Assembly (NCBI GenBank): GCA_029266035.1
Contig: JAJUFH010000022.1
Span: 1-53,369, forward strand
Origin: Sinomicrobium sp.
GTDB lineage: Bacteria > Bacteroidota > Bacteroidia > Flavobacteriales > Flavobacteriaceae
DNA length: 53,369 nt
Reading direction: 5' to 3'
Position numbers and translations under genes: made by a program. The stretch's first letter is position 1; every line of letters begins with the position of its first letter. The notes beneath the pieces were generated by a model. It saw only the letters and a list, made by a program, of their open reading frames with translations, had not been told where the DNA came from and searched no databases. Positions 1-53,369 of this stretch are shown one piece after another.

Positions 1-1
1 A

Positions 2-358
2 GCAGATTGCGGTAATGCCCCAAGGAAGGAATTTCTAAAACAGTTTCACATTGCTTTAGCCAATAGCGATAGCAACTTTGTAATAGAAACCATCACAGAC
101 AATATCCATTGGGAAATTGTTGGGAACCATACAATTACCAAGAAGGAGGAATTTGAAAAAAGAATATTGGATAGCCCGTTGTGTTATGTGAATGAACTTG
201 TCATATATGCCTTTATAACCCATGTAAACGAAGCTTCTGCAAACGGAACTGTGGTTACATCAGATGATTTAAAATTTGCATTTTGTAATGTGTATAAGTT
301 TAAAGGCTTTAAGGGGACACTCCTAAAATCTATGCAGACATATCTTATTGCGTTTTGA
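2..358 (+). CDS. NTF2/SnoaL-like protein, 5' end cut by window edge
   Basis: An open frame runs from the window edge to a TGA stop with no in-frame ATG near the edge, so the N-terminus lies outside. The visible 118 residues contain the pattern of a nuclear-transport-factor-2-like fold: an amphipathic helix (KEFLKQFHIALANSD), a short strand with DNIHWEIVG, then helix EFEKRIL and C-terminal strands. The DNIHWEIVG segment is typical of SnoaL-like small proteins, which are mostly uncharacterised or bind small hydrophobic ligands. It stands alone and is followed by a palindromic element, as are most genes in this island. The family call rests on pattern recognition only; the specific function is unknown. 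Confidence 0.6.
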   Translation, partial: ADCGNAPRKEFLKQFHIALANSDSNFVIETITDNIHWEIVGNHTITKKEEFEKRILDSPLCYVNELVIYAFITHVNEASANGTVVTSDDLKFAFCNVYKFKGFKGTLLKSMQTYLIAF

Positions 359-379
359 AAAAAGCCAGTTGCCAACATT

Positions 380-488
380 GTATAAGCGTAATGCGGGCTG
401 TATGGCTAAAATTGAGTATTTTTGCGCCTAAGAAACTTTATGGTGGGCGGACAGTAAATTGCTCCGAAATCCCGCACTACGCTTATAC
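380..488. repeat. Palindromic element 1 (cassette boundary-like)
   Basis: Arms at 380-397 and 471-488 (GTATAAGCGTAATGCGGG and its near-perfect complement, one mismatch in 18) enclose about 73 nt. The stretch 359-683 holds no gene: it consists of this element, then the 132-bp repeat, then about 55 nt with nothing recognisable. The inner GCTCCGAAATCCC motif recurs in the element at 4357-4487. Confidence 0.75.
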
Positions 489-493
489 TTGAA

Positions 494-625
494 CGTTGAG
501 AGGAAATCCCTCCGGGCTTCCCTCTCAACGGATCAGGCGCTTGCCGGAGTACAGCCCTTCGGGACTGTCCTCTAACACGCGCTTGGAGCAATGCTCCAGC
601 ACGTGCGCCAAGCGCCTGATCCGTT
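494..625 (+). repeat. 132-bp inverted repeat, left copy
   Basis: Every base matches the reverse complement of 7630-7761 by direct comparison. It has two parts: a hairpin at 494-530 (CGTTGAGAGG pairing with CCTCTCAACG) and a block at about 529-625 whose ends AACGGATCAGGCGCTTG and CAAGCGCCTGATCCGTT are themselves complementary. It abuts palindromic element 1, as the right copy abuts element 4, so the two composites are mirror images around 7 kb of genes. Confidence 0.9.
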
Positions 626-683
626 GGCGGTAATGGTAAAACGACCGTGCTAAATTCAAATTTTCGGCTGACAAAGAACAGAT

Positions 684-1058
684 TTACGAACAGTCCTTAC
701 AAATTCCCGTAAGAACACAATTTATATTTTCTACATTGTAACCATTCGGCACGGAAAAATGAACAGCTTCGGGAAGACATTCAATCGTTTCACATTTGGT
801 ACAGCGAAAATGAAAATGATTAACAGGCATTGCTTTTTCATCACATTTGATACATACGGCAAAATATTGTTTTCCGTCTTCGGCTACAATTTTGTGTACC
901 ATTCCGTCTTCACAAAAACGGTTTAAAACTCTGTAAATAGTAGCTCTGTCAATTTCTAAATCTAATTTTTGTTCGATAGCATCACGGCTCATCGCTTTTC
1001 CTGTATTCACCAATAAATCTAAAACAGCTTCTTTTGACGGTGTATTTCTACGTTTCAT
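684..1058 (-). CDS. Fur-family transcriptional regulator
   Basis: A 124-residue Fur/Zur/PerR-type repressor. The N-terminal winged helix contains ATIYRVLNRF near residues 39-48, the usual recognition helix of Fur proteins. The C-terminal half has the HFHFRC metal-binding signature (about 81-86) and two CxxC pairs (C86/C89 and C120/C123) that form the structural zinc site. Full length for a short Fur member. It is divergent from the thioredoxin-reductase-like gene at 1164, with two inverted repeats between them, so autoregulation and control of the reductase are likely. Which metal or peroxide signal it senses cannot be told; the CxxC set is shared by Zur, PerR and Fur. Confidence 0.88.
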   Translation of the reverse strand: MKRRNTPSKEAVLDLLVNTGKAMSRDAIEQKLDLEIDRATIYRVLNRFCEDGMVHKIVAEDGKQYFAVCIKCDEKAMPVNHFHFRCTKCETIECLPEAVHFSVPNGYNVENINCVLTGICKDCS

Positions 1059-1080
1059 CTCTACTCTTTTTCTTTTGCAA

Positions 1081-1130
1081 ATTTAATGCAAATTATTCGC
1101 ATTAAATTATTGCGACATTGTCGCAATAAT
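1081..1130. promoter_or_regulatory. Two inverted repeats between fur-like and reductase genes
   Basis: Repeat A has perfect 9-bp arms ATTTAATGC (1081-1089) and GCATTAAAT (1099-1107). Repeat B has perfect 12-bp arms ATTATTGCGACA (1106-1117) and TGTCGCAATAAT (1119-1130) around one base. They sit in the divergent promoter region, the expected place for a Fur-family operator; that they bind this Fur protein is inference. Confidence 0.6.
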
Positions 1131-1149
1131 AAAAATCTTCTTATCTTTG
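1118..1149 (+). promoter_or_regulatory. Bacteroidota-type promoter for the reductase gene
   Basis: TTG at 1118-1120 and TATCTTTG at 1142-1149 match the -33/-7 promoter of Bacteroidota, with a 21-nt spacer, slightly longer than the usual 19. The TTG lies inside inverted repeat B, so binding there would block RNA polymerase. Confidence 0.5.
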
Positions 1150-1163
1150 CCCAAAAATAGATA

Positions 1164-2165
1164 ATGACAAGACGAGAAATCATAAAACAAGGCGGACTTG
1201 CCTTAACCGCATTGGCATTGCCTTCTCCATTAACAGCATTTACAAAATTCAATCGTATGACAGACAATAAAAATTTTGACGTAATCATCATTGGTGGAAG
1301 TTACGCAGGACTTTCATCAGCAATGGCATTGGGACGAGCATTGCGAAATGTTTTAATCATTGACAGCGGTTTGCCTTGCAACCGACAAACACCACATTCG
1401 CACAACTTCATTACGCAAGACGGAGTAAAACCAAGTGAGATAGCAGAAAAAGCCAAAACACAAGTTTTGAAATATGAAACCGTAAAATTTCACAATGACC
1501 TTGCTGTTAGCGGAAAGAAAACCGAAAACGGTTTTAGTATCACAACAAAAACAGGCGAAGAATTTACAGCTAAAAAACTCGTTTTTGCAACAGGCGTAAA
1601 AGACACAATGCCCAACATCAAAGGTTTTTCTGAATGTTGGGGTATTTCGGTAATTCATTGTCCGTATTGTCACGGTTACGAAGTGAAAAATGAAAAAACA
1701 GGAATTTTAGCCAACGGAAACTTTGCCTATCACTATGCACAGTTAGTCAGAAACCTTACAAAAGACCTGACCATTTTTACCAATGGAAAAGCCGAATTTA
1801 CACCCGAACAAAAAGGCAAATTTGCCAAACACAATATTCCAATAATCGAAAAAGAAATTGCTTATCTCAATCACAAAAACGGCAATATTCAACAAATCGT
1901 TTTCAAAGACAATTCAACTTTTGACCTTAAAGCAATCTATTCACGACCTGCATCTGAACAGCATTGCAAAATTCCCGAAACGTTGGGTTGTGAGCTTACA
2001 GAACAAGGACACATAAAAGTAGATATGTTCCAAAAAACAACTGTAAATGGTATTTTTGCTTGTGGCGACAACGCAAGTCTAATGCGTTCGGTAGCTTATG
2101 CTGTATCCACAGGAAACGTTGCAGGTTCGATGACAAACAACGCACTTACAGAAGAAGAATTTTAA
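1164..2165 (+). CDS. Thioredoxin-reductase-like NAD(P)/FAD-dependent oxidoreductase
   Basis: The FAD-binding Rossmann motif IIIGGSYAGL lies near residue 41, an ATG-type motif FATGVKD near 141, a redox pair CPYC at C166/C169, and the C-terminal FAD contact GIFACGDNA near residue 295. The domain order is that of thioredoxin-reductase-like flavoproteins, but CPYCHG replaces the CATC of classical TrxB, so a thioredoxin substrate is not certain. From the first ATG there is a leader with RR followed by a hydrophobic run (TRREIIKQGGLALTALAL), resembling a Tat signal; a second Met at 1257 begins the canonical protein. Divergent from the Fur-family gene and probably controlled by it, which suggests redox or metal stress. 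Confidence 0.85.
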   Translation: MTRREIIKQGGLALTALALPSPLTAFTKFNRMTDNKNFDVIIIGGSYAGLSSAMALGRALRNVLIIDSGLPCNRQTPHSHNFITQDGVKPSEIAEKAKTQVLKYETVKFHNDLAVSGKKTENGFSITTKTGEEFTAKKLVFATGVKDTMPNIKGFSECWGISVIHCPYCHGYEVKNEKTGILANGNFAYHYAQLVRNLTKDLTIFTNGKAEFTPEQKGKFAKHNIPIIEKEIAYLNHKNGNIQQIVFKDNSTFDLKAIYSRPASEQHCKIPETLGCELTEQGHIKVDMFQKTTVNGIFACGDNASLMRSVAYAVSTGNVAGSMTNNALTEEEF

Positions 2166-2182
2166 CGGAAGAATACCACATC

Positions 2183-2317
2183 CCGCCAACAAGGGTTTTG
2201 TGAAATGGCGGGGTAACGGCTTCGATTGAAACTTTTTTGCTAATTTTGAAGTCGGTGCTTCGATTAAAAATTAGTGCTAATAATCCGCCACTTCACAAAG
2301 CCCTGATCCGTTAGTGG
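2183..2317. repeat. Palindromic element 2 (cassette boundary-like)
   Basis: Arms 2192-2211 and 2285-2304 (18 of 20 complementary) enclose an AT-rich middle. Ends are CCGCCAAC (2183-2190) and GTTAGTGG (2310-2317). The right end CCTGATCCGTTAGTGGTAATGG closely matches the end of the 132-bp repeat at 613-634. In the rest of the 2166-2542 gap there is only a possible -7 box TACTTTTG at 2507-2514 for the next gene. Confidence 0.7.
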
Positions 2318-2542
2318 TAATGGCAGGACAACACCCAATCGACAGGCAGACACTCAACCAAACAACACGAGAAAAAATAAAAAAACGCTGCGCAGTAAAA
2401 ATTTTGAAAGACAAAAGACCCAACCCACCACCACCCATTTTTCAAACTGAGCCGTACAAGAAAGAATTTTGAGCCATACAAGAAAATTTGCCCGACAATT
2501 GTTGCATACTTTTGCATCAGAATAATTTTAAATAAGTCAACT

Positions 2543-3442
2543 ATGGTTATTATCATGACGGGGGCTACTTCAGGCATTGGCGCAGAAGCCTTAAAACACT
2601 TTGTGAAATTACCTGACGCAAAAGTTTATGTGGGTGCACGTGGAAGCGGACGTATTGTGCCTGAGGGAACAGACGTTCTTCCGCTCGATCTTTCTTCTTT
2701 AAAAAGTGTTCGTTCTTTTGCAGACAACATAAAACGGCGACTGGGAAGCACCAAAATTGATGTATTGATTCTGAATGCAGCTATTCGGGCAACGGATAAT
2801 ACACAACGTAGCGAAGAGGGGTTTCAGTTGACATTTGCTACGAATCACCTTGCACATTATTTGTTAGCAAGATTGTTATGGCCGATTATGGCAAAGGGCG
2901 GGCGAATCGTCATCACGACAAGCGACACGCACGACCCTGCAATTGTTCCGTTTGGACCGAAGTCCTTGGACCCGCAGGAGTTGGCGTATCCCAATGAAAA
3001 CAGTCCGAAAGGTATGCGGTATTATGCCGCAACAAAACTCTGCAATCTTCTTACTGCACGTTCACTCTCAGCTATAAGTTCAAAAGACAAAAGAGATATC
3101 CTGGTGATTGCATTTAACCCCGGGTTAACAGGTGGTACTTCTTTAATGGGTAAGCAATCGGCATTTATGAAAGGATTGACCACAGTTTTCATACGCCCCT
3201 TATTATCTGTAGTCAGTATATTTATACCTTTCTTATTTGTAGGTAGGCCGGAACGTGCGGGCGAAACCCTGGCAGCACTTGTATTGGGTAAGGTTGTGCC
3301 GCCAACAGATAAAATGTACGCATCATTGGTAAGAGGGAAACTTACTTTTCCCGATCCTTCTCAACTTGCCCAAAACAATGATGTAATGGATTTATTATGG
3401 AAAGAGAGTGCTGCAATGGTAAACTTGCCGGAACAGGAGTAA
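2543..3442 (+). CDS. Short-chain dehydrogenase/reductase
   Basis: A 299-residue classical-to-extended SDR. The NAD(P)-binding TGATSGIG motif begins at residue 6, ILNAA (NNAG equivalent) is near residue 75, a catalytic Ser region ITTSD near 125, and the YxxxK pair YAATK near 160. The C-terminal extension resembles the retinol-dehydrogenase/protochlorophyllide-oxidoreductase-like group. Substrate unknown. The AraC gene starts 14 nt after its stop, so the two form a pair; the regulator probably controls the reductase. Confidence 0.85.
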   Translation: MVIIMTGATSGIGAEALKHFVKLPDAKVYVGARGSGRIVPEGTDVLPLDLSSLKSVRSFADNIKRRLGSTKIDVLILNAAIRATDNTQRSEEGFQLTFATNHLAHYLLARLLWPIMAKGGRIVITTSDTHDPAIVPFGPKSLDPQELAYPNENSPKGMRYYAATKLCNLLTARSLSAISSKDKRDILVIAFNPGLTGGTSLMGKQSAFMKGLTTVFIRPLLSVVSIFIPFLFVGRPERAGETLAALVLGKVVPPTDKMYASLVRGKLTFPDPSQLAQNNDVMDLLWKESAAMVNLPEQE

Positions 3443-3456
3443 ATAATGGAATTATT

Positions 3457-4275
3457 ATGGAAAATCATTCAAAAAAGATACCATACGACGCATTTGTTTT
3501 TACTATCGGTGCCGAAAAGAAAAAGGAATCAGACCGTTTTCTCTCAGAAAGCGTTTTGGCGATGCAAATATCGGGGCAACTAACCCTTGAGACGAATATC
3601 GAAAAAATGGTTATAAAATCGGGTGATATCTTATTAGTGCGTAAACACCAATTTGTAAAAGTTACGAAAACCCCGATAGACAAAGAAAGCCAAAAAGCCA
3701 TCCTTTTAACACTTAATGAGGATATTTTAAGAAATTTTGCCTTTGAAAATCAGATGGACACTGCCGAAAAGTACCACGGACAATCCAATATACTTATTCC
3801 TGAAAATGATTTTTTGAAGGGTTTCTTCAATTCCTTAATTCCATATACACAAAACCTTAAAAATGTCTACACGCAATTAAGCACGACAAAAGTGAAAGAA
3901 GCCGTTCAGCTTTTATTGCTTATAAAACCGGAGCTTAAAAATTTCCTTTTCGACTTTTCAGAACCGCATAAGATTGATTTGGAAAAATTTATGTTGTCAA
4001 ATTACAAATTCAACGTACCGATTGAGAGTTTCGCAAAATTAACAAGTAGGAGTCTTGCCGGTTTTAAGCGTGATTTTCAAAAAATTTTCGGTGTTCCTCC
4101 TCGACAATGGTTGCAAATGAAACGATTGGAAGAAGCATACTATCAAATTGAAAAACACAATAAAAAGCCATCTTCCCTATATTTAGAACTGGGATTTGAA
4201 AGTCTGTCTCATTTTTCCTATGCATTTAAAAAGCAATTTGGCTATGCACCGACAGAACTTACAAAGAGGAGATAA
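3457..4275 (+). CDS. AraC-family transcriptional regulator
   Basis: Start set at ATG 3457 (MENHSKKIPYDAF); an upstream in-frame Met lies inside the SDR gene. About 272 residues: an N-terminal cupin-like sensor domain followed by a degenerate first and a clear second HTH (ELGFESLSHFSYAFKKQFGYAPTEL, near the C-terminus), the AraC signature. The pattern matches ExsA/helix-turn-helix regulators common in Bacteroidota. Co-directional with the SDR gene. Confidence 0.85.
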   Translation: MENHSKKIPYDAFVFTIGAEKKKESDRFLSESVLAMQISGQLTLETNIEKMVIKSGDILLVRKHQFVKVTKTPIDKESQKAILLTLNEDILRNFAFENQMDTAEKYHGQSNILIPENDFLKGFFNSLIPYTQNLKNVYTQLSTTKVKEAVQLLLLIKPELKNFLFDFSEPHKIDLEKFMLSNYKFNVPIESFAKLTSRSLAGFKRDFQKIFGVPPRQWLQMKRLEEAYYQIEKHNKKPSSLYLELGFESLSHFSYAFKKQFGYAPTELTKRR

Positions 4276-4356
4276 AAATTTTTACTATCCATCTTTTTTA
4301 TTTTTTCAACAGACACACTATTAGATACGGCAGACAAAGGACGACAAAGGCCACTT

Positions 4357-4487
4357 GCCACTAACACGCGGTCATAAAACATTGGGTTTTAAGTGGTATG
4401 CCAAGCGCATCGCTCGCTGGCAAGGTTTTTATCGGTTGATAGGTTCGCAGCTCCGAAATCCCCAACGTTTCATACCGCCAGCCGTTA
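4357..4487. repeat. Palindromic element 3 (cassette boundary-like)
   Basis: Left arm GCGGTCATAAAACATTGGG (4368-4386) pairs with CCCAACGTTTCATACCGC (4461-4478), with one base bulged and two mismatches. Left end GCCACTAAC is the complement of GTTAGTGGC. The inner GCTCCGAAATCCC is shared with element 1. In the remaining gene-free stretch 4488-4724 nothing is recognisable. Confidence 0.6.
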
Positions 4488-4724
4488 CTTGCAATCCTGT
4501 GAACCGACAGTGCAACCATTGACGAGAGTAAAATTAGACATTGAATGACTGTCCCCGTGACAACTTTCAATTTGACATCGAGACAAAATTTAAACTTTGG
4601 CACTTCTATTTTACGACTGTTTCGGGACAAAGTAATTCATTGTATTACGGACTTTATGAACTGCAGGACGACAATTCAAAAGATTACAGCTAACAACCCA
4701 ACATTTTTTCGTTCCTTTGCATAA

Positions 4725-4738
4725 ATACTAAGCAGTAT
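4725..4738. promoter_or_regulatory. TetR operator candidate 1
   Basis: ATACT (4725-4729) and AGTAT (4734-4738) form an inverted repeat just before the tetR-like start codon. The same half-sites recur at 5353-5366 and 6329-6346 ahead of the next two transcription units, which argues for a shared operator. Confidence 0.65.
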
Positions 4739-4743
4739 CTTTT

Positions 4744-5334
4744 ATGAAAAAGGCGGAAGCAACACGGTTGATGATTTTACAGAAGGCGTTTGAACTGATT
4801 TACGTTAAGGGTTACCAAACGACAAGCATTGACGATATCATCGCCACAACAAAAGTTACCAAAGGGGCTTTTTACTACCATTTCAAAACTAAAGATGAAA
4901 TGGGACTTTCCATCATAAACGAAATCCTAAAACCGATACTTGCAAGCAGTTTTATTGAGCCGCTACAAAACGAAAAAAATCCGCTGGAAGCCATTTACAA
5001 CCTAATGGACAACCTTTTAATGAAAAATGAATTTTTAAAAGTTGAGTATGGTTGTCCCGCTTCCAATTTCACGCAAGAAATGACCCCTTGGAATTTGGAA
5101 TTTAACAAGGCTCTGAATGAATTGACCCAAGAATGGACAAATGCAATAACCGCTACCATCGAAAGAGGCAAGAAAAGCGACACGATCCGTAAGGACGTAA
5201 ATGCCAAACAGGTAACCATCTTCGTCATGTCGGGCTATTGGGGTATTCGGAATTTGGGAAAATTAGAGAACAGCAAGAAAGTTTATGTTTCTTATTTAAA
5301 GCAACTTAAAATCTATTTAGATAGTTTGAAATAA
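4744..5334 (+). CDS. TetR/AcrR-family transcriptional repressor
   Basis: A 196-residue TetR protein. The N-terminal HTH spans residues 1-50 with the typical TTSIDDIIATTKVTKGAFYYHFKTKDEM stretch broken here as TTSIDDII / VTKGAFYYHFKTK. The C-terminal ligand domain resembles the TetR_C group with a conserved GCPASNF motif. It heads the genes up to 7607; matching operators lie before it, before the aminopeptidase gene and before the membrane-protein operon, so it is likely autoregulated and controls both neighbours. Ligand unknown. Confidence 0.9.
   Translation: MKKAEATRLMILQKAFELIYVKGYQTTSIDDIIATTKVTKGAFYYHFKTKDEMGLSIINEILKPILASSFIEPLQNEKNPLEAIYNLMDNLLMKNEFLKVEYGCPASNFTQEMTPWNLEFNKALNELTQEWTNAITATIERGKKSDTIRKDVNAKQVTIFVMSGYWGIRNLGKLENSKKVYVSYLKQLKIYLDSLK
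5288..5332 (+). repeat. 45-bp direct repeat, copy 1 (end of tetR gene)
   Basis: This stretch, coding for the last residues of the TetR protein and its stop, recurs at 6263-6307 with one mismatch. In both places an operator palindrome follows within about 22 bases. Confidence 0.85.
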
Positions 5335-5352
5335 TTTTTATCGATCAGAAAC

Positions 5353-5366
5353 ATACTAAATAGTAT
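5353..5366. promoter_or_regulatory. TetR operator candidate 2
   Basis: ATACTAAATAGTAT has perfect ATACTA/TAGTAT arms around AA. It lies about 45 nt upstream of the aminopeptidase start and shares its half-sites with the two other candidate operators. Confidence 0.7.
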
Positions 5367-5410
5367 TTTTTGTGTTTTTGGCAATTACTAATAAAACAAT
5401 TGAAATAAAA

Positions 5411-6175
5411 ATGTCCATAACAAAACACGAAGAATTAATCGGAATGCAAAAAGTAAGCGAAGCAGTTGCTTACACGCTTAAAGAAATGCGGAACTATGCA
5501 AGACCCGGTATCACTACAAAGCAATTAGACGACTTCGGTGCGAAAATACTTTCGGATTTCGGTGCAAAATCCGCACCTTATTTGACTTATGGTTTTCCAG
5601 GTTGGACTTGTATAAGTGTAAACAATGAGTTTTGCCATGGCATTCCGTCTGAGAAGAGAACTTTAAAAGAGGGCGATTTGGTTAACATTGACGTTTCGGC
5701 TGAACTTGACGGCTTTTGGTCGGACAATGGTGGTTCATTTGTACTTGGAGAAGACATCTTCAAACATCAAAAATTAGTGGATGCATCCAAAGAAATTTTA
5801 CACAAAGCCATTAACAGCGTTAAAGGAGGAATGAAAATTTCTGAAGTTGGGCACATCGTGGAAACCGAAGCCAAAAAAAGAGGATTCAGGGTCGTTAAAA
5901 ATTTGGGTGGTCACGGTATCGGAAGGAGTTTACACGAACAGCCCGATGAAATAATGAACTATAAAAACCGCTTTGACCAAAGACGGTTTAGAAAAAATTC
6001 AGTGGTTGCCATAGAAACTTTTATTACCACAACTTCTACGTATGCAACAGAGTTAAATGATGGTTGGACAATGGTTGGCAACAAAGGTGGTTTTATGGCG
6101 CAACACGAACATACCATCGTCGTTACAGACGGTAAACCGATGATTCTAACTGAAATGAATGGAATTTGGAATTAA
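5411..6175 (+). CDS. map: Type I methionine aminopeptidase
   Basis: Removes N-terminal Met from nascent proteins, using two metal ions. The 254-residue protein (start ATG 5411; the longer frame runs into the operator) has all expected residues: His in CHGIP, Asp in NIDV and in FWSDNGG, His in GHGIG, Glu in IETF and Glu in EHTIVV. It lacks the N-terminal zinc-finger extension. Most Bacteroidota carry a housekeeping copy near ribosomal genes, so this copy in an accessory island, behind a TetR-type operator and flanked by a 45-bp direct repeat, looks acquired. It may be a resistant or specialised variant; that is inference. Confidence 0.88.
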   Translation: MSITKHEELIGMQKVSEAVAYTLKEMRNYARPGITTKQLDDFGAKILSDFGAKSAPYLTYGFPGWTCISVNNEFCHGIPSEKRTLKEGDLVNIDVSAELDGFWSDNGGSFVLGEDIFKHQKLVDASKEILHKAINSVKGGMKISEVGHIVETEAKKRGFRVVKNLGGHGIGRSLHEQPDEIMNYKNRFDQRRFRKNSVVAIETFITTTSTYATELNDGWTMVGNKGGFMAQHEHTIVVTDGKPMILTEMNGIWN

Positions 6176-6262
6176 TACACATACCCCATAATTCAAAAAA
6201 ACGCTACCAGTTATTCTGACGATTGCGTTTATAGTTGAACTTTTGCTCGTTCTTCTGTTTAC

Positions 6263-6307
6263 TTTCTTATTTAAAGCAACTTAAAATCTATTTAGACAGT
6301 TTGAAAT
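6263..6307 (+). repeat. 45-bp direct repeat, copy 2
   Basis: Second copy of 5288-5332 (one mismatch), here non-coding and upstream of the membrane-protein operon. It looks like the original 3' end of the tetR gene, left behind when the aminopeptidase segment was inserted or duplicated. Confidence 0.85.
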
Positions 6308-6328
6308 CATTTTTTTTTCTTCAAAAAA

Positions 6329-6346
6329 CATACTAATTAGTATGTT
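6329..6346. promoter_or_regulatory. TetR operator candidate 3
   Basis: ACATACTAATTAGTATGT is a perfect 18-bp palindrome, directly followed by a -7-like TATCTTTG (6352-6359). It is the best-matched of the three related sites and sits where a repressor would block the promoter of the genes at 6384-7607. Confidence 0.75.
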
Positions 6347-6383
6347 TTTTTTATCTTTGTATTCAAACATAAAAACAAGAAAT

Positions 6384-6821
6384 ATGCATACACATCATCA
6401 CACCATTCCGGAATTTACAATCATCAATGCAATAGCTGCGGTGCTGATTGGTTTCGTATTTATCATCATCATGTCGTTTGTAAAAGAACCATCCCGACAA
6501 AAGATCAACGCCATCATCATTGCCGGTGCAGGCGGAGTTTACTGGAGCGGTGGATTAGGCATCTGGGAATATGTATTTGGTGCCGCCATGCTATTTATTG
6601 CTTTCAAAGCCCTCAAGCACTACTATTTCATAGGTATTGGTTGGCTGATGCATACAGGCTGGGACATTATGCATCATCTATACGGTGATCCCATCATTCA
6701 CTTTGCACCATTGTCGTCTGCCGGATGTGCCGTGTGCGACGCAGTTTTAGCCATTTGGTTTTTCTTTGGTGCACCTACCATTTGGGGCGTATTCAGAAAA
6801 CAAAAAACAATTACGGCATAA
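6384..6821 (+). CDS. DUF6010-like membrane protein
   Basis: Start set at ATG 6384 (MHTHHHTIPEF); the upstream Met lies within the operator region. About 145 residues with four hydrophobic segments, a GGVYWSGGLGIWEY motif and conserved histidines in GWLMHTGWDIMHHLYG, a pattern I associate with DUF6010. The function of the family is not known. It is the first gene of a three-gene membrane operon; the next gene starts 1 nt after its stop. Confidence 0.7.
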   Translation: MHTHHHTIPEFTIINAIAAVLIGFVFIIIMSFVKEPSRQKINAIIIAGAGGVYWSGGLGIWEYVFGAAMLFIAFKALKHYYFIGIGWLMHTGWDIMHHLYGDPIIHFAPLSSAGCAVCDAVLAIWFFFGAPTIWGVFRKQKTITA

Positions 6822-6822
6822 A

Positions 6823-7287
6823 ATGTATTCAACTTTATTAGTCTTTCACTCTTTAATTCGCTGGCTTGTTCTTGCCTTTTTGCTGTATTCTATTTACAGA
6901 GCATTTGTTGGTTACATCCATAACAAAACTTTTTCCAAAACGGACAATGCTTTTCGCCACTGGACCGCAACCATTGCCCATATTCAGTTAATGATTGGCA
7001 TCATCCTTTACACGCAAAGCCCGATTGTAAATTACTTTTGGAGAAAAACCGAAACCGGTTTACAGAATTTGGACTTAACTTTCTATGGCATAATACACAT
7101 TTTCTTAATGCTGACCGCCATTGTAGTATTGACAATCGGTTCTGCATTGGCAAAACGACAACCAACAGACAAAGAAAAATTTAAGACCACGTTCGTTTGG
7201 TTTTCTATTGCATTGATCATCATTTTCATTGCCATTCCTTGGTCATTTTCACCATTGTCGAGCAGACCTAATTTCAGAACATTTTAA
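6823..7287 (+). CDS. Small integral membrane protein, cytochrome b-like
   Basis: Start at ATG 6823, immediately after the previous stop (TAAAATG), so probably coupled. The 154-residue protein has four predicted membrane helices with His residues near helix ends (FHSLIRW, RHWTATIAHIQ, IIHIF), an arrangement reminiscent of haem-binding or CopD-like small membrane proteins of Bacteroidota. No definite family; haem binding is a guess. Confidence 0.65.
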   Translation: MYSTLLVFHSLIRWLVLAFLLYSIYRAFVGYIHNKTFSKTDNAFRHWTATIAHIQLMIGIILYTQSPIVNYFWRKTETGLQNLDLTFYGIIHIFLMLTAIVVLTIGSALAKRQPTDKEKFKTTFVWFSIALIIIFIAIPWSFSPLSSRPNFRTF

Positions 7288-7289
7288 TT

Positions 7290-7607
7290 ATGAAAAAGTA
7301 TTTCACAACAACAGTCGGACGTTTACGATTATTAGCTTTCTTAGAGGGCATTTCGTTACTTGTTTTAGTTTTTATAGCCGTTCCCTTAAAGCATTATTTC
7401 GGCTACCAAACGCTGTCAAAAAATCTTGGACCAATTCACGGCGCATTGTTTTTGTTATTTGTGTTTAACGCTTTGCGTGTTGGTGTAGAACAACGATGGA
7501 AATTCAAAGAAACAACTTGGAAAGTTCTTCTTGCCTGTTTTATCCCATTCGGCACATTATCTATTGACTACAAAATTCTTCGCAAAATACCCACAGATGA
7601 ATTTTAA
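7290..7607 (+). CDS. DUF3817 membrane protein
   Basis: A 105-residue protein with three hydrophobic segments and the LAFLEGISLLVL...GPIHGALF pattern that marks DUF3817 proteins (YngC/YvaD-like). It starts 2 nt after the preceding stop and closes the TetR-linked operon. The family has no established biochemical role. Confidence 0.78.
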   Translation: MKKYFTTTVGRLRLLAFLEGISLLVLVFIAVPLKHYFGYQTLSKNLGPIHGALFLLFVFNALRVGVEQRWKFKETTWKVLLACFIPFGTLSIDYKILRKIPTDEF

Positions 7608-7629
7608 CCGACAGAAAAGGGCAGCAGGT

Positions 7630-7761
7630 AACGGATCAGGCGCTTGGCGCACGTGCTGGAGCATTGCTCCAAGCGCGTGTTAGAGGACAGTCCCGAAGGG
7701 CTGTACTCCGGCAAGCGCCTGATCCGTTGAGAGGGAAGCCCGGAGGGATTTCCTCTCAACG
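7630..7761 (-). repeat. 132-bp inverted repeat, right copy
   Basis: Exact reverse complement of 494-625. The two copies are 7004 bp apart and bracket the genes from the Fur-family gene to the DUF3817 gene. Since equal copies in inverse orientation can recombine, the bracketed segment could invert. Confidence 0.9.
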
Positions 7762-7885
7762 GCGGTTTGGCGTATTGGGGGGCGGACGTTCTTAGTATAA
7801 AAAAATTGCACTAAATTTGAGCTATGTGCTTCGTATCAAGTATTGTACTGAAAAGCCTCCACTACGCCAAGCCGCTAAACCGTTA
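7762..7885. repeat. Palindromic element 4 (cassette boundary-like)
   Basis: GGTTTGGCGTATTGGGGGGC (7764-7783) pairs with GCCTCCACTACGCCAAGCC (7855-7873), three differences. It directly joins the 132-bp repeat and its right end runs to the stop of the next minus-strand gene. Together they fill the gene-free 7608-7882. Confidence 0.65.
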
Positions 7886-8557
7886 TTCAACCTCTTTTAG
7901 CTTTTTGATTTCTTCTCGCCTCCTATCTATGCTGTATAATAGTTTGTTTTCCTCTTCTCTCTTAATCACCAGATTATGGAATTTATCAGAATTTAGAGAG
8001 TATGCGGAATCGATATGTGAAGCAACCTCTGGTAAATCTAAAGCTATCATCCGATAACGCATTTCATAGGATGTTTTGTTCCCGATTTGCCTATTTTTTT
8101 CCAACAGCAATCCTAATCCCAAAGAGATTACCACCAAAGATAATATCATGATAATAATTACAGGCGAGGATTTAAGGTCAACGCCGTAAACGTGTCTTAT
8201 CTTCACGCTGTCGGGTATCTGTGATACTTTGGCGACTATTTCATTTTCCTTTTTAATCAATATTGAAAGGTGTTTGCGTGTAGTTTCAGAACTCCTATTT
8301 GCTACATCTTCCAGAGAGCCGTAGTCCTTGATAATCTTGGATAAGATGTCGTGTTCCTGTTTGATAAAGGCTTTTATCTGGGTTAGATGTTCCTGTTCCT
8401 TTACACGCATGTCGTGAAATTCCTGCATCGCTTTTTCATTTGCCGAGAGCAGGGATACAATGGTCGGCATGATACGTACAATATCCTGCGTAATGAGGTC
8501 TGTGTTCTCCTGTAGGGAATCTACCTGCTGTTTGATGTTTTCCAGTTCTGTCTGCAT
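7883..8557 (-). CDS. Coiled-coil membrane protein of the mob module
   Basis: A 224-residue protein: a long heptad-rich N-terminal half (about 1-125), one hydrophobic segment near residues 133-152 (PVIIIMILSLVVISLGLGLL) and a charged C-terminal coiled coil ending KKLKEVE. No enzymatic motif. It follows the relaxase by 5 nt, and proteins of this kind often follow relaxase genes in Bacteroidota mobilizable elements; it may anchor or couple the relaxosome at the membrane, which is inference. Confidence 0.7.
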   Translation of the reverse strand: MQTELENIKQQVDSLQENTDLITQDIVRIMPTIVSLLSANEKAMQEFHDMRVKEQEHLTQIKAFIKQEHDILSKIIKDYGSLEDVANRSSETTRKHLSILIKKENEIVAKVSQIPDSVKIRHVYGVDLKSSPVIIIMILSLVVISLGLGLLLEKNRQIGNKTSYEMRYRMIALDLPEVASHIDSAYSLNSDKFHNLVIKREEENKLLYSIDRRREEIKKLKEVE

Positions 8558-8562
8558 AATTT

Positions 8563-9474
8563 CTAACGTTTTAATTTACTTTTTTTTCGCTTTTTGATAA
8601 AGGGGTCTTCCTGCTCCGGTGTAATTTCAGGGATCGGGAACAGAGCTGATGCTATGTAACCGATGGTTTCACCTATACTATTGTCTGTAGATCTTTCCGT
8701 CCATATATCGTTTTCCGGCTGTTGATGTTGTCGATCCTGCTCCATTCCGTTATCGATTCCATTCAATGCCCTGTCGATCTGTCCAAAGCTTAATGATCTG
8801 TCGATAGCCGATCCCCGAAAAACCTGTCCGTCTTTGCTGAATGAAATGCCCTGAACCTCATTCGTACCCGACCTGTATTTAAACTGCATTTCCACACCTC
8901 TGTAGCGGATATAGTTTTGCAGCTCCTTCCAGTTCCTGCTGTTACGGATGCCCGACTTTACGGTGTCGTAAATCTGGTATCTCGTCCTGTCGTTACCTTT
9001 GAGCCTACCCCGGTTTACATTCTGCTTCCTCTCGGACTGTTTGAAGCCATACAGGACATTCAATTCCTTACAGGCTTTAAAACTCTTATACCGCTGATTG
9101 CTGTTTGAAATGGTTTTGCCATAATCGTTCACACGGTTGTAAATGATATGGATGTGGTCGTGCTGACGGTCGAAATGGCGAACCATCAGACACTGGGTAT
9201 CCCTGATCCCCATTTTGGAGAGATACCGCTTGGCTGATGATACCATGATGTCATTATTCAGCATGTTCTTGTCATCGGTATTCCATGAGAGAACAATATG
9301 CCCGACTGCATTGCCCAATCTGGGGTTCAGCATCCGCTGAAAATTGAAATCCTGTGCAATGGTCTTGGCCGAATCCGTCCGCAGTCCGTCCGCGTGGATG
9401 ATCTCACTGTCTTTTTTCAGCACATACCCCACACATCCGCCGAATGATTTCCCCTCAATTACCTTCGCTATCAT
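8563..9474 (-). CDS. Relaxase/mobilization nuclease
   Basis: Nicks one strand at oriT and stays bound to the 5' end during transfer. Start set at ATG 9474 (MIAKVIEGKSFGGCVGYVL), the usual N-terminus of Bacteroidota relaxases of the MobP/VirD2-like group; the longer frame lies inside mobC. The metal-binding triad HxDxxHxHxxxN is present as RHFDRQHDHIHIIYNRV (near residues 107-123 of the longer frame). Catalytic Tyr candidates lie in GYVL or YLSK. The C-terminal third is Arg/Gln-rich and ends in a Lys tail. Overlaps the MobC-like gene by about 20 nt, indicating coupled translation. Confidence 0.88.
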   Translation of the reverse strand: MIAKVIEGKSFGGCVGYVLKKDSEIIHADGLRTDSAKTIAQDFNFQRMLNPRLGNAVGHIVLSWNTDDKNMLNNDIMVSSAKRYLSKMGIRDTQCLMVRHFDRQHDHIHIIYNRVNDYGKTISNSNQRYKSFKACKELNVLYGFKQSERKQNVNRGRLKGNDRTRYQIYDTVKSGIRNSRNWKELQNYIRYRGVEMQFKYRSGTNEVQGISFSKDGQVFRGSAIDRSLSFGQIDRALNGIDNGMEQDRQHQQPENDIWTERSTDNSIGETIGYIASALFPIPEITPEQEDPFIKKRKKSKLKR

Positions 9475-9817
9475 GGCGCAGTAGTTTATCGATACAATGG
9501 TTGATGTGGCTGATCGTATTCCGGCACTCAGTTGCCACGTCAAGCAATCCTGTCTGGTGGGCTTTCTTTGTCAACCTGTTGAGGTTGTTCGATGCCCCCG
9601 TGATTACCCTTAACGCTTTGATCTGTTCTTGTGTAAACCTCGGCACGATCCTGCGCAGGATCGCACTCTTGCGTACCCATTCCGATTTGCTCATCCCTGC
9701 AGTTTCTGCATTCTGCAAAACCTTTTTATGTTCCGTTTCATCGAAACGGACATTGATCCTAAACCGTTTTTTATTTTCCAGTGCGGGTCTACCGCCTTTG
9801 TTCTTTCTGTCTTTCAT
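9455..9817 (-). CDS. MobC-like relaxosome accessory protein
   Basis: Start set at ATG 9817 (MKDRKNKGGRPALE), giving about 120 residues. A basic N-terminus with the ribbon-helix-helix-like RINVRFDETEHKKVLQNAETAGMSKSEWVR pattern (cited here in part: INVRFDETEH, MSKSEWVR) is followed by a helical MobC-type tail with TQEQIKALRVITGASNNLNRL. Such proteins bind oriT and help the relaxase. It lies directly upstream of, and overlaps, the relaxase gene. A candidate oriT lies immediately upstream at 9844-9888. Confidence 0.82.
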   Translation of the reverse strand: MKDRKNKGGRPALENKKRFRINVRFDETEHKKVLQNAETAGMSKSEWVRKSAILRRIVPRFTQEQIKALRVITGASNNLNRLTKKAHQTGLLDVATECRNTISHINHCIDKLLRHDSEGN

Positions 9818-9843
9818 GATGTTCTTTTTTAGCTGTGACCATC

Positions 9844-9888
9844 GGGAGCCAATAGGTTTTGGGGTCACCAAAACACAACCTTGCTCCC
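9844..9888. other. Candidate oriT (nested inverted repeats)
   Basis: GTTTTGG (9856-9862) and CCAAAAC (9868-9874) form a perfect 7-bp repeat around 5 nt, nested within GGGAGC (9844-9849) and GCTCCC (9883-9888). It lies in the 70-nt gap between the primase stop and the mobC start, the usual place for an origin of transfer. No nick-site consensus was recognised. Confidence 0.4.
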
Positions 9889-10841
9889 TACCTATTCGAT
9901 AGTTTTCTGCCAGTAGGGCGATTTTCGATTTTGGTGTCGGATAGACCATGCACCAGATAATCATTCACGTCTTTTATCATACTGTTCCTGCGCTGTAGCT
10001 CCCGTATTCCGTTTTTGAGACCGTGGGTTTTTCCAAAGCGGATTTCCAATTCCCTGTAAGCCTTTGTTCCCGACCCGTCCGTGTCCAGATAGCTGACGAT
10101 AGTTTTGTGCCGTTCCAAAAACGGGAATGACCTTTTCAGGTGGGCGGTGGTGTTCAGAATGCAATAATCCGTACTTGGAAACGGTCGAGCTGCAATCTTC
10201 CTTAGTGTCAAAAAAGAGAGCCAGTCCATAAACCCCTCGAACAGCATAACCCTGTCGCTTCCGTTGTCTACGGTGGTGATGTCCTTTGTCATTAACGACC
10301 GTTTGTCATAGGGGTTGCGCAGTTCAAACCCTCCCGAATCATTGGCAGAGCATACGGCAAAATACGTCTGCCCGTTTGCCGTCCGGTAGTAGATTTCCTT
10401 GCAGAAAGCCCTTGCAATATCGGGGTCGATCCTGCGCTCATTGGACAGGTAGCCGAGCAATGCTTTGTTTTCAAGCGGTTTTACGGACAGTATGGTGTAG
10501 CCTGTATCTTTTTCTGTCTGTACGACGTGCCGACTGTCCAGAACGGTCTGCTGTTGAAAAGAAAGGGTATTTTTTCTTTCATCAGCCCACTCCAAGACTT
10601 TAGCGAGTTCGGACGTGCCTAAGAACTTCATCAGGAAATCAATGTTGTTCCCACCGATACCCTCGGAATGGGAGTACCATATATTTCGGTGTACGTCCAC
10701 CTTTGTCGATGCCGTCCGTTCATCCCCTCCGTTAAAGGGGTTCTTGAACCATGCTTCCCTGCTGTTCATCTTGGCACACAGAATCTGTAAATGCTGTAAT
10801 ATGGATATGAGCGGTATTCGCTTTAATTCTTCACATGTCAT
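9888..10841 (-). CDS. Toprim-domain DNA primase
   Basis: A 317-residue primase-like protein of mobilizable elements. The N-terminus (MTCEELKRIPLISILQHLQ) and NPFNGGDERTAS...GGNNIDFLM resemble the CHC2/DUF3991 primase head, though the zinc Cys ligands are not evident. A Toprim core follows: MLFEGFMDWL (acidic Glu) near residue 196 and SYLDTDGSGTKAYRE (DxD) near residue 248. It would prime the lagging or displaced strand during element replication or after transfer. It lies between the ATPase and mobC genes. Confidence 0.8.
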   Translation of the reverse strand: MTCEELKRIPLISILQHLQILCAKMNSREAWFKNPFNGGDERTASTKVDVHRNIWYSHSEGIGGNNIDFLMKFLGTSELAKVLEWADERKNTLSFQQQTVLDSRHVVQTEKDTGYTILSVKPLENKALLGYLSNERRIDPDIARAFCKEIYYRTANGQTYFAVCSANDSGGFELRNPYDKRSLMTKDITTVDNGSDRVMLFEGFMDWLSFLTLRKIAARPFPSTDYCILNTTAHLKRSFPFLERHKTIVSYLDTDGSGTKAYRELEIRFGKTHGLKNGIRELQRRNSMIKDVNDYLVHGLSDTKIENRPTGRKLSNR

Positions 10842-10858
10842 ACTCGTGATTTTTAGAG

Positions 10859-10906
10859 AGGTTTAGTTTAGTCTATCTATATATAGGGGCAGACTAAACT
10901 AAACCT
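10859..10906. repeat. 16-bp perfect inverted repeat between ATPase and primase genes
   Basis: AGGTTTAGTTTAGTCT (10859-10874) and AGACTAAACTAAACCT (10891-10906) pair perfectly around a 16-nt loop. It is the whole intergenic space. No T-run follows on the minus strand, so it is a poor intrinsic terminator; an attenuator, replication origin or protein-binding site is possible. Confidence 0.75.
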
Positions 10907-10911
10907 GTTTT

Positions 10912-11961
10912 TCAGTAATAAAATTCGGGGTTGAACCGATAGGTCTTGTCGTTCTTGACAATCATCCTTTTGTTTTCAAGGAACGTCTTTAGCTGTTTTG
11001 CCTTGTTCGTTCCGAAATTGAACCCATGTGATAAATACCCCTCCTGTAGCTTGCTCACGAAGTCGCCATAACTACACGTTATTTCTCCGTCAGTGAACAA
11101 CGCCTGTAACACCTCTCGGTGATTATCGGCAGACAGTTCCTGATAATCGAAGCCTTTCCTTGCTTTGGGGATTGCCATTTCCAGATTCTCTTCCAGTCGG
11201 GGCAAACCGTCCTCGATATAGAATGCGAACGGCTCAAATTCGATGTCACGGATAAACTTCGGCGATACGATGCTGTAATTTGCGTCCAGATCGTTTTTGC
11301 TTATCTGTAGGACAGTTTCTGCCTTGTTGTTGATTTCCGTTCCCAGATGCCCCCGTGTATTGTCATCGCCTTTGTTGAGGTGCAGGACAACGTGGATATG
11401 TACATTGAGTTCCTGTGACCATTTCATGAGCTTGCCCGTTATTTCAGTGGCTTCGGTGGCATTGTTGATGTCAAAGACAAGGTCACGGATGCCGTCAATG
11501 ACGACCAGTCCGATCTTGCCTGTATATTTGGACAGGGCATATTCGATAATATTGATACGCTCTTTGGTAGGGTACTCCCGCAGAGCGATAAAATTCAGGT
11601 TCTCGTGGACTTCGGTCGTTGGATAGCCTATAAGTTTATACACTCTTGAAAGAAGCCTGTGGCAATGGTATTTCCCTTGCTCGGTATCGCAGTACAGCAC
11701 CATGGGGCGGTTGCGTGGCACGTCCACCCTGTACTGTAATATCTGTTTTCCGCTCAATGCCGATGCGATTAACGAAATGATGTTGAATGTCTTTCTGCTC
11801 TTTGCCTTTCCCGTAGAGGCACTGAAATTTCCAAGTGTTCCGATGACGGAATCCGAACTGCATATCTTTATCATGATGGGTGGCTCTAAAAATTTATCTG
11901 TAATCCTGACCAGTGAACGGTCGAACGCTTCAACGGTCTCCTGCTTGAACGGCATCATCAT
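10912..11961 (-). CDS. RepA-like RecA-fold ATPase of the mobilizable element
   Basis: A 349-residue AAA/RecA-fold protein resembling the RepA helicase-like ATPases of Bacteroidota islands. Walker A is unusual: GKAKSRKT near residues 51-58, with Arg where the second Gly is expected. Walker B is IGLVVIDGIRD near residue 150, followed by a sensor-like VVLHLNKGDDNTRGHLGTEI. A C-terminal winged-helix-like region (EITCSYGDFVSKL) closes the protein. It probably loads on or unwinds element DNA with the primase. The HTH gene overlaps its start by 4 nt (ATGA). Confidence 0.8.
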   Translation of the reverse strand: MMMPFKQETVEAFDRSLVRITDKFLEPPIMIKICSSDSVIGTLGNFSASTGKAKSRKTFNIISLIASALSGKQILQYRVDVPRNRPMVLYCDTEQGKYHCHRLLSRVYKLIGYPTTEVHENLNFIALREYPTKERINIIEYALSKYTGKIGLVVIDGIRDLVFDINNATEATEITGKLMKWSQELNVHIHVVLHLNKGDDNTRGHLGTEINNKAETVLQISKNDLDANYSIVSPKFIRDIEFEPFAFYIEDGLPRLEENLEMAIPKARKGFDYQELSADNHREVLQALFTDGEITCSYGDFVSKLQEGYLSHGFNFGTNKAKQLKTFLENKRMIVKNDKTYRFNPEFYY

Positions 11962-12257
11962 TTACCTCCCCTTCTATGGTTGAAGTTCGTCATGGATGCC
12001 ATAACGTCTTCTTTGTTGAAGTAAATGCGCTTTCCCATACGTCTGTATGGAATACGCCCTTGTTTCATCCATTCGGTCAGGCTCACAAGTGAAATATCCA
12101 GTTCGTCTGCCATTTCCTTTTTGGTCAACAGTTTTGCTGTCTGTGGTTTCTGTGGATTGTCGGCCGTCTTTTTGACGTCTGTAATAAAAAGGTGCAGTTC
12201 CTCCCTTACGGCATCCTTGATGCAGTCTTTGAGGGCTTTTTGGTCAAGTAAAATCAT
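11958..12257 (-). CDS. Helix-turn-helix (excisionase-like) DNA-binding protein
   Basis: A 99-residue protein with a helical N-terminal half and a MerR/HTH_17 domain: LLTKKEMADELDISLVSLTEWMKQGRIPYRRMGKRIYF (cited in parts: KKEMADELDIS, WMKQGRIPYRRMGKR), residues about 44-85. Such proteins serve as excisionase or control factors at the head of mobilizable-element operons. Its stop overlaps the ATPase start. As the first gene of the module it is probably the operon regulator. Confidence 0.82.
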   Translation of the reverse strand: MILLDQKALKDCIKDAVREELHLFITDVKKTADNPQKPQTAKLLTKKEMADELDISLVSLTEWMKQGRIPYRRMGKRIYFNKEDVMASMTNFNHRRGGK

Positions 12258-12351
12258 ACTTTGCTCATGTTTATCAATTTAATAATGTCGAAGTCGTGGC
12301 CACTTTCTCCGAGTGAGTTAACATGGGCAAAGAACAGCTATGGGAAATAAA

Positions 12352-12385
12352 AAAAACGGCAAACATAAATCTGTTTGCCGTTTTT
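12352..12385. terminator. Rho-independent terminator
   Basis: A perfect 14-bp stem AAAAACGGCAAACA / TGTTTGCCGTTTTT around a 6-nt loop, with A and T runs on either side. It lies 17 nt past the stop of the minus-strand gene at 12403 and would act in both directions. Confidence 0.85.
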
Positions 12386-12402
12386 ACCACACAAAGGGGG
12401 TG

Positions 12403-13158
12403 TTATTTGGTGGCTACTATCGTGAATTTTCTGTTGGTAATATGCCTTGTCCTGTTTCCGTAGAAGTATTTTTTGGTGTTTTCAAAATTGATTTCCGAAT
12501 AGTCCCCGCTCAAACAAAAATTGTTGCAGATCATCCTTGCCCAAGTCAGTTCCGATTGAGTGGTGAGCATCTTGTCCCTCGGCTTGATCTCAATATCCCT
12601 TAGCTGGATGAAAATATCGATCAATGTTTCTTCATCTTCTTCTCTGACGGTTATCTTTCTATCCTTAGGTGTCCTACATTCGTTAAGTTCCGTCTTTAGG
12701 GTTTTGATTTCTTTTCTTAGCTTTTCTATGAGTTCATTTTCGGACAGGATGATGCCCCATTGGTCACGCTCTTTCAATCTATCGATAAAACTTTCAACTT
12801 TCTCGATATGTTCGGTATACTTTTTCTTATCGTCCCATATATAAGACCTGCTCTTTTTTGCTTTGGACTTGAATTCCTCGATTTCATCTTCACAGATGGA
12901 AACGACCTTTTTTAAAAACTTCACTTCCTTTCTATCTTCACCAGTGCCAGTGCTGAAATAATATTCCAGATGATGTTCGTAAAAGTCAATAAACCTTTCT
13001 GGGTGAAGTACTGTAATTTTATTGACGAAATGCTTATCCGATTTTTGTAAGTTTAATTCTTCTGCACTTTGTCCAAAAGATAGTTGAACGAATATTGTAG
13101 CGAGTAAAATTAAAATACTTTGTCTCCTTCTTTGTTTTTTGTTTGGAAAGCATATCAT
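12403..13158 (-). CDS. Secreted coiled-coil protein of unknown function
   Basis: Start set at ATG 13158 (MICFPNKKQRRRQSILILLATIFVQLSFGQ), which gives a typical signal peptide ending near SFGQ; the longer frame would read into the upstream palindrome. About 251 residues, charged and helical, with a Lys/Glu-rich coiled coil in the middle (ENELIEKLRKEIKTLKTELNEC). I recognise no family. It ends at a strong terminator and is bounded on the other side by a palindromic element, so it looks like a single-gene unit. Confidence 0.65.
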   Translation of the reverse strand: MICFPNKKQRRRQSILILLATIFVQLSFGQSAEELNLQKSDKHFVNKITVLHPERFIDFYEHHLEYYFSTGTGEDRKEVKFLKKVVSICEDEIEEFKSKAKKSRSYIWDDKKKYTEHIEKVESFIDRLKERDQWGIILSENELIEKLRKEIKTLKTELNECRTPKDRKITVREEDEETLIDIFIQLRDIEIKPRDKMLTTQSELTWARMICNNFCLSGDYSEINFENTKKYFYGNRTRHITNRKFTIVATK

Positions 13159-13282
13159 ATAACGTGCCGCGTATTGGTGATGGGCGGGATTTTTAGCACT
13201 GACGCTGATACAAAGAAAGAAAGTTAAATTTTGCACTTCCGTTGATATGAAGCCGTTCAGCCTGTCTATTGCCAATATGATA
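13159..13282. repeat. Palindromic element 5 (weak)
   Basis: TATTGGTGATGGGCGGG (13172-13188) pairs imperfectly (12 of 17) with a stretch at about 13258-13276 ending CTATTGCCAATA. It begins with ATAACGTG right after the preceding gene start and fills the gap between two genes, as in the other elements. Confidence 0.45.
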
Positions 13283-13774
13283 TTATATGTTTGGGCAGCC
13301 AAGTGTTTTTGTCATTTTATAGTTTATTAAATCTATTCCCTTTTTGCTTACAATTTGCTCTGTCAAAATTTTGAAGCCATTACTTTCAAAAAACAGTCTT
13401 GCGGTTTTGCTTACGTCAGAAGTCAATGTCGTTTGTTTTAATCGTCTTGCTTCGGTTTCAATGTCTGCGTAAAGTTTACCTGCAATGCCTTGTCGTTGGT
13501 GGTCTTTGTGAACGTAAAAAAGGTCGATGTAATTTCCATTGTCAAGCGTTGCAAAACCAACAATTTTGTTGTCCTGTTGAGCAACTAAACTAAATTGTTT
13601 TGTTACAATGTCCTCCCAACGCTGTTTGTTGTCAATGCCCGAAGTCCAAACTTCAATTTGTTGCTGGTCGTAGTCAGCATTGCAAATTGTCGTTACAGTG
13701 TCTACGAACAATTTTTGAAGTTCTGGTAAATCGTCAAGTTGTCCTTGTCTAACTATTAATTGTTCTTGCTTCAT
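13283..13774 (-). CDS. GNAT-family N-acetyltransferase
   Basis: Start set at ATG 13774, whose A overlaps the TAA stop of the upstream DUF4180 gene (TAATG), so translation is coupled. About 163 residues with the GNAT acetyl-CoA motif VHKDHQRQGIAGKLYADIE (Q/RxxGxG/A type) near residue 100 and a final strand FFESNGFKIL. The IRQGQLDDLPELQKLF start is typical. Substrate unknown. Confidence 0.85.
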   Translation of the reverse strand: MKQEQLIVRQGQLDDLPELQKLFVDTVTTICNADYDQQQIEVWTSGIDNKQRWEDIVTKQFSLVAQQDNKIVGFATLDNGNYIDLFYVHKDHQRQGIAGKLYADIETEARRLKQTTLTSDVSKTARLFFESNGFKILTEQIVSKKGIDLINYKMTKTLGCPNI

Positions 13775-14121
13775 TAAAATATTGCTTCCCATTGAGAGCC
13801 AACAAAATTGACTTGTTTACCTTTGTTACTTTCAAAAATGAAGTCATTTAAACTTTTACTGTTAAACTTTGAAAAATCCCCAACAATAGTCAAAGGCATT
13901 TGATATTGTGTAAACTTTTGAAGTATATCTCCCGCAATTTTAGTTTTTAAGTCAAAAAATTCGGGGGTAATGTTCTTTTCGTGAATAATGATTTTGTCAA
14001 ATCCTTGATAGTAAAGATTACCCAATAAGTCTAATCCATCTTCGGTAGCACTTAAAATTATTTCGTCCGTAATTATTTCGGCTATTTTTTTGTCGTTGAT
14101 ATTGTGAGTTTCAATTTTCAT
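13774..14121 (-). CDS. DUF4180 protein
   Basis: A 115-residue protein with the features of DUF4180: EDGLDLLGNLYYQGFDKIIIHE and EFFDLKTKIAGDILQKF (quoted in parts: GLDLLGNLYYQGFD, TPEFFDLKTKIAGDIL), then IVGDFSKFNSKSLNDFI. The fold is STAS-like; function unknown. Forms a coupled pair with the acetyltransferase. Confidence 0.85.
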   Translation of the reverse strand: MKIETHNINDKKIAEIITDEIILSATEDGLDLLGNLYYQGFDKIIIHEKNITPEFFDLKTKIAGDILQKFTQYQMPLTIVGDFSKFNSKSLNDFIFESNKGKQVNFVGSQWEAIF

Positions 14122-14166
14122 TTCGTCTGATTACTGTCGGTTTACGGTCGTTTGTTACCTGAGACA

Positions 14167-14307
14167 TAACGGTTCGGGGTTCGGGGCTTGGCGTTCGGGC
14201 GGGATTTTCAGCAGAAAATTTCGAGCGAGCGACAAAGCTCAAATATACGAAAAATGGTCGAACGTTCCCGTTCGACCCGCCCGACGCCAAACCCTTGTTA
14301 GCGGTTC
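14167..14307. repeat. Palindromic element 6 (cassette boundary-like)
   Basis: GGGCTTGGCGTTCGGGCGGG (14184-14203) pairs with CCCGCCCGACGCCAAACCC (14276-14294) with one base unpaired and one mismatch; an inner ATTTTC/GAAAAT hairpin follows. Ends are TAACGGTTC (14167-14175) and GTTAGCGGTTC (14297-14307). It is the clearest member of the family and fills the gap between two genes. Confidence 0.75.
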
Positions 14308-14312
14308 GTTGT

Positions 14313-14846
14313 TTATTTTTTTTGCGTATAATACAGTTGTATCAATCCTGTGTCAAACGCTTTTGTTGTTACAAGTTCAAGGGTTTGCTCTGGTCGTCCA
14401 TCTTTAAAAAGTCTTGTTCCGTTACCAACTAAAATCGGTATTACTGAAATTATTAACTCGTCTATTAAATCGTGTTTCAATAGTTCATTTATTACTTCTG
14501 CACCACCGTCACAATAAATGTTTTTCCCCTTTTCAGATTTTAGCTGTGTGACTAAATCGGTTATGTTCCCCGTGTAAAAAATCGTTCTACCTACTTGTGG
14601 TCTTTCAGTTCTAGTAATTACATAAACATCACGTTGTCCGTTGTCGTAATGTGACGAGCCAATTTCTTTAAGCACATAATCATAGGTTTTTCTACCAATA
14701 ATTAATGTGTCAACTGTATCTGTGAATTCTTTATAACCATAGTCTTCGCCTTCTTTTTCAACGATTTTTAAGAAACTTAGGTCGTCATTAGGTTTTGCAA
14801 TGTAACCATCTAAACTCATTGCTATGAAAAGTGATATTTTTCGCAT
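14313..14846 (-). CDS. RibD C-terminal/dihydrofolate-reductase-like protein
   Basis: A 177-residue member of the RibD_C family (YwjB/YyaP-like). It has the N-terminal SLFIAMSLDGYIA motif, the NADPH site TLIIGRKTYDYVL near residue 50, GGAEVINELLKHDLIDEL near 118 and a LVGNGTRLF loop near 140. Such stand-alone proteins are NADPH-dependent reductases of unknown substrate and are common in accessory regions. Single gene between palindromic elements. Confidence 0.88.
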   Translation of the reverse strand: MRKISLFIAMSLDGYIAKPNDDLSFLKIVEKEGEDYGYKEFTDTVDTLIIGRKTYDYVLKEIGSSHYDNGQRDVYVITRTERPQVGRTIFYTGNITDLVTQLKSEKGKNIYCDGGAEVINELLKHDLIDELIISVIPILVGNGTRLFKDGRPEQTLELVTTKAFDTGLIQLYYTQKK

Positions 14847-14918
14847 CTGTTTTTAAGTTTAAAGTTTCGGCAAAGTTACTTTTCGACAACGAGTTGTACT
14901 TTGTAAAAATGCGACAAA

Positions 14919-15013
14919 TTAAAACGATGATGGAGGAAGGCCTGTAATTCGTTTGATTTCGTTGGCAAGATGTGAATGGTCGTAATAGCCACATTCAAGT
15001 ATAGCTATACAAA
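14919..15013 (-). pseudogene. Remnant of an AraC-family regulator (C-terminal HTH)
   Basis: The minus strand encodes about 30 residues ending in a stop: AILECGYYDHSHLANEIKRI followed by TGLPPSSF. This is the second HTH and signature of AraC proteins (CGYYDxSHL...FKRxTGxxPS). A stop codon precedes it, so it is a 3' fragment of a lost gene. It is the only thing visible in the gap 14847-15090. Confidence 0.8.
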
Positions 15014-15090
15014 GTTACAAACAAAGCACTTAACCCGCTCTCTTGCAAAACCGTTGTTGGTGGCTGCTCTTTGTATTTCGTTAGATCGGT

Positions 15091-15699
15091 TTAGTGAATA
15101 ATCGTCCTAAAAGTTAGGTTTACTCTTGGTTTTGTTACGCGTTTGGTTGGAGGAAGACGATGTAGCCAAAATGTTTGTGTTGTATCTTTCATAACCAACA
15201 AACTACCGTTTTCTAAAATCAATTCAATTTTTTCGCCTGTCAGCTTATGTTTGAACGAAAATTTTCGTTCTGCACCAAAAGTCAGTGAGCCGATTGCACC
15301 GTTTTTCTTCAAGTCTGTTTCTCCGTCACTATGCCACGCCATTCCTTCTTCTCCGCTGTGATACAAATTCAGCAAACACGAATTAAAGGTTTCGCCAGTT
15401 TCTTTTTCTATTACCGTTTTGAGTTCCAATAATTCTTTTATCCACGGCAAAGCAAATTTTGTGGTATTGGAATAAGTGTATTCAAAAGGTTTTTCACCAT
15501 ACCACGCTACTTTTCGTTTGGTAATGATTTTCTTTCCGAAAATAATCGCTTCATCATTTCGCCATTCAATAGTGTTAAGCAATTTTTCAAAATAATTGTC
15601 AGCTTCTTTCTGATTGAATAATTTACCGTAATAGTTTACCGTTCCGTCTTTTGGCAACCAATTTTTTGTTTTGTCTATGCTGTTCTCAAATAAATCCAT
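15091..15699 (-). CDS. alkB: AlkB-like 2-oxoglutarate/Fe(II) dioxygenase
   Basis: Repairs alkylated bases (1-methyladenine, 3-methylcytosine) by oxidative demethylation. The 202-residue protein has the iron ligands HSD in WHSDGE near residue 128 and the distal His in WLHRLPPT near 180, with the 2-oxoglutarate Arg in RVNLTFR at the end. NxYxxG-type motif NLYHSGEEGMAWHSD is typical of the AlkB homologue 2/3-like bacterial group. Single gene in the island. Confidence 0.9.
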   Translation of the reverse strand: MDLFENSIDKTKNWLPKDGTVNYYGKLFNQKEADNYFEKLLNTIEWRNDEAIIFGKKIITKRKVAWYGEKPFEYTYSNTTKFALPWIKELLELKTVIEKETGETFNSCLLNLYHSGEEGMAWHSDGETDLKKNGAIGSLTFGAERKFSFKHKLTGEKIELILENGSLLVMKDTTQTFWLHRLPPTKRVTKPRVNLTFRTIIH

Positions 15700-15798
15700 T
15701 CTTCCATTTTTGATATTTTGCTTTCATACAATTTTTGCTAACGGTTCGCGTGTTGGCGGTAGTTCTTTTTTCATATGTTGTAAGTCGTTTTTTATTGT

Positions 15799-16641
15799 CT
15801 AATTTTTGTCTGGTTGTAATGGTCCATAAAAATAGGAAACAGTTGCTCCACCATCAATCAAAAAATCTGAACCCGTGATGAAAGCACCTTTTTCACTCAA
15901 CAATAATTCGGCAACGTTCGCGACTTCGTCTGCAATTCCAGGTCGACCAGCAGGGCTTTTTGCAAACATATTTTTGTAAAAATCGCCCCTTATTTCATTA
16001 AATTCATCTAAAGCCAAAGGTGTTACAATAATTCCTGGCGAAATGCAATTTATTCTTGCTCCACGTTCACCCCATTTTACGGCTTCTGCCATTACTCGTT
16101 TTCCGTTGCTACGCTTTGCTATTTGGTATGCGTGTAAAGTGTCTTTAATATTTTCGGGTATAAGAATTTGTAATTGCAATAATTCTTCGGTAGGCGTTGT
16201 TGCCAAAAGTCGGTCCTCATCGGCTGTTAATGCAGGCATTCGATATCCTGATTGACTTGAAATAGTCACTCCAGCTCCAACTTTTTTGATGACTTTACCA
16301 AATTCTTCCAACAAAACTGCAGTTCCATATAAGTCAACTCTTAAGATTTGTTCAATTGATGCCTGACTTGGTGACACACCCGCTGCATTAATAAGCATTG
16401 ATATTTCGCCCTCTTTTTGCGCAGCTTAAATTAATTCAAGAATTGAATTTTTGGATGAAATATCTACTTTATACGGTATAGCATCAAATCCAGCCTCAGT
16501 TAAAATTTTGCTTATGACTTCCGCATTATCAATTTTCCAATCGCAGACGAATATTCTGTTGCCATAAGCCATTCTTCTGGTTATTGCCATTCCCAGTTGT
16601 CCTGCACCAACTAATATGATTATATCTTTTTTTAATTTCAT
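15799..16641 (-). pseudogene. SDR oxidoreductase interrupted by one in-frame stop
   Basis: Two minus-strand frames are in the same reading phase and are separated only by a TAA at 16426-16428, between ILELI and AAQKEGEISML. Upstream part: nucleotide-binding IILVGAGQLGMAI (degenerate TGxxxGxG). Downstream part: LINAAG, SSQSGYR, Tyr-Lys pair in YQIAKRSN, ISPGIIVTPL and C-terminal GSDFLIDGGATVSYF. The whole would be a 280-residue SDR of normal length. So one base change broke it, or the stop is a sequencing error. Substrate unknown. Confidence 0.85.
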
Positions 16642-16682
16642 TCCTTTTAGTCATTTTTAGGCAATTGTCGAATAGTATGACT

Positions 16683-16815
16683 GGCAACGGTTTGAGTATT
16701 GCCGAAGAAGAGGATTTTTAGCACAAAAGTTCAATCGAATAACGAAAGTTGAATTTTGTATAAATGCTCAATCGAAAGTGTTCAGTCCAGCTTTTGGCAA
16801 TACCTTGTTAGTGGT
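16683..16815. repeat. Palindromic element 7 (cassette boundary-like)
   Basis: GAGTATTGCC (16694-16703) and GGCAATACC (16796-16804) pair, with further weaker matches; ends are CAACGGTTT and GTTAGTGGTTGTTC (16807-16820). It fills the gap between the SDR pseudogene and the truncated acetyltransferase. Confidence 0.6.
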
Positions 16816-16821
16816 TGTTCT

Positions 16822-17148
16822 TTATTCGTAAAACTCTTTTGGATATTCCACTATTCCTGTGATGTCTTTTAAAGCATTTTCAGTTAGCTTTATTAACATA
16901 CAGTTTTCATCAGGAACTTCAAAAGGCAATTTAATTCCGTAATTTTTTGTCATTTCGTACCCAAACTTTGGATAATATTTTTCGTGTCCTAATAAAATCA
17001 CAGAATCAAACCCCAATTCCTTTGCTTTCCGATGGGCTTCCTCAATTAGTTTTCCTCCAATTCCTTTTCCTTGATATTTTTTTAGTACTGCAACTGGCGC
17101 TAATGCTAATGATGTTTTTTGTATGTCAGGATTTGAATTTTTAATCAT
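16822..17148 (-). pseudogene. N-terminally truncated GNAT acetyltransferase
   Basis: The 108 residues correspond to the C-terminal two thirds of a YhbS-like GNAT protein: LALAPVAVLKKYQGKGIGGKLIEEA (quoted in parts: LALAPVAVL, YQGKGIGGKLIEEA), VILLGHEKYYPKFGYE and GIVEYPKEF at the end. Family members normally have about 50 more residues at the start. The ORF begins with ATG 3 nt after the Fic stop codon. The N-terminal beta strands are missing, so it is probably not functional, although the acetyl-CoA loop is intact. Confidence 0.75.
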
Positions 17149-17151
17149 TGT

Positions 17152-18237
17152 TTATTTTCCCTCTAAAATATTCAATAACCTCTCATTTAAATACAATTTC
17201 TCCTTACCTACTTTTACCGATTTTAAAAATCCGTATTCTTCTAATGTCATTAAGTAATTCCCTACTGTTTTTGGATTCCCGAAGTTTTCATCAATCAAAT
17301 GTTGGCGTTTGGTATAGGGCAAACGAAACAAAATTTCAACTAAATCTTTGGAATAGATTTTTGGCAATTTCGTTTTTATATCCTCTGCGGTGTTGTCTAT
17401 GGCTGTTGTAATTTTATCCAAACGTCCCAATCCTCTGTTTGCAGTTTCTTCAATCATATCTAGCATATACAAAATATAGCTTTCCCAATCGTTTTTTTCG
17501 CTTACGTTACGCAAATTTTTGTAATAATCTGCTTTTTTTTTGATGATATATTCGCTCAAATAAATAGCTGGTGTATCAAGCAAGCCCGAAAGTTTGAGAT
17601 ATAGCAAAAGTAAAATTCGTCCTGTTCTTCCGTTTCCGTCTGCAAAAGGGTGGATTGCTTCAAATTGATAGTGCATTAACGCCATTTTTATCAATGGGTC
17701 AATCGTATTATCTTCATTGATGAATTTTTCCAAATTCGTCAATTTTTCACGAATAACTGCTTCGCCACTTGGTGGCGTGTAAATTACTTCGCTTTTTGTA
17801 TTTCTTAAGGTTGTTCCTGGTGTAACCCGAATTGAAGCGGTATTTTGCTTAATGCATTGTACAATGCTAATGCAAAGATTGGTGGTAATAAATGGCTTTT
17901 CTTTTAATTGTTCCAAACCTAACCAAAGTGCTTCTTTGTAACTCAACACTTCTTTGGTCGCTGAATTTTCCACTTTTTTGTCGGCAACCAACGATTTATA
18001 AAGTTCATCATTGGTTGTGATGATATTTTCTACTTCCGAACTAGCTTTTGCTTCTTGTAAATAAATTGTGTCTAAAAACAAAGTAGGGTTAGGTAAATTT
18101 TTCAAAGTTCCGTTCAGTTGAGCCAATGCTCTGCCTGCCGAAATTGTTTTCCGCAATATCTTTTTCGTTTCTATATCTGCGTTTGGCGGCAACAAAGGCA
18201 GGTCGTTGTACGGTATGTTTTTGTCAAATTTGCTCAT
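17152..18237 (-). CDS. Fic-domain protein AMP transferase (class II)
   Basis: Transfers AMP from ATP to a protein hydroxyl. Start set at ATG 18237 (the earlier codon is TTG). The full Fic motif HPFADGNGRTGR lies near residues 196-207. An inhibitory motif SSEVEN fits [S/T]xxxE[G/N] near residues 66-71, in the N-terminal Fic_N region, so the enzyme is self-inhibited (class II) rather than antitoxin-controlled. A C-terminal winged helix (PYTKRQHLIDENFGNPKTVGNYL) could bind DNA. Three AAGGGTAA sites lie in its promoter. No toxin-antitoxin partner nearby. Confidence 0.92.
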   Translation of the reverse strand: MSKFDKNIPYNDLPLLPPNADIETKKILRKTISAGRALAQLNGTLKNLPNPTLFLDTIYLQEAKASSEVENIITTNDELYKSLVADKKVENSATKEVLSYKEALWLGLEQLKEKPFITTNLCISIVQCIKQNTASIRVTPGTTLRNTKSEVIYTPPSGEAVIREKLTNLEKFINEDNTIDPLIKMALMHYQFEAIHPFADGNGRTGRILLLLYLKLSGLLDTPAIYLSEYIIKKKADYYKNLRNVSEKNDWESYILYMLDMIEETANRGLGRLDKITTAIDNTAEDIKTKLPKIYSKDLVEILFRLPYTKRQHLIDENFGNPKTVGNYLMTLEEYGFLKSVKVGKEKLYLNERLLNILEGK

Positions 18238-18272
18238 TTCGTTCAAGCGTAAGTTATACTCTTGCCCCTAAT

Positions 18273-18322
18273 ACAAGGGTAAAAATATAAAAAAATTACC
18301 CTTGTTGTATTCATAAGGGTAA
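18273..18322. promoter_or_regulatory. Repeated AAGGGTAA sites upstream of the Fic gene
   Basis: ACAAGGGTAA (18273-18282) and TTACCCTTGT (18296-18305) form a perfect 10-bp inverted repeat across 13 A/T bases, and a third half-site AAGGGTAAA begins at about 18315. The spacing spans the expected promoter (TATTTTTA on the minus strand). A binding site for the Fic protein's own winged helix is possible. Confidence 0.6.
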
Positions 18323-18346
18323 AATTTACTCTCGTTCGTTTTTAGC

Positions 18347-18466
18347 TTATTTTCCGGATTTTCTTCGATTATCTAATTTGCACAACATTTGGCAGTTGTC
18401 AGTCGAAGTTTTTCCGCCTTCGTACCAAGGTGTAATGTGGTCGGCTTCGTTTTTAGTGACGGGGCA
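18347..18466 (-). pseudogene. Remnant of an HNH endonuclease (C-terminus)
   Basis: An open minus-strand stretch of 39 codons reads [20 protein letters not shown] then [14 protein letters not shown] and a stop. DHITPWxxGGKTxxDNCQMLC is the core of HNH nucleases (DH, then the N and the last H position, here Q). A stop codon lies just upstream, so the N-terminal zinc ribbon half is lost. It is followed by nothing but the GlcG gene 8 nt on. Confidence 0.75.
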
Positions 18467-18474
18467 TTAGGGCA

Positions 18475-18876
18475 TTAAACGGCAGTAGCTCCTGCTGAGG
18501 CTACTTCGTGATCATCTTCTACGGTACTGCCGCTTACGCCGATAGCGCCAATTATATTACCCTCACCGTCTTTGATTACAACTCCTCCCGGAAAGGTGAT
18601 CAGTCCGCCGTTTGAATGTTCAATATTATACAATGATCCACCCGGTTGAGAGAGTTGACCAATAGCTCCTGTATCCATATTAAAATACCTCGCTGTTCTG
18701 GCTTTCTTTTGAGCGATGTCGATAGACCCCAACCAGGCATCATCCATCTTGTTGAACGCAACCAAATTGGTTCCCGCATCAACTACCGCTATATTCATTT
18801 TCACCCCTAAATCATTTGATTTCTGAATCGCGGCATCGATTGCCTTGCGTGCCTGTGCTAATGTGATATTACTCAT
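18475..18876 (-). CDS. GlcG/HbpS-family haem-binding-like protein
   Basis: A 133-residue GlcG/HbpS/PduO-C fold protein: [27 protein letters not shown] at the start, [22 protein letters not shown] (quoted in part), then [23 protein letters not shown] and the C-terminal [11 protein letters not shown]. All are typical of the family, members of which bind haem or cobalamin derivatives, or act in glycolate and catabolic operons. Divergent from the broken AraC gene, which probably regulated it. Confidence 0.88.
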
Positions 18877-19005
18877 AATTATAATATTTTTAATTCAGGG
18901 TAAAATTATCTATTAAGGTACTTTCTAATTATAATAATTGTTTCAATAAATATAAATATCGTTTCATTGTATTTCTTAACTTTACGAGACAGAAAACAGT
19001 AAAAT

Positions 19006-19912
19006 ATGGCTCACACTATCGATCTATTATCTATACAAACTCCAAAATATTTGCGAAAAGGTCTTGAAAATAGGAGCCGGTTTGATTGCGGTAATTTTGA
19101 GATAAACATTTTTGAAACCTTTCAATCTTCCACCCAAGTTGAAATCAAGTATGACGGATTATCCATTTCAGGCATGATTCGCGGGAAAAAGATCATTCAT
19201 AAGCAGCACGAAAAAGATTTTGAATTTTTGCCGGGAACTTCACTTATTCTACCCGAAGGACAATCTATTTACGCCAATTTCCCAGATGCTGACGATAGAA
19301 ATCCGGTTCAATGTGCCACTGTACTCATCCCGCATAAGGTAATAGATGAGCTGCTAAAGTATTTTAATGAGACCTACCCGAAAAGCAATGGAAACGAATG
19401 GTCACTAAATTTGCTGTACTGCCATTTTAACAATAACCCACCCCTGGTGAGAGCTTTCAATGAACTGCTGCAATTAATAAATTCCAAACAACAGAGTTTA
19501 GCTTTGAATGATTTGCTACTCAAATCCTTTTTAATGCGTATAATCGACGTTCAAAACGAACATATTAAAGAGTATAATCCCGTTAGCGTTAACCACAAAC
19601 TTTTTCTAATCAAGCAATACATCAAAAAAAAATCTGTCCTCTCCTATTTCCATCGATACTTTGATGCAAATTGGCAATTGCAGCAAAAGCACTATCTATC
19701 GACTGTTTGAAACCTATTGCAAGCAATCTCCCGGCGAATACATATTGCAGCAGCGTATGAAACTGGCTCGCAACCTACTGCTAAATCCGGACCTCAATAT
19801 CTCTGACGTTGCCTTTATGAGCGGATTTTCTTCTGTGAGCTATTTCACCAAACAGTTTAAATTAAATAACAATTGCGTTCCGGGGGAATATATCAAGAAA
19901 TTTAGTTATTAA
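19006..19912 (+). pseudogene. AraC-family regulator with a +1 frameshift in an A9 run
   Basis: The first frame gives a sensor domain and ends out of frame near 19710; the second frame supplies the HTH (CSKSTIYRLFETYCKQSPGEYI, then ISDVAFMSGFSSVSYFTKQFK) to a stop at 19912. The break is at ATC followed by nine A (19624-19632). With eight A the reading gives IKKNLSSPISIDTLMQIGNC, the normal AraC linker, so a single extra A caused the shift. Reads as one 302-residue AraC protein. Either a phase-variable run, transcriptional slippage, or an assembly error. Confidence 0.85.
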
Positions 19913-19967
19913 TTTAATTCTCAAACTCCTTTCTAGTACATTCCAAAAAACCCCAGAAATCAGGGAT

Positions 19968-19997
19968 TTGGACAATACCGGCAAACTACTATTTTTG
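19968..19997 (+). promoter_or_regulatory. Canonical Bacteroidota promoter of the WG-repeat operon
   Basis: TTG at 19968-19970, exactly 19 nt, then TATTTTTG at 19990-19997. The ATG of the first WG gene begins at 20002, only 4 nt beyond, so transcription would start at or beside the start codon. No Shine-Dalgarno-like sequence fits. Confidence 0.65.
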
Positions 19998-20001
19998 TCG
20001 T

Positions 20002-22338
20002 ATGTACAAGATTTTACCAATACACTTCCGTTTATTACTGCTAAAAGCTCCGTTGGCGTTGCTGCTAAGCGCTCTTTCGCCCGGCTATGCACAAGCATAC
20101 CAGTCTGATAAAAAACCGATACTCGCCGATGCTTTAGCCCCTTTCGACAGTGATTTTGCCGAAATTCACCTGAACGACAAAAGACAATACCTACACCGAT
20201 CGGGGCGTATTATGGTCGACAAATTCATACAGCATGGTGCCCCCATCGCCGTTGCCGTCAAAAACGGTGCTTATGGCGCCATCAATCGGAAGGGAGATGT
20301 GATAGCCGACTTCCAATACGACGGCATTTATTCCCAATACGGCGACAACGGAAAGAGTGGAGCTGAACGGGCATATACTTACTTTTTGGCCATCGTGCAG
20401 CTCAATGGGAAATTGGGAGCCATAGACACTACAGGCATGGTGGTGGCCGAGCCTATTTACGAAAAATTCGGCCACGTCAACGAACAGGTCATAGCCGCGA
20501 TGAAGTCGGGCAAATGGGGACTCCTTTCGCTAAAAGATGGCAGTACCGTGCTCCCCTTTATCTACGATGGGTTTCAAAAAGCCTACGAGCTCGAGGGGCC
20601 CATCAAAGCCGTATCCAATGGCAAATCGGGCTTATTTGCGGCTAACGGCCTGCAGAAGTTGATTGCGCCCATTTACGACGATATTGGAATACAAATCGTA
20701 TTGGACGACACGCTTATTGTGGCTCAAAACGCATCAAACTCCACCTTATTCAACACATCCGGCCGTCCCATCGCTGAAGTACCTTACGACTTCGTTCGGA
20801 GCCATGGCCCCTTGCTCGGGGTGGAAAAAGACGGTCTATGGGGATGGATTAGCGCAACTGGGGAAACCATCATACCACCGACATACGAAAAAACCTCTAC
20901 ATGGCTGGGCAAGCTGTATGTGGTTTCACAGCATGGGCTGGCTGGTGTAGTAGCCGCCGACGGCACCACAGTAACCCCCTGCAAATACGATGAGGTCCAG
21001 TTGATTGACACTGAGGGTAACACACATGGCCACAACGACCGCAATCCCTTATTTATAGGGGTTAAGCAAGGCGGAAAACAGGGACTACTGAATACAGAAG
21101 GACAAGTGTTGCTACCCACAGATTACGACCAGATATCGGTAGGCAATGCCGGCGGCATCTCCTTTGTCCAAGCCGTAAAAGACAGCCTGTACGGCATCTT
21201 CGACCAACATGGAAACGAACTCATACCGTTCACCTACCGGCAACCTGCTTATGGCTTTGGCCCTTCTGTACAGGGAATGCCGTCGGACCTCCCCTTGATA
21301 GCCCTACCCGATGGGGAGCTTGCCGGACTTTATAATCTAAAAAAGAAAGAATGGCTCTTAAAACCTAAATACCACCAGTTAGAGTGGCAACGGGGCGCAT
21401 TCATTAAAGCCTCTATACACAATACGGGGGAACCCACTGTGTCGGCATACTTCAACAGTGATGGAACGCAACTACTAGAGCCAACGGAATACCTCTTTGT
21501 AGATGCCGCAGATACCGACCGGTATGTGGTTAAGGAGAATTCCAAAGGACGCTGGATTTCGACCGTATTCGACCGGCAGGGAAAGCAGATATATAGCAAT
21601 AAGGACTGGAATTTTGAAGCATCCGACTTTTACAATTTACTGATTCCAGACTCACTCACTTTCAGCTATTACCAGCGGCAATTCGACAACGGTCTGTTGA
21701 AGGTAACAGCAGAAAACAACCTCTTTATCGACCGGTCGGGCGTGGAACATCGATTTACCGATATGGTCTATGTGGGTGACTTCTACAACGGTTTGGCAAT
21801 TGCCGGTAAAATGACTGGCGGTACCGAACGGGTGGGCATCATCGACACAACGGGGCGTATGGTACTCCCCGTCGTATACACCGATATCAACAGACTCTTC
21901 GGCTCCGACTTCCTCCGCGTGGCCAACGAGGAGGACAAATACGGACTAATCGACCGCAGCGGTACCGTCCGAATAGAAGCACAATACGACCAGATTGAAA
22001 GCATCAATCATCAAAAACAGGATACACTGCTCGTTGTGGAACTTAATGGAAAAAAAGGAATAGTGGATGATTACGGACAGCCGGTTATCCCATTGGAATA
22101 CGACAACATTAAATCGTACGGCGACTTCTTTATCATCGAGAGACAAGGTAAAAAGGGATTTGCAGCATCAGATGGTACGATATGGGTAGCGCCTATGTAT
22201 GACGAGATACGACTCAACAATTCGTACGCCGGATATTTCCCGGCACTGGTACGGCAAGGTGAGCAATGGACCTATATCGATCCCACACCACAAGGACAAG
22301 CGTTCCACATTATCGGAAAAACTAAATTGGGTTATTAA
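20002..22338 (+). CDS. Secreted WG-repeat protein A
   Basis: A 778-residue exported protein: leader MYKILPIHFRLLLLKAPLAL with A-x-A cleavage near GYAQA. Then repeated units of the WG/KWG type, each about 45-60 residues, e.g. KSGKWGLLSLKDG, KDGLWGWISATGE, KDSLYGIFDQHGN, EEDKYGLIDRSG, LNGKKGIVDDYG and RQGKKGFAASDG. Repeats run to the C-terminus with no enzymatic domain. WG repeats form beta structures thought to bind carbohydrate or protein. Its stop overlaps the next gene's ATG (TAATG). Probably recently duplicated with its neighbour. Confidence 0.9.
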   Translation: MYKILPIHFRLLLLKAPLALLLSALSPGYAQAYQSDKKPILADALAPFDSDFAEIHLNDKRQYLHRSGRIMVDKFIQHGAPIAVAVKNGAYGAINRKGDVIADFQYDGIYSQYGDNGKSGAERAYTYFLAIVQLNGKLGAIDTTGMVVAEPIYEKFGHVNEQVIAAMKSGKWGLLSLKDGSTVLPFIYDGFQKAYELEGPIKAVSNGKSGLFAANGLQKLIAPIYDDIGIQIVLDDTLIVAQNASNSTLFNTSGRPIAEVPYDFVRSHGPLLGVEKDGLWGWISATGETIIPPTYEKTSTWLGKLYVVSQHGLAGVVAADGTTVTPCKYDEVQLIDTEGNTHGHNDRNPLFIGVKQGGKQGLLNTEGQVLLPTDYDQISVGNAGGISFVQAVKDSLYGIFDQHGNELIPFTYRQPAYGFGPSVQGMPSDLPLIALPDGELAGLYNLKKKEWLLKPKYHQLEWQRGAFIKASIHNTGEPTVSAYFNSDGTQLLEPTEYLFVDAADTDRYVVKENSKGRWISTVFDRQGKQIYSNKDWNFEASDFYNLLIPDSLTFSYYQRQFDNGLLKVTAENNLFIDRSGVEHRFTDMVYVGDFYNGLAIAGKMTGGTERVGIIDTTGRMVLPVVYTDINRLFGSDFLRVANEEDKYGLIDRSGTVRIEAQYDQIESINHQKQDTLLVVELNGKKGIVDDYGQPVIPLEYDNIKSYGDFFIIERQGKKGFAASDGTIWVAPMYDEIRLNNSYAGYFPALVRQGEQWTYIDPTPQGQAFHIIGKTKLGY

Positions 22339-24821
22339 TGATAACAACATATTACAACAGGCTTTTCACACTCTTTTGCTGCGCACTCTTTTTGACTACT
22401 GCCGCATACAGCCAGAAGCCGGAAGGACAGGCATTACGTTTCGGCAGCGACGGACTGGCACCGGTTACCGTGGGCGACAAAAGCTATTACATCAACCAGA
22501 ACGGTCAGCGCGAATTTGATGAGTACGAAGACTCCGAGGTGCGCTGGAAATGGCTAAACTGGGGATCGAGCAATGATACCGCTGCCTTCATCGTGATAAA
22601 GGATGGATTGAAAGGACTGCGCCGCCAAGATGGAACCTGGATACTGGAGCCCGTATACCAGAAGATTGAAACTTTTGATGATAACTGTTGGAAGGTAACC
22701 AAAGCAGGTAAACAGACATTTACCAGTCCTAGCGGCGAACTGCTCCCCTACTTTGACGAAGTAGGCTACCTGAATGGACGGTACTTCGATGTGAAAAACG
22801 ACGGGAAATGGGGAGTTTACGACCGCGAAAGCAAGCAGTTAAGCATTCCTGCTACTTACGATGGCTTCGACTACTGCGGCGGATGCGGTCGGAAGTCTGA
22901 CTATATCTATGCGCAGCAAAACGGCAAATGGGGCGTCATCAGTTTCGACAATCAGGTGCTAGTTCCCTTTACCTATGACCACAGCCACTGGGGTGGTATG
23001 CGCAGCGACGTATGGGTGACCGCTTTTACCAAAAACGATAAATCGGTGGTGGTTCACATCCCTACCGGAAAGGAGTTTATGGCACAGGGCAATGAACGGC
23101 TGCAAATCATAGGCTACAGTGAATTAGTAGTGTCCACAGACGGCAAATACAGCTTGATTGATACGCTGGCTAAGGAAATTTTGCCTCCGGTTTACGACGC
23201 TATTACCCTACCCAACGCCAACAGTTTTCAAGGTTACTACGGTCCGTACGCCATTGTGGAAAAAGATGGAAAAAAGGGTATCTATGCATCGGGTCGCGGA
23301 CTCGTGAACCAACCCGAATGGGACGACGCCCGTATATACGACGATTACTTTGCCTTGTCGCGCAATGGACAATATGGCTTGTATGATCGCGACGGACGGA
23401 AACTGCTGGCGCCAAACTATACCGGTATCACACACATCAACGACTACTTCTATTCGTCCGGAAGCAAAGGACTAACCATCTTCAAGACCCAACAGAAAGC
23501 CCTGTATGGTCTATACTTCGTGGAAACAGGCGTGGAAATACCGACAGAATTCCACGAATTAAATCTCCATTCATTAGGGGACAATCGGAAAAATGACCTC
23601 ATTGTTGGGGAATACCAAGGAGAGAAAGCTGTTTTTGACTTCGATGGGAATGAATTGTTACCACTGGCTTACACTCATTGGAACACACTGGACACTACAT
23701 CGCTACGCTACCTCCGTGTGGGGCGTAACGACATTTGGGGAGTGTACGATACCCAGCTTAAAAAAGAAGTTATACCTGTCCGATTCAGCGACATACGCCC
23801 CTTGTCGGAAGGTAGCAAGCTCTTCCTCGCCGTGACTGACAATACCTCGGGCGACTACCAATACGGAGTGTACACATCGGAGGGAACTGAGCTATTGCCT
23901 GCAACCTACAGTAGCTACGGGAAAATGACAGATGGATATGTGCTGTTCAACAAAGATGCAAACGGTAAGAATGCCCAGGTAGTGAACGCACACAACGGAA
24001 GAATAATTGAACTGCCAACCCCTTATGCAGCCGCATTCCAAAACTCGCCTCTTGTAATTATATCAACCGACGAACGGACCGGACAGCTTTACCATCCCGT
24101 TGAACAACGGTCGGTGAGCGACCTAAAATTCACCTACCCCTACGGTAATACCAATGCCGATGGACTCGCTTGGCTGAGCAAGTTTTCACCCAACGGACGG
24201 GCATGGGTAATCGCTGACGGTAAATACGGACTTATCGACGCTACCGGCCAATGGTTAAAGAAACCCTTATATGCCGAGGCACTGTCTTTTGAGGAGCGAA
24301 ATATAACGGTAGGGATTAAAGCTTTCCTCGCTTCCGATTGGCGTAGCCAAACAGGCTATATGGCTTACGAGTTTATCGGTGAAGATGGAAAACCGATAAC
24401 AGACCAGGTATATCCCAGTCCGCATTCCTACCTGATGGATATGAACTACTTTATGGGTGATCACCTCATAATCCGGAAGGTCGATATGGAAACAGGTCAA
24501 CTAATGGTCGGCCTGTCCGACACCACCGGTAATGTGGTGCTGCCGTCTGAGTACGATGCCGTGGAACCCTTCAACAATGGGCAATACCTACTGCTGCGAA
24601 AGCGAGGAAAATTTGGTATTGCTAACAGTGAAGGACAATTGCTCCTACCCGTGGAATTTGACAACCTATTACTCGACCGATACGGTTCGGAAAACGGCAT
24701 AACGTTTCCCATATTGGGCTATAAGAACGATGAATGGCGGTATTATAAAGAAGATGGCACCGTACTTTCGGTGGAAGGTGTAGGTGATGCCCCCTGGACA
24801 GTGAATACCGGCCTGTGGTAG
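22338..24821 (+). CDS. Secreted WG-repeat protein B
   Basis: An 827-residue partner of the preceding gene with a signal peptide (FTLFCCALFLTTAAYSQ). Units such as KDGLKGLRRQDG, NDGKWGVYDRES, QNGKWGVISFDN, EKDGKKGIYASG, RNGQYGLYDRDG, GRNDIWGVYDTQ and KRGKFGIANSEG fill its length. Unlike the first protein it has a slightly degenerate end (NDEWRYYKEDGTVLS). Translation is coupled by the TAATG overlap, so both proteins are probably made in similar amounts and may act together at the cell surface. Function unknown. Confidence 0.9.
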   Translation: MITTYYNRLFTLFCCALFLTTAAYSQKPEGQALRFGSDGLAPVTVGDKSYYINQNGQREFDEYEDSEVRWKWLNWGSSNDTAAFIVIKDGLKGLRRQDGTWILEPVYQKIETFDDNCWKVTKAGKQTFTSPSGELLPYFDEVGYLNGRYFDVKNDGKWGVYDRESKQLSIPATYDGFDYCGGCGRKSDYIYAQQNGKWGVISFDNQVLVPFTYDHSHWGGMRSDVWVTAFTKNDKSVVVHIPTGKEFMAQGNERLQIIGYSELVVSTDGKYSLIDTLAKEILPPVYDAITLPNANSFQGYYGPYAIVEKDGKKGIYASGRGLVNQPEWDDARIYDDYFALSRNGQYGLYDRDGRKLLAPNYTGITHINDYFYSSGSKGLTIFKTQQKALYGLYFVETGVEIPTEFHELNLHSLGDNRKNDLIVGEYQGEKAVFDFDGNELLPLAYTHWNTLDTTSLRYLRVGRNDIWGVYDTQLKKEVIPVRFSDIRPLSEGSKLFLAVTDNTSGDYQYGVYTSEGTELLPATYSSYGKMTDGYVLFNKDANGKNAQVVNAHNGRIIELPTPYAAAFQNSPLVIISTDERTGQLYHPVEQRSVSDLKFTYPYGNTNADGLAWLSKFSPNGRAWVIADGKYGLIDATGQWLKKPLYAEALSFEERNITVGIKAFLASDWRSQTGYMAYEFIGEDGKPITDQVYPSPHSYLMDMNYFMGDHLIIRKVDMETGQLMVGLSDTTGNVVLPSEYDAVEPFNNGQYLLLRKRGKFGIANSEGQLLLPVEFDNLLLDRYGSENGITFPILGYKNDEWRYYKEDGTVLSVEGVGDAPWTVNTGLW

Positions 24822-24924
24822 TAGCTAGCGCTAATAACATTAGTACGTTATCAGGCATGGCACCAATAAGACCCTCTTAGAGTGACGGTAGACATATATC
24901 CAAACCGTTGATATAACAAATTTC

Positions 24925-25068
24925 TTATAGTGCCGTTTCGCGTACAACAGTAAAGTCAATCAATTCGGCATTACTGCCGTAATTTAATTCTATCCACACT
25001 GCTCTGTCTGGTGTTTTAATATAAAAGTGCTTGTATTTAGTGGACTGATAATCGCAAAAAAAACTCAT
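24925..25068 (-). pseudogene. Short remnant, possibly of an OmpA-family protein
   Basis: A 47-codon frame (ATG at 25066-25068, stop at 24925) reads HFYIKTPDRAVWIELNYGSN and then AELIDFTVVRETAL. The strand pattern WIEL...AELIDFTVVRE resembles the end of the periplasmic domain that precedes OmpA in some Bacteroidota proteins (K-x-W-V-x-V...YxLTVVEKE). It could also be a real small gene. The rest of 24822-25071 shows nothing recognisable. Confidence 0.35.
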
Positions 25069-25071
25069 TCA

Positions 25072-25893
25072 TCACCGCAAATAATCATTTGTATTAACCA
25101 ATTCGTATTCCGGCGAACTTTCAAATAGTATGTTGAGTATATTCATATGCCCCGTTCCAAACAGTACCAACACCCTATCTGTTTCGTCGGTGTCGATTCG
25201 CTGAATATTCCTGAATATTTTTAGATTTCTGTTGAACCAGCGTCCGCTTTCAAAATTTACTCCAAAAAAATCTCCTTTCTCTTCTTCGTATTTAAAGGGA
25301 CCAATCAAGTAATTTCCAAGACTTTTTTTAATGTTTTCCGGGGTATTTAATCGTATTAACTCCGCTATAATTCCCTCGGTCTTAAATATGTTTGAAGGAT
25401 TGTATTTGAGCGGATTATTTTTGGTCTTTTCGAAGTAATCGTAAAACCGCTGTTGCGCTGCGCTATTGTCTGCTTGTAACACAGTATCAACCTGATTATT
25501 GAGCTCCCCCCATTCATTGACGCAAATAAGCTTTTTCACGCCCACTTCTTTGGCCAGTCGAAACGCTATCTGATCAACTTCGCTTCGCTGAAGTTCGTAT
25601 TTACCCTCTAAGTACAGCTGAAACAACGAGTCTATCACCGGTTGATAAGAAGGTGTCTTTTCAATAACTATCACTGTCGGATCGAACTTTTTTAATTTTT
25701 TGACAAGGGTTTTTATTTCTCTTTGATGCTTTTCGTCCAAAACATCTATTTGATCCGGTTCCTCTATCTGTACAAAATCTCTGTTTGGAAAACCAAAGTG
25801 AAAAGTTCCGAGAGTGAGTACTTTTGTCTTTTGGGTTTGTGCATTTAGATGCAGGGACATCAAAACTGCAAATACAAGTGTGTAAAACTTCAT
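25072..25893 (-). CDS. DUF5694 protein (TraB-like, secreted)
   Basis: A 273-residue protein with a signal peptide (MKFYTLVFAVLMSLHLNAQ). The N-terminal VLTLGTFHFGFPNRDF and VIVIEKTPSY, and the C-terminal RVLVLFGTGHMNILNILF, are the conserved His/Glu blocks of DUF5694, a relative of the TraB/ChaN fold (GTFH at the start and GxGH near the end). Members are thought to be metal-dependent, function unproven. It stands between the remnant and the PUL and shares the strand of the lldD-gntR pair, but the 80-nt gap makes co-transcription uncertain. Confidence 0.85.
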   Translation of the reverse strand: MKFYTLVFAVLMSLHLNAQTQKTKVLTLGTFHFGFPNRDFVQIEEPDQIDVLDEKHQREIKTLVKKLKKFDPTVIVIEKTPSYQPVIDSLFQLYLEGKYELQRSEVDQIAFRLAKEVGVKKLICVNEWGELNNQVDTVLQADNSAAQQRFYDYFEKTKNNPLKYNPSNIFKTEGIIAELIRLNTPENIKKSLGNYLIGPFKYEEEKGDFFGVNFESGRWFNRNLKIFRNIQRIDTDETDRVLVLFGTGHMNILNILFESSPEYELVNTNDYLR

Positions 25894-25975
25894 AATACTT
25901 TTTTCTATTATGACGATTTACTTTGGAAAGTGTTACAAATCAGATAGGTTTAAAAAATATTTTATCGTTTTAAAC

Positions 25976-27133
25976 TCATTTTTCCCTTTTAACGATATAC
26001 TTCGCTAGATCCTGTACATTTTCACAGCACAATTGCTCTAGCACCTGTTGCAATTGCATTTTTAGCATGGCTATGGTATGGTCGCCACCTTGATTTCCTA
26101 GGGCTCCAACACCGTACATAAAAGATCTTCCGAGAAATCCGAATTCCGCTCCGCTACCGAGCACCCGTGCTATATCGGGACCGGTGCGTATGCCGCTGTC
26201 CATCATCACGGTGATCTGATCCCTGTATTTTTCTGCGATTTCTGTCAATGGCTTTATGGTCGATTCTCCAGCATCGAGTTGACGTCCGCCGTGATTGGAA
26301 ACGATAATACCGTCAAAACCCAGTCGTACTGCTTCTTCTGCATCTTCGCATGAAGCCACACCTTTCAGCACTAACTTACCCTTCCACATATCGCGTATGG
26401 GTTTTATCTTTTCACTGTTCAACCTTCCGGAAAAAGTGGCATCCATCCATTTGCCGAGCTGTTTTATACTCATACCTTTTTCCATATATTTTTGCATAGT
26501 GGCAAAATTCGGAACCCCGTGTTTCAAGGTCTGTAGTGTCCAGGTAGGTTTACCCAATACCTGTAATACATTGCGCAGGTTGAGCTGAGGTGGCATAGCC
26601 AGTCCGTTTCTTATCTCTTTAGAGCGATACCCAAAGGTAGGCACATCGCACAAAACCACTAATACAGGACACTGGGCAGCTTCGGCCCTTTTTATAATGT
26701 CGTCCCTAAGCCAGTCTTCGGTTGGGTGATAAAGCTGAAACCACGCCCTTCCTTCAGTGAGTTCGCTGGCCCGTTCTATACTGGTAGTAGTTACAGTGCT
26801 TAGAATAAAGGGAATATTGTGCTTTAGCGAAGCTTTGGCCAGAATCTCCGGTGCATTGGGCCACATAAGTCCCTGGAGCCCGATAGGAGATATTCCAAAT
26901 GGTGCATCGTAGGATATTCCCATAAGCTCGGTTTTCAAAAGAGCATTACTGTAGTTTTTCAGATAGCGCGGTCTGAATTGTACCTCTCTGATCTCGGCGG
27001 TATTTCGCACTATATTGATGTTTTCGTTACACCCGCCGTCCAGATACTCAAAGGCAAATCCGGGCATACGTTTTTTTGCTCGTTGGCGAAGTACCTCTAT
27101 AGAAGGGTATTTAGTGTTGAAAGGAAAAGACAT
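25976..27133 (-). CDS. FMN-dependent 2-hydroxy-acid oxidase/dehydrogenase
   Basis: About 385 residues, from ATG 27133 (MSFPFNTKYPS; the longer ORF adds eight residues). It has FMN and substrate motifs of the L-lactate/glycolate/mandelate oxidase family: FEYLDGGC near the start, PFGISPIGLQGL, WFQLYHP, then IIVSNHGGRQLDAG with the catalytic His and GxR. It oxidises an (S)-2-hydroxy acid to the keto acid. Located 42 nt downstream of gntR and next to the PUL. In a sugar-acid locus it could oxidise L-lactate from a 6-deoxy-sugar route, or another hydroxy acid; the substrate cannot be fixed. Confidence 0.88.
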   Translation of the reverse strand: MSFPFNTKYPSIEVLRQRAKKRMPGFAFEYLDGGCNENINIVRNTAEIREVQFRPRYLKNYSNALLKTELMGISYDAPFGISPIGLQGLMWPNAPEILAKASLKHNIPFILSTVTTTSIERASELTEGRAWFQLYHPTEDWLRDDIIKRAEAAQCPVLVVLCDVPTFGYRSKEIRNGLAMPPQLNLRNVLQVLGKPTWTLQTLKHGVPNFATMQKYMEKGMSIKQLGKWMDATFSGRLNSEKIKPIRDMWKGKLVLKGVASCEDAEEAVRLGFDGIIVSNHGGRQLDAGESTIKPLTEIAEKYRDQITVMMDSGIRTGPDIARVLGSGAEFGFLGRSFMYGVGALGNQGGDHTIAMLKMQLQQVLEQLCCENVQDLAKYIVKREK

Positions 27134-27175
27134 AATAATTGGTAAATTCGGAATCAAAAAACTCCTCGGTCAAAA

Positions 27176-27850
27176 TTAATTTTTCATGGCGGCCAAAAGA
27201 TTGGCTTTGGCATTCAAACAGTGAGAAGTGGCCGCTTTTTCTAAAAGTTTTTCATCTCTCAAAGAAATGGCTTCCAGTATTTCCCGATGTTCAACAATTA
27301 CTTCTTCTACTCTATTCCCTTCAAAGCCATAGGAAAGCCTGAGACTGTTGATCAGTTGCGAGTGCTTCTCAATGATGTGCAAAGCTTCATCATTATCGGC
27401 CAATTGATAGAGTGTGGTATGAAATTGAGAGTTGCACTTTAGCATACTTTCTACGTCTCTTTTTACAGAAGCTTTTTCATAATTTTTCTGAGTCTGAAAA
27501 AGCTTTTTAATATCTCTATCTGTAACCTTCTTCAAACTTTCAAGAGTCAAAAATACCTCGATGATCCGCCTGATATCATATATATTACTGACAAATTTTT
27601 CATCCAGTTCCCTCACATAAGCACCTTTATGCGGTTCGATAATAATCAGTCCTTCCCCCTGTAGCTGCTGCAATGCCTCTCGTATAGGCATCTGACTTAC
27701 GTTGTATAACTTAATGAGCTCGGCGATCTTTAATCTGGTTCCCGGTGCGAAATAATTCGATAAAATATCTCTTCTCAAACACTCTCTAACCTTAGAATAG
27801 GTTGTATCTACTTTTCCATCTTGCTGTACTCTATTAATAAATTCTTTCAT
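27176..27850 (-). CDS. GntR/FadR-family regulator (FCD domain)
   Basis: A 224-residue regulator: winged helix with SQMPIREALQQLQGEGLIIIEPHKGAYV (quoted in parts: MPIREALQQLQGEGL, EPHKGAYVREL) near residues 50-85, then an FCD ligand domain with the metal-binding His/Asp set (e.g. NSQFHTTLYQLADN, EVIVEHREILEAI). FadR-type FCD regulators in sugar-acid loci commonly bind the acid or its phosphorylated keto-deoxy derivative. Divergent from the kinase gene at 27978 and upstream of the oxidase gene. The PUL has no SusR/HTCS/ECF regulator, so GntR is the best candidate. Confidence 0.9.
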   Translation of the reverse strand: MKEFINRVQQDGKVDTTYSKVRECLRRDILSNYFAPGTRLKIAELIKLYNVSQMPIREALQQLQGEGLIIIEPHKGAYVRELDEKFVSNIYDIRRIIEVFLTLESLKKVTDRDIKKLFQTQKNYEKASVKRDVESMLKCNSQFHTTLYQLADNDEALHIIEKHSQLINSLRLSYGFEGNRVEEVIVEHREILEAISLRDEKLLEKAATSHCLNAKANLLAAMKN

Positions 27851-27927
27851 ACTTTTTTAATGTAGTAGAAATACTTTCTCTATATTTATAATGAATAATC
27901 TCTACGACAAATTTAACAAAACAAATC

Positions 27928-27943
27928 ATATACAATATATAAT
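27928..27943. promoter_or_regulatory. AT-rich operator candidate between gntR and dgoK
   Basis: ATATACAATATATAAT lies in the divergent 127-nt gap. Similar A/T runs with TATATTATATATAAT and TATACAATAT lie before the dehydratase gene (46605-46622) and the MFS gene (48665-48695). High AT background makes coincidence possible. Confidence 0.4.
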
Positions 27944-27977
27944 TTAAAGATTTATATTTGACTTTTTAAATAAAGAA

Positions 27978-28940
27978 ATGAAGTTATTTTTAAGTATAGA
28001 CTGGGGCACCTCTTCTTTTAGAGCGAGATTAATCGAAACAGATTTAAACAGTATTAAAATTCTGCATGAAATAAAAAACAATCAGGGAATTTCACGTATT
28101 CATCAGTCCTGGTTGAAATCCGATAAAGGTATTTCGCGCTTCCAATTCTTCCTGAATGTCTTAGACGATACTCTAAAAACCATCAAGACAGAACAGAAAT
28201 TAAACATTGACAATGCTCCGATTGTTATTTCCGGAATGGCCTCCTCTTCGATCGGATGGTTCGAACTCCCCTATTCTTCTTTACCATTTGCACTGGATGG
28301 TAGTGGCCTAAATTACAAAATCATTGAGATTCCTTCATTTTCTCACCCTGTATTGTTACTCTCCGGTATTTGCAGCGATGACGATATAATGAGAGGAGAA
28401 GAAATACAACTTTTAGGCTGCTATACCAATGCAGAAACTGATAGTGTATATGTCTTTCCGGGAACACATTCAAAACACATACATATCAAGGATGGAAAGG
28501 TAATCTCGTTTAGAACCTATATGACTGGGGAAATATTTCAACTACTTACCGAAAATAGCATACTGAAAGACAATGTTGAAAAATCGGTTGCACTCCATTG
28601 TGAAGATTTTGTATCTGGAATACATCATGCACGAGAAAACAACTTTCTAAATGCGCTTTTTAAGGTCAGAACAAACGAAGTCCTTCACAAAATGAACAAA
28701 GCCAACAACTACAGCTTTTTAAGTGGATTATTGATCGGTACTGAAATATTGGAACTCAGCAAAAACGACCATCACATATACTTATGCCCTCATAAAAATT
28801 TAAGTAAAAATTACACTATCGCTATAAAAGAATCATCACTGGCAAACAGAGCAACCATCCTCTCTCATGAAGAGGTAGACAATTCGGTAATCAAAGGGCA
28901 TTTACTCATGTTGAAAAAACATCTTCTGGGATGGACTTAA
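27978..28940 (+). CDS. dgoK: 2-dehydro-3-deoxygalactonokinase
   Basis: Phosphorylates 2-dehydro-3-deoxy-galactonate (KDGal) to the 6-phosphate. 320 residues, about 30 longer than E. coli DgoK. N-terminal SIDWGTSSFRARLI matches the ASKHA/DgoK nucleotide-binding start, GMASSSIGW and RGEEIQLLG are family motifs, and FPGTHSKHIHIKDGKV is the DgoK signature PGTHSK-x-V. Divergent from gntR and convergent with the lactonase gene (18 nt between stops). The aldolase gene at 44773 would take its product. Confidence 0.92.
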   Translation: MKLFLSIDWGTSSFRARLIETDLNSIKILHEIKNNQGISRIHQSWLKSDKGISRFQFFLNVLDDTLKTIKTEQKLNIDNAPIVISGMASSSIGWFELPYSSLPFALDGSGLNYKIIEIPSFSHPVLLLSGICSDDDIMRGEEIQLLGCYTNAETDSVYVFPGTHSKHIHIKDGKVISFRTYMTGEIFQLLTENSILKDNVEKSVALHCEDFVSGIHHARENNFLNALFKVRTNEVLHKMNKANNYSFLSGLLIGTEILELSKNDHHIYLCPHKNLSKNYTIAIKESSLANRATILSHEEVDNSVIKGHLLMLKKHLLGWT

Positions 28941-28957
28941 AAATCCAGACACTGTCC

Positions 28958-29893
28958 CTATCTCGATTGCAACGATTGCCATTCGGTTGAGGAAATATCC
29001 ATTGCACTCTTCCTATTGTCAAATATATTGGAGGGCAATCCCTTAAACCCTGATTTTTTGACGACGAACAATGAACCTGCCAAAGGTTGTTGAGCCATTT
29101 CTTCATGGGTAAGCCCTACTTTGGCGGAAGTGATGTACAGATCTTCCAGTTTCTCTCCTCCAAAGGTACATGAAGTTACCCGTGATACGGGCAGTTTTAT
29201 CTCAAACAATTGAGTTCCCGTATGCGGATTCCATCTCGACACCTTCCATCCATCCCAATGTGAAATCCACAGCATTCCTTCATTGTCTATGGTCATCCCA
29301 TCCGGACTACCCTCGCCCTTAGGGATACTTATAATGTCCCGTTTATTAGAAATATCCCCACTGCTATTGTCGTAATCAAAGGCCATCACTTTTTGTGTAG
29401 GGGTATCAATCAGGTAAAACGATCTCTTGTCTACACTCCACACCATTCCATTGGAGATTGTCAGGCCTGAATATTTTTTCAAAACTGTGAGGTCCCTCTC
29501 CAAGGTGTATAAGCTCCCTGCATTTTTTATATTATTACCATCGTCCATTGTACCCACCCAAAACCTTCCATTCGGATCGCACTTGCCGTCATTAAAACGA
29601 TTTCCCGATCTATCCGATTCAGGATTTACAATAGTTTTGATATAACCACGCTCAAAATCAACAAAAAAAAGACCTTTTTTAAGTGCTGCTATCAGATGTC
29701 CTGACGAGCATTGAGCAATAGCTCCTATCTTTTGTCCTGTGTGAATGCTTTTTTGGCTATTACTCTTAGTATTATACCTGTGGATGTCACCACCAACAAC
29801 ATCAATCCAATAAATAGAGCTTGTTTCACTATCCCATACAGGTCCCTCTCCACACAAGCTCTTGATGTTTGTCAACACTTCCCAGTCCCTCAT
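28958..29893 (-). CDS. SMP-30/gluconolactonase-family lactonase
   Basis: Hydrolyses sugar lactones to acids. The 311-residue beta-propeller has the metal-binding Glu in CGEGPVWDS near residue 15, Asn in SNGMVWS near 148 and Asp in GSPDGMTID near 200, the calcium site of the SMP-30 family. No signal peptide, so cytoplasmic. Last gene of the PUL operon, reached directly from the upstream BNR gene. It would open a galactonolactone (or similar lactone) formed by the SDR gene at 46646 to feed the dehydratase. Confidence 0.88.
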   Translation of the reverse strand: MRDWEVLTNIKSLCGEGPVWDSETSSIYWIDVVGGDIHRYNTKSNSQKSIHTGQKIGAIAQCSSGHLIAALKKGLFFVDFERGYIKTIVNPESDRSGNRFNDGKCDPNGRFWVGTMDDGNNIKNAGSLYTLERDLTVLKKYSGLTISNGMVWSVDKRSFYLIDTPTQKVMAFDYDNSSGDISNKRDIISIPKGEGSPDGMTIDNEGMLWISHWDGWKVSRWNPHTGTQLFEIKLPVSRVTSCTFGGEKLEDLYITSAKVGLTHEEMAQQPLAGSLFVVKKSGFKGLPSNIFDNRKSAMDISSTEWQSLQSR

Positions 29894-29919
29894 ATAAAAT
29901 GTAATTTTTTCACTCCCAA

Positions 29920-31749
29920 TCAGTCAAAAGACAAAGACAACCATTCTTGCGGATAATCACTACTTTCTCCTTCCGCATATTCAATAGCAGATCGCGGTTT
30001 TTCGGTTGCAGTATCCTTGTAAAAATGTCTCAATTGTGCTTTAAACCTATCTTTTGAAGTGGGCTTACCGCCCAGTAAATCCCAGTCTATGCTCAATTTT
30101 GCCGAATACCCCAAGTCTTCATCCTCCACTTTATTGATGGTACCTACCACTTCTACACTTTCTGTCTTCCCTTTTTCAATCAAATGCCACGCATAGTTTT
30201 CCTCGCGGTAAACGAGGTATTCCCCGGCCGGATTGACCACTATCTTGTAATTGCGAAACACTCCTTCACCCTGATCTCGGCTGAGAAGAAGAACAGAGGC
30301 ATCTGAGTTTTCAGGGGTAAAGGCTATAATATTTTTGTCAAACAAGTAAGTAGCAAAAATAAAATTCTGATCGGTATAGCCGAAATTACTAAAAACAGAA
30401 CTCGTTGTCGCCTTTCCTAAAAACCAGTAATCATTGGCATCCTTATCAAATTCTGACAACGAAGACATTACAAGATCTCCCTTGCGGATTGTTTTGGCGT
30501 AATTAAGACGTCCCTGCATAATGTGAATCTTACCGCGGGTTGCGCCAGTACTGTCTTCATAGCGTTCGGTTCCGGTGGATATAACCTTATTATTACCGAT
30601 GTAATCTACAGAGCCCCAATAGGCGACAAATGGCGATGTGGCAAAACGAAAATTATCTGCTTTTTTGTCCCCGATCAGCGTCCAGATTCCCTCTTCCCCT
30701 TTATAGGTGCCATTGCATTGTATAACCATCTCCCCTGTACCGAGTTTAGTTGAATAGGGTCCGTAACCAATCAGATCTTTATTGACCTGTTTTCTATACG
30801 GATAGGCTGGTCCCCCTTCCTTAATTATTTTTTCCTGATCTGCCGAATGCCAGTTCACATCCGCATCTGTCTTGACCACTATCGGTGTCTGATCGACCAC
30901 CAGTTTACCACTCCACACTTCCAGTGGTACTGCAATTCCGTTATTGTCGTCGAGCAACACCGCGGTAGGCATCCCGTCGTATGCAAAACGTTCGTCGACG
31001 GTACGGGATATGGTTTCATTATCTTGGTAAGTAGCCAGTTTCTTTCCCTGCCAGGTAACCCCATTGTCATAGGAACGGATGATAACCGTTCTGGGGTAAG
31101 ATACTTTATCGACAACATCCTGACTGGAGGTTATATACATCTGAATTTCTCCCGACGGAAGCTGTAGCATGGCCGGTTCCCAGCATCGACCCCGATATAC
31201 TTCTCGCGGAGCGGTAAATGTCTTTCCCTTATCGCTGCTGAACATAACTTCTACACCGCAATTTTTATTGGTGTTGGGGATATCGTGATATCCTTTTTTA
31301 TAACGCCATTGGTAAGCGATCATAATACGGCCATCACTCAATTCAATAAAGTCGGGATTTACAAATACCTTTTCATCTTCGCCAACGGTAGAAGTCGCTT
31401 TAAAACTCTGCCGTATCAGTTGGGCATCACTCCAAGTTTTACCGTTGTCTGTGCTTCGTCTGACGTATATGTCCCATCCGAAGTGATCGTTGGAAAAAGA
31501 CATGAGTAAGGTACCATCTGATAATTTCTTTATCCGTGAATAATAGAGGTTCTGTTCTGTAAAGTCCTTGTTACCGACATCGACAGAAGACATCTCCTGA
31601 TAGGTACTTCTATCCCAAGCGATGCGAACATTCCCTCCTCTATCATTTTGGGCATCTGTACTGTCGATACCAGCAAATAGAGTAATGGCGGTTAAACCGA
31701 GATGAAAATATGTCGAGAATCTATTTTTAGAATTATTTAGCTTTTGCAT
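29920..31749 (-). CDS. Secreted BNR/sialidase-fold protein 1
   Basis: A 609-residue exported protein with a signal peptide ending near GIDSTDA. Asp-box (SxDxGxTW) motifs are RRSTDNGKTW, FSSDKGKTF and SYDNGVTW, at roughly 75, 155 and 205, which mark a six-blade sialidase-type propeller. The C-terminal part (from about 470) has a beta-sandwich-like appearance. In PULs this fold covers exo-sialidases, GH93 exo-arabinanases and others. Sialic acid genes (lyase, NanE, NanK) are absent, so a sialidase is doubtful and another exo-acting glycosidase more likely. 26 nt upstream of the lactonase gene. Confidence 0.8.
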   Translation of the reverse strand: MQKLNNSKNRFSTYFHLGLTAITLFAGIDSTDAQNDRGGNVRIAWDRSTYQEMSSVDVGNKDFTEQNLYYSRIKKLSDGTLLMSFSNDHFGWDIYVRRSTDNGKTWSDAQLIRQSFKATSTVGEDEKVFVNPDFIELSDGRIMIAYQWRYKKGYHDIPNTNKNCGVEVMFSSDKGKTFTAPREVYRGRCWEPAMLQLPSGEIQMYITSSQDVVDKVSYPRTVIIRSYDNGVTWQGKKLATYQDNETISRTVDERFAYDGMPTAVLLDDNNGIAVPLEVWSGKLVVDQTPIVVKTDADVNWHSADQEKIIKEGGPAYPYRKQVNKDLIGYGPYSTKLGTGEMVIQCNGTYKGEEGIWTLIGDKKADNFRFATSPFVAYWGSVDYIGNNKVISTGTERYEDSTGATRGKIHIMQGRLNYAKTIRKGDLVMSSLSEFDKDANDYWFLGKATTSSVFSNFGYTDQNFIFATYLFDKNIIAFTPENSDASVLLLSRDQGEGVFRNYKIVVNPAGEYLVYREENYAWHLIEKGKTESVEVVGTINKVEDEDLGYSAKLSIDWDLLGGKPTSKDRFKAQLRHFYKDTATEKPRSAIEYAEGESSDYPQEWLSLSFD

Positions 31750-31793
31750 TGTTTTTAAAATTTAATATGATCAAAAATATCGGAAATTTTCCC

Positions 31794-32909
31794 CTAATCT
31801 GTGCCTGTCATACTTTTGATAAACTCAATTTCTTCGTTACTGTACGCACTACCGTCCTTTCGGAAAATATCGTGAAACCAAACCTCTGGTTCCGGAGCTC
31901 CTTCCTCACTCCCCCACGGATAGTGAAAATTGGCTTTTCCCGCAACTAATCCAAAGCTGATTGCTCCGATATTTTCACTTTTGAACACGGGCATGGTATT
32001 CTCAAAAGTAGATCCTATTGTACGCCCCATATACTCGGTACACACCAACGGTCGTCTGAAAGCCCTGAGCAATTGAATATACTTTTGGGTGATTTCCGGT
32101 TTATGGTAGTTATGAAAAGTAATAATATCGCAATTTTCTCCTAAAAAACTCACGATGTCAAGCGCTGTCCTATCCTCTCCGGGTATTTTCCAAATAGGAG
32201 ATGTTAAAGGCTGAGACGGGTTCATACTTCTTGCCCATTCAAAGACTTTCCTCAGTAAAGGCAGACTGTAAGCTCCGCGTCTAGGGTTTTCAGGTTCGTT
32301 GTACAGCGACCAAAATAACACTCGTTTATCGTCTTTAAAACTTCCGACTATATCTTTTATGTATTTCTCTAACGGAGCCCATTTAGATGGGTCATTTACT
32401 ATTTCCGATCCGGGCGATTGCACCCATCCGGAATTGTGCACTCCTGGAATAGGTGGGGCTTGCTCTCCTAATTGAGGGATCTTGGAATCGTCAAAGGTAC
32501 CATTGGTAAAAAACGTAATAATTACTTTAATGCCATGTTTTTCCGCTATACCGAGAACTTTGTTGAGCCTGTTCTTAAACGCGTCAGGATCTTCTCCCCA
32601 AACCAGATTGTGTAAAAAGATCCGCACGGTATTGAATCCGATATCCTGTGCCCAACCCAATTCTCTGTCTATTGTCTCAGTGTCGAATGTTTCTGCCTGC
32701 CACATCTCTATCTGATTGATTGCGGTAGATGGCACAAAATTACATCCCACTATCCAAGGTTGTTGCTCATACCATTCCTTGGCCTTTTCTTCAGACCAAC
32801 GAACCGTTGGATCAGTGCTATTGGTATCATCAGGCTTCTTCTCGACACAGGAAGTATAACTCATCGCAAAAAGAATAGTCAATATCAGGAAAAGAGATTT
32901 TTTATACAT
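31794..32909 (-). CDS. GH5-like (clan A) glycoside hydrolase lipoprotein
   Basis: A lipoprotein: MYKKSLFLILTILFAMSYTSC with the lipobox Cys (start ATG 32909). (beta/alpha)8 clan-A motifs: GFNTVRIFLH near the front, WSLYNEPENP with the acid/base Glu in the centre (about residue 215 of the long frame), DIITFHNYH, and PLVCTEYMGR with the nucleophile Glu near 300. The WIVGCNFVPSTAINQIEMW opening is characteristic of a widespread cellulase-like Bacteroidota group often labelled GH5 or 1,4-beta-xylanase; its true specificity is untested. Fifth of the surface or periplasmic genes. Confidence 0.85.
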   Translation of the reverse strand: MYKKSLFLILTILFAMSYTSCVEKKPDDTNSTDPTVRWSEEKAKEWYEQQPWIVGCNFVPSTAINQIEMWQAETFDTETIDRELGWAQDIGFNTVRIFLHNLVWGEDPDAFKNRLNKVLGIAEKHGIKVIITFFTNGTFDDSKIPQLGEQAPPIPGVHNSGWVQSPGSEIVNDPSKWAPLEKYIKDIVGSFKDDKRVLFWSLYNEPENPRRGAYSLPLLRKVFEWARSMNPSQPLTSPIWKIPGEDRTALDIVSFLGENCDIITFHNYHKPEITQKYIQLLRAFRRPLVCTEYMGRTIGSTFENTMPVFKSENIGAISFGLVAGKANFHYPWGSEEGAPEPEVWFHDIFRKDGSAYSNEEIEFIKSMTGTD

Positions 32910-32945
32910 ATTTGTCCTGTTTTTAATACAATTCATATTTTTCGA

Positions 32946-34064
32946 TTAATCTATAATATCGTAAAGCCCATCTGCCAATTTGCCCGCTCCTGCAACGTTT
33001 AAATGTACACGGTCGACCATATCGGCTACGGAAGTAATAATATTATCCCCCTCTATGAGATGTAGTTTGCTGTCTGCTGCCTGATATTCTGTTACGATAT
33101 TCTTCACGACCTCCCTTACTTCACCCGGAGTCAAACCTGTAGTCGCATTAGATGTATTCGTCGTATAGGTCAGCGTGATACAATATATCTCTGCCGAAGG
33201 CTGATTCTTTCTTACCTCCGCCAAGAACCTCCTGTAATCGTTATCTATTTGTGCTGCCGTGCGATTTCCGGATGAGAAATCGTTATAGGCAATTAATATG
33301 GTGATAATATCTGCCTGAGGTAAATCTTTAGCCGTCTCTGCCATTGGCATAGAAATCTTTGCTCCGCTTACTGCCAGATTGTACAGGTGCATATCGAGTT
33401 TTTGAGCCAATAAATACGGATAAGTAAGGTAAGTTGCCCCCTCTTGTCCTGCTCCATGTGTGATACTATCTCCAAAACTGATATATACCTTCTTTGAGGT
33501 TGGCTCGTAAGCCACCAAGCTGCTTTCTTCATCCAACTCTAATTTAGTCAGGGATACATTCGTATAACACGGCAATATCACTTCATAAATGTACTCTTTG
33601 TCTGTAGGCAAAGAATTCAGATCGATTTGTATAGGTTCGTTTACCGTTCCTTCAAATGAAATAATTTCTAAATCTTCCCCGTCTCTCAACACCTTAAACG
33701 CCCCCCCTCCATTCATTCCGGGCTCCCGTGAAAATGTCATGTGGATAGATGAACTCCGGGTTTTAAACTGTAGGGAGATACCTGTAGTTGCCCCGGCGTA
33801 GTGAGTACTAAACCTACGTTCTTGATTTGAGAGATTTAAAACCTCATCAGAAAATCGATTGAAGGACAATTTTTCCGGTGTACGGGAAATATATCTCACT
33901 CCCATAACGTGTATATTGTCATTATTCAATGCTATCAATCCCTTATCTTCTTTTGGTTCGACCCTAGGCCGGGGAGTTACCGAATCATCTCCTGTACATC
34001 CGGAGGTGGTTGAAAATGACATTGCCAATAAAAACAACAACACCATTTTATTCAAATTTCTCAT
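32946..34064 (-). CDS. SGNH/GDSL esterase lipoprotein with N-terminal jelly-roll
   Basis: Start ATG 34064, with a lipobox in FLLAMSFSTTSGC. An N-terminal beta-rich domain (about 40-185), then SGNH blocks: SFGDSITHG with the nucleophile Ser (block I), AVSGAKI with Gly (II), IAYNDF with the oxyanion Asn (III) and VDRVHLN with DxxH (V). This is the architecture of carbohydrate esterases of the CE2/CE20-like type, which remove acetyl or similar groups from the polymer. Starts 11 nt after the GH50-like stop; part of the operon. Confidence 0.85.
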   Translation of the reverse strand: MRNLNKMVLLFLLAMSFSTTSGCTGDDSVTPRPRVEPKEDKGLIALNNDNIHVMGVRYISRTPEKLSFNRFSDEVLNLSNQERRFSTHYAGATTGISLQFKTRSSSIHMTFSREPGMNGGGAFKVLRDGEDLEIISFEGTVNEPIQIDLNSLPTDKEYIYEVILPCYTNVSLTKLELDEESSLVAYEPTSKKVYISFGDSITHGAGQEGATYLTYPYLLAQKLDMHLYNLAVSGAKISMPMAETAKDLPQADIITILIAYNDFSSGNRTAAQIDNDYRRFLAEVRKNQPSAEIYCITLTYTTNTSNATTGLTPGEVREVVKNIVTEYQAADSKLHLIEGDNIITSVADMVDRVHLNVAGAGKLADGLYDIID

Positions 34065-34074
34065 CTTTTCATTT

Positions 34075-36144
34075 TTAATGTTGCTCACTTCTGATACGAT
34101 AGAGATTAGCTCCTATTTCTTTTACTTTTACAACCGTTTCAGAATACGGTTTATCACACACATCGGTCAAGCCGTCTTGAAAATTCTCTCCATCAAACCT
34201 TCCCGTTGTTGCCTGATCGGAAAATTGGTGCCACGAAGTACCAACAACAAAAGGGTTTAACAGTGCCGACTTCACGTATTTCTCGTAAGCCATTCCTCTT
34301 TCTTCCTGGCCATTTTTTCGGTTTAATCCGGGATGAAACAATCCTCTATCTGTCGCCCCGAAATGAAATTCGCCAATCAAAACAGGCTTGTCGATCCCTT
34401 TGGGCAGGCGAAATTCGGAGAGGGAATCCCAAAACAGGTCAAATGTCAGCACATCGCAATACTCGGCAGCAATTTGAAGTACTCGCTCATTGACTGTCAC
34501 ATACCGACACCCCAGGTTTAATTTTCCCGGAGCTTCCTCTTCCATCGCCTGATCTATTTTTTTAAAATACTCCTCGATCAAGAGGGCAGAAAAATCCTTA
34601 CAGTCTTCCGCGGCACTCTCGGCAGGCTCTTCCACTGTGGTAAGAAGCTCTTCCCAATCTTTATACACTGATTTCCAAACTTCGTTCAAGACTGATATAC
34701 TGTTGTATTTATCCTGTAAGTATTCTACAAATGCTATTTTAGCCGGTTGTGAAGCGGGAGATTTCAAAACCCATCTTCCCAGATCGCTGTCCTTACCCCA
34801 AACCAATTTATTGTCGATAAAATAGCCGTAGTTCCACAAACTTTCCAACTCTTCCTTTCTCTCCTGTAATTGTTCCCTAAATTTTTGGTCAAAATTGGGA
34901 TGGAACGGATCCCGGATCACATTCAGATGAGCCGGAGCACCTGCTATTCGAGGCGAATTCAACTCGATACGATCACAATACGGAACATTTAACTTCCGAT
35001 ATATATTGGGGTCCGATCCTGCGGATATGGTATTCATCCCCCAGTTTTGAAGTCTGTCATAAACCATATCTCTATACGACACTCTCCAGTTATCGCCGTA
35101 CTTTCTGTAAATATTTGCACTCGAAAAATCAAAGGTTCTATCTATACCCCAGGATTTGTAGTACCTATACATAAATTCGTCCTTCGTTTTATAAAACTCC
35201 GCCAACGAATCCTTATCATCTGGCAATGAAGCGAAATAAGACTCCCTATCATCGACAATAGTCACTGCCGACGAAGAGGTGACCCGAACAACACCGTGCG
35301 ACCAGAACAAATAACCCTCAGGATCTACCATCCACCATTTCCCGTCGATCTTATCCACATAAAAATACCCTGTGGCCTTTTGCCGTTTTCCTTTGAGCCA
35401 TCCGCCGTACAGACTTCTGTCGGCCGGACTGGGATGGTCTTGCATATATTGCAATTCATCCTGACGGTCGGCAATCAAATCTTCATCGCTACTCGTTTTT
35501 CCGGGCCAGTCTTTGTGTACAAATTGCCCGTATTTATCGACGAATGGAAAAAAATCCTCTTCAGACATGGCAAACCATTTAGGTAGTGCTTCCTGCTCAG
35601 CTTTGACTGCTGAAATTTCTCTGATACCGAGAGTTGTTCCTTTGAGCCATTTATCAAACGAAACTAGGATATCTGATACCTCTGAAATATCTAAGGTAGA
35701 GGTCACTCCATCAACAGTAAAGGGCGTAGCCCGCATCCCCTTCAAACGAGCCGAAATTTTCGGATCTTTAGGCGATCCTGTCAGAGGGATTAGCCATTCA
35801 ATAGTATCTCCTGCTCTTATGTTCCTTTCGGCTTGCAAGCTCCCACCTCCAGCATCTTCCATCTTGAAGTTTGCCTTAATACTCTCACGCTCATCATTGT
35901 TGACTAATACCACTTTTATATGACTGAACCCGGTAAAGTCCCACCTCCCTGTCAGTTGAAAGACTGGTGGTTCGTGTAGATCACTGCTGTCTTTAATCCA
36001 CAGTACACCCTCACTTCGCTCATATTCCCCGTTTACGTCAAACTTGTTATCGGTATTTGCAGAAAAAATGTGACAAGGGTCATCCTGTCGGTTGGAACAG
36101 GCCAAAAACAGGGCTACAACAAGTATACTAACGACAATTTTCAT
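34075..36144 (-). CDS. GH50-like (beta-agarase-like) lipoprotein
   Basis: A 689-residue lipoprotein (MKIVVSILVVALFLAC). A beta-sandwich (about 25-180) precedes a (beta/alpha)8 barrel with GH50 hallmarks: FPFVDKYGQFVHKDWPGKT near residue 199, ATGYFYVDKIDGKWWMVDPEG near 257 (quoted in part), NWGMNTI near 367, and IGEFHFGA with the nucleophile-like Glu592. GH50 agarases cut beta-1,4 bonds of galactose polymers. At the position where GH50 enzymes usually carry the acid/base Glu (DNE) this protein reads IDNKLVWG, Lys446. So activity may be changed or lost. Part of the long operon. Confidence 0.78.
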   Translation of the reverse strand: MKIVVSILVVALFLACSNRQDDPCHIFSANTDNKFDVNGEYERSEGVLWIKDSSDLHEPPVFQLTGRWDFTGFSHIKVVLVNNDERESIKANFKMEDAGGGSLQAERNIRAGDTIEWLIPLTGSPKDPKISARLKGMRATPFTVDGVTSTLDISEVSDILVSFDKWLKGTTLGIREISAVKAEQEALPKWFAMSEEDFFPFVDKYGQFVHKDWPGKTSSDEDLIADRQDELQYMQDHPSPADRSLYGGWLKGKRQKATGYFYVDKIDGKWWMVDPEGYLFWSHGVVRVTSSSAVTIVDDRESYFASLPDDKDSLAEFYKTKDEFMYRYYKSWGIDRTFDFSSANIYRKYGDNWRVSYRDMVYDRLQNWGMNTISAGSDPNIYRKLNVPYCDRIELNSPRIAGAPAHLNVIRDPFHPNFDQKFREQLQERKEELESLWNYGYFIDNKLVWGKDSDLGRWVLKSPASQPAKIAFVEYLQDKYNSISVLNEVWKSVYKDWEELLTTVEEPAESAAEDCKDFSALLIEEYFKKIDQAMEEEAPGKLNLGCRYVTVNERVLQIAAEYCDVLTFDLFWDSLSEFRLPKGIDKPVLIGEFHFGATDRGLFHPGLNRKNGQEERGMAYEKYVKSALLNPFVVGTSWHQFSDQATTGRFDGENFQDGLTDVCDKPYSETVVKVKEIGANLYRIRSEQH

Positions 36145-36159
36145 CTTTTGAACCCTTAT

Positions 36160-37986
36160 TTATTGCAGTGATACTGGTATCCAATTTTCGGTATTGGCAT
36201 CTGCCGTGTTAGAAATAGCGTCTTCTCCACCTTGTATATCGAAAAGTGAAAAATTGATAAGAAAATCTCCTGACGACAGATTGAGTTCTGATTTTGGAAC
36301 TGCCAACTCCACCAAATAGCCATTGTCTGTATCACTGTTATCCGATAAGGTACCATCATAGGCAGCGCTAACCGACACATTCATATCTATTTCACGCCAA
36401 CCTCCACCGTAATTGTCCGTGCTTTTCAGTCCGCTGTGCGATACTCTTATCCTACGCGAATCGGCGTTTACTTTATCACTGCTATTATCTGGAGTGATGT
36501 AGATATTAACACTGTCGTCTTTAGAAATATCGTCGTCAAGTACTTCTACCAAAAAATAAACGTTTTCATCATCGCTTGAACACCTCAAGGTGGCCTGTGC
36601 CTGGGATTTTTGTCCTACAAAAAGAGCCTCATCTGTGTTTTCCCATTCCGAATTATCTCCGTCGACTTCTACTGATCTGGAAGAAGCTGTGATGCGGTGA
36701 TTCAAAAAATATTTTGCCAGTGAAATAACAACATTGTTTGAATTCTCGCTATTGCGCATCGCTGCAATGAAGGAATGAGAATCATCCAATTCTATCGTAC
36801 CCCACGACCCGCGACCGGGAAGCGCAACAAAGGGTTCTCCGAATTCGCGAGCTTCGACATCCCCCATACGTATGTTTAGATGACTGGAGATACCGTACGA
36901 CACTATACTTTCACCTGAAGGAAATTGAATAAGCGTAGGAGCGGCACCGCTAAACAAATAATTTTGACGGTCATCCGGCCCTAGCTCGTCATCAACCAAA
37001 TGTGTCCACTCACCATTATCGGGACTATATGCAAACGAAATGCCATACGTGGTCTGATTGTTAGTAGATGAAAGCGAAGATTCTATGGCAACAGCTAATT
37101 TGTCGGTGTTGTTGAGTTTGATTACACTAGCCATTTGATCTGTGTAAAAAGTTGCATTCTTGTCTTGATTGAACCAATGCTGACGCACTACTCTGTAAGG
37201 CGCTTGATTCAGAGAGGGCGACCAAGTTTGTCCGTTGTCACTCGAAACCACCATCGACGTTCCGGAGTGACCTCCGGATATAGACGGTCGGCTCTCCGAA
37301 AAATAGCACTGTATTTCTCCCGAAGGAAGTTGCACCATCATCGCTTCCCAATTCGGTCCGTGATAGATCTCTTGTGGCTCACTCCAAGTTTTTCCATTAT
37401 CTGAACTGCGCATCATAACAATACCATTATCATTGTGGCACAGTAGATCTGAATAACCGGGTGATACGCGATAGGAGGCGAAAACCAGTAAATCACCATT
37501 TTCCAGAACAAGACCATTGGCATTGGTAAATAAACGTTGAGCCGGTTGGTTTCTAGCATTGGTATAACCGTCTTTACGTTGAAATAGAAATCCTTTTCCT
37601 GTCCAGTTTACCAGATCGGGAGACGTAGCGTAATAAGTATCAAGACCATTGGGATCTGATGCTGTGGACTGTTGACAAAACATCATATATGTCCCATTAG
37701 ACAATTTTTTGATTCGCACATAATTAGGCCACTGAACACCCGTATCACCTTGTCCTACATCGACATAGGTACGGAAATTCATCATAAGTGAAGATCGCGA
37801 AACAACATCCTCGTGCGAATTGATTGCAGGCTCCCCTTGGTTCAGGTCATTTATCGAACTCAGGTTTAAGGACTGCTGTTGCCCCTTATCTCCAGAACCG
37901 TCCCCATCACCAATCGGATCATCAGATTTACTGCATGAAACTGCAATGCTCAAAAGCATTAAAAAAAACAAACTATTAATTTTCAT
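36160..37986 (-). CDS. BNR/sialidase-fold lipoprotein with CBM9-like C-terminus
   Basis: Start ATG 37986, with lipobox Cys in LLSIAVSC. Asp-boxes RSSDNGKTW, VSSDNGQTW and YSPDNGEW mark a sialidase-type propeller (about 70-400), similar in layout to the protein at 29920. From about residue 440 a CBM9-like domain begins: SVEVDGDNSEWENTDEALF, then CSSDDENVYFLVEVLDDDI, which binds sugars at chain ends. The second BNR protein in the locus has no such domain. Substrate unknown; starts 75 nt after the SusD stop. Confidence 0.8.
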   Translation of the reverse strand: MKINSLFFLMLLSIAVSCSKSDDPIGDGDGSGDKGQQQSLNLSSINDLNQGEPAINSHEDVVSRSSLMMNFRTYVDVGQGDTGVQWPNYVRIKKLSNGTYMMFCQQSTASDPNGLDTYYATSPDLVNWTGKGFLFQRKDGYTNARNQPAQRLFTNANGLVLENGDLLVFASYRVSPGYSDLLCHNDNGIVMMRSSDNGKTWSEPQEIYHGPNWEAMMVQLPSGEIQCYFSESRPSISGGHSGTSMVVSSDNGQTWSPSLNQAPYRVVRQHWFNQDKNATFYTDQMASVIKLNNTDKLAVAIESSLSSTNNQTTYGISFAYSPDNGEWTHLVDDELGPDDRQNYLFSGAAPTLIQFPSGESIVSYGISSHLNIRMGDVEAREFGEPFVALPGRGSWGTIELDDSHSFIAAMRNSENSNNVVISLAKYFLNHRITASSRSVEVDGDNSEWENTDEALFVGQKSQAQATLRCSSDDENVYFLVEVLDDDISKDDSVNIYITPDNSSDKVNADSRRIRVSHSGLKSTDNYGGGWREIDMNVSVSAAYDGTLSDNSDTDNGYLVELAVPKSELNLSSGDFLINFSLFDIQGGEDAISNTADANTENWIPVSLQ

Positions 37987-38060
37987 TTGTTTGAATTTAT
38001 AGTGAAACTGGAAAATGGTAAAGCTAATGATAACTTCCTTCAATTTCCGGATAATGTATT

Positions 38061-39824
38061 TTACCAATTATCGTTTTGAGTGAGATTGGTGTTTTTCTCT
38101 CTTTCAGAAGTGGGTATCGGCCATTTGAGATATGCCGAACCGCCCCACTTATAGGTGTATACCGGCGTTCCCCACACTTCCAGCAAGCCGTTGCCTTCAG
38201 CAAACTTTTTCTCCTGCCATGTTCCCCAACGAAGTTCGTCGTAATATAGCTGCTCTTCACCTGCAAGCTCCCATTTTCGTTCGTTCCGAATCCGAGTACG
38301 CAGATCATCTGGATTCTCAACAGCGACATAAGAATTGCCCGGTTCATTCAGCAGTGCAACCCCCGCACGATCGCGTACCTGGTTTACAAACTCGATGGCC
38401 TCTGTATACTTTCCCTGTTCGTTAAGCGCCTCTGCAAGCCCTAACAATACGTCCGCATAACGGAAAATAGGAACATCTATGGGGTTGAATGTAACATTGA
38501 GGAACTCACGACCTTCAGTGACAAACTTGCGAATGGAATACAACATATAAGAATTGGAATTCGTCTGCAGATCGTAGGGAGCTGTAGCACTATTGCGATA
38601 CGGCCATCTCGGCGAATAGTCGATTGCCGTACCTGAATACCCCCCTGAATAAGTGGAATAAGGCGTAATTACTGTGGCTTGAAGCCTCGGATCGCGGTTG
38701 GCATAGGCTGCCTTAATACGATCTTCATTGCCAATGGGCAAGTATTTGCTCATATCGGCGCCGTATGTTTCCATAGTTTGCCGCTCTGAAGTGGTGAGGT
38801 TGTCTCTAAGAAAATAAACACTTCGCGCATTGGGATCCATAGCGTTATAGCCGGGAATAACATCTTCCCAGTCAAAGGGTTTCCCATCTGCCCATTCGTA
38901 AGAATTGACAAAGTTCGTATTCATAAAAAACGAGGAGTTACCCGTTCCCGCTGTCATACGGTTACCATAGGTACGGCTAAAGGTATTTCCCATATTGGCA
39001 AATTCTTCCATCTGAACGCTAAAGATCATCTCATCAGATCTTTCCTGCTGAAACTTGAACAGATCGGCATAATTTCCGTTGTACAGCGAATATCCCATTT
39101 TCCCTACTTCTCGAAAATCGGCTTCTGCCAGCTCCCACTCTTCAAGCCATAAATAGACTTTAGCTCTTAGCGTATATGCTGCAGCTTTATTGACACGGCC
39201 GTAGTCGCTACTGCTCGCCGCATACTTATCGGGTAGTTCTGCCGTATTGATACAGTCTGTCAAATCTTGAATAATCACATTCCACACCTCATCTTCTGTC
39301 GAGCGGGCATAGGTGTATTCTGTAGGAGACAGGTTCTCCAGGTATACGGGCACGCCGCGCCAAAGGATATTCAACCTGTAGTAATGATAGGCTCTGAGGA
39401 ATTTACATTCGGCAATCCGCTGCGATTTGAGTTCGTCGCTCATATCGGGCACAGACTCCATATTGTTGATTACATCGTTAGCCCGTGAAACACCTTCATA
39501 CAGACGTCTCCAATAAGTTAAAAATGATTCGTCATTTGGCTGAATGGTTCCAGTGAGATATGAATAATTGGAAAAGACACTTCCGTCGGAAGGATCCAAA
39601 ACCGAAGAAAACGCATCCCAGTTGAGTATATCCAAGCCGTAATTGCTGTAATCGTAACGCAAATTGCTGTAAGCCCCGTTTACGACCGCCTCTGCCAAAT
39701 CTGAAGACCCAAAAGAATTTTCAGAACTTATTTCATCGTAAGGACTAAGATCTAAGGAATCATTGCATCCGGCAACTCCTAAAAACAGTGCCGATAGCAA
39801 AATTATTCTTGTCATTCTCTTCAT
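38061..39824 (-). CDS. susD: SusD-like glycan-binding lipoprotein
   Basis: Start ATG 39824, 11 nt after the SusC stop, with a lipoprotein leader (LLSALFLGVAGC). About 587 residues with SusD/RagB features: an N-terminal helical TPR region (CKFLRAYHYYRLNILWRGVP), and the C-terminal RNERKWELAGEEQLYYDELRWG helix (quoted in part), ending YLKWPIPTSERE. It sits over the barrel of the SusC partner and captures oligosaccharides. Adjacent to SusC as in all Sus-type pairs. Confidence 0.93.
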   Translation of the reverse strand: MKRMTRIILLSALFLGVAGCNDSLDLSPYDEISSENSFGSSDLAEAVVNGAYSNLRYDYSNYGLDILNWDAFSSVLDPSDGSVFSNYSYLTGTIQPNDESFLTYWRRLYEGVSRANDVINNMESVPDMSDELKSQRIAECKFLRAYHYYRLNILWRGVPVYLENLSPTEYTYARSTEDEVWNVIIQDLTDCINTAELPDKYAASSSDYGRVNKAAAYTLRAKVYLWLEEWELAEADFREVGKMGYSLYNGNYADLFKFQQERSDEMIFSVQMEEFANMGNTFSRTYGNRMTAGTGNSSFFMNTNFVNSYEWADGKPFDWEDVIPGYNAMDPNARSVYFLRDNLTTSERQTMETYGADMSKYLPIGNEDRIKAAYANRDPRLQATVITPYSTYSGGYSGTAIDYSPRWPYRNSATAPYDLQTNSNSYMLYSIRKFVTEGREFLNVTFNPIDVPIFRYADVLLGLAEALNEQGKYTEAIEFVNQVRDRAGVALLNEPGNSYVAVENPDDLRTRIRNERKWELAGEEQLYYDELRWGTWQEKKFAEGNGLLEVWGTPVYTYKWGGSAYLKWPIPTSEREKNTNLTQNDNW

Positions 39825-39834
39825 GGTTAAAGTT

Positions 39835-42800
39835 TTAAAATTTGACATTGATACCCAGCGAATACTGCTTCGGATTAGCATAGTAATTCATAGTGTCGGT
39901 AAATTCTGGATCCATACCCGGATAGTCTGTAAATGTCAACAGGTTTTCCCCGCTAACAAATATGTAAAGGTCTTGTAAATGAATTTTTTCGAGCCATTTA
40001 TTCGGTAATTTATAACCGAGAGTTAAATTTCTCAATTTCAGATAATCGGCTTTATAGAGCCATAGTGTGGAATAATTTGTTCCCCCATTTTGTTCTGATC
40101 CGTAATTCATAGTCAAACGCCCGTGTTGTGAATTTATATTGGTACGGGGATCACTGGGATTTTCAGGATCGTAGAAGTAGTGGTCATAAGCTATGTCTTT
40201 GTTTAAGGTGAGGTCTCCACGTGTAGAATACGAATTAAAACCAGCATACCTCCAGTATACTGAATGTCCTCCTGCTCCGGCCCATAACATTGACAGGCTA
40301 AGTCCTTTCCATTCCATATTCAACTGAAAACCATAGGTATATTTTGGAGTCATTGAAACATTCTGGAACATATAGTCATTTTCATCGCCATAAACCCCAT
40401 CTCCGTTAACGTCGTCATAGATATAATCTCCATACCAAATGCCGTTTTTCCCTATAGTTCGATTGGGCAGGAAAGTATTGCCCAATCCGATCATAGCCCT
40501 CAGCCACTCCATATCGCTCTCGGTGCGAATCATACCGTCACGTGGTCCCCCTTTTGGGTTTACTGAACCATCACTTAGAAAATAAGAATTATCTCCCGAA
40601 TAGGTGTTTAGCAAATAATACTCATTGATCAATTTTCCTTCCATAGTACGGCGTGTATTATCCACTACGGTAGCTACATCGCCTATATTGCTCTGGTAGG
40701 TACGAAAACCGTTCTCATCGGTAACCCAGCCTGCATTGAGACGCCCGTTGAGTTTGGTTACTTGATTGTGATTCCTGCTAAAGTTTGCCGATATCCCGTA
40801 ACTAAAGTCATTGATTTTATCTCGCCAGCTGAGATTGAGCTCAAAACCTTTATTTGTAACTTCTGCAATATTCTGATAGGGTGGTGATTTTACTCCAACC
40901 GAGGCAAAAACCGGTGCGCGAAACAGAATTCCGTCAGTGACCTTGTGGTAGAGGTCTGTCTCTAGCCTGAGCCTGTTGTCCAAAACCCCTAATTCAAGAC
41001 CTAGATTAGACATAGTAGTTGTTTCCCACTCTAAGAGATTATTGGACAGGGACGAAACTATACCGGTAACCTGGGTTCCCCCGAAGGAGTAAGTCGAACT
41101 CGCGGCATAGGTTGACTGATAATCGTAATTTCCTATGCTGTGATTACCGAGTTTTCCCCACGATCCTCGCAATTTGAGATCATCGATGGCTATATTTTCC
41201 ATAAATTCTTCTTCCGAAATACGCCAGCCGGCAGATAAAGAAGGAAATACCCCCCATCGTGATTCCCTAGCAAAGCGTGAAGATCCGTCATAACGAATAT
41301 TCGCCTCAAACAAATAGCGATTGTCATAACCGTATTGCAAACGCCCAAAGAATGACCTTGTAGCAAAATCGGTCTGACTTCCCGTAGAAGAAACCATATT
41401 ATTTACTGTATTTAATTCAGGTAACTGATCGCTGAGAAAACCGTTTTTCTCTGCAAAAGCATAGCTGGAATTATCGTACATAGACTCATAACCTAACAAT
41501 ACTGAAACATCGTGTTTTTGAGCGAATAATTGACTCCAAGACAGGGTATTCTGAAAAGTACGACGATAGCCTTCTTCGTTGTTTACCCTGAGGAACAATC
41601 TATCTAAGTCTTCGTAAAAATATGTCCAATCACCTGTTCGGAACGAGTAGGCATTGAGCGTTTGTGAATTGTACTTATAACCTCCGTCTCTTTTGATATA
41701 ATTAAAAGAGGTCTTGAATTTTATATTATACGGAAGATCAAAATTGGCAAATACAGTCGTATTGGTATAGAAGTTTTTTTCCTTTCCCCGCGAGCGATTG
41801 GCAAAGTAGAGGTTGTTTCGCGAATTGGAGTTCTGCTCGGGGTTTTCCATCCATCCGTACTTTCCGTCATAATACGGATAAATACCCGGAACGGCTCGAG
41901 ACAAGAAATTAAAAGAGCCTCCATTCAAATCGTTCATCTCTCTGTGACTTTCATACCCCCATATTTTAGTTCCTATTTCCAGCCATTCGGTGACCTTTGT
42001 TGACACATTAGCCCGCAATGAATATTTCTCTACTCCCGAATTTTCGATAACTCCGGGATTATTCATATAAGTCATAGACAACAGATAGCTGGTACCATCT
42101 TTTGCTCCCGAATAAGAAAGATTGTGTTTTTGGTAAATATCCCGATGAAAAAAAGATTTCATCCAATCTGTATTCGGATAAGCCACGTAATTCGGATAGC
42201 CCGAATCTGCAAGTCCGTGCGGATCTTTTTCTTTTTCGCGCCACAGGTCGATCATGGATTGAGAAAACGGAAGGGCAACATCGATATTCTCGGCCGATTC
42301 GTTTATTAAGGACATATAATCGGCGTAGTTAGAAACCACACCCAGATAATTTTGGGGAGTATTTATAGCTATCACACTATTGTATGAGATTACGGGCTTC
42401 GAATTACCAGTTTTTGTAGTGATCAACACCACCCCATTTGCGGCTCTGTTTCCGTAAATAGCACTAGAGGCTGCATCTCTCAGTATAGAAACACTCTCTA
42501 TATCATCGGGATTTACATTGCCTATTGTACTTTCAAATCCGTCTACGATCACCAATGGAGCTGCATTATTGAGTGTCCCCACCCCGCGAATACGCAGCAT
42601 AACTCCTTCTTCTCCGGGTCTACCTGAAGACTGTTGTACCATAAGCCCCGGACTAAGCCCGGAAAGTATCCCAGCTGTAGTGGTTGCAGGCCTCGACAGC
42701 ACCTGATCTCCATAGTCTACAGAGGTAACAGATCCCGTAACATTGGCCTTTTTTTGCACTCCGTAGCCTACTACAACTACCTCGTCCATTGCAGTAGTGC

Positions 42801-43101
42801 TCGATTCCATGGTCACTTCTATATGCGTACGGCCATTGACGGAAACTTCCAGGGAAGTGTATCCGATATAACTAAATACCAGTACGGCATCGGTGCTGCA
42901 TTCTATTTCAAATACTCCGTCAAAATCTGTAACGGTTCCCTGATTTTTATTTAAAACCACAATAGAGGCTCCCGGAAGAGGTATCCCCTCTTCGTCAACG
43001 ACTTTTCCGTTTACCGTGCTTGTTGTTTCCTGAGCTCCTGCTATTCTGAAGAGGAACAAAAAGAAAATAACAAATAGCGGATAATTAATTCTGTTCAACA
43101 T
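39835..43101 (-). CDS. susC: SusC-like TonB-dependent receptor
   Basis: A 1088-residue outer-membrane protein. Signal peptide (FFLFLFRIAGAQE), a carboxypeptidase-D-regulatory-like domain at about 25-110 (STVNGKVVDEEGIPLPGASI), TonB box/linker MDEVVVVGYGVQKKANVTGS, plug with SGLSPGLMVQ and RGVGTLNNAAPLVIVDGF (quoted in part), then a barrel ending in YSLGINVKF with a terminal Phe. It imports the oligosaccharide bound by SusD using TonB energy. Four residues from the SusD start; upstream lies the fimbrillin-like gene, 69 nt away. Confidence 0.95.
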   Translation of the reverse strand: MLNRINYPLFVIFFLFLFRIAGAQETTSTVNGKVVDEEGIPLPGASIVVLNKNQGTVTDFDGVFEIECSTDAVLVFSYIGYTSLEVSVNGRTHIEVTMESSTTAMDEVVVVGYGVQKKANVTGSVTSVDYGDQVLSRPATTTAGILSGLSPGLMVQQSSGRPGEEGVMLRIRGVGTLNNAAPLVIVDGFESTIGNVNPDDIESVSILRDAASSAIYGNRAANGVVLITTKTGNSKPVISYNSVIAINTPQNYLGVVSNYADYMSLINESAENIDVALPFSQSMIDLWREKEKDPHGLADSGYPNYVAYPNTDWMKSFFHRDIYQKHNLSYSGAKDGTSYLLSMTYMNNPGVIENSGVEKYSLRANVSTKVTEWLEIGTKIWGYESHREMNDLNGGSFNFLSRAVPGIYPYYDGKYGWMENPEQNSNSRNNLYFANRSRGKEKNFYTNTTVFANFDLPYNIKFKTSFNYIKRDGGYKYNSQTLNAYSFRTGDWTYFYEDLDRLFLRVNNEEGYRRTFQNTLSWSQLFAQKHDVSVLLGYESMYDNSSYAFAEKNGFLSDQLPELNTVNNMVSSTGSQTDFATRSFFGRLQYGYDNRYLFEANIRYDGSSRFARESRWGVFPSLSAGWRISEEEFMENIAIDDLKLRGSWGKLGNHSIGNYDYQSTYAASSTYSFGGTQVTGIVSSLSNNLLEWETTTMSNLGLELGVLDNRLRLETDLYHKVTDGILFRAPVFASVGVKSPPYQNIAEVTNKGFELNLSWRDKINDFSYGISANFSRNHNQVTKLNGRLNAGWVTDENGFRTYQSNIGDVATVVDNTRRTMEGKLINEYYLLNTYSGDNSYFLSDGSVNPKGGPRDGMIRTESDMEWLRAMIGLGNTFLPNRTIGKNGIWYGDYIYDDVNGDGVYGDENDYMFQNVSMTPKYTYGFQLNMEWKGLSLSMLWAGAGGHSVYWRYAGFNSYSTRGDLTLNKDIAYDHYFYDPENPSDPRTNINSQHGRLTMNYGSEQNGGTNYSTLWLYKADYLKLRNLTLGYKLPNKWLEKIHLQDLYIFVSGENLLTFTDYPGMDPEFTDTMNYYANPKQYSLGINVKF

Positions 43102-43170
43102 ACCTTAATTTATTAGTTTGAGTTATGGCTACAATCAATACTGTTTAAACACGCTCTTAAAACAATCATA

Positions 43171-44736
43171 TCAATCGATTGAGAATGTAACACTGCTTAC
43201 ATCGGAACCTGCCAAATACAGATAGAACGGCGCTCCGTATGATGATCCACTTGTCCAGGGTGTGGTACGTTCAGCCACAGTAGTGTCGGTATCAGCCTGA
43301 ATAGAACCGTCGGCACAGCTTATCCTGATCTTAATATTTCCGCTTTCTACAGCTTCGGAAAACACCATAGTGTGTTCGATAATCTTTCCGCCACGTACCA
43401 ATGAGAAGGTGGCCTCACGTGTATATGCCGGATCATAACAGGTAATCTCGGTCTTGTTGGACTTCCATTCCTCTCCGTCGAGATACTCTATGTTCCAAAA
43501 TACAGGTCCCTGTCTGGTGTACATCGGAAACTTAACAGTTACAGCTGTCCCTGCCTCAAACTTTTTGACGGGGAGTACGAATTCCAAATAATCGCCAGTC
43601 CAAATCCCTTTTATCCCCGGACTGCTTATTTCTCCGCTATTAACCGTTTCAAGGAATTGTATCGGACTGGGAGCAGGGTCGCTCTGCTTATGCCACTGTG
43701 CATAGGCCTGGGTTTGCTCAGGATTGGTCCATATCCCTTCAGTTTCCCATCTGGGTTGATTTGTCTTAGTAAAGTTGGCGACATCGTTAGTTTTTCCAAG
43801 AGGGAAAACAACGGGGAAGGTCACAGGGATAATTCCGTCATTATCCTTGCTCAAATATTGGGTCATCACCTCCCCTGCGGCCAGTACAGTCCCTTCGTCT
43901 TCCTCTGCACTGAGTATATTGACCGTCGTTTCATTGCCCGACATGTCAGTGAGCACGACATCCATTCCTCCCGAGGGGACCGTAAACGGAGCTACCGACA
44001 GCTTAACTTTTGTAAACGACTCTACAAGTTTAATCCCCGTTTCTCCAAAGTCTACCTGAACCATATCCCCTTGTTTCTCCGCATCGCTTGTAAATTCGCC
44101 TGTCTCAAGATTGTAGGTACCGCCATCTACCAATACTCCTTCAAAATTTTCGGAAACGGCGGGCTTCAGGCTTAACTTTCGCACTGTAGTATTTTCTTCA
44201 CCGTCAAGAATATCGTTGGGGAGATAAAGTTCTACCGTACTGAATATGCCTTTAAAATCCAATCCAACGGTTGGTACAACTGTAGTAAGTTGCTTATTAG
44301 CTACATAAAAACCAAACTCTTCCGGACTTGTGGTATAAAGCTGGGTAGCTGGCAACTGCGCCGGTATTGCCGATATATCTTCCACTGTATCCGAATAAGG
44401 AAAATAAGCGTAAAACTTAAAATTATGGTCTCCTGCAATCGCTTCGATCCGGTCATTCTCCGAAGCTTCACCAAAATAAGTTTCTTCGCCTTCTACTTCA
44501 GCTGTATATCTCGCATTGGTATTAGCACTCATCCCGACATTTTGCGTATCACCCCTTGTACAGCTGCTAAAAATGCCGATTTCATCGCCGGTTGCCCATG
44601 ATTTACCTGTCAATGCTCCTTCAAATTTCACGTTGAGCACATCGAAATCCAAGCTACCGTTATTGTCCGACGACTCTGTACAACCCATCATAAAAATGAT
44701 TAGCATACACATTGTTGAATTAATTATTTTCTTCAT
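43171..44736 (-). CDS. Fimbrillin-like surface lipoprotein (possible glycan-binding protein)
   Basis: A 521-residue lipoprotein (MKKIINSTMCMLIIFMMGC). The N-terminal 300 residues have Mfa/FimA fimbrillin-like features: WATGDEIGIFSSCT, FKFYAYFPYSD, and LDFKGIFSTVELYLPND. The C-terminal ~200 residues form a different beta domain with Trp/Tyr-rich stretches (IKGIWTGDYLEFVLP, WNIEYLDGEEWKSN). In PULs the place next to SusC/D normally holds a surface glycan-binding protein (SusE/F-like), and this may play that part. It lies upstream of SusC rather than downstream of SusD, which is unusual. Confidence 0.7.
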   Translation of the reverse strand: MKKIINSTMCMLIIFMMGCTESSDNNGSLDFDVLNVKFEGALTGKSWATGDEIGIFSSCTRGDTQNVGMSANTNARYTAEVEGEETYFGEASENDRIEAIAGDHNFKFYAYFPYSDTVEDISAIPAQLPATQLYTTSPEEFGFYVANKQLTTVVPTVGLDFKGIFSTVELYLPNDILDGEENTTVRKLSLKPAVSENFEGVLVDGGTYNLETGEFTSDAEKQGDMVQVDFGETGIKLVESFTKVKLSVAPFTVPSGGMDVVLTDMSGNETTVNILSAEEDEGTVLAAGEVMTQYLSKDNDGIIPVTFPVVFPLGKTNDVANFTKTNQPRWETEGIWTNPEQTQAYAQWHKQSDPAPSPIQFLETVNSGEISSPGIKGIWTGDYLEFVLPVKKFEAGTAVTVKFPMYTRQGPVFWNIEYLDGEEWKSNKTEITCYDPAYTREATFSLVRGGKIIEHTMVFSEAVESGNIKIRISCADGSIQADTDTTVAERTTPWTSGSSYGAPFYLYLAGSDVSSVTFSID

Positions 44737-44772
44737 ACCTAAAGATTTAGTGTTGGTTGATATTTATATGTT

Positions 44773-45417
44773 TCAGGATATACAGGAAACAAATGTCTTC
44801 AATCGCTTTTCCAAAGCTTTCCAATCTTTTTTATCGATGATTTCTTTACTAAAAATTCCTCCAGATACCCCAACACCGCTTGCACCAGAATTAAGGTAAT
44901 CACGAACATTGGCAGCGTTGATACCTCCGGTAGGCAATAGTTTGATATTGTCGAATGGCGCTATAATATTACTGAAGTACTTAGCTCCTAAATTATCAGC
45001 CGGAAACACCTTGACCATAAAGGCTCCCAGCTTCCACGCTCTATAAATTTCCGTAGGAGTAAAAGCTCCACAAAAAACTGGCACTCCTATCTTTACACAT
45101 TCCCTAACCACCTCTTCGTCGAGGTTGGGAGTCACTATAAATGAAGCGCCATAGCTCAAAGCCTTCTCCAGATCTTCCCTACAACAAACGGTTCCCACCC
45201 CTATATTCAGCTTATCACCAAAATGATTGGTGGCATAATTGACCGATCTCTCCACATCCTCGGTATTTAGGGTAACCTCTATTGTTCTTAATCCTTCAGC
45301 AAGGCAAAGCGGCAAAATATGAGCGATATCGTCTACTGCTACCCCTCGTAGGATACCAATTACAGGAAGCTCTTCAAAAAAACTCCAATTAAAATCGGCC
45401 TTTGTCTTCTTTTCCAT
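44773..45417 (-). CDS. dgoA: KDPG/KDPGal aldolase
   Basis: Splits 2-keto-3-deoxy-6-phosphogluconate or -galactonate into pyruvate and glyceraldehyde 3-phosphate. Start ATG 45417 (MEKKTKADFNW). 214 residues with the class I fold: PVIGILRGV, IEVTLNTE, GVGTVC, FIVTPNLDEEVV, and FMVKVFPADNLG, which holds the Schiff-base Lys near 134; GGINAANVRDYLNSGA at the end. The DgoK kinase next to gntR makes its likely substrate. 14 nt downstream of the dehydratase gene. Confidence 0.92.
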   Translation of the reverse strand: MEKKTKADFNWSFFEELPVIGILRGVAVDDIAHILPLCLAEGLRTIEVTLNTEDVERSVNYATNHFGDKLNIGVGTVCCREDLEKALSYGASFIVTPNLDEEVVRECVKIGVPVFCGAFTPTEIYRAWKLGAFMVKVFPADNLGAKYFSNIIAPFDNIKLLPTGGINAANVRDYLNSGASGVGVSGGIFSKEIIDKKDWKALEKRLKTFVSCIS

Positions 45418-45430
45418 AGAACAAATTATC

Positions 45431-46597
45431 CTATTTACTAAAATAATCCCCTGCATCGGCAGGTCTGATTTCCGTTAGTTTTCCGTTGTAATGCCTTAAG
45501 TCGTGAGGCTGATAAGGGTATTTGGAAAAATTCTCTATTTTGAGATCGATCCCTAATCCGGGAGCATCACTGATATACATAAAACCATCCGAAAACTTAA
45601 CGTCTTCTGTTGTCAGCTCCCTTCGATAAGGGATATCTACACTCATGGTTTCTAAGAGATAAAAATTGGGCGTACAAGCAGCCAATTGTAAGGTAGCCGC
45701 ATTAGCGATTGGACCGATAGGATTGTGCGGACATATGGGGATGTGGTAACTCTCTGCCATAGCCGCAATTTTTCGTATTTCGGAGATCCCTCCAGAATGG
45801 CTTACGTCGGGTTGTATAAAATCGGCACACCCCATATTTAAAAAACTGCGGTACTCCATTCTTCCATACGACCTTTCTCCTGCAGCAATAGACACCTTAC
45901 TTCTTTTCTTCAGCTCAGCGAGACCTTCTAGGTTTTCAGGAGGTAAAGGTTCTTCAAACCAAAGTACTCCGAAGTCTTCCATGGCCTGGGAAAGTTTTAC
46001 GGCAGTGGGTAAATTAAACCTACCATGCCCCTCTATCAGTATTTCAATTTCACTTCCAACGGCATCTACTACAGCCGCAATACAGGCTATAGCCTCATTG
46101 AACTGCTTTTTTGTAAGTGTCAGATACGCAGAACCGAAAGGATCCCATTTTAAACCTTTAAAACCCTTTTTCACTACTTCTTTTGCCTTAGAAGCAAATT
46201 CGTCTGGGGTCTTGGCCGGAGCAAACCAACCGTTGGCATAACAGGGAACCTTATCTCTTACCTTTCCACCAAATAGTTGATAAACCGGCACCCCTAACTC
46301 CTTGCCTTTTATATCCCATAAAGCCATTTCCACACCTGCCATTGCACTCATTAAAACTGGTCCCCCACGCCAGTATGAATTTCGCAATGTATCGTGAAAA
46401 AAAGCTTCGATATTGTGGGGGTCCTTCCCGACCAAATGCCTGTTTAACTCCTGAACAGCAGCTTCCACCGTAAGTTCTTGATGCTCCAAAGTGGCCTCAC
46501 CCACACCGTATATACCAGAATCGGTCAACACTTTTACAAAGACCCAATTGGTCCGATAAACATCGCAAATGTAGGTTTCAATTTTTGTTACTTTCAT
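45431..46597 (-). CDS. Enolase-superfamily sugar-acid dehydratase (galactonate dehydratase-like)
   Basis: 388 residues of the mandelate racemase/muconate lactonizing type. Metal ligands are E189 (IEGHGRF), E215 (WFEEPLPP) and E241 (AAGERSYG). His bases are H191 and H291 (CPHNPIGPIAN), the pair used by GalD-type acid-sugar dehydratases. KWDPFG near residue 150 is shared with gluconate/galactonate dehydratase-like members. It would remove water from a galactonate-type acid to give KDGal. A cycloisomerase acting on 3,6-anhydrogalactonate, as in agar breakdown, is an alternative that also leads to KDGal. Downstream of the SDR gene, upstream of the aldolase. Confidence 0.85.
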   Translation of the reverse strand: MKVTKIETYICDVYRTNWVFVKVLTDSGIYGVGEATLEHQELTVEAAVQELNRHLVGKDPHNIEAFFHDTLRNSYWRGGPVLMSAMAGVEMALWDIKGKELGVPVYQLFGGKVRDKVPCYANGWFAPAKTPDEFASKAKEVVKKGFKGLKWDPFGSAYLTLTKKQFNEAIACIAAVVDAVGSEIEILIEGHGRFNLPTAVKLSQAMEDFGVLWFEEPLPPENLEGLAELKKRSKVSIAAGERSYGRMEYRSFLNMGCADFIQPDVSHSGGISEIRKIAAMAESYHIPICPHNPIGPIANAATLQLAACTPNFYLLETMSVDIPYRRELTTEDVKFSDGFMYISDAPGLGIDLKIENFSKYPYQPHDLRHYNGKLTEIRPADAGDYFSK

Positions 46598-46604
46598 AAG
46601 ATAT

Positions 46605-46622
46605 GATATATTATATATAATT
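46605..46622. promoter_or_regulatory. AT-rich operator candidate upstream of the dehydratase
   Basis: GATATATTATATATAATTTT lies 8 nt upstream of the start, in the gap to the SDR gene. Related to A/T sites at 27928 and 48665. Low specificity. Confidence 0.3.
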
Positions 46623-46645
46623 TTTAATTTGATAAAAAAAGACTT

Positions 46646-47395
46646 TTATCTAAAGTAAAGCCCTCCGTTGATATCCAGTGTTATCCCCGTGATATACCTT
46701 CCTCCCTCACCACATAAAAAGGCTACAGAAAGCCCTACATCTCTGGTATTTCCCAAACCTAAAGGAATGGATGCTCCAAGTTTTTTCATCCCCTCCTCTC
46801 CGTGTGTCGTTCTCGAAAGTTCTGTCTCTATAACACCGGGTGCAATAGCATTTACTCGGATACCAAAGGTAGCACCTGTTCTGGCTAGAGCTTTGGTAAC
46901 TCCAAATATCCCGCTTTTGGATGCTGAATAGTGTACGTGGCCTTTTAGAGCACCTTGATGACCGACAACAGAACTCACATTGACAATACTACCTCCTTTT
47001 TTCTTCATGATTTCCATGGCGTATTTAGAGCACAAAAAACAACTGGTAATATTTGTTTTCATAATAAATTCCCAGTCAGATAGTGAGGTGGCAAATATAT
47101 CCTGTGACTTATCCGTTCCCGCATTGTTGACCAAAATATCCAATCTACCGTATTCGCTGTAGATACTTTCAAACATCGACTTCACTTCTTCTTCTGAGGT
47201 CACATCCGCCTTTATAAAAATGCATTTTCTACCCAGCACCCTAATAGTTTCGACCACTTCCTTTACCGCATCATCGAGTTTCAGATCGTTGATAAAAATA
47301 TCAGCTCCTTTCTCAGCAAGCACCAGAGCTATGCCCTTTCCGAGTCCCCTTCCCGATCCTGTTACCAGCGCAACCTTGCCTTTTAAATCTTCCAT
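46646..47395 (-). CDS. SDR oxidoreductase (sugar 1-dehydrogenase-like)
   Basis: 249-residue classical SDR: TGSGRGLGKGIAL (NAD site) near residue 12, NNAG near 89, SSVVGHQ with catalytic Ser near 142, YSASKSG with Tyr/Lys near 156, and GGLYFR at the C-terminus. Similar in length and motifs to FabG, gluconate 5-dehydrogenase and galactose/fucose 1-dehydrogenases. In this operon it is the only dehydrogenase that could make a lactone for the SMP-30 enzyme, so galactose-type 1-dehydrogenase is the favoured reading; KduD-like action on a keto-deoxy sugar is the alternative. 48 nt downstream is the dehydratase start. Confidence 0.88.
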   Translation of the reverse strand: MEDLKGKVALVTGSGRGLGKGIALVLAEKGADIFINDLKLDDAVKEVVETIRVLGRKCIFIKADVTSEEEVKSMFESIYSEYGRLDILVNNAGTDKSQDIFATSLSDWEFIMKTNITSCFLCSKYAMEIMKKKGGSIVNVSSVVGHQGALKGHVHYSASKSGIFGVTKALARTGATFGIRVNAIAPGVIETELSRTTHGEEGMKKLGASIPLGLGNTRDVGLSVAFLCGEGGRYITGITLDINGGLYFR

Positions 47396-47426
47396 ACCAC
47401 AAAATGTTTATACGTATTCATTTCTG

Positions 47427-48644
47427 TTATTCTACAATTTTGTCTTTGTGAAAAGAGGAAACACAAGCCCATAAGATCAATAGTCCTCCTACGATGTAAA
47501 AGACAGCGAGTAATGCCAAACCTGACGTCAAGCCCACCAATGGCTTCATCATCCCCAAAATAGTAGGTGCAAACGAACCAATGATATAAGCAAACATAAT
47601 CATAGATGCGGCTACCGAAGCTCTGTTTTCCTCTTTCGTCACCGAAAACAAGGAGGCGTATATATTAGAGTCGTACATCCCTCTAAACAAGCCAAACAGA
47701 CCTAGACCAATATATACCCAAAATAGCGATTCCCCCATTGCCATCATAATGATAAAAGGTGCCCCAAGCAAAAGGGAAAAGGCCTGCAATCGCAATCTCA
47801 TCACTCGATTTTTGGCGGCTAAGCGATCTGATAGCTCACCGGCAACCATCACACCTACAAAAGCAAAAATATGGTGATAGAACATAGACGAAAAACCTGC
47901 TTCGGTTACAGACAGCGAAAATTTTTCGTGTAAAAAAGTAGGCGTCCAAGTCAGATATCCCACATTGACAAAGACCATACAGGAAAAAGCCCCTGTCAAC
48001 AATACAGCAGTCTTCTTTTGCAGTAACAACCTGACTCCACTAATCAGGGAAACACTCGCCTCTCGTTTTTCCCTGCGCTTGCCGTCCTCCAACCTAAAAT
48101 ACATTAAAAGGAAAAGGAGAACACCTATTCCTCCAAAAATAAAAAAAGCAGTCCTCCAACCGTAATTCTCTGAAATATAAGCTCCTAAAAATCCACTCCC
48201 AATAATCCCCGCGTAAAGTGCTGTCTGGTGAATGGCCATGGCCAGACCGATTTTTGAATTAAACTTCTCCCCAATCAAGGCATTGGCTGCCGGAGCATAA
48301 AAAGCCTCGCTCCCTCCAACGATAGATCGAAGGATAATTAAGGTGATTATCCCACCTGAAAAACCCGTTAAAAGTGTGGAAAGACTCCATATTAAAACAC
48401 TGAAAATGATAACTCCCTTTTTGCTGAACTTATCTCCCACATAGCCGGCCACAGGCACCATAACCCCAATAGCTAATATGAAAACAGACGAGATTAACCC
48501 TAGCTGGGTATCTGATAGTTCTAGGTCCAATTTGATGATTGGCAAAGCCACATTAAATATCTGCCTGTCCGCCTGATTAAAGAAAAACGCAAGCCAAAGA
48601 AGTGAAATTACCTCCCAGTTAAATTTTTTGTGATTTTTTTTCAT
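47427..48644 (-). CDS. MFS transporter (ACS family, sugar-acid type)
   Basis: 405 residues from ATG 48644, twelve membrane segments. Motif A-like GYVGDKFSKKG follows segment 2, and FNQADRQIFNVALP near the start matches ACS-type transporters (hexuronate, galactonate, tartrate). First gene of the long operon, head-to-head with the tRNA region. It would take a monosaccharide acid or a released sugar across the inner membrane. The substrate cannot be read from the sequence. Confidence 0.85.
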   Translation of the reverse strand: MKKNHKKFNWEVISLLWLAFFFNQADRQIFNVALPIIKLDLELSDTQLGLISSVFILAIGVMVPVAGYVGDKFSKKGVIIFSVLIWSLSTLLTGFSGGIITLIILRSIVGGSEAFYAPAANALIGEKFNSKIGLAMAIHQTALYAGIIGSGFLGAYISENYGWRTAFFIFGGIGVLLFLLMYFRLEDGKRREKREASVSLISGVRLLLQKKTAVLLTGAFSCMVFVNVGYLTWTPTFLHEKFSLSVTEAGFSSMFYHHIFAFVGVMVAGELSDRLAAKNRVMRLRLQAFSLLLGAPFIIMMAMGESLFWVYIGLGLFGLFRGMYDSNIYASLFSVTKEENRASVAASMIMFAYIIGSFAPTILGMMKPLVGLTSGLALLAVFYIVGGLLILWACVSSFHKDKIVE

Positions 48645-48664
48645 TATCAATAATTAGTGTTCCA

Positions 48665-48695
48665 AATATAGTATATTATATATTATATACAATAT
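48665..48695. promoter_or_regulatory. AT-rich repeat upstream of the PUL operon
   Basis: The stretch ATATAGTATATTATATATTA continuing TATACAATATT lies 20 nt upstream of the first operon gene. It shares TATACAATAT with the site at 27929 and TATATTATATAT with 46605. A GntR operator is possible, coincidence too. Confidence 0.4.
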
Positions 48696-49280
48696 TATTT
48701 TTTGATTTTTCACAAAAGTTGTTTCACACAGCATCAATTTTAGAAAACAATATAATCCAAAAAAATGCAGACATTATTACAACTTCCCAAATAGATCTGT
48801 TTTACACACCCAAAATTATTTTCATCCCAAATCCCCTTATATCACAAAAGAGGGAGTAAGAAAAGTTTTGGTAGTGTTTTATACTAAAGACTGATGTAGT
48901 TGTTGTGCAAATGTTATGGAGGTGGTTAGTACAGACAAAAAAAAATGCTCAAGTGTTACTTGACTCGCTATGTGTAAACTTCCGATATGTTTTGAAAGTC
49001 GGGGCAACCCTTGCGGTTGCCCTCCCCTGGTTTGAAATGTTATTCATCGCTTTGAATCATTGTTCATTATTCTGAATCATTGTTCATTATTCTGAATCGT
49101 TGTTCATTATTCTGAATCGTTGTTCATTATTCTGAATCGTTGTTCATTATTTTGGACGTCCGCAAGGGACGTCACTACGGGGAATCCGTTGTACGGATTC
49201 CCTTTTGCATGATCCGTTTTTCTTCATTCGCGATTCACGAAAGGATTTGCTGCGCACATCCTGCAAAGCTCCGCTTTGAA
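48696..49280. other. Non-coding, hairpin-rich stretch
   Basis: No gene. It holds hairpins at 49002-49022 (GGGCAACC/GGTTGCCC), 49155-49173 (GACGTCC/GGACGTC), 49180-49202 (GGGAATCCG/CGGATTCCC) and 49264-49278 (CAAAGC/GCTTTG), the tandem repeat at 49051-49150, and at 48929-48965 a decayed copy of the tRNA-terminator hairpin (AGTACAGACAAAAAAAAATG... CAAGTGTTACTTG). Confidence 0.7.
49051..49150 (+). repeat. 20-bp tandem repeat, five copies
   Basis: Unit TCTGAATCGTTGTTCATTAT in five head-to-tail copies (first copy TTTGAATCAT..., last two identical). It has no stem and is too short-unit and regular for CRISPR; likely a minisatellite that grew by slippage. Confidence 0.9.
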
Positions 49281-49339
49281 AATAGTACAGACAAAAAAAA
49301 CGCTCAAGTAAACTTGGCGTTTTTTTTGTCTGTACTATT
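49281..49339 (-). terminator. Terminator/long hairpin downstream of tRNA-Arg
   Basis: Perfect 23-bp arms at 49281-49303 and 49317-49339 with a 13-nt loop that itself has a CAAG/CTTG stem. On the minus strand it starts 7 nt after the tRNA and ends in A8/T8 runs, typical of a rho-independent terminator. Confidence 0.8.
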
Positions 49340-49345
49340 TATTCG

Positions 49346-49419
49346 TGACCTCGCCAGGATTCAAACCTGGAACCTCTTGAGCCGTAATCAAGTGCTCTAT
49401 TCAGTTAAGCTACGAGGCC
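49346..49419 (-). tRNA. tRNA-Arg (anticodon ACG)
   Basis: 74 nt on the minus strand. Acceptor GGCCTCG pairs with CGAGGTC (one G-U) and A73; the anticodon arm CTTGA-TTACGGC-TCAAG has anticodon ACG; the T arm CCAGG-TTTGAAT-CCTGG is perfect. CCA is not encoded, as usual in Bacteroidota. ACG (read as ICG) decodes CGU/CGC/CGA Arg codons. tRNA genes are common island attachment sites, but no duplicated 3' end was found nearby. Confidence 0.95.
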
Positions 49420-49527
49420 TTTTTGAGGGTGCAAATATATGTATATTTCTATCCCAAACAAAGAAATTAAAAAGAAAAAAAGAAGTTTATCACAGAGAAA
49501 TGATATCTCTTTTCTACTGCACCGTGA

Positions 49528-51624
49528 TTATTTAAACTTATGACATACGGTAAAGCCGTCTTCCGGGACTTCTATCCGGGTTTTAACTCCATTCCACTTA
49601 ATGTTTATCACCCCGCCCCGATGTGTTGGGTCGCTCACATATACCTTTTCTTTATCCAGTAAAACAAGACATGGGCGATCTGTTTCTAACTGCTTACTTC
49701 CAATCTTTAACGTACCCGGGGAGAAAAAAGCAGACATTACAGTCTTGTCGTCAAACAGTACTGCCTGACAGTCTCGATTGTTTTGTAGTATCTTCCATTG
49801 CGGATTATCGACGAGTTGTTGAACCTCCTGCACTGTTTTGGATGTAGTAATAATATATCCGGTTGAATCGCTATTTGCAGTATTGTGTTTCATTACGGGT
49901 AAGTAGATGTCTTCTGTAAGGAGTTGATCCGGACGAGATGTATTGATTTCCGACCACCTTCCGCTTACCGCTCCAATCTTTATGTTCACACAGGCGGAGC
50001 TCAGGGGGATATAAGCAATCCCGGAATGATATATCCAGTCTACTCCTTCAAGAATATGCTCTCCTTTGCCCAACGCCTTGTCTATCTCACTTACTCTAAC
50101 CTCTCCTTGTAAGCTAGACTGGTCGATGGCTGTATAAACTTCTCCTTTTACATTTACAGGATTCAGACCAGAGATCAGGCAAACTACCATATTGTTGTGT
50201 ACAGCCCATATTTTTCTGGCCGACAGCGAGGCGTAACCACTGCTATCTTCAAGTTTGTAATCCATAGCAGTAAGCCCACTCTCCCAGCTTCCCACGCTGC
50301 CTACAAAGTCCTTTCTATCTATTCGTTCAGCTCCACGGAACGCTGTTACCCCCGGGAGAAATTTCCAATCCCAAACGGGCATCATATTGTAATACTCCTT
50401 TCCGTTTCTAACAATATAAGCATCCCCGCTATTTAACAACTGCCCTTTCAGGTTCTCTCCGTTGATCTGCTCAGTAGACAGTGTGCGGCGGGAGATTGTT
50501 TTGAGAAAAAAACTGAAATCATCATTGTGGTATACTGTAAAATCTGAATATGGATAGTACCTAAATCCGGTAAGGTGCGATCTGCCTTCCTGATATTGTA
50601 ATAAAGTTGTGTATTCCTCCGCCCTTTGCGGACTTAACTCTTTCAACAAAGGGATTAGCTTCCGTATATCCGGACTTCTCAGCTCTCCTACCCTACTGGA
50701 TGCTCGATCTATTGTTCCAGGAACCGTATTTATTCCACGTGCCATCCATTGCCACCCTTCAAAAACAAAATCTTCAAGAATATTGACTTTCTCCTCAGGA
50801 AAGGCAAAAGACGTTTCTCTCAGTTCCCATGCGAGGCGAACGGTTTGACGTAAAAAGGCCTCGCCGTAGTGGTAGATTTGCAAACGGGAGTGATGTTGAT
50901 GATAGCTGTAATCGGGTTGTATTCCTTCTCCGGTAGAAACTTTAATCTCCTCAACGATATGGTCTCTGTACTCCTTGACCAATTCTTTATTTTCGGTAAG
51001 TATTCCGTAATGTAGTCCCAAATCGGCAATCCAAATCAGGTTGGCTCCCTTTCCCAAGCCTACAGGGCCTCGGGTGTCCGATTGCCCTCTAAACTGATAG
51101 AGTACCTCTAGTGCTTCTTTCCTATCTTCCGAGCTGAGATCATCGTTGAGAAGGAATAGAATATCCCTCATTATTCGGGGTACACCGATGCGGTTGAACC
51201 ACCAATTATCACTCTTATACTTATGGTCTAGCCAATGCCTTAAACCTTTTATAATTGCTTGCCACAAGTCGTCTTTTCCAAAATTATCAGAATTGGGGTT
51301 TTTCCAGGCATAGGCCATTTTTTCTACGCGTTGCAAATGCCATGTCGGCTTCCAGTCGGCTAATTTTTGATCGGTGTAATCAATATCAGACCACTGGCCG
51401 TTTTCGTCGAGCGATGCTGCGTATTGACCAACAAGGGGGTCTTCTTTTTTTAAACGGTATAAAAACTGAACATATCGATTATATACGGTTTTAAAATCGG
51501 CTCTGTTCTGAGCTTGTATCATTGTATCAACGGCTACCAGACTTACTCCTGCCAAGAGATGACAGCTAAATAGCCCGAATACTATTGTTGCATTCACACT
51601 CAACACCTTGTATCGATTATTCAT
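49528..51624 (-). CDS. PL8-family polysaccharide lyase
   Basis: Cuts uronic-acid glycans by beta-elimination. 698 residues with an N-terminal leader (about 15-33). PL8 motifs: NWWFNRIGVPR near 140 (NWW-x3-IG-x-P), GKGANLIW with the catalytic Asn195, DYSYHQHHSRLQIYHYGEAF near 238 with His244 and Tyr253, then MARGINTV with Arg296 and TIDRASSR with Arg307. C-terminal beta-sandwich as in chondroitin AC, hyaluronate and xanthan lyases. The specificity cannot be read. It lies beyond the tRNA, 100 nt from it, so it is not co-transcribed with the PUL. No unsaturated-uronyl hydrolase (GH88) is in the window. Confidence 0.85.
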   Translation of the reverse strand: MNNRYKVLSVNATIVFGLFSCHLLAGVSLVAVDTMIQAQNRADFKTVYNRYVQFLYRLKKEDPLVGQYAASLDENGQWSDIDYTDQKLADWKPTWHLQRVEKMAYAWKNPNSDNFGKDDLWQAIIKGLRHWLDHKYKSDNWWFNRIGVPRIMRDILFLLNDDLSSEDRKEALEVLYQFRGQSDTRGPVGLGKGANLIWIADLGLHYGILTENKELVKEYRDHIVEEIKVSTGEGIQPDYSYHQHHSRLQIYHYGEAFLRQTVRLAWELRETSFAFPEEKVNILEDFVFEGWQWMARGINTVPGTIDRASSRVGELRSPDIRKLIPLLKELSPQRAEEYTTLLQYQEGRSHLTGFRYYPYSDFTVYHNDDFSFFLKTISRRTLSTEQINGENLKGQLLNSGDAYIVRNGKEYYNMMPVWDWKFLPGVTAFRGAERIDRKDFVGSVGSWESGLTAMDYKLEDSSGYASLSARKIWAVHNNMVVCLISGLNPVNVKGEVYTAIDQSSLQGEVRVSEIDKALGKGEHILEGVDWIYHSGIAYIPLSSACVNIKIGAVSGRWSEINTSRPDQLLTEDIYLPVMKHNTANSDSTGYIITTSKTVQEVQQLVDNPQWKILQNNRDCQAVLFDDKTVMSAFFSPGTLKIGSKQLETDRPCLVLLDKEKVYVSDPTHRGGVINIKWNGVKTRIEVPEDGFTVCHKFK

Positions 51625-51742
51625 AAACCCTTGTCTTTTAGATAGCCCGGAATTTTAACGGGACTTCAATATAGCAATTATCTCCAAAAACAACAGCTAT
51701 TTAAACTTAAGATGCTCGGAAGAATACAAGGATGGGGATGGG

Positions 51743-53026
51743 CTACGACCGAAGATTAAATAAGATACCGTCCTTTTTTCTCCTATAGGTATACACGGTA
51801 TACTGACACAGATAGCCCGACACGTATCTGGCGATGAATACGCCTATCAGCACGGGAATAAAAAGATTAAACCCACCACCAGCTAAAGCGCAGGTGAGAA
51901 ACAAGGCCGTAAGAGGTGCGTGGATAGCCGCACTCAGCATAGCGCCGGCACCTATCAAGGCAAAATTGAGGAGAATGAGATCAGTTTGAAAATAATGGTT
52001 ACAACACACAGCTAAGAGTATACCCAACAGCGCTCCAGTAACAAGACTGGGAGCAAATACCCCACCGTCTCCTCCGGCTCCAAGCGTCAACGAGGCCGCG
52101 AGAGGTTTGAGCAGCACAATACCGAGCAAGGGAAGCATAAAACCAAGTGAAAATGTCATATAGTCGTGCGCTATCCATTCAGATACGGCGTGATAACTAT
52201 CTCCGTACAAGGCAGGAAAGAGAAATATACCAGCACCGACTAATATAGCTCCGAAGTTTACACGTATAAAGTCGCTTTTTATAGCTGAAAATCGCTCCTT
52301 TACAAAAATAACGCTCTTGGTAAAGTAAACCGCTGCAATTCCCGCCAATATACTCAATAAGATTACAAATGGTACAGCTTCTGTATTCCACAGGGAAACA
52401 CTAAAATCAAAAAGCTTACTACTATCAAAAAAATATACGAATAACCAAGCCGGTATTACTGCAATCCCGCAACTTAAAAGCATTGTTCTGGTAACTTTTC
52501 TCGAAATAACCTCTATACCAAAAAGTAAACCTGCTAGCGGACTCCCAAATAATACCGTAATTCCAGCTGCCACTCCGGCACACACTAGTTCGGGCTTGTA
52601 AATATTAGCCACCCCTTCCTTTCTTCGGGCAGAAGCTCCGAGAGCTGCTGTCGCTACCACTGTGGAAACTTCTATTCCGGTAGATCCACCCGTGATAACA
52701 GTGAGAAAACCATTGATATAGTGGGAAGGTACCTTGTAAAAAGGCAATTCGTCTCTTCTATTATCAAGAGTGTGAAAGATTTCGGCTATTCCTTTGTTTT
52801 TCTTTCCCTTAAAAAGATACTTTCGGGTAAAATATATCATAGTAATCCCCACAGAGGGCAACACAAAAGACAACCACGGCCACATATAAACCTGTTCGAG
52901 AAAGTGTTCTTCAAAAAATTCTGTGATCTTTTTGAGTGAGTACCCCAATAAGGTAGCTAGGGAGCCCACAATTATTGCCCCAGTGATCAACCCGTAGTAA
53001 CTCCTTCTGATCGTCTTTTTCTTCAT
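51743..53026 (-). CDS. ClC-type chloride channel/transporter
   Basis: 427 residues with about ten membrane segments. The usual first selectivity motif appears as GGSTGIEVSTVVATAALGAS near 110 and the GGxFxP motif as GGDGGVFAPSLVTGALLG near 340; these are the chloride-site signatures of ClC. No CBS domains at the C-terminus, as in ClcA-type prokaryotic members. Not linked to the PL8 gene (117 nt gap); a probable housekeeping ion transporter. Confidence 0.88.
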   Translation of the reverse strand: MKKKTIRRSYYGLITGAIIVGSLATLLGYSLKKITEFFEEHFLEQVYMWPWLSFVLPSVGITMIYFTRKYLFKGKKNKGIAEIFHTLDNRRDELPFYKVPSHYINGFLTVITGGSTGIEVSTVVATAALGASARRKEGVANIYKPELVCAGVAAGITVLFGSPLAGLLFGIEVISRKVTRTMLLSCGIAVIPAWLFVYFFDSSKLFDFSVSLWNTEAVPFVILLSILAGIAAVYFTKSVIFVKERFSAIKSDFIRVNFGAILVGAGIFLFPALYGDSYHAVSEWIAHDYMTFSLGFMLPLLGIVLLKPLAASLTLGAGGDGGVFAPSLVTGALLGILLAVCCNHYFQTDLILLNFALIGAGAMLSAAIHAPLTALFLTCALAGGGFNLFIPVLIGVFIARYVSGYLCQYTVYTYRRKKDGILFNLRS

Positions 53027-53134
53027 GACGTAAAATACGTGTTTTCTACAAAAATTTTCGATGCAAAATTAGAATAACACAATCAATAAAGTATAAAGAA
53101 ATACGGTTTTTATTCGGTGATTTATAATATCCCC

Positions 53135-53215
53135 GTTGAGACGCACGGCCGTGCGTCTCAACAGGAGCCTGCGGCTCAACGGGGGCCGTGAGTACGGGCG
53201 AATTGCAATTCGCCC
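53135..53215. repeat. GC-rich palindromes near the rRNA operon
   Basis: A perfect 28-bp palindrome spans 53135-53162 (centre ACGGCCGT), and a perfect 20-bp one spans 53196-53215 (GGGCGAATTGCAATTCGCCC). A third weaker block CCAACCGGCCCC repeats after it. The 53027-53255 stretch has no gene. Confidence 0.8.
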
Positions 53216-53255
53216 CAACCGGCCCCAACCGGCCCCCAACCTTAGCCATAAAAAA

Positions 53256-53284
53256 AACCCCTCACCACGATGTGATGAGGGGTT
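53256..53284 (-). terminator. rRNA operon terminator
   Basis: AACCCCTCACCAC (53256-53268) pairs with GTGATGAGGGGTT (53272-53284) with one G-U, followed on the minus strand by a run of eight T. It directly follows the 5S rRNA 3' end. Confidence 0.85.
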
Positions 53285-53289
53285 GATAA

Positions 53290-53369
53290 GAAGGCGGCGA
53301 CATACTCTCCCACTAATGCAGTACCATCTGCGCGCATGGGCTTAACTTCTCTGTTCGGAATGGTAAGAG
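53290..53369 (-). rRNA. rrf: 5S rRNA, 5' part cut by window edge
   Basis: The minus strand reads ...CCATTCCGAACAGAGAAGTTAAG... and ...AGTGGGAGAGTATGTCGCCGCC, the conserved 5S core and 3' half. About 80 nt of about 110 are present. So an rRNA operon lies beyond the right edge, transcribed toward this window. Confidence 0.92.

Follow-up and report, generated by a model that had tools for sequence, protein, structure and literature searches.

The window, a 53,369-nucleotide stretch of Sinomicrobium sp. DNA analysed as a whole, carries a 13-gene operon on its minus strand (28958-48650) whose largest intergenic gap is at most 69 bp. The operon runs from an MFS transporter through an SDR, a DgoD-type dehydratase, an aldolase, a fimbrillin-like lipoprotein, SusC, SusD, two BNR proteins, a GH50-like protein, an SGNH esterase and a GH5-like hydrolase to an SMP-30 type lactonase (Table 1). 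Domain searches place the neighbouring SusC and SusD genes among glycan-active genes, as in a PUL. Genes for a GntR regulator, DgoK and an LldD-type enzyme complete the locus outside the operon. Family searches recovered in place every protein named in a preliminary description of this DNA: the SDR, the SMP-30 protein, an enolase-family dehydratase, DgoK, the KDPG/KDPGal-type aldolase, SusC, SusD, the GH50-like protein, both BNR proteins, the SGNH and GH5-like enzymes and GntR. The same range also contains the MFS transporter, the fimbrillin-like lipoprotein and the FMN-dependent 2-hydroxyacid dehydrogenase, all three unnamed there. The claim that pathway and glycan genes are co-directional in a series of 13 holds from MFS to SMP-30, but fails for DgoK, which is encoded on the plus strand. 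That no usual PUL regulator is present proved correct for the ORFs of at least 150 aa listed in 25-53 kb; that there is no sulfatase is true of this locus, whereas the genome has nine sulfatase matches, none on the window's contig. A PL8 gene (49528-51624) is unlikely to be a member of the locus: it lies beyond the tRNA gene at the upstream edge, its upstream gap (51625-51742) holds no good operator match, and 37 kb of Parapedobacter sequence gave no PL8 match.

Table 1. Features of the locus: coordinates in the window, strand or position, and family or site evidence (scores in bits, with model cut-offs after the inequality sign).
Feature	Coordinates	Strand or position	Evidence
tRNA-Arg(acg)	49345..49419	-	ARAGORN; upstream edge of locus
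Two overlapping operator-like palindromes	48669..48692	upstream of MFS	1 mismatch to Parapedobacter palindrome; window's two best distinct sites
MFS transporter	47427..48650	-	MFS_1; first gene of operon
SDR dehydrogenase, proposed sugar 1-dehydrogenase	46646..47395	-	adh_short
Operator-like palindrome	46604..46620	SDR-DgoD gap	3 mismatches; third best distinct site
DgoD-type dehydratase	45431..46597	-	NCBIfam galactonate dehydratase 354.8 > 311 (equivalog cut-off)
KDPG/KDPGal-type aldolase	44773..45456	-	Aldolase domain; eda subfamily 160.5 > 156.05
Fimbrillin-like lipoprotein	43171..44736	-	Mfa_like_1; Cys at residue 19
SusC	39835..43101	-	TonB receptor barrel, plug and CarbopepD domains
SusD	38061..39881	-	SusD_RagB, SusD-like_3
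BNR protein a, C-terminal CBM9-like domain	36160..38067	-	CBM9_1 32.2 > 23.4; BNR_2 28.9 < 31.4
GH50-like protein	34075..36144	-	GH50 agarases, E 1.3e-76 to 9.6e-70
SGNH/GDSL esterase	32946..34088	-	Lipase_GDSL_2 72 > 32.9; GDS and D--H motifs
GH5-like hydrolase	31794..32936	-	Cellulase GH5 30.5 > 23.5
BNR protein b, sialidase-like	29920..31749	-	BNR_2 44.8 > 31.4
SMP-30 type lactonase	28958..29893	-	SGL 286.1 > 26.3; last gene of operon
DgoK, 2-keto-3-deoxygalactonokinase	27978..28940	+	DGOK 200.8 > 25; divergent from GntR
Operator-like palindrome	27926..27942	GntR-DgoK divergent gap	>3 mismatches; fourth best distinct site
GntR/FCD regulator	27176..27850	-	GntR and FCD domains above cut-off
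FMN-dependent 2-hydroxyacid dehydrogenase (LldD type)	25976..27157	-	FMN_dh 376.8; 18 bp after GntR

At the family level, the dehydratase is supported as a putative D-galactonate dehydratase; in addition to its model score, its alignment with 3rr1 takes in the HGR and PH-P motifs. Together with the DgoK and SMP-30 scores, this supports the galactonate-type pathway of the preliminary description at the level of family. The aldolase scored 144 bits on the KDPGal model against 207; among PDB matches, a T. maritima-type KDPG aldolase came out on top, and the KDPGal aldolase 2v81 (3.1e-27) ranked above most other KDPG aldolases. The SDR reached no cut-off among the best 25 of 233 NCBIfam rows: the best row is a FabG model, the glucose 1-dehydrogenase subfamily gave 208.9 vs. 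215 bits, and PDB matches are mostly FabG. For the transporter, the best NCBIfam row was the D-galactonate transporter TIGR00893, below its cut-off (129.3 vs. 395 bits). The LldD-type enzyme falls below the cut-offs of two L-lactate dehydrogenase models (281.6/376 and 245/550 bits). The two BNR proteins are paralogs (26% identity), and a profile of four BNR proteins matches sialidases at 1.4e-7. The predicted fold of BNR protein b (mean pLDDT 42.9) was too poor for use.

A complete ortholog of the locus, with all 16 genes, is present in a distant relative, Parapedobacter sp. SGR-10 (L115 and L035), where the dehydratase and MFS copies are 86% and 68% identical to those of the window. Unlike the window, the Parapedobacter locus contains an extra sulfatase, and its DgoK and LldD genes are grouped on the same strand, with GntR running divergently. 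The same palindromes occur in both. When a palindrome model built from the Parapedobacter sites was run over the window, its best four distinct sites all fell in the gaps upstream of MFS, between SDR and DgoD, and between GntR and DgoK. These conserved candidate operators at target promoters support the GntR control that had been proposed.

Among 80 relatives' loci encoding the GH50-like protein, this dehydratase was found in 9 (8 plus Parapedobacter), MFS in 13, and LutABC-type lactate oxidation in 8 (LutB in 8, LutA in 7). Of 12 genomes selected because they encode the GH50-like protein, 4 have the dehydratase subfamily (63-86% identity), 3 of them within the locus; across the phylum it occurs in 2 of 395 genomes at E<=1e-100, the host genome counted. 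Its association with the GH50-like protein recurs in other phyla. Six other loci that lack the dehydratase carry an arabinose-isomerase-like protein, which suggests a galacto configuration; for a predicted model of this protein (mean pLDDT 57.7), the top Foldseek matches are arabinose isomerases, followed by fucose isomerases, at a TM of about 0.5 and rmsd >12 that speak to fold class only. Two loci without SMP-30 in the stretch covered (L040 and L045) encode an MBL-fold protein, suggested to perform the lactonase step. The neighbourhood of a Martelella DgoD gave no pointer to substrate. Plasmid searches returned no match of at least 60% identity to DgoD, the GH50-like protein or SMP-30, and one protein query with the GH50-like sequence found none in viral contigs.

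On balance, we lean towards a PUL shared by horizontal transfer, in which a galacto-configured, non-agar glycan is broken down as far as pyruvate under one GntR switch; we put this at somewhat better than even. We favor it because four pathway proteins (dehydratase, DgoK, lactonase and aldolase) score above the cut-offs of curated family models, and because of the complete Parapedobacter ortholog, the recurring dehydratase-GH50-like pairing and the operator-like sites. From gene families, gene order and sites, we infer reaction order, substrates, repression and protein location as follows. SusC/D and surface lipoproteins (BNR-CBM9, GH50-like, SGNH and GH5-like) would bind, deacylate and cut the glycan. 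MFS would import the product, which the SDR would oxidise to a lactone; SMP-30 would open the lactone, and DgoD would dehydrate the acid to 2-keto-3-deoxygalactonate, to be phosphorylated by DgoK and split by the aldolase into pyruvate and glyceraldehyde 3-phosphate. Acting through TTGTATATAATATACAA-like palindromes, GntR would repress the operon headed by MFS, a promoter within it at DgoD, and the DgoK and GntR-LldD genes, and the LldD-type enzyme may oxidise a lactate-like acid that this glycan also supplies.

Several observations weigh against this account. The host genome has a galactokinase gene, so plain D-galactose would not require this route. DgoK turned up in just 2 of the 13 genomes searched, and related loci must therefore complete the route in another way. 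One related dehydratase (L105) falls below the galactonate cut-off (291.6 vs. 311 bits), and no lactonase model scores the MBL-fold protein above its cut-off. Neither the SDR nor the aldolase can be linked to a galactose substrate, and L040 alone of the 80 loci was scored as having a close SDR, the others showing 27-31%. Finally, the route yields no lactate, and the GH50-like protein lacks the acid/base Glu.

This last point raises the question of whether the GH50-like protein cuts anything. It belongs to the family, as judged by matches to four agarase sequences of known structure, but carries Lys446 at the putative acid/base position while keeping the nucleophile Glu592, so that the pair of catalytic Glu residues is incomplete. 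We assigned the position from conservation, alignment with agarases of known structure, and a literature passage on two conserved Glu. In that column, Glu occupies 91 of 93 rows, the window and Parapedobacter proteins having Lys. A dead scaffold or binding protein, with the GH5-like and BNR proteins doing the cutting, is thus a serious contender, which we place a little short of even; it is compatible with the galacto-glycan PUL favored above, and the odds of the two overlap. The Lys in both orthologs fits it, as does the lower conservation between the two genera of the GH50-like protein (65% identity, among the less conserved locus proteins) than of the GH5-like (77%) and BNR a (74%) proteins. 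In contrast, the nucleophile Glu is kept in 93/93 rows, the protein retains 76 of 83 conserved columns, and six changes at conserved GH50 positions are common to both genera. Apart from Lys446, changes in conserved motifs include W407L, S567T, N569D and Y571F. Literature searches on DUF6259, GH50 mechanism terms in combination and glycoside hydrolase pseudoenzymes found nothing, and the Lys-for-Glu exchange with its linked changes in both genera is, as aligned here, a new observation.

The same architecture could instead serve a modified or related galacto-configured sugar (a lactyl ether, a 6-deoxy sugar or another) whose breakdown also frees lactate for LldD or LutABC. The LldD-type gene is present in both orthologs (58% identity between copies), LutA sits tight against the GH50-like gene, beginning 1 base past it in L040 and 4 bases short of its end in L102, and the host galactokinase fits a sugar other than plain D-galactose. 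However, FMN_dh proteins act on many hydroxyacids. DgoK requires a free C6 hydroxyl, which counts against 6-deoxy sugars at that step, and no etherase or lactaldehyde dehydrogenase was found among 20 window proteins scanned. We consider this reading rather unlikely. A joint reading is doubtful in our view: the GH50-like protein would be active with a rebuilt centre, cutting a non-agar galacto-configured glycan that also yields lactate, by a mechanism undescribed for GH50. Perhaps Asp569 would then donate the proton, or Lys446 would hold a charged group. If the dehydratase step removed a 3-O-lactyl group, lactate might arise there, and the LldD or LutABC genes would be accounted for.

Chance neighbours, with a sugar-acid operon landing next to an unrelated PUL, are very improbable: DgoK, GntR and LldD are indeed arranged differently in the two hosts, but the genes form a single operon without large gaps, are co-conserved in Parapedobacter, and the dehydratase-GH50-like pair recurs in other phyla.

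The preliminary description had also considered that the dehydratase might be a 3,6-anhydrogalactonate cycloisomerase and the target agar; this reading is disfavored. Reference proteins of agar-type loci, which we take to be cycloisomerases, are about 25-26% identical to the window dehydratase and score 136 and 130 bits on the galactonate-dehydratase model; they have VKIKI and VDAN where the window protein has KWDPFG and EGHGR. Their best match in the genome (26%) is DgoD itself, compared with 82% in a control genome, and the GH117-like protein of agar-type loci has no genome match (control, 85%). The window GH50-like protein lies outside the six-row clade containing the three agar-type loci (L020, L021 and L033). 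GH117-like, cycloisomerase-like and aldehyde dehydrogenase proteins were found in 0 of 80 relatives' loci in the flanking stretches covered, and the 20 window proteins scanned do not include an aldehyde dehydrogenase. Thus, despite the GH50 similarity to agarases, we give almost no credence to an agar locus with its anhydrogalactose dehydrogenase elsewhere. Carrageenan is not favored either, as none of the 20 proteins was assigned to GH16, GH82, GH127 or GH129.

GH50 was described in 2021, in a passage on the family, as exclusively beta-agarases (PMC8551122). Here, a GH50-like clade with many rumen and gut members shows no agar-type genes in the flanks covered at 80 loci. It is partly accompanied by a galactonate-type or isomerase route and by lactate oxidation, which points to a glycan used in several phyla. 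With its regulator, putative operators and set of enzymes, the locus offers starting points for tracking down that glycan. The Lys-for-Glu exchange, which affects an active site of the retaining type, can be tested directly.

The agar-type loci, which come from the window's own family, and GH50 beta-agarases resemble the window in GH50 family, nucleophile Glu and catabolic genes within the locus; the window differs in its Lys at the acid/base position and its DgoD, and lacks GH117-like, cycloisomerase-like and aldehyde dehydrogenase genes. In the De Ley-Doudoroff pathway, galactose passes from a dehydrogenase to a lactonase, a galactonate dehydratase, DgoK and finally an aldolase. By family, the window has the lactonase, the dehydratase and DgoK, with its SDR and its KDPG/KDPGal-type aldolase as candidates for the other two steps; unlike in that pathway, these genes are part of a PUL that includes an LldD-type gene. 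In Pseudoalteromonas carrageenovora, carrageenan PUL 7 likewise combines galactonate dehydratase and lactonase with MFS, KDGal kinase and aldolase in a galactan PUL, and a figure legend on the compared loci names, besides an SDR, a GntR repressor labelled 'galactonate operon' (PMC6262041). For carrageenan, a locus that joins GntR to galactonate-pathway genes is already in print. As described there, PUL 7 has carrageenases, sulfatases, anhydro-D-galactose dehydrogenase and cycloisomerase (PMC6262041). The window proteins scanned, GH50-like, BNR and GH5-like ones among them, show none of these.

The window spans 53,369 bases on C4, one of the 51 contigs of a 3.05 Mb genome, and its locus centers on 13 tightly packed genes whose intergenic distances are at most 69 bp. 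Some of these genes overlap; gene starts were taken as the first possible ones, and some overlaps may therefore be shorter. The gene list of the preliminary description was borne out, as was its count of 13 genes, but DgoK lies outside the series, on the opposite strand, and the LldD-type gene had been omitted.

Features of the locus and its surroundings (window coordinates)
Feature	Position	Strand	Remarks
MFS, SDR, DgoD-type, aldolase, Mfa, SusC, SusD, BNR a, GH50-like, SGNH, GH5-like, BNR b, SMP-30	48650 down to 28958	-	13-gene series, in this order; BNR a has a CBM9-like end
DgoK	27978-28940	+	back to back with GntR
GntR	27176-27850	-
LldD-type FMN-dependent 2-hydroxyacid dehydrogenase	25976-27157		18 bp past GntR
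Candidate operators, top two	48676, 48669		overlapping; upstream of MFS; weight matrix
Candidate operator, third	46604		SDR-DgoD gap; weight matrix
Candidate operator, fourth	27926		GntR-DgoK gap; weight matrix
MobA/VirD2-type relaxase (8563-9543), Toprim-like and AAA ATPase genes	7883-11961		belong to a mobilizable element that precedes the locus on the upstream side
Fic family protein	17152-18246		SoFic-like C-terminal domain
Two long WG-repeat proteins	20002-24821		adjacent
20-bp tandem repeat array, perfect 24-bp inverted repeat	49033-49152, 49280-49340		between tRNA-Arg gene and MFS promoter
PL8 lyase	49528-51624		beyond the tRNA gene; chondroitinase AC relative, under that model's cut-off

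The locus is real, conserved and unusual. Parapedobacter sp. SGR-10 carries all of its genes plus a sulfatase, with identities of 58% (LldD), 46% (DgoK), 65% (GntR), 68% (MFS), 65% (SDR), 86% (DgoD), 51% (aldolase), 64% (Mfa), 70% (SusC), 75% (SusD), 75% (BNR a), 65% (GH50-like), 70% (SGNH), 78% (GH5-like), 69% (BNR b) and 51% (SMP-30). RpoB identity between the two organisms is 76%; the corresponding figures are 98% inside the genus of the window and 87% for two family members. Because the dehydratase, GH5-like and SusD identities are about at the RpoB level or above (those of the other locus genes are below), because G094, a genome of the same genus, has no GH50 match, and because a tRNA-Arg gene lies at the locus edge, these comparisons suggest that the locus spread by horizontal transfer. 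With the window's own genome counted in, GH50 matches occur in 10 of 199 family genomes at E ≤ 0.001, the five closest of the others being 36-43% identical, and in 5 of 395 phylum genomes at 1e-60; BNR b matched only itself at 1e-40 in 246 order genomes.

The De Ley-Doudoroff order is SDR, lactonase, dehydratase, kinase and aldolase, and, judged by their families, the enzymes of the locus would act in this sequence. The dehydratase scores 354.8 on the NCBIfam galactonate-dehydratase model (cut-off 311), and both of its His-bearing motifs align with its closest solved relative, the putative D-galactonate dehydratase 3rr1. DgoK and SMP-30 exceed their Pfam cut-offs by a wide margin, the aldolase passes the eda cut-off and misses that for KDPGal, and the SDR family matches assign no substrate. 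The galactonate-type pathway proposed earlier stands well at the family level.

The preliminary description had also considered that the dehydratase might be a cycloisomerase and the target agar. Agar-type loci do occur in the same GTDB family, where three stretches (L020, L021 and L033) pair GH50 with an aldehyde dehydrogenase and an enolase-family protein that we take to be cycloisomerase-like (library match MR_MLE, with galactonate-model scores of 136 and 130 bits against a cut-off of 311), and L020 and L033 additionally encode a presumably GH117-like protein (library match GH43). The window dehydratase is only about 25% identical to these cycloisomerase-like proteins, and its active-site motifs differ. 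In whole-genome searches of the window's genome, the GH117-like protein found no match (85% in the control genome, G283) and the best match of the cycloisomerase-like protein was the dehydratase itself, at 26% (control 82%). A tree built from 93 GH50 rows places the window protein within an 81-row clade (support 1.0), outside a six-row clade (support 1.0) that includes L020, L021 and L033, the three of its six rows in which agar-type genes were looked for. The agar reading did not stand up to these tests.

The 93 rows comprise the window, 12 taken from the first loci and from L026, and 80 that come from the set of 80 named loci. Of that set 78 are represented: L063 and L093 were dropped (no reading frame over the span limit), and L060 and L065 contribute two rows each. 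Ninety-two are distinct, as L026 and L047 represent the same gene, and identity is 95% or higher in seven additional pairs. The predicted nucleophile, Glu592, is Glu in all 93. The acid/base position has Glu in 91 rows; only the window (446) and Parapedobacter (453) have Lys, both with codon AAA. The remaining 91 rows have no invariant Glu columns besides those of Glu446 and Glu592, which matches the conserved pair of active-site Glu that PMC8551122 describes for GH50 models. Across these 91 rows, 83 columns are conserved to 95% or more; 76 of them are retained in the window and 74 in Parapedobacter, and six other rows, one of which is short, retain 57 to 74 yet have the acid/base Glu. The two proteins have W407L, E446K, S567T, N569D, Y571F and H637S or A in common, and private changes number one in the window and three in Parapedobacter. 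A dN of 0.26 (dS too large to estimate) and two open frames are in line with purifying selection. This change at the predicted active site is a new observation.

GntR control, as proposed earlier, gained support. In Parapedobacter, a perfect 17-base palindrome lies between DgoK and GntR, and related palindromes precede MFS. The motif was picked while comparing both genomes, so the later scans were not blind. The pattern has 4 matches in the window (0.25 on average in shuffles), three overlapping at 48669-48692, and 7 at three gaps in L115 (0.07 in shuffles), one of the two stretches of the Parapedobacter ortholog; the other, L035, has none. A weight matrix derived from three sites in Parapedobacter, each also taken as its reverse complement, was applied to both strands of the window (106,706 positions in all). 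It placed its four top distinct putative operators in three locus gaps, the fourth scoring 16.1 vs. 10.6 for the best coding site; 11 other listed stretches scored 0.3 to 9.6. The palindrome-bearing gaps are AT-rich (10-35% GC), a composition that favours the motif. These predicted sites support GntR control of all locus parts, including the LldD-type gene.

Scanning named genomes confirmed 176 stretches with GH50-like genes. The best 80 of these, many of rumen and gut origin, come from Parapedobacter, Pedobacter, Bacteroidales, Alistipes, Verrucomicrobia, Kiritimatiellae, Lentisphaerae, Planctomycetia and others. Flanks were at most 10 kb and often ended by a contig edge, making the following counts (best hits at E ≤ 1e-10 covering half of the reference; any hit in 79 of 80 loci) lower bounds: MFS 13, DUF6259 11, dehydratase subfamily 8, LutB 8, LutA 7, isomerase-like protein 6, DUF4380 5 and close SDR 1. 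GH117-like, cycloisomerase-like and aldehyde dehydrogenase proteins occurred in none of the 80 within these flanks. Parapedobacter adds a ninth dehydratase, just beyond the first flank. The isomerase-like protein, by profile and a fair-quality model a distant relative of arabinose/fucose isomerases, never shares a locus with the dehydratase in this table, and most of the 80 flanks show neither. A 618-621-residue protein lacking a Pfam match is encoded in L037 (7227-9092) and L102 (7109-8965), between the isomerase-like gene and that of a ROK kinase; the C-terminal half of the L037 protein is similar to mannose-6-phosphate isomerase.

Among 12 genomes chosen for GH50-like genes, four have a close dehydratase (63-86% identity; a fifth match, at 33%, was left out), in three of them within the locus; in G786 it lies elsewhere, beside MFS and DUF4380. 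At E ≤ 1e-100, only 2 of 395 phylum genomes have one, the window's own and G352, where it neighbours MFS, DUF4380 and SDR, with no GH50 before the contig end. The G352 stretch (L127) has one internal stop reported in the dehydratase and MFS in two frames, through decay or sequencing error. The L040 dehydratase passes the galactonate-dehydratase cut-off of 311 (335.3) and that of L105 does not (291.6). L040 and L045 show no SMP-30 in their flanks and encode an MBL-fold protein that would fit lactone opening, at scores below every lactonase cut-off. DgoK was found in only 2 of 13 genomes searched, the window's and that of Parapedobacter, so related loci must finish the route otherwise.

LldD-type and LutABC-type enzymes are unrelated lactate-oxidising systems. 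The former is encoded in both orthologs and the latter in other GH50-like loci, where LutA follows the GH50-like gene at a distance of 1 base in L040 and begins 4 bases ahead of that gene's end in L102. The proposed galactonate route yields no lactate: either the glycan bears a second sugar or a group from which lactate is formed, or another acid is the substrate of LldD. Together with the host's galactokinase gene (the sole Leloir gene looked for), lactate is the main gap in this plain explanation. PMC5943477, on an agar PUL, presumes that galactose feeds into the Leloir pathway. According to PMC6262041, a carrageenan PUL has a galactonate dehydratase and a lactonase in common with the window locus, and SDR, GntR and MFS occur in the loci compared there. 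By that account this kind of locus is already known, and its novelty here would lie in the glycan, the non-marine clade of GH50-like proteins and the exchange to Lys.
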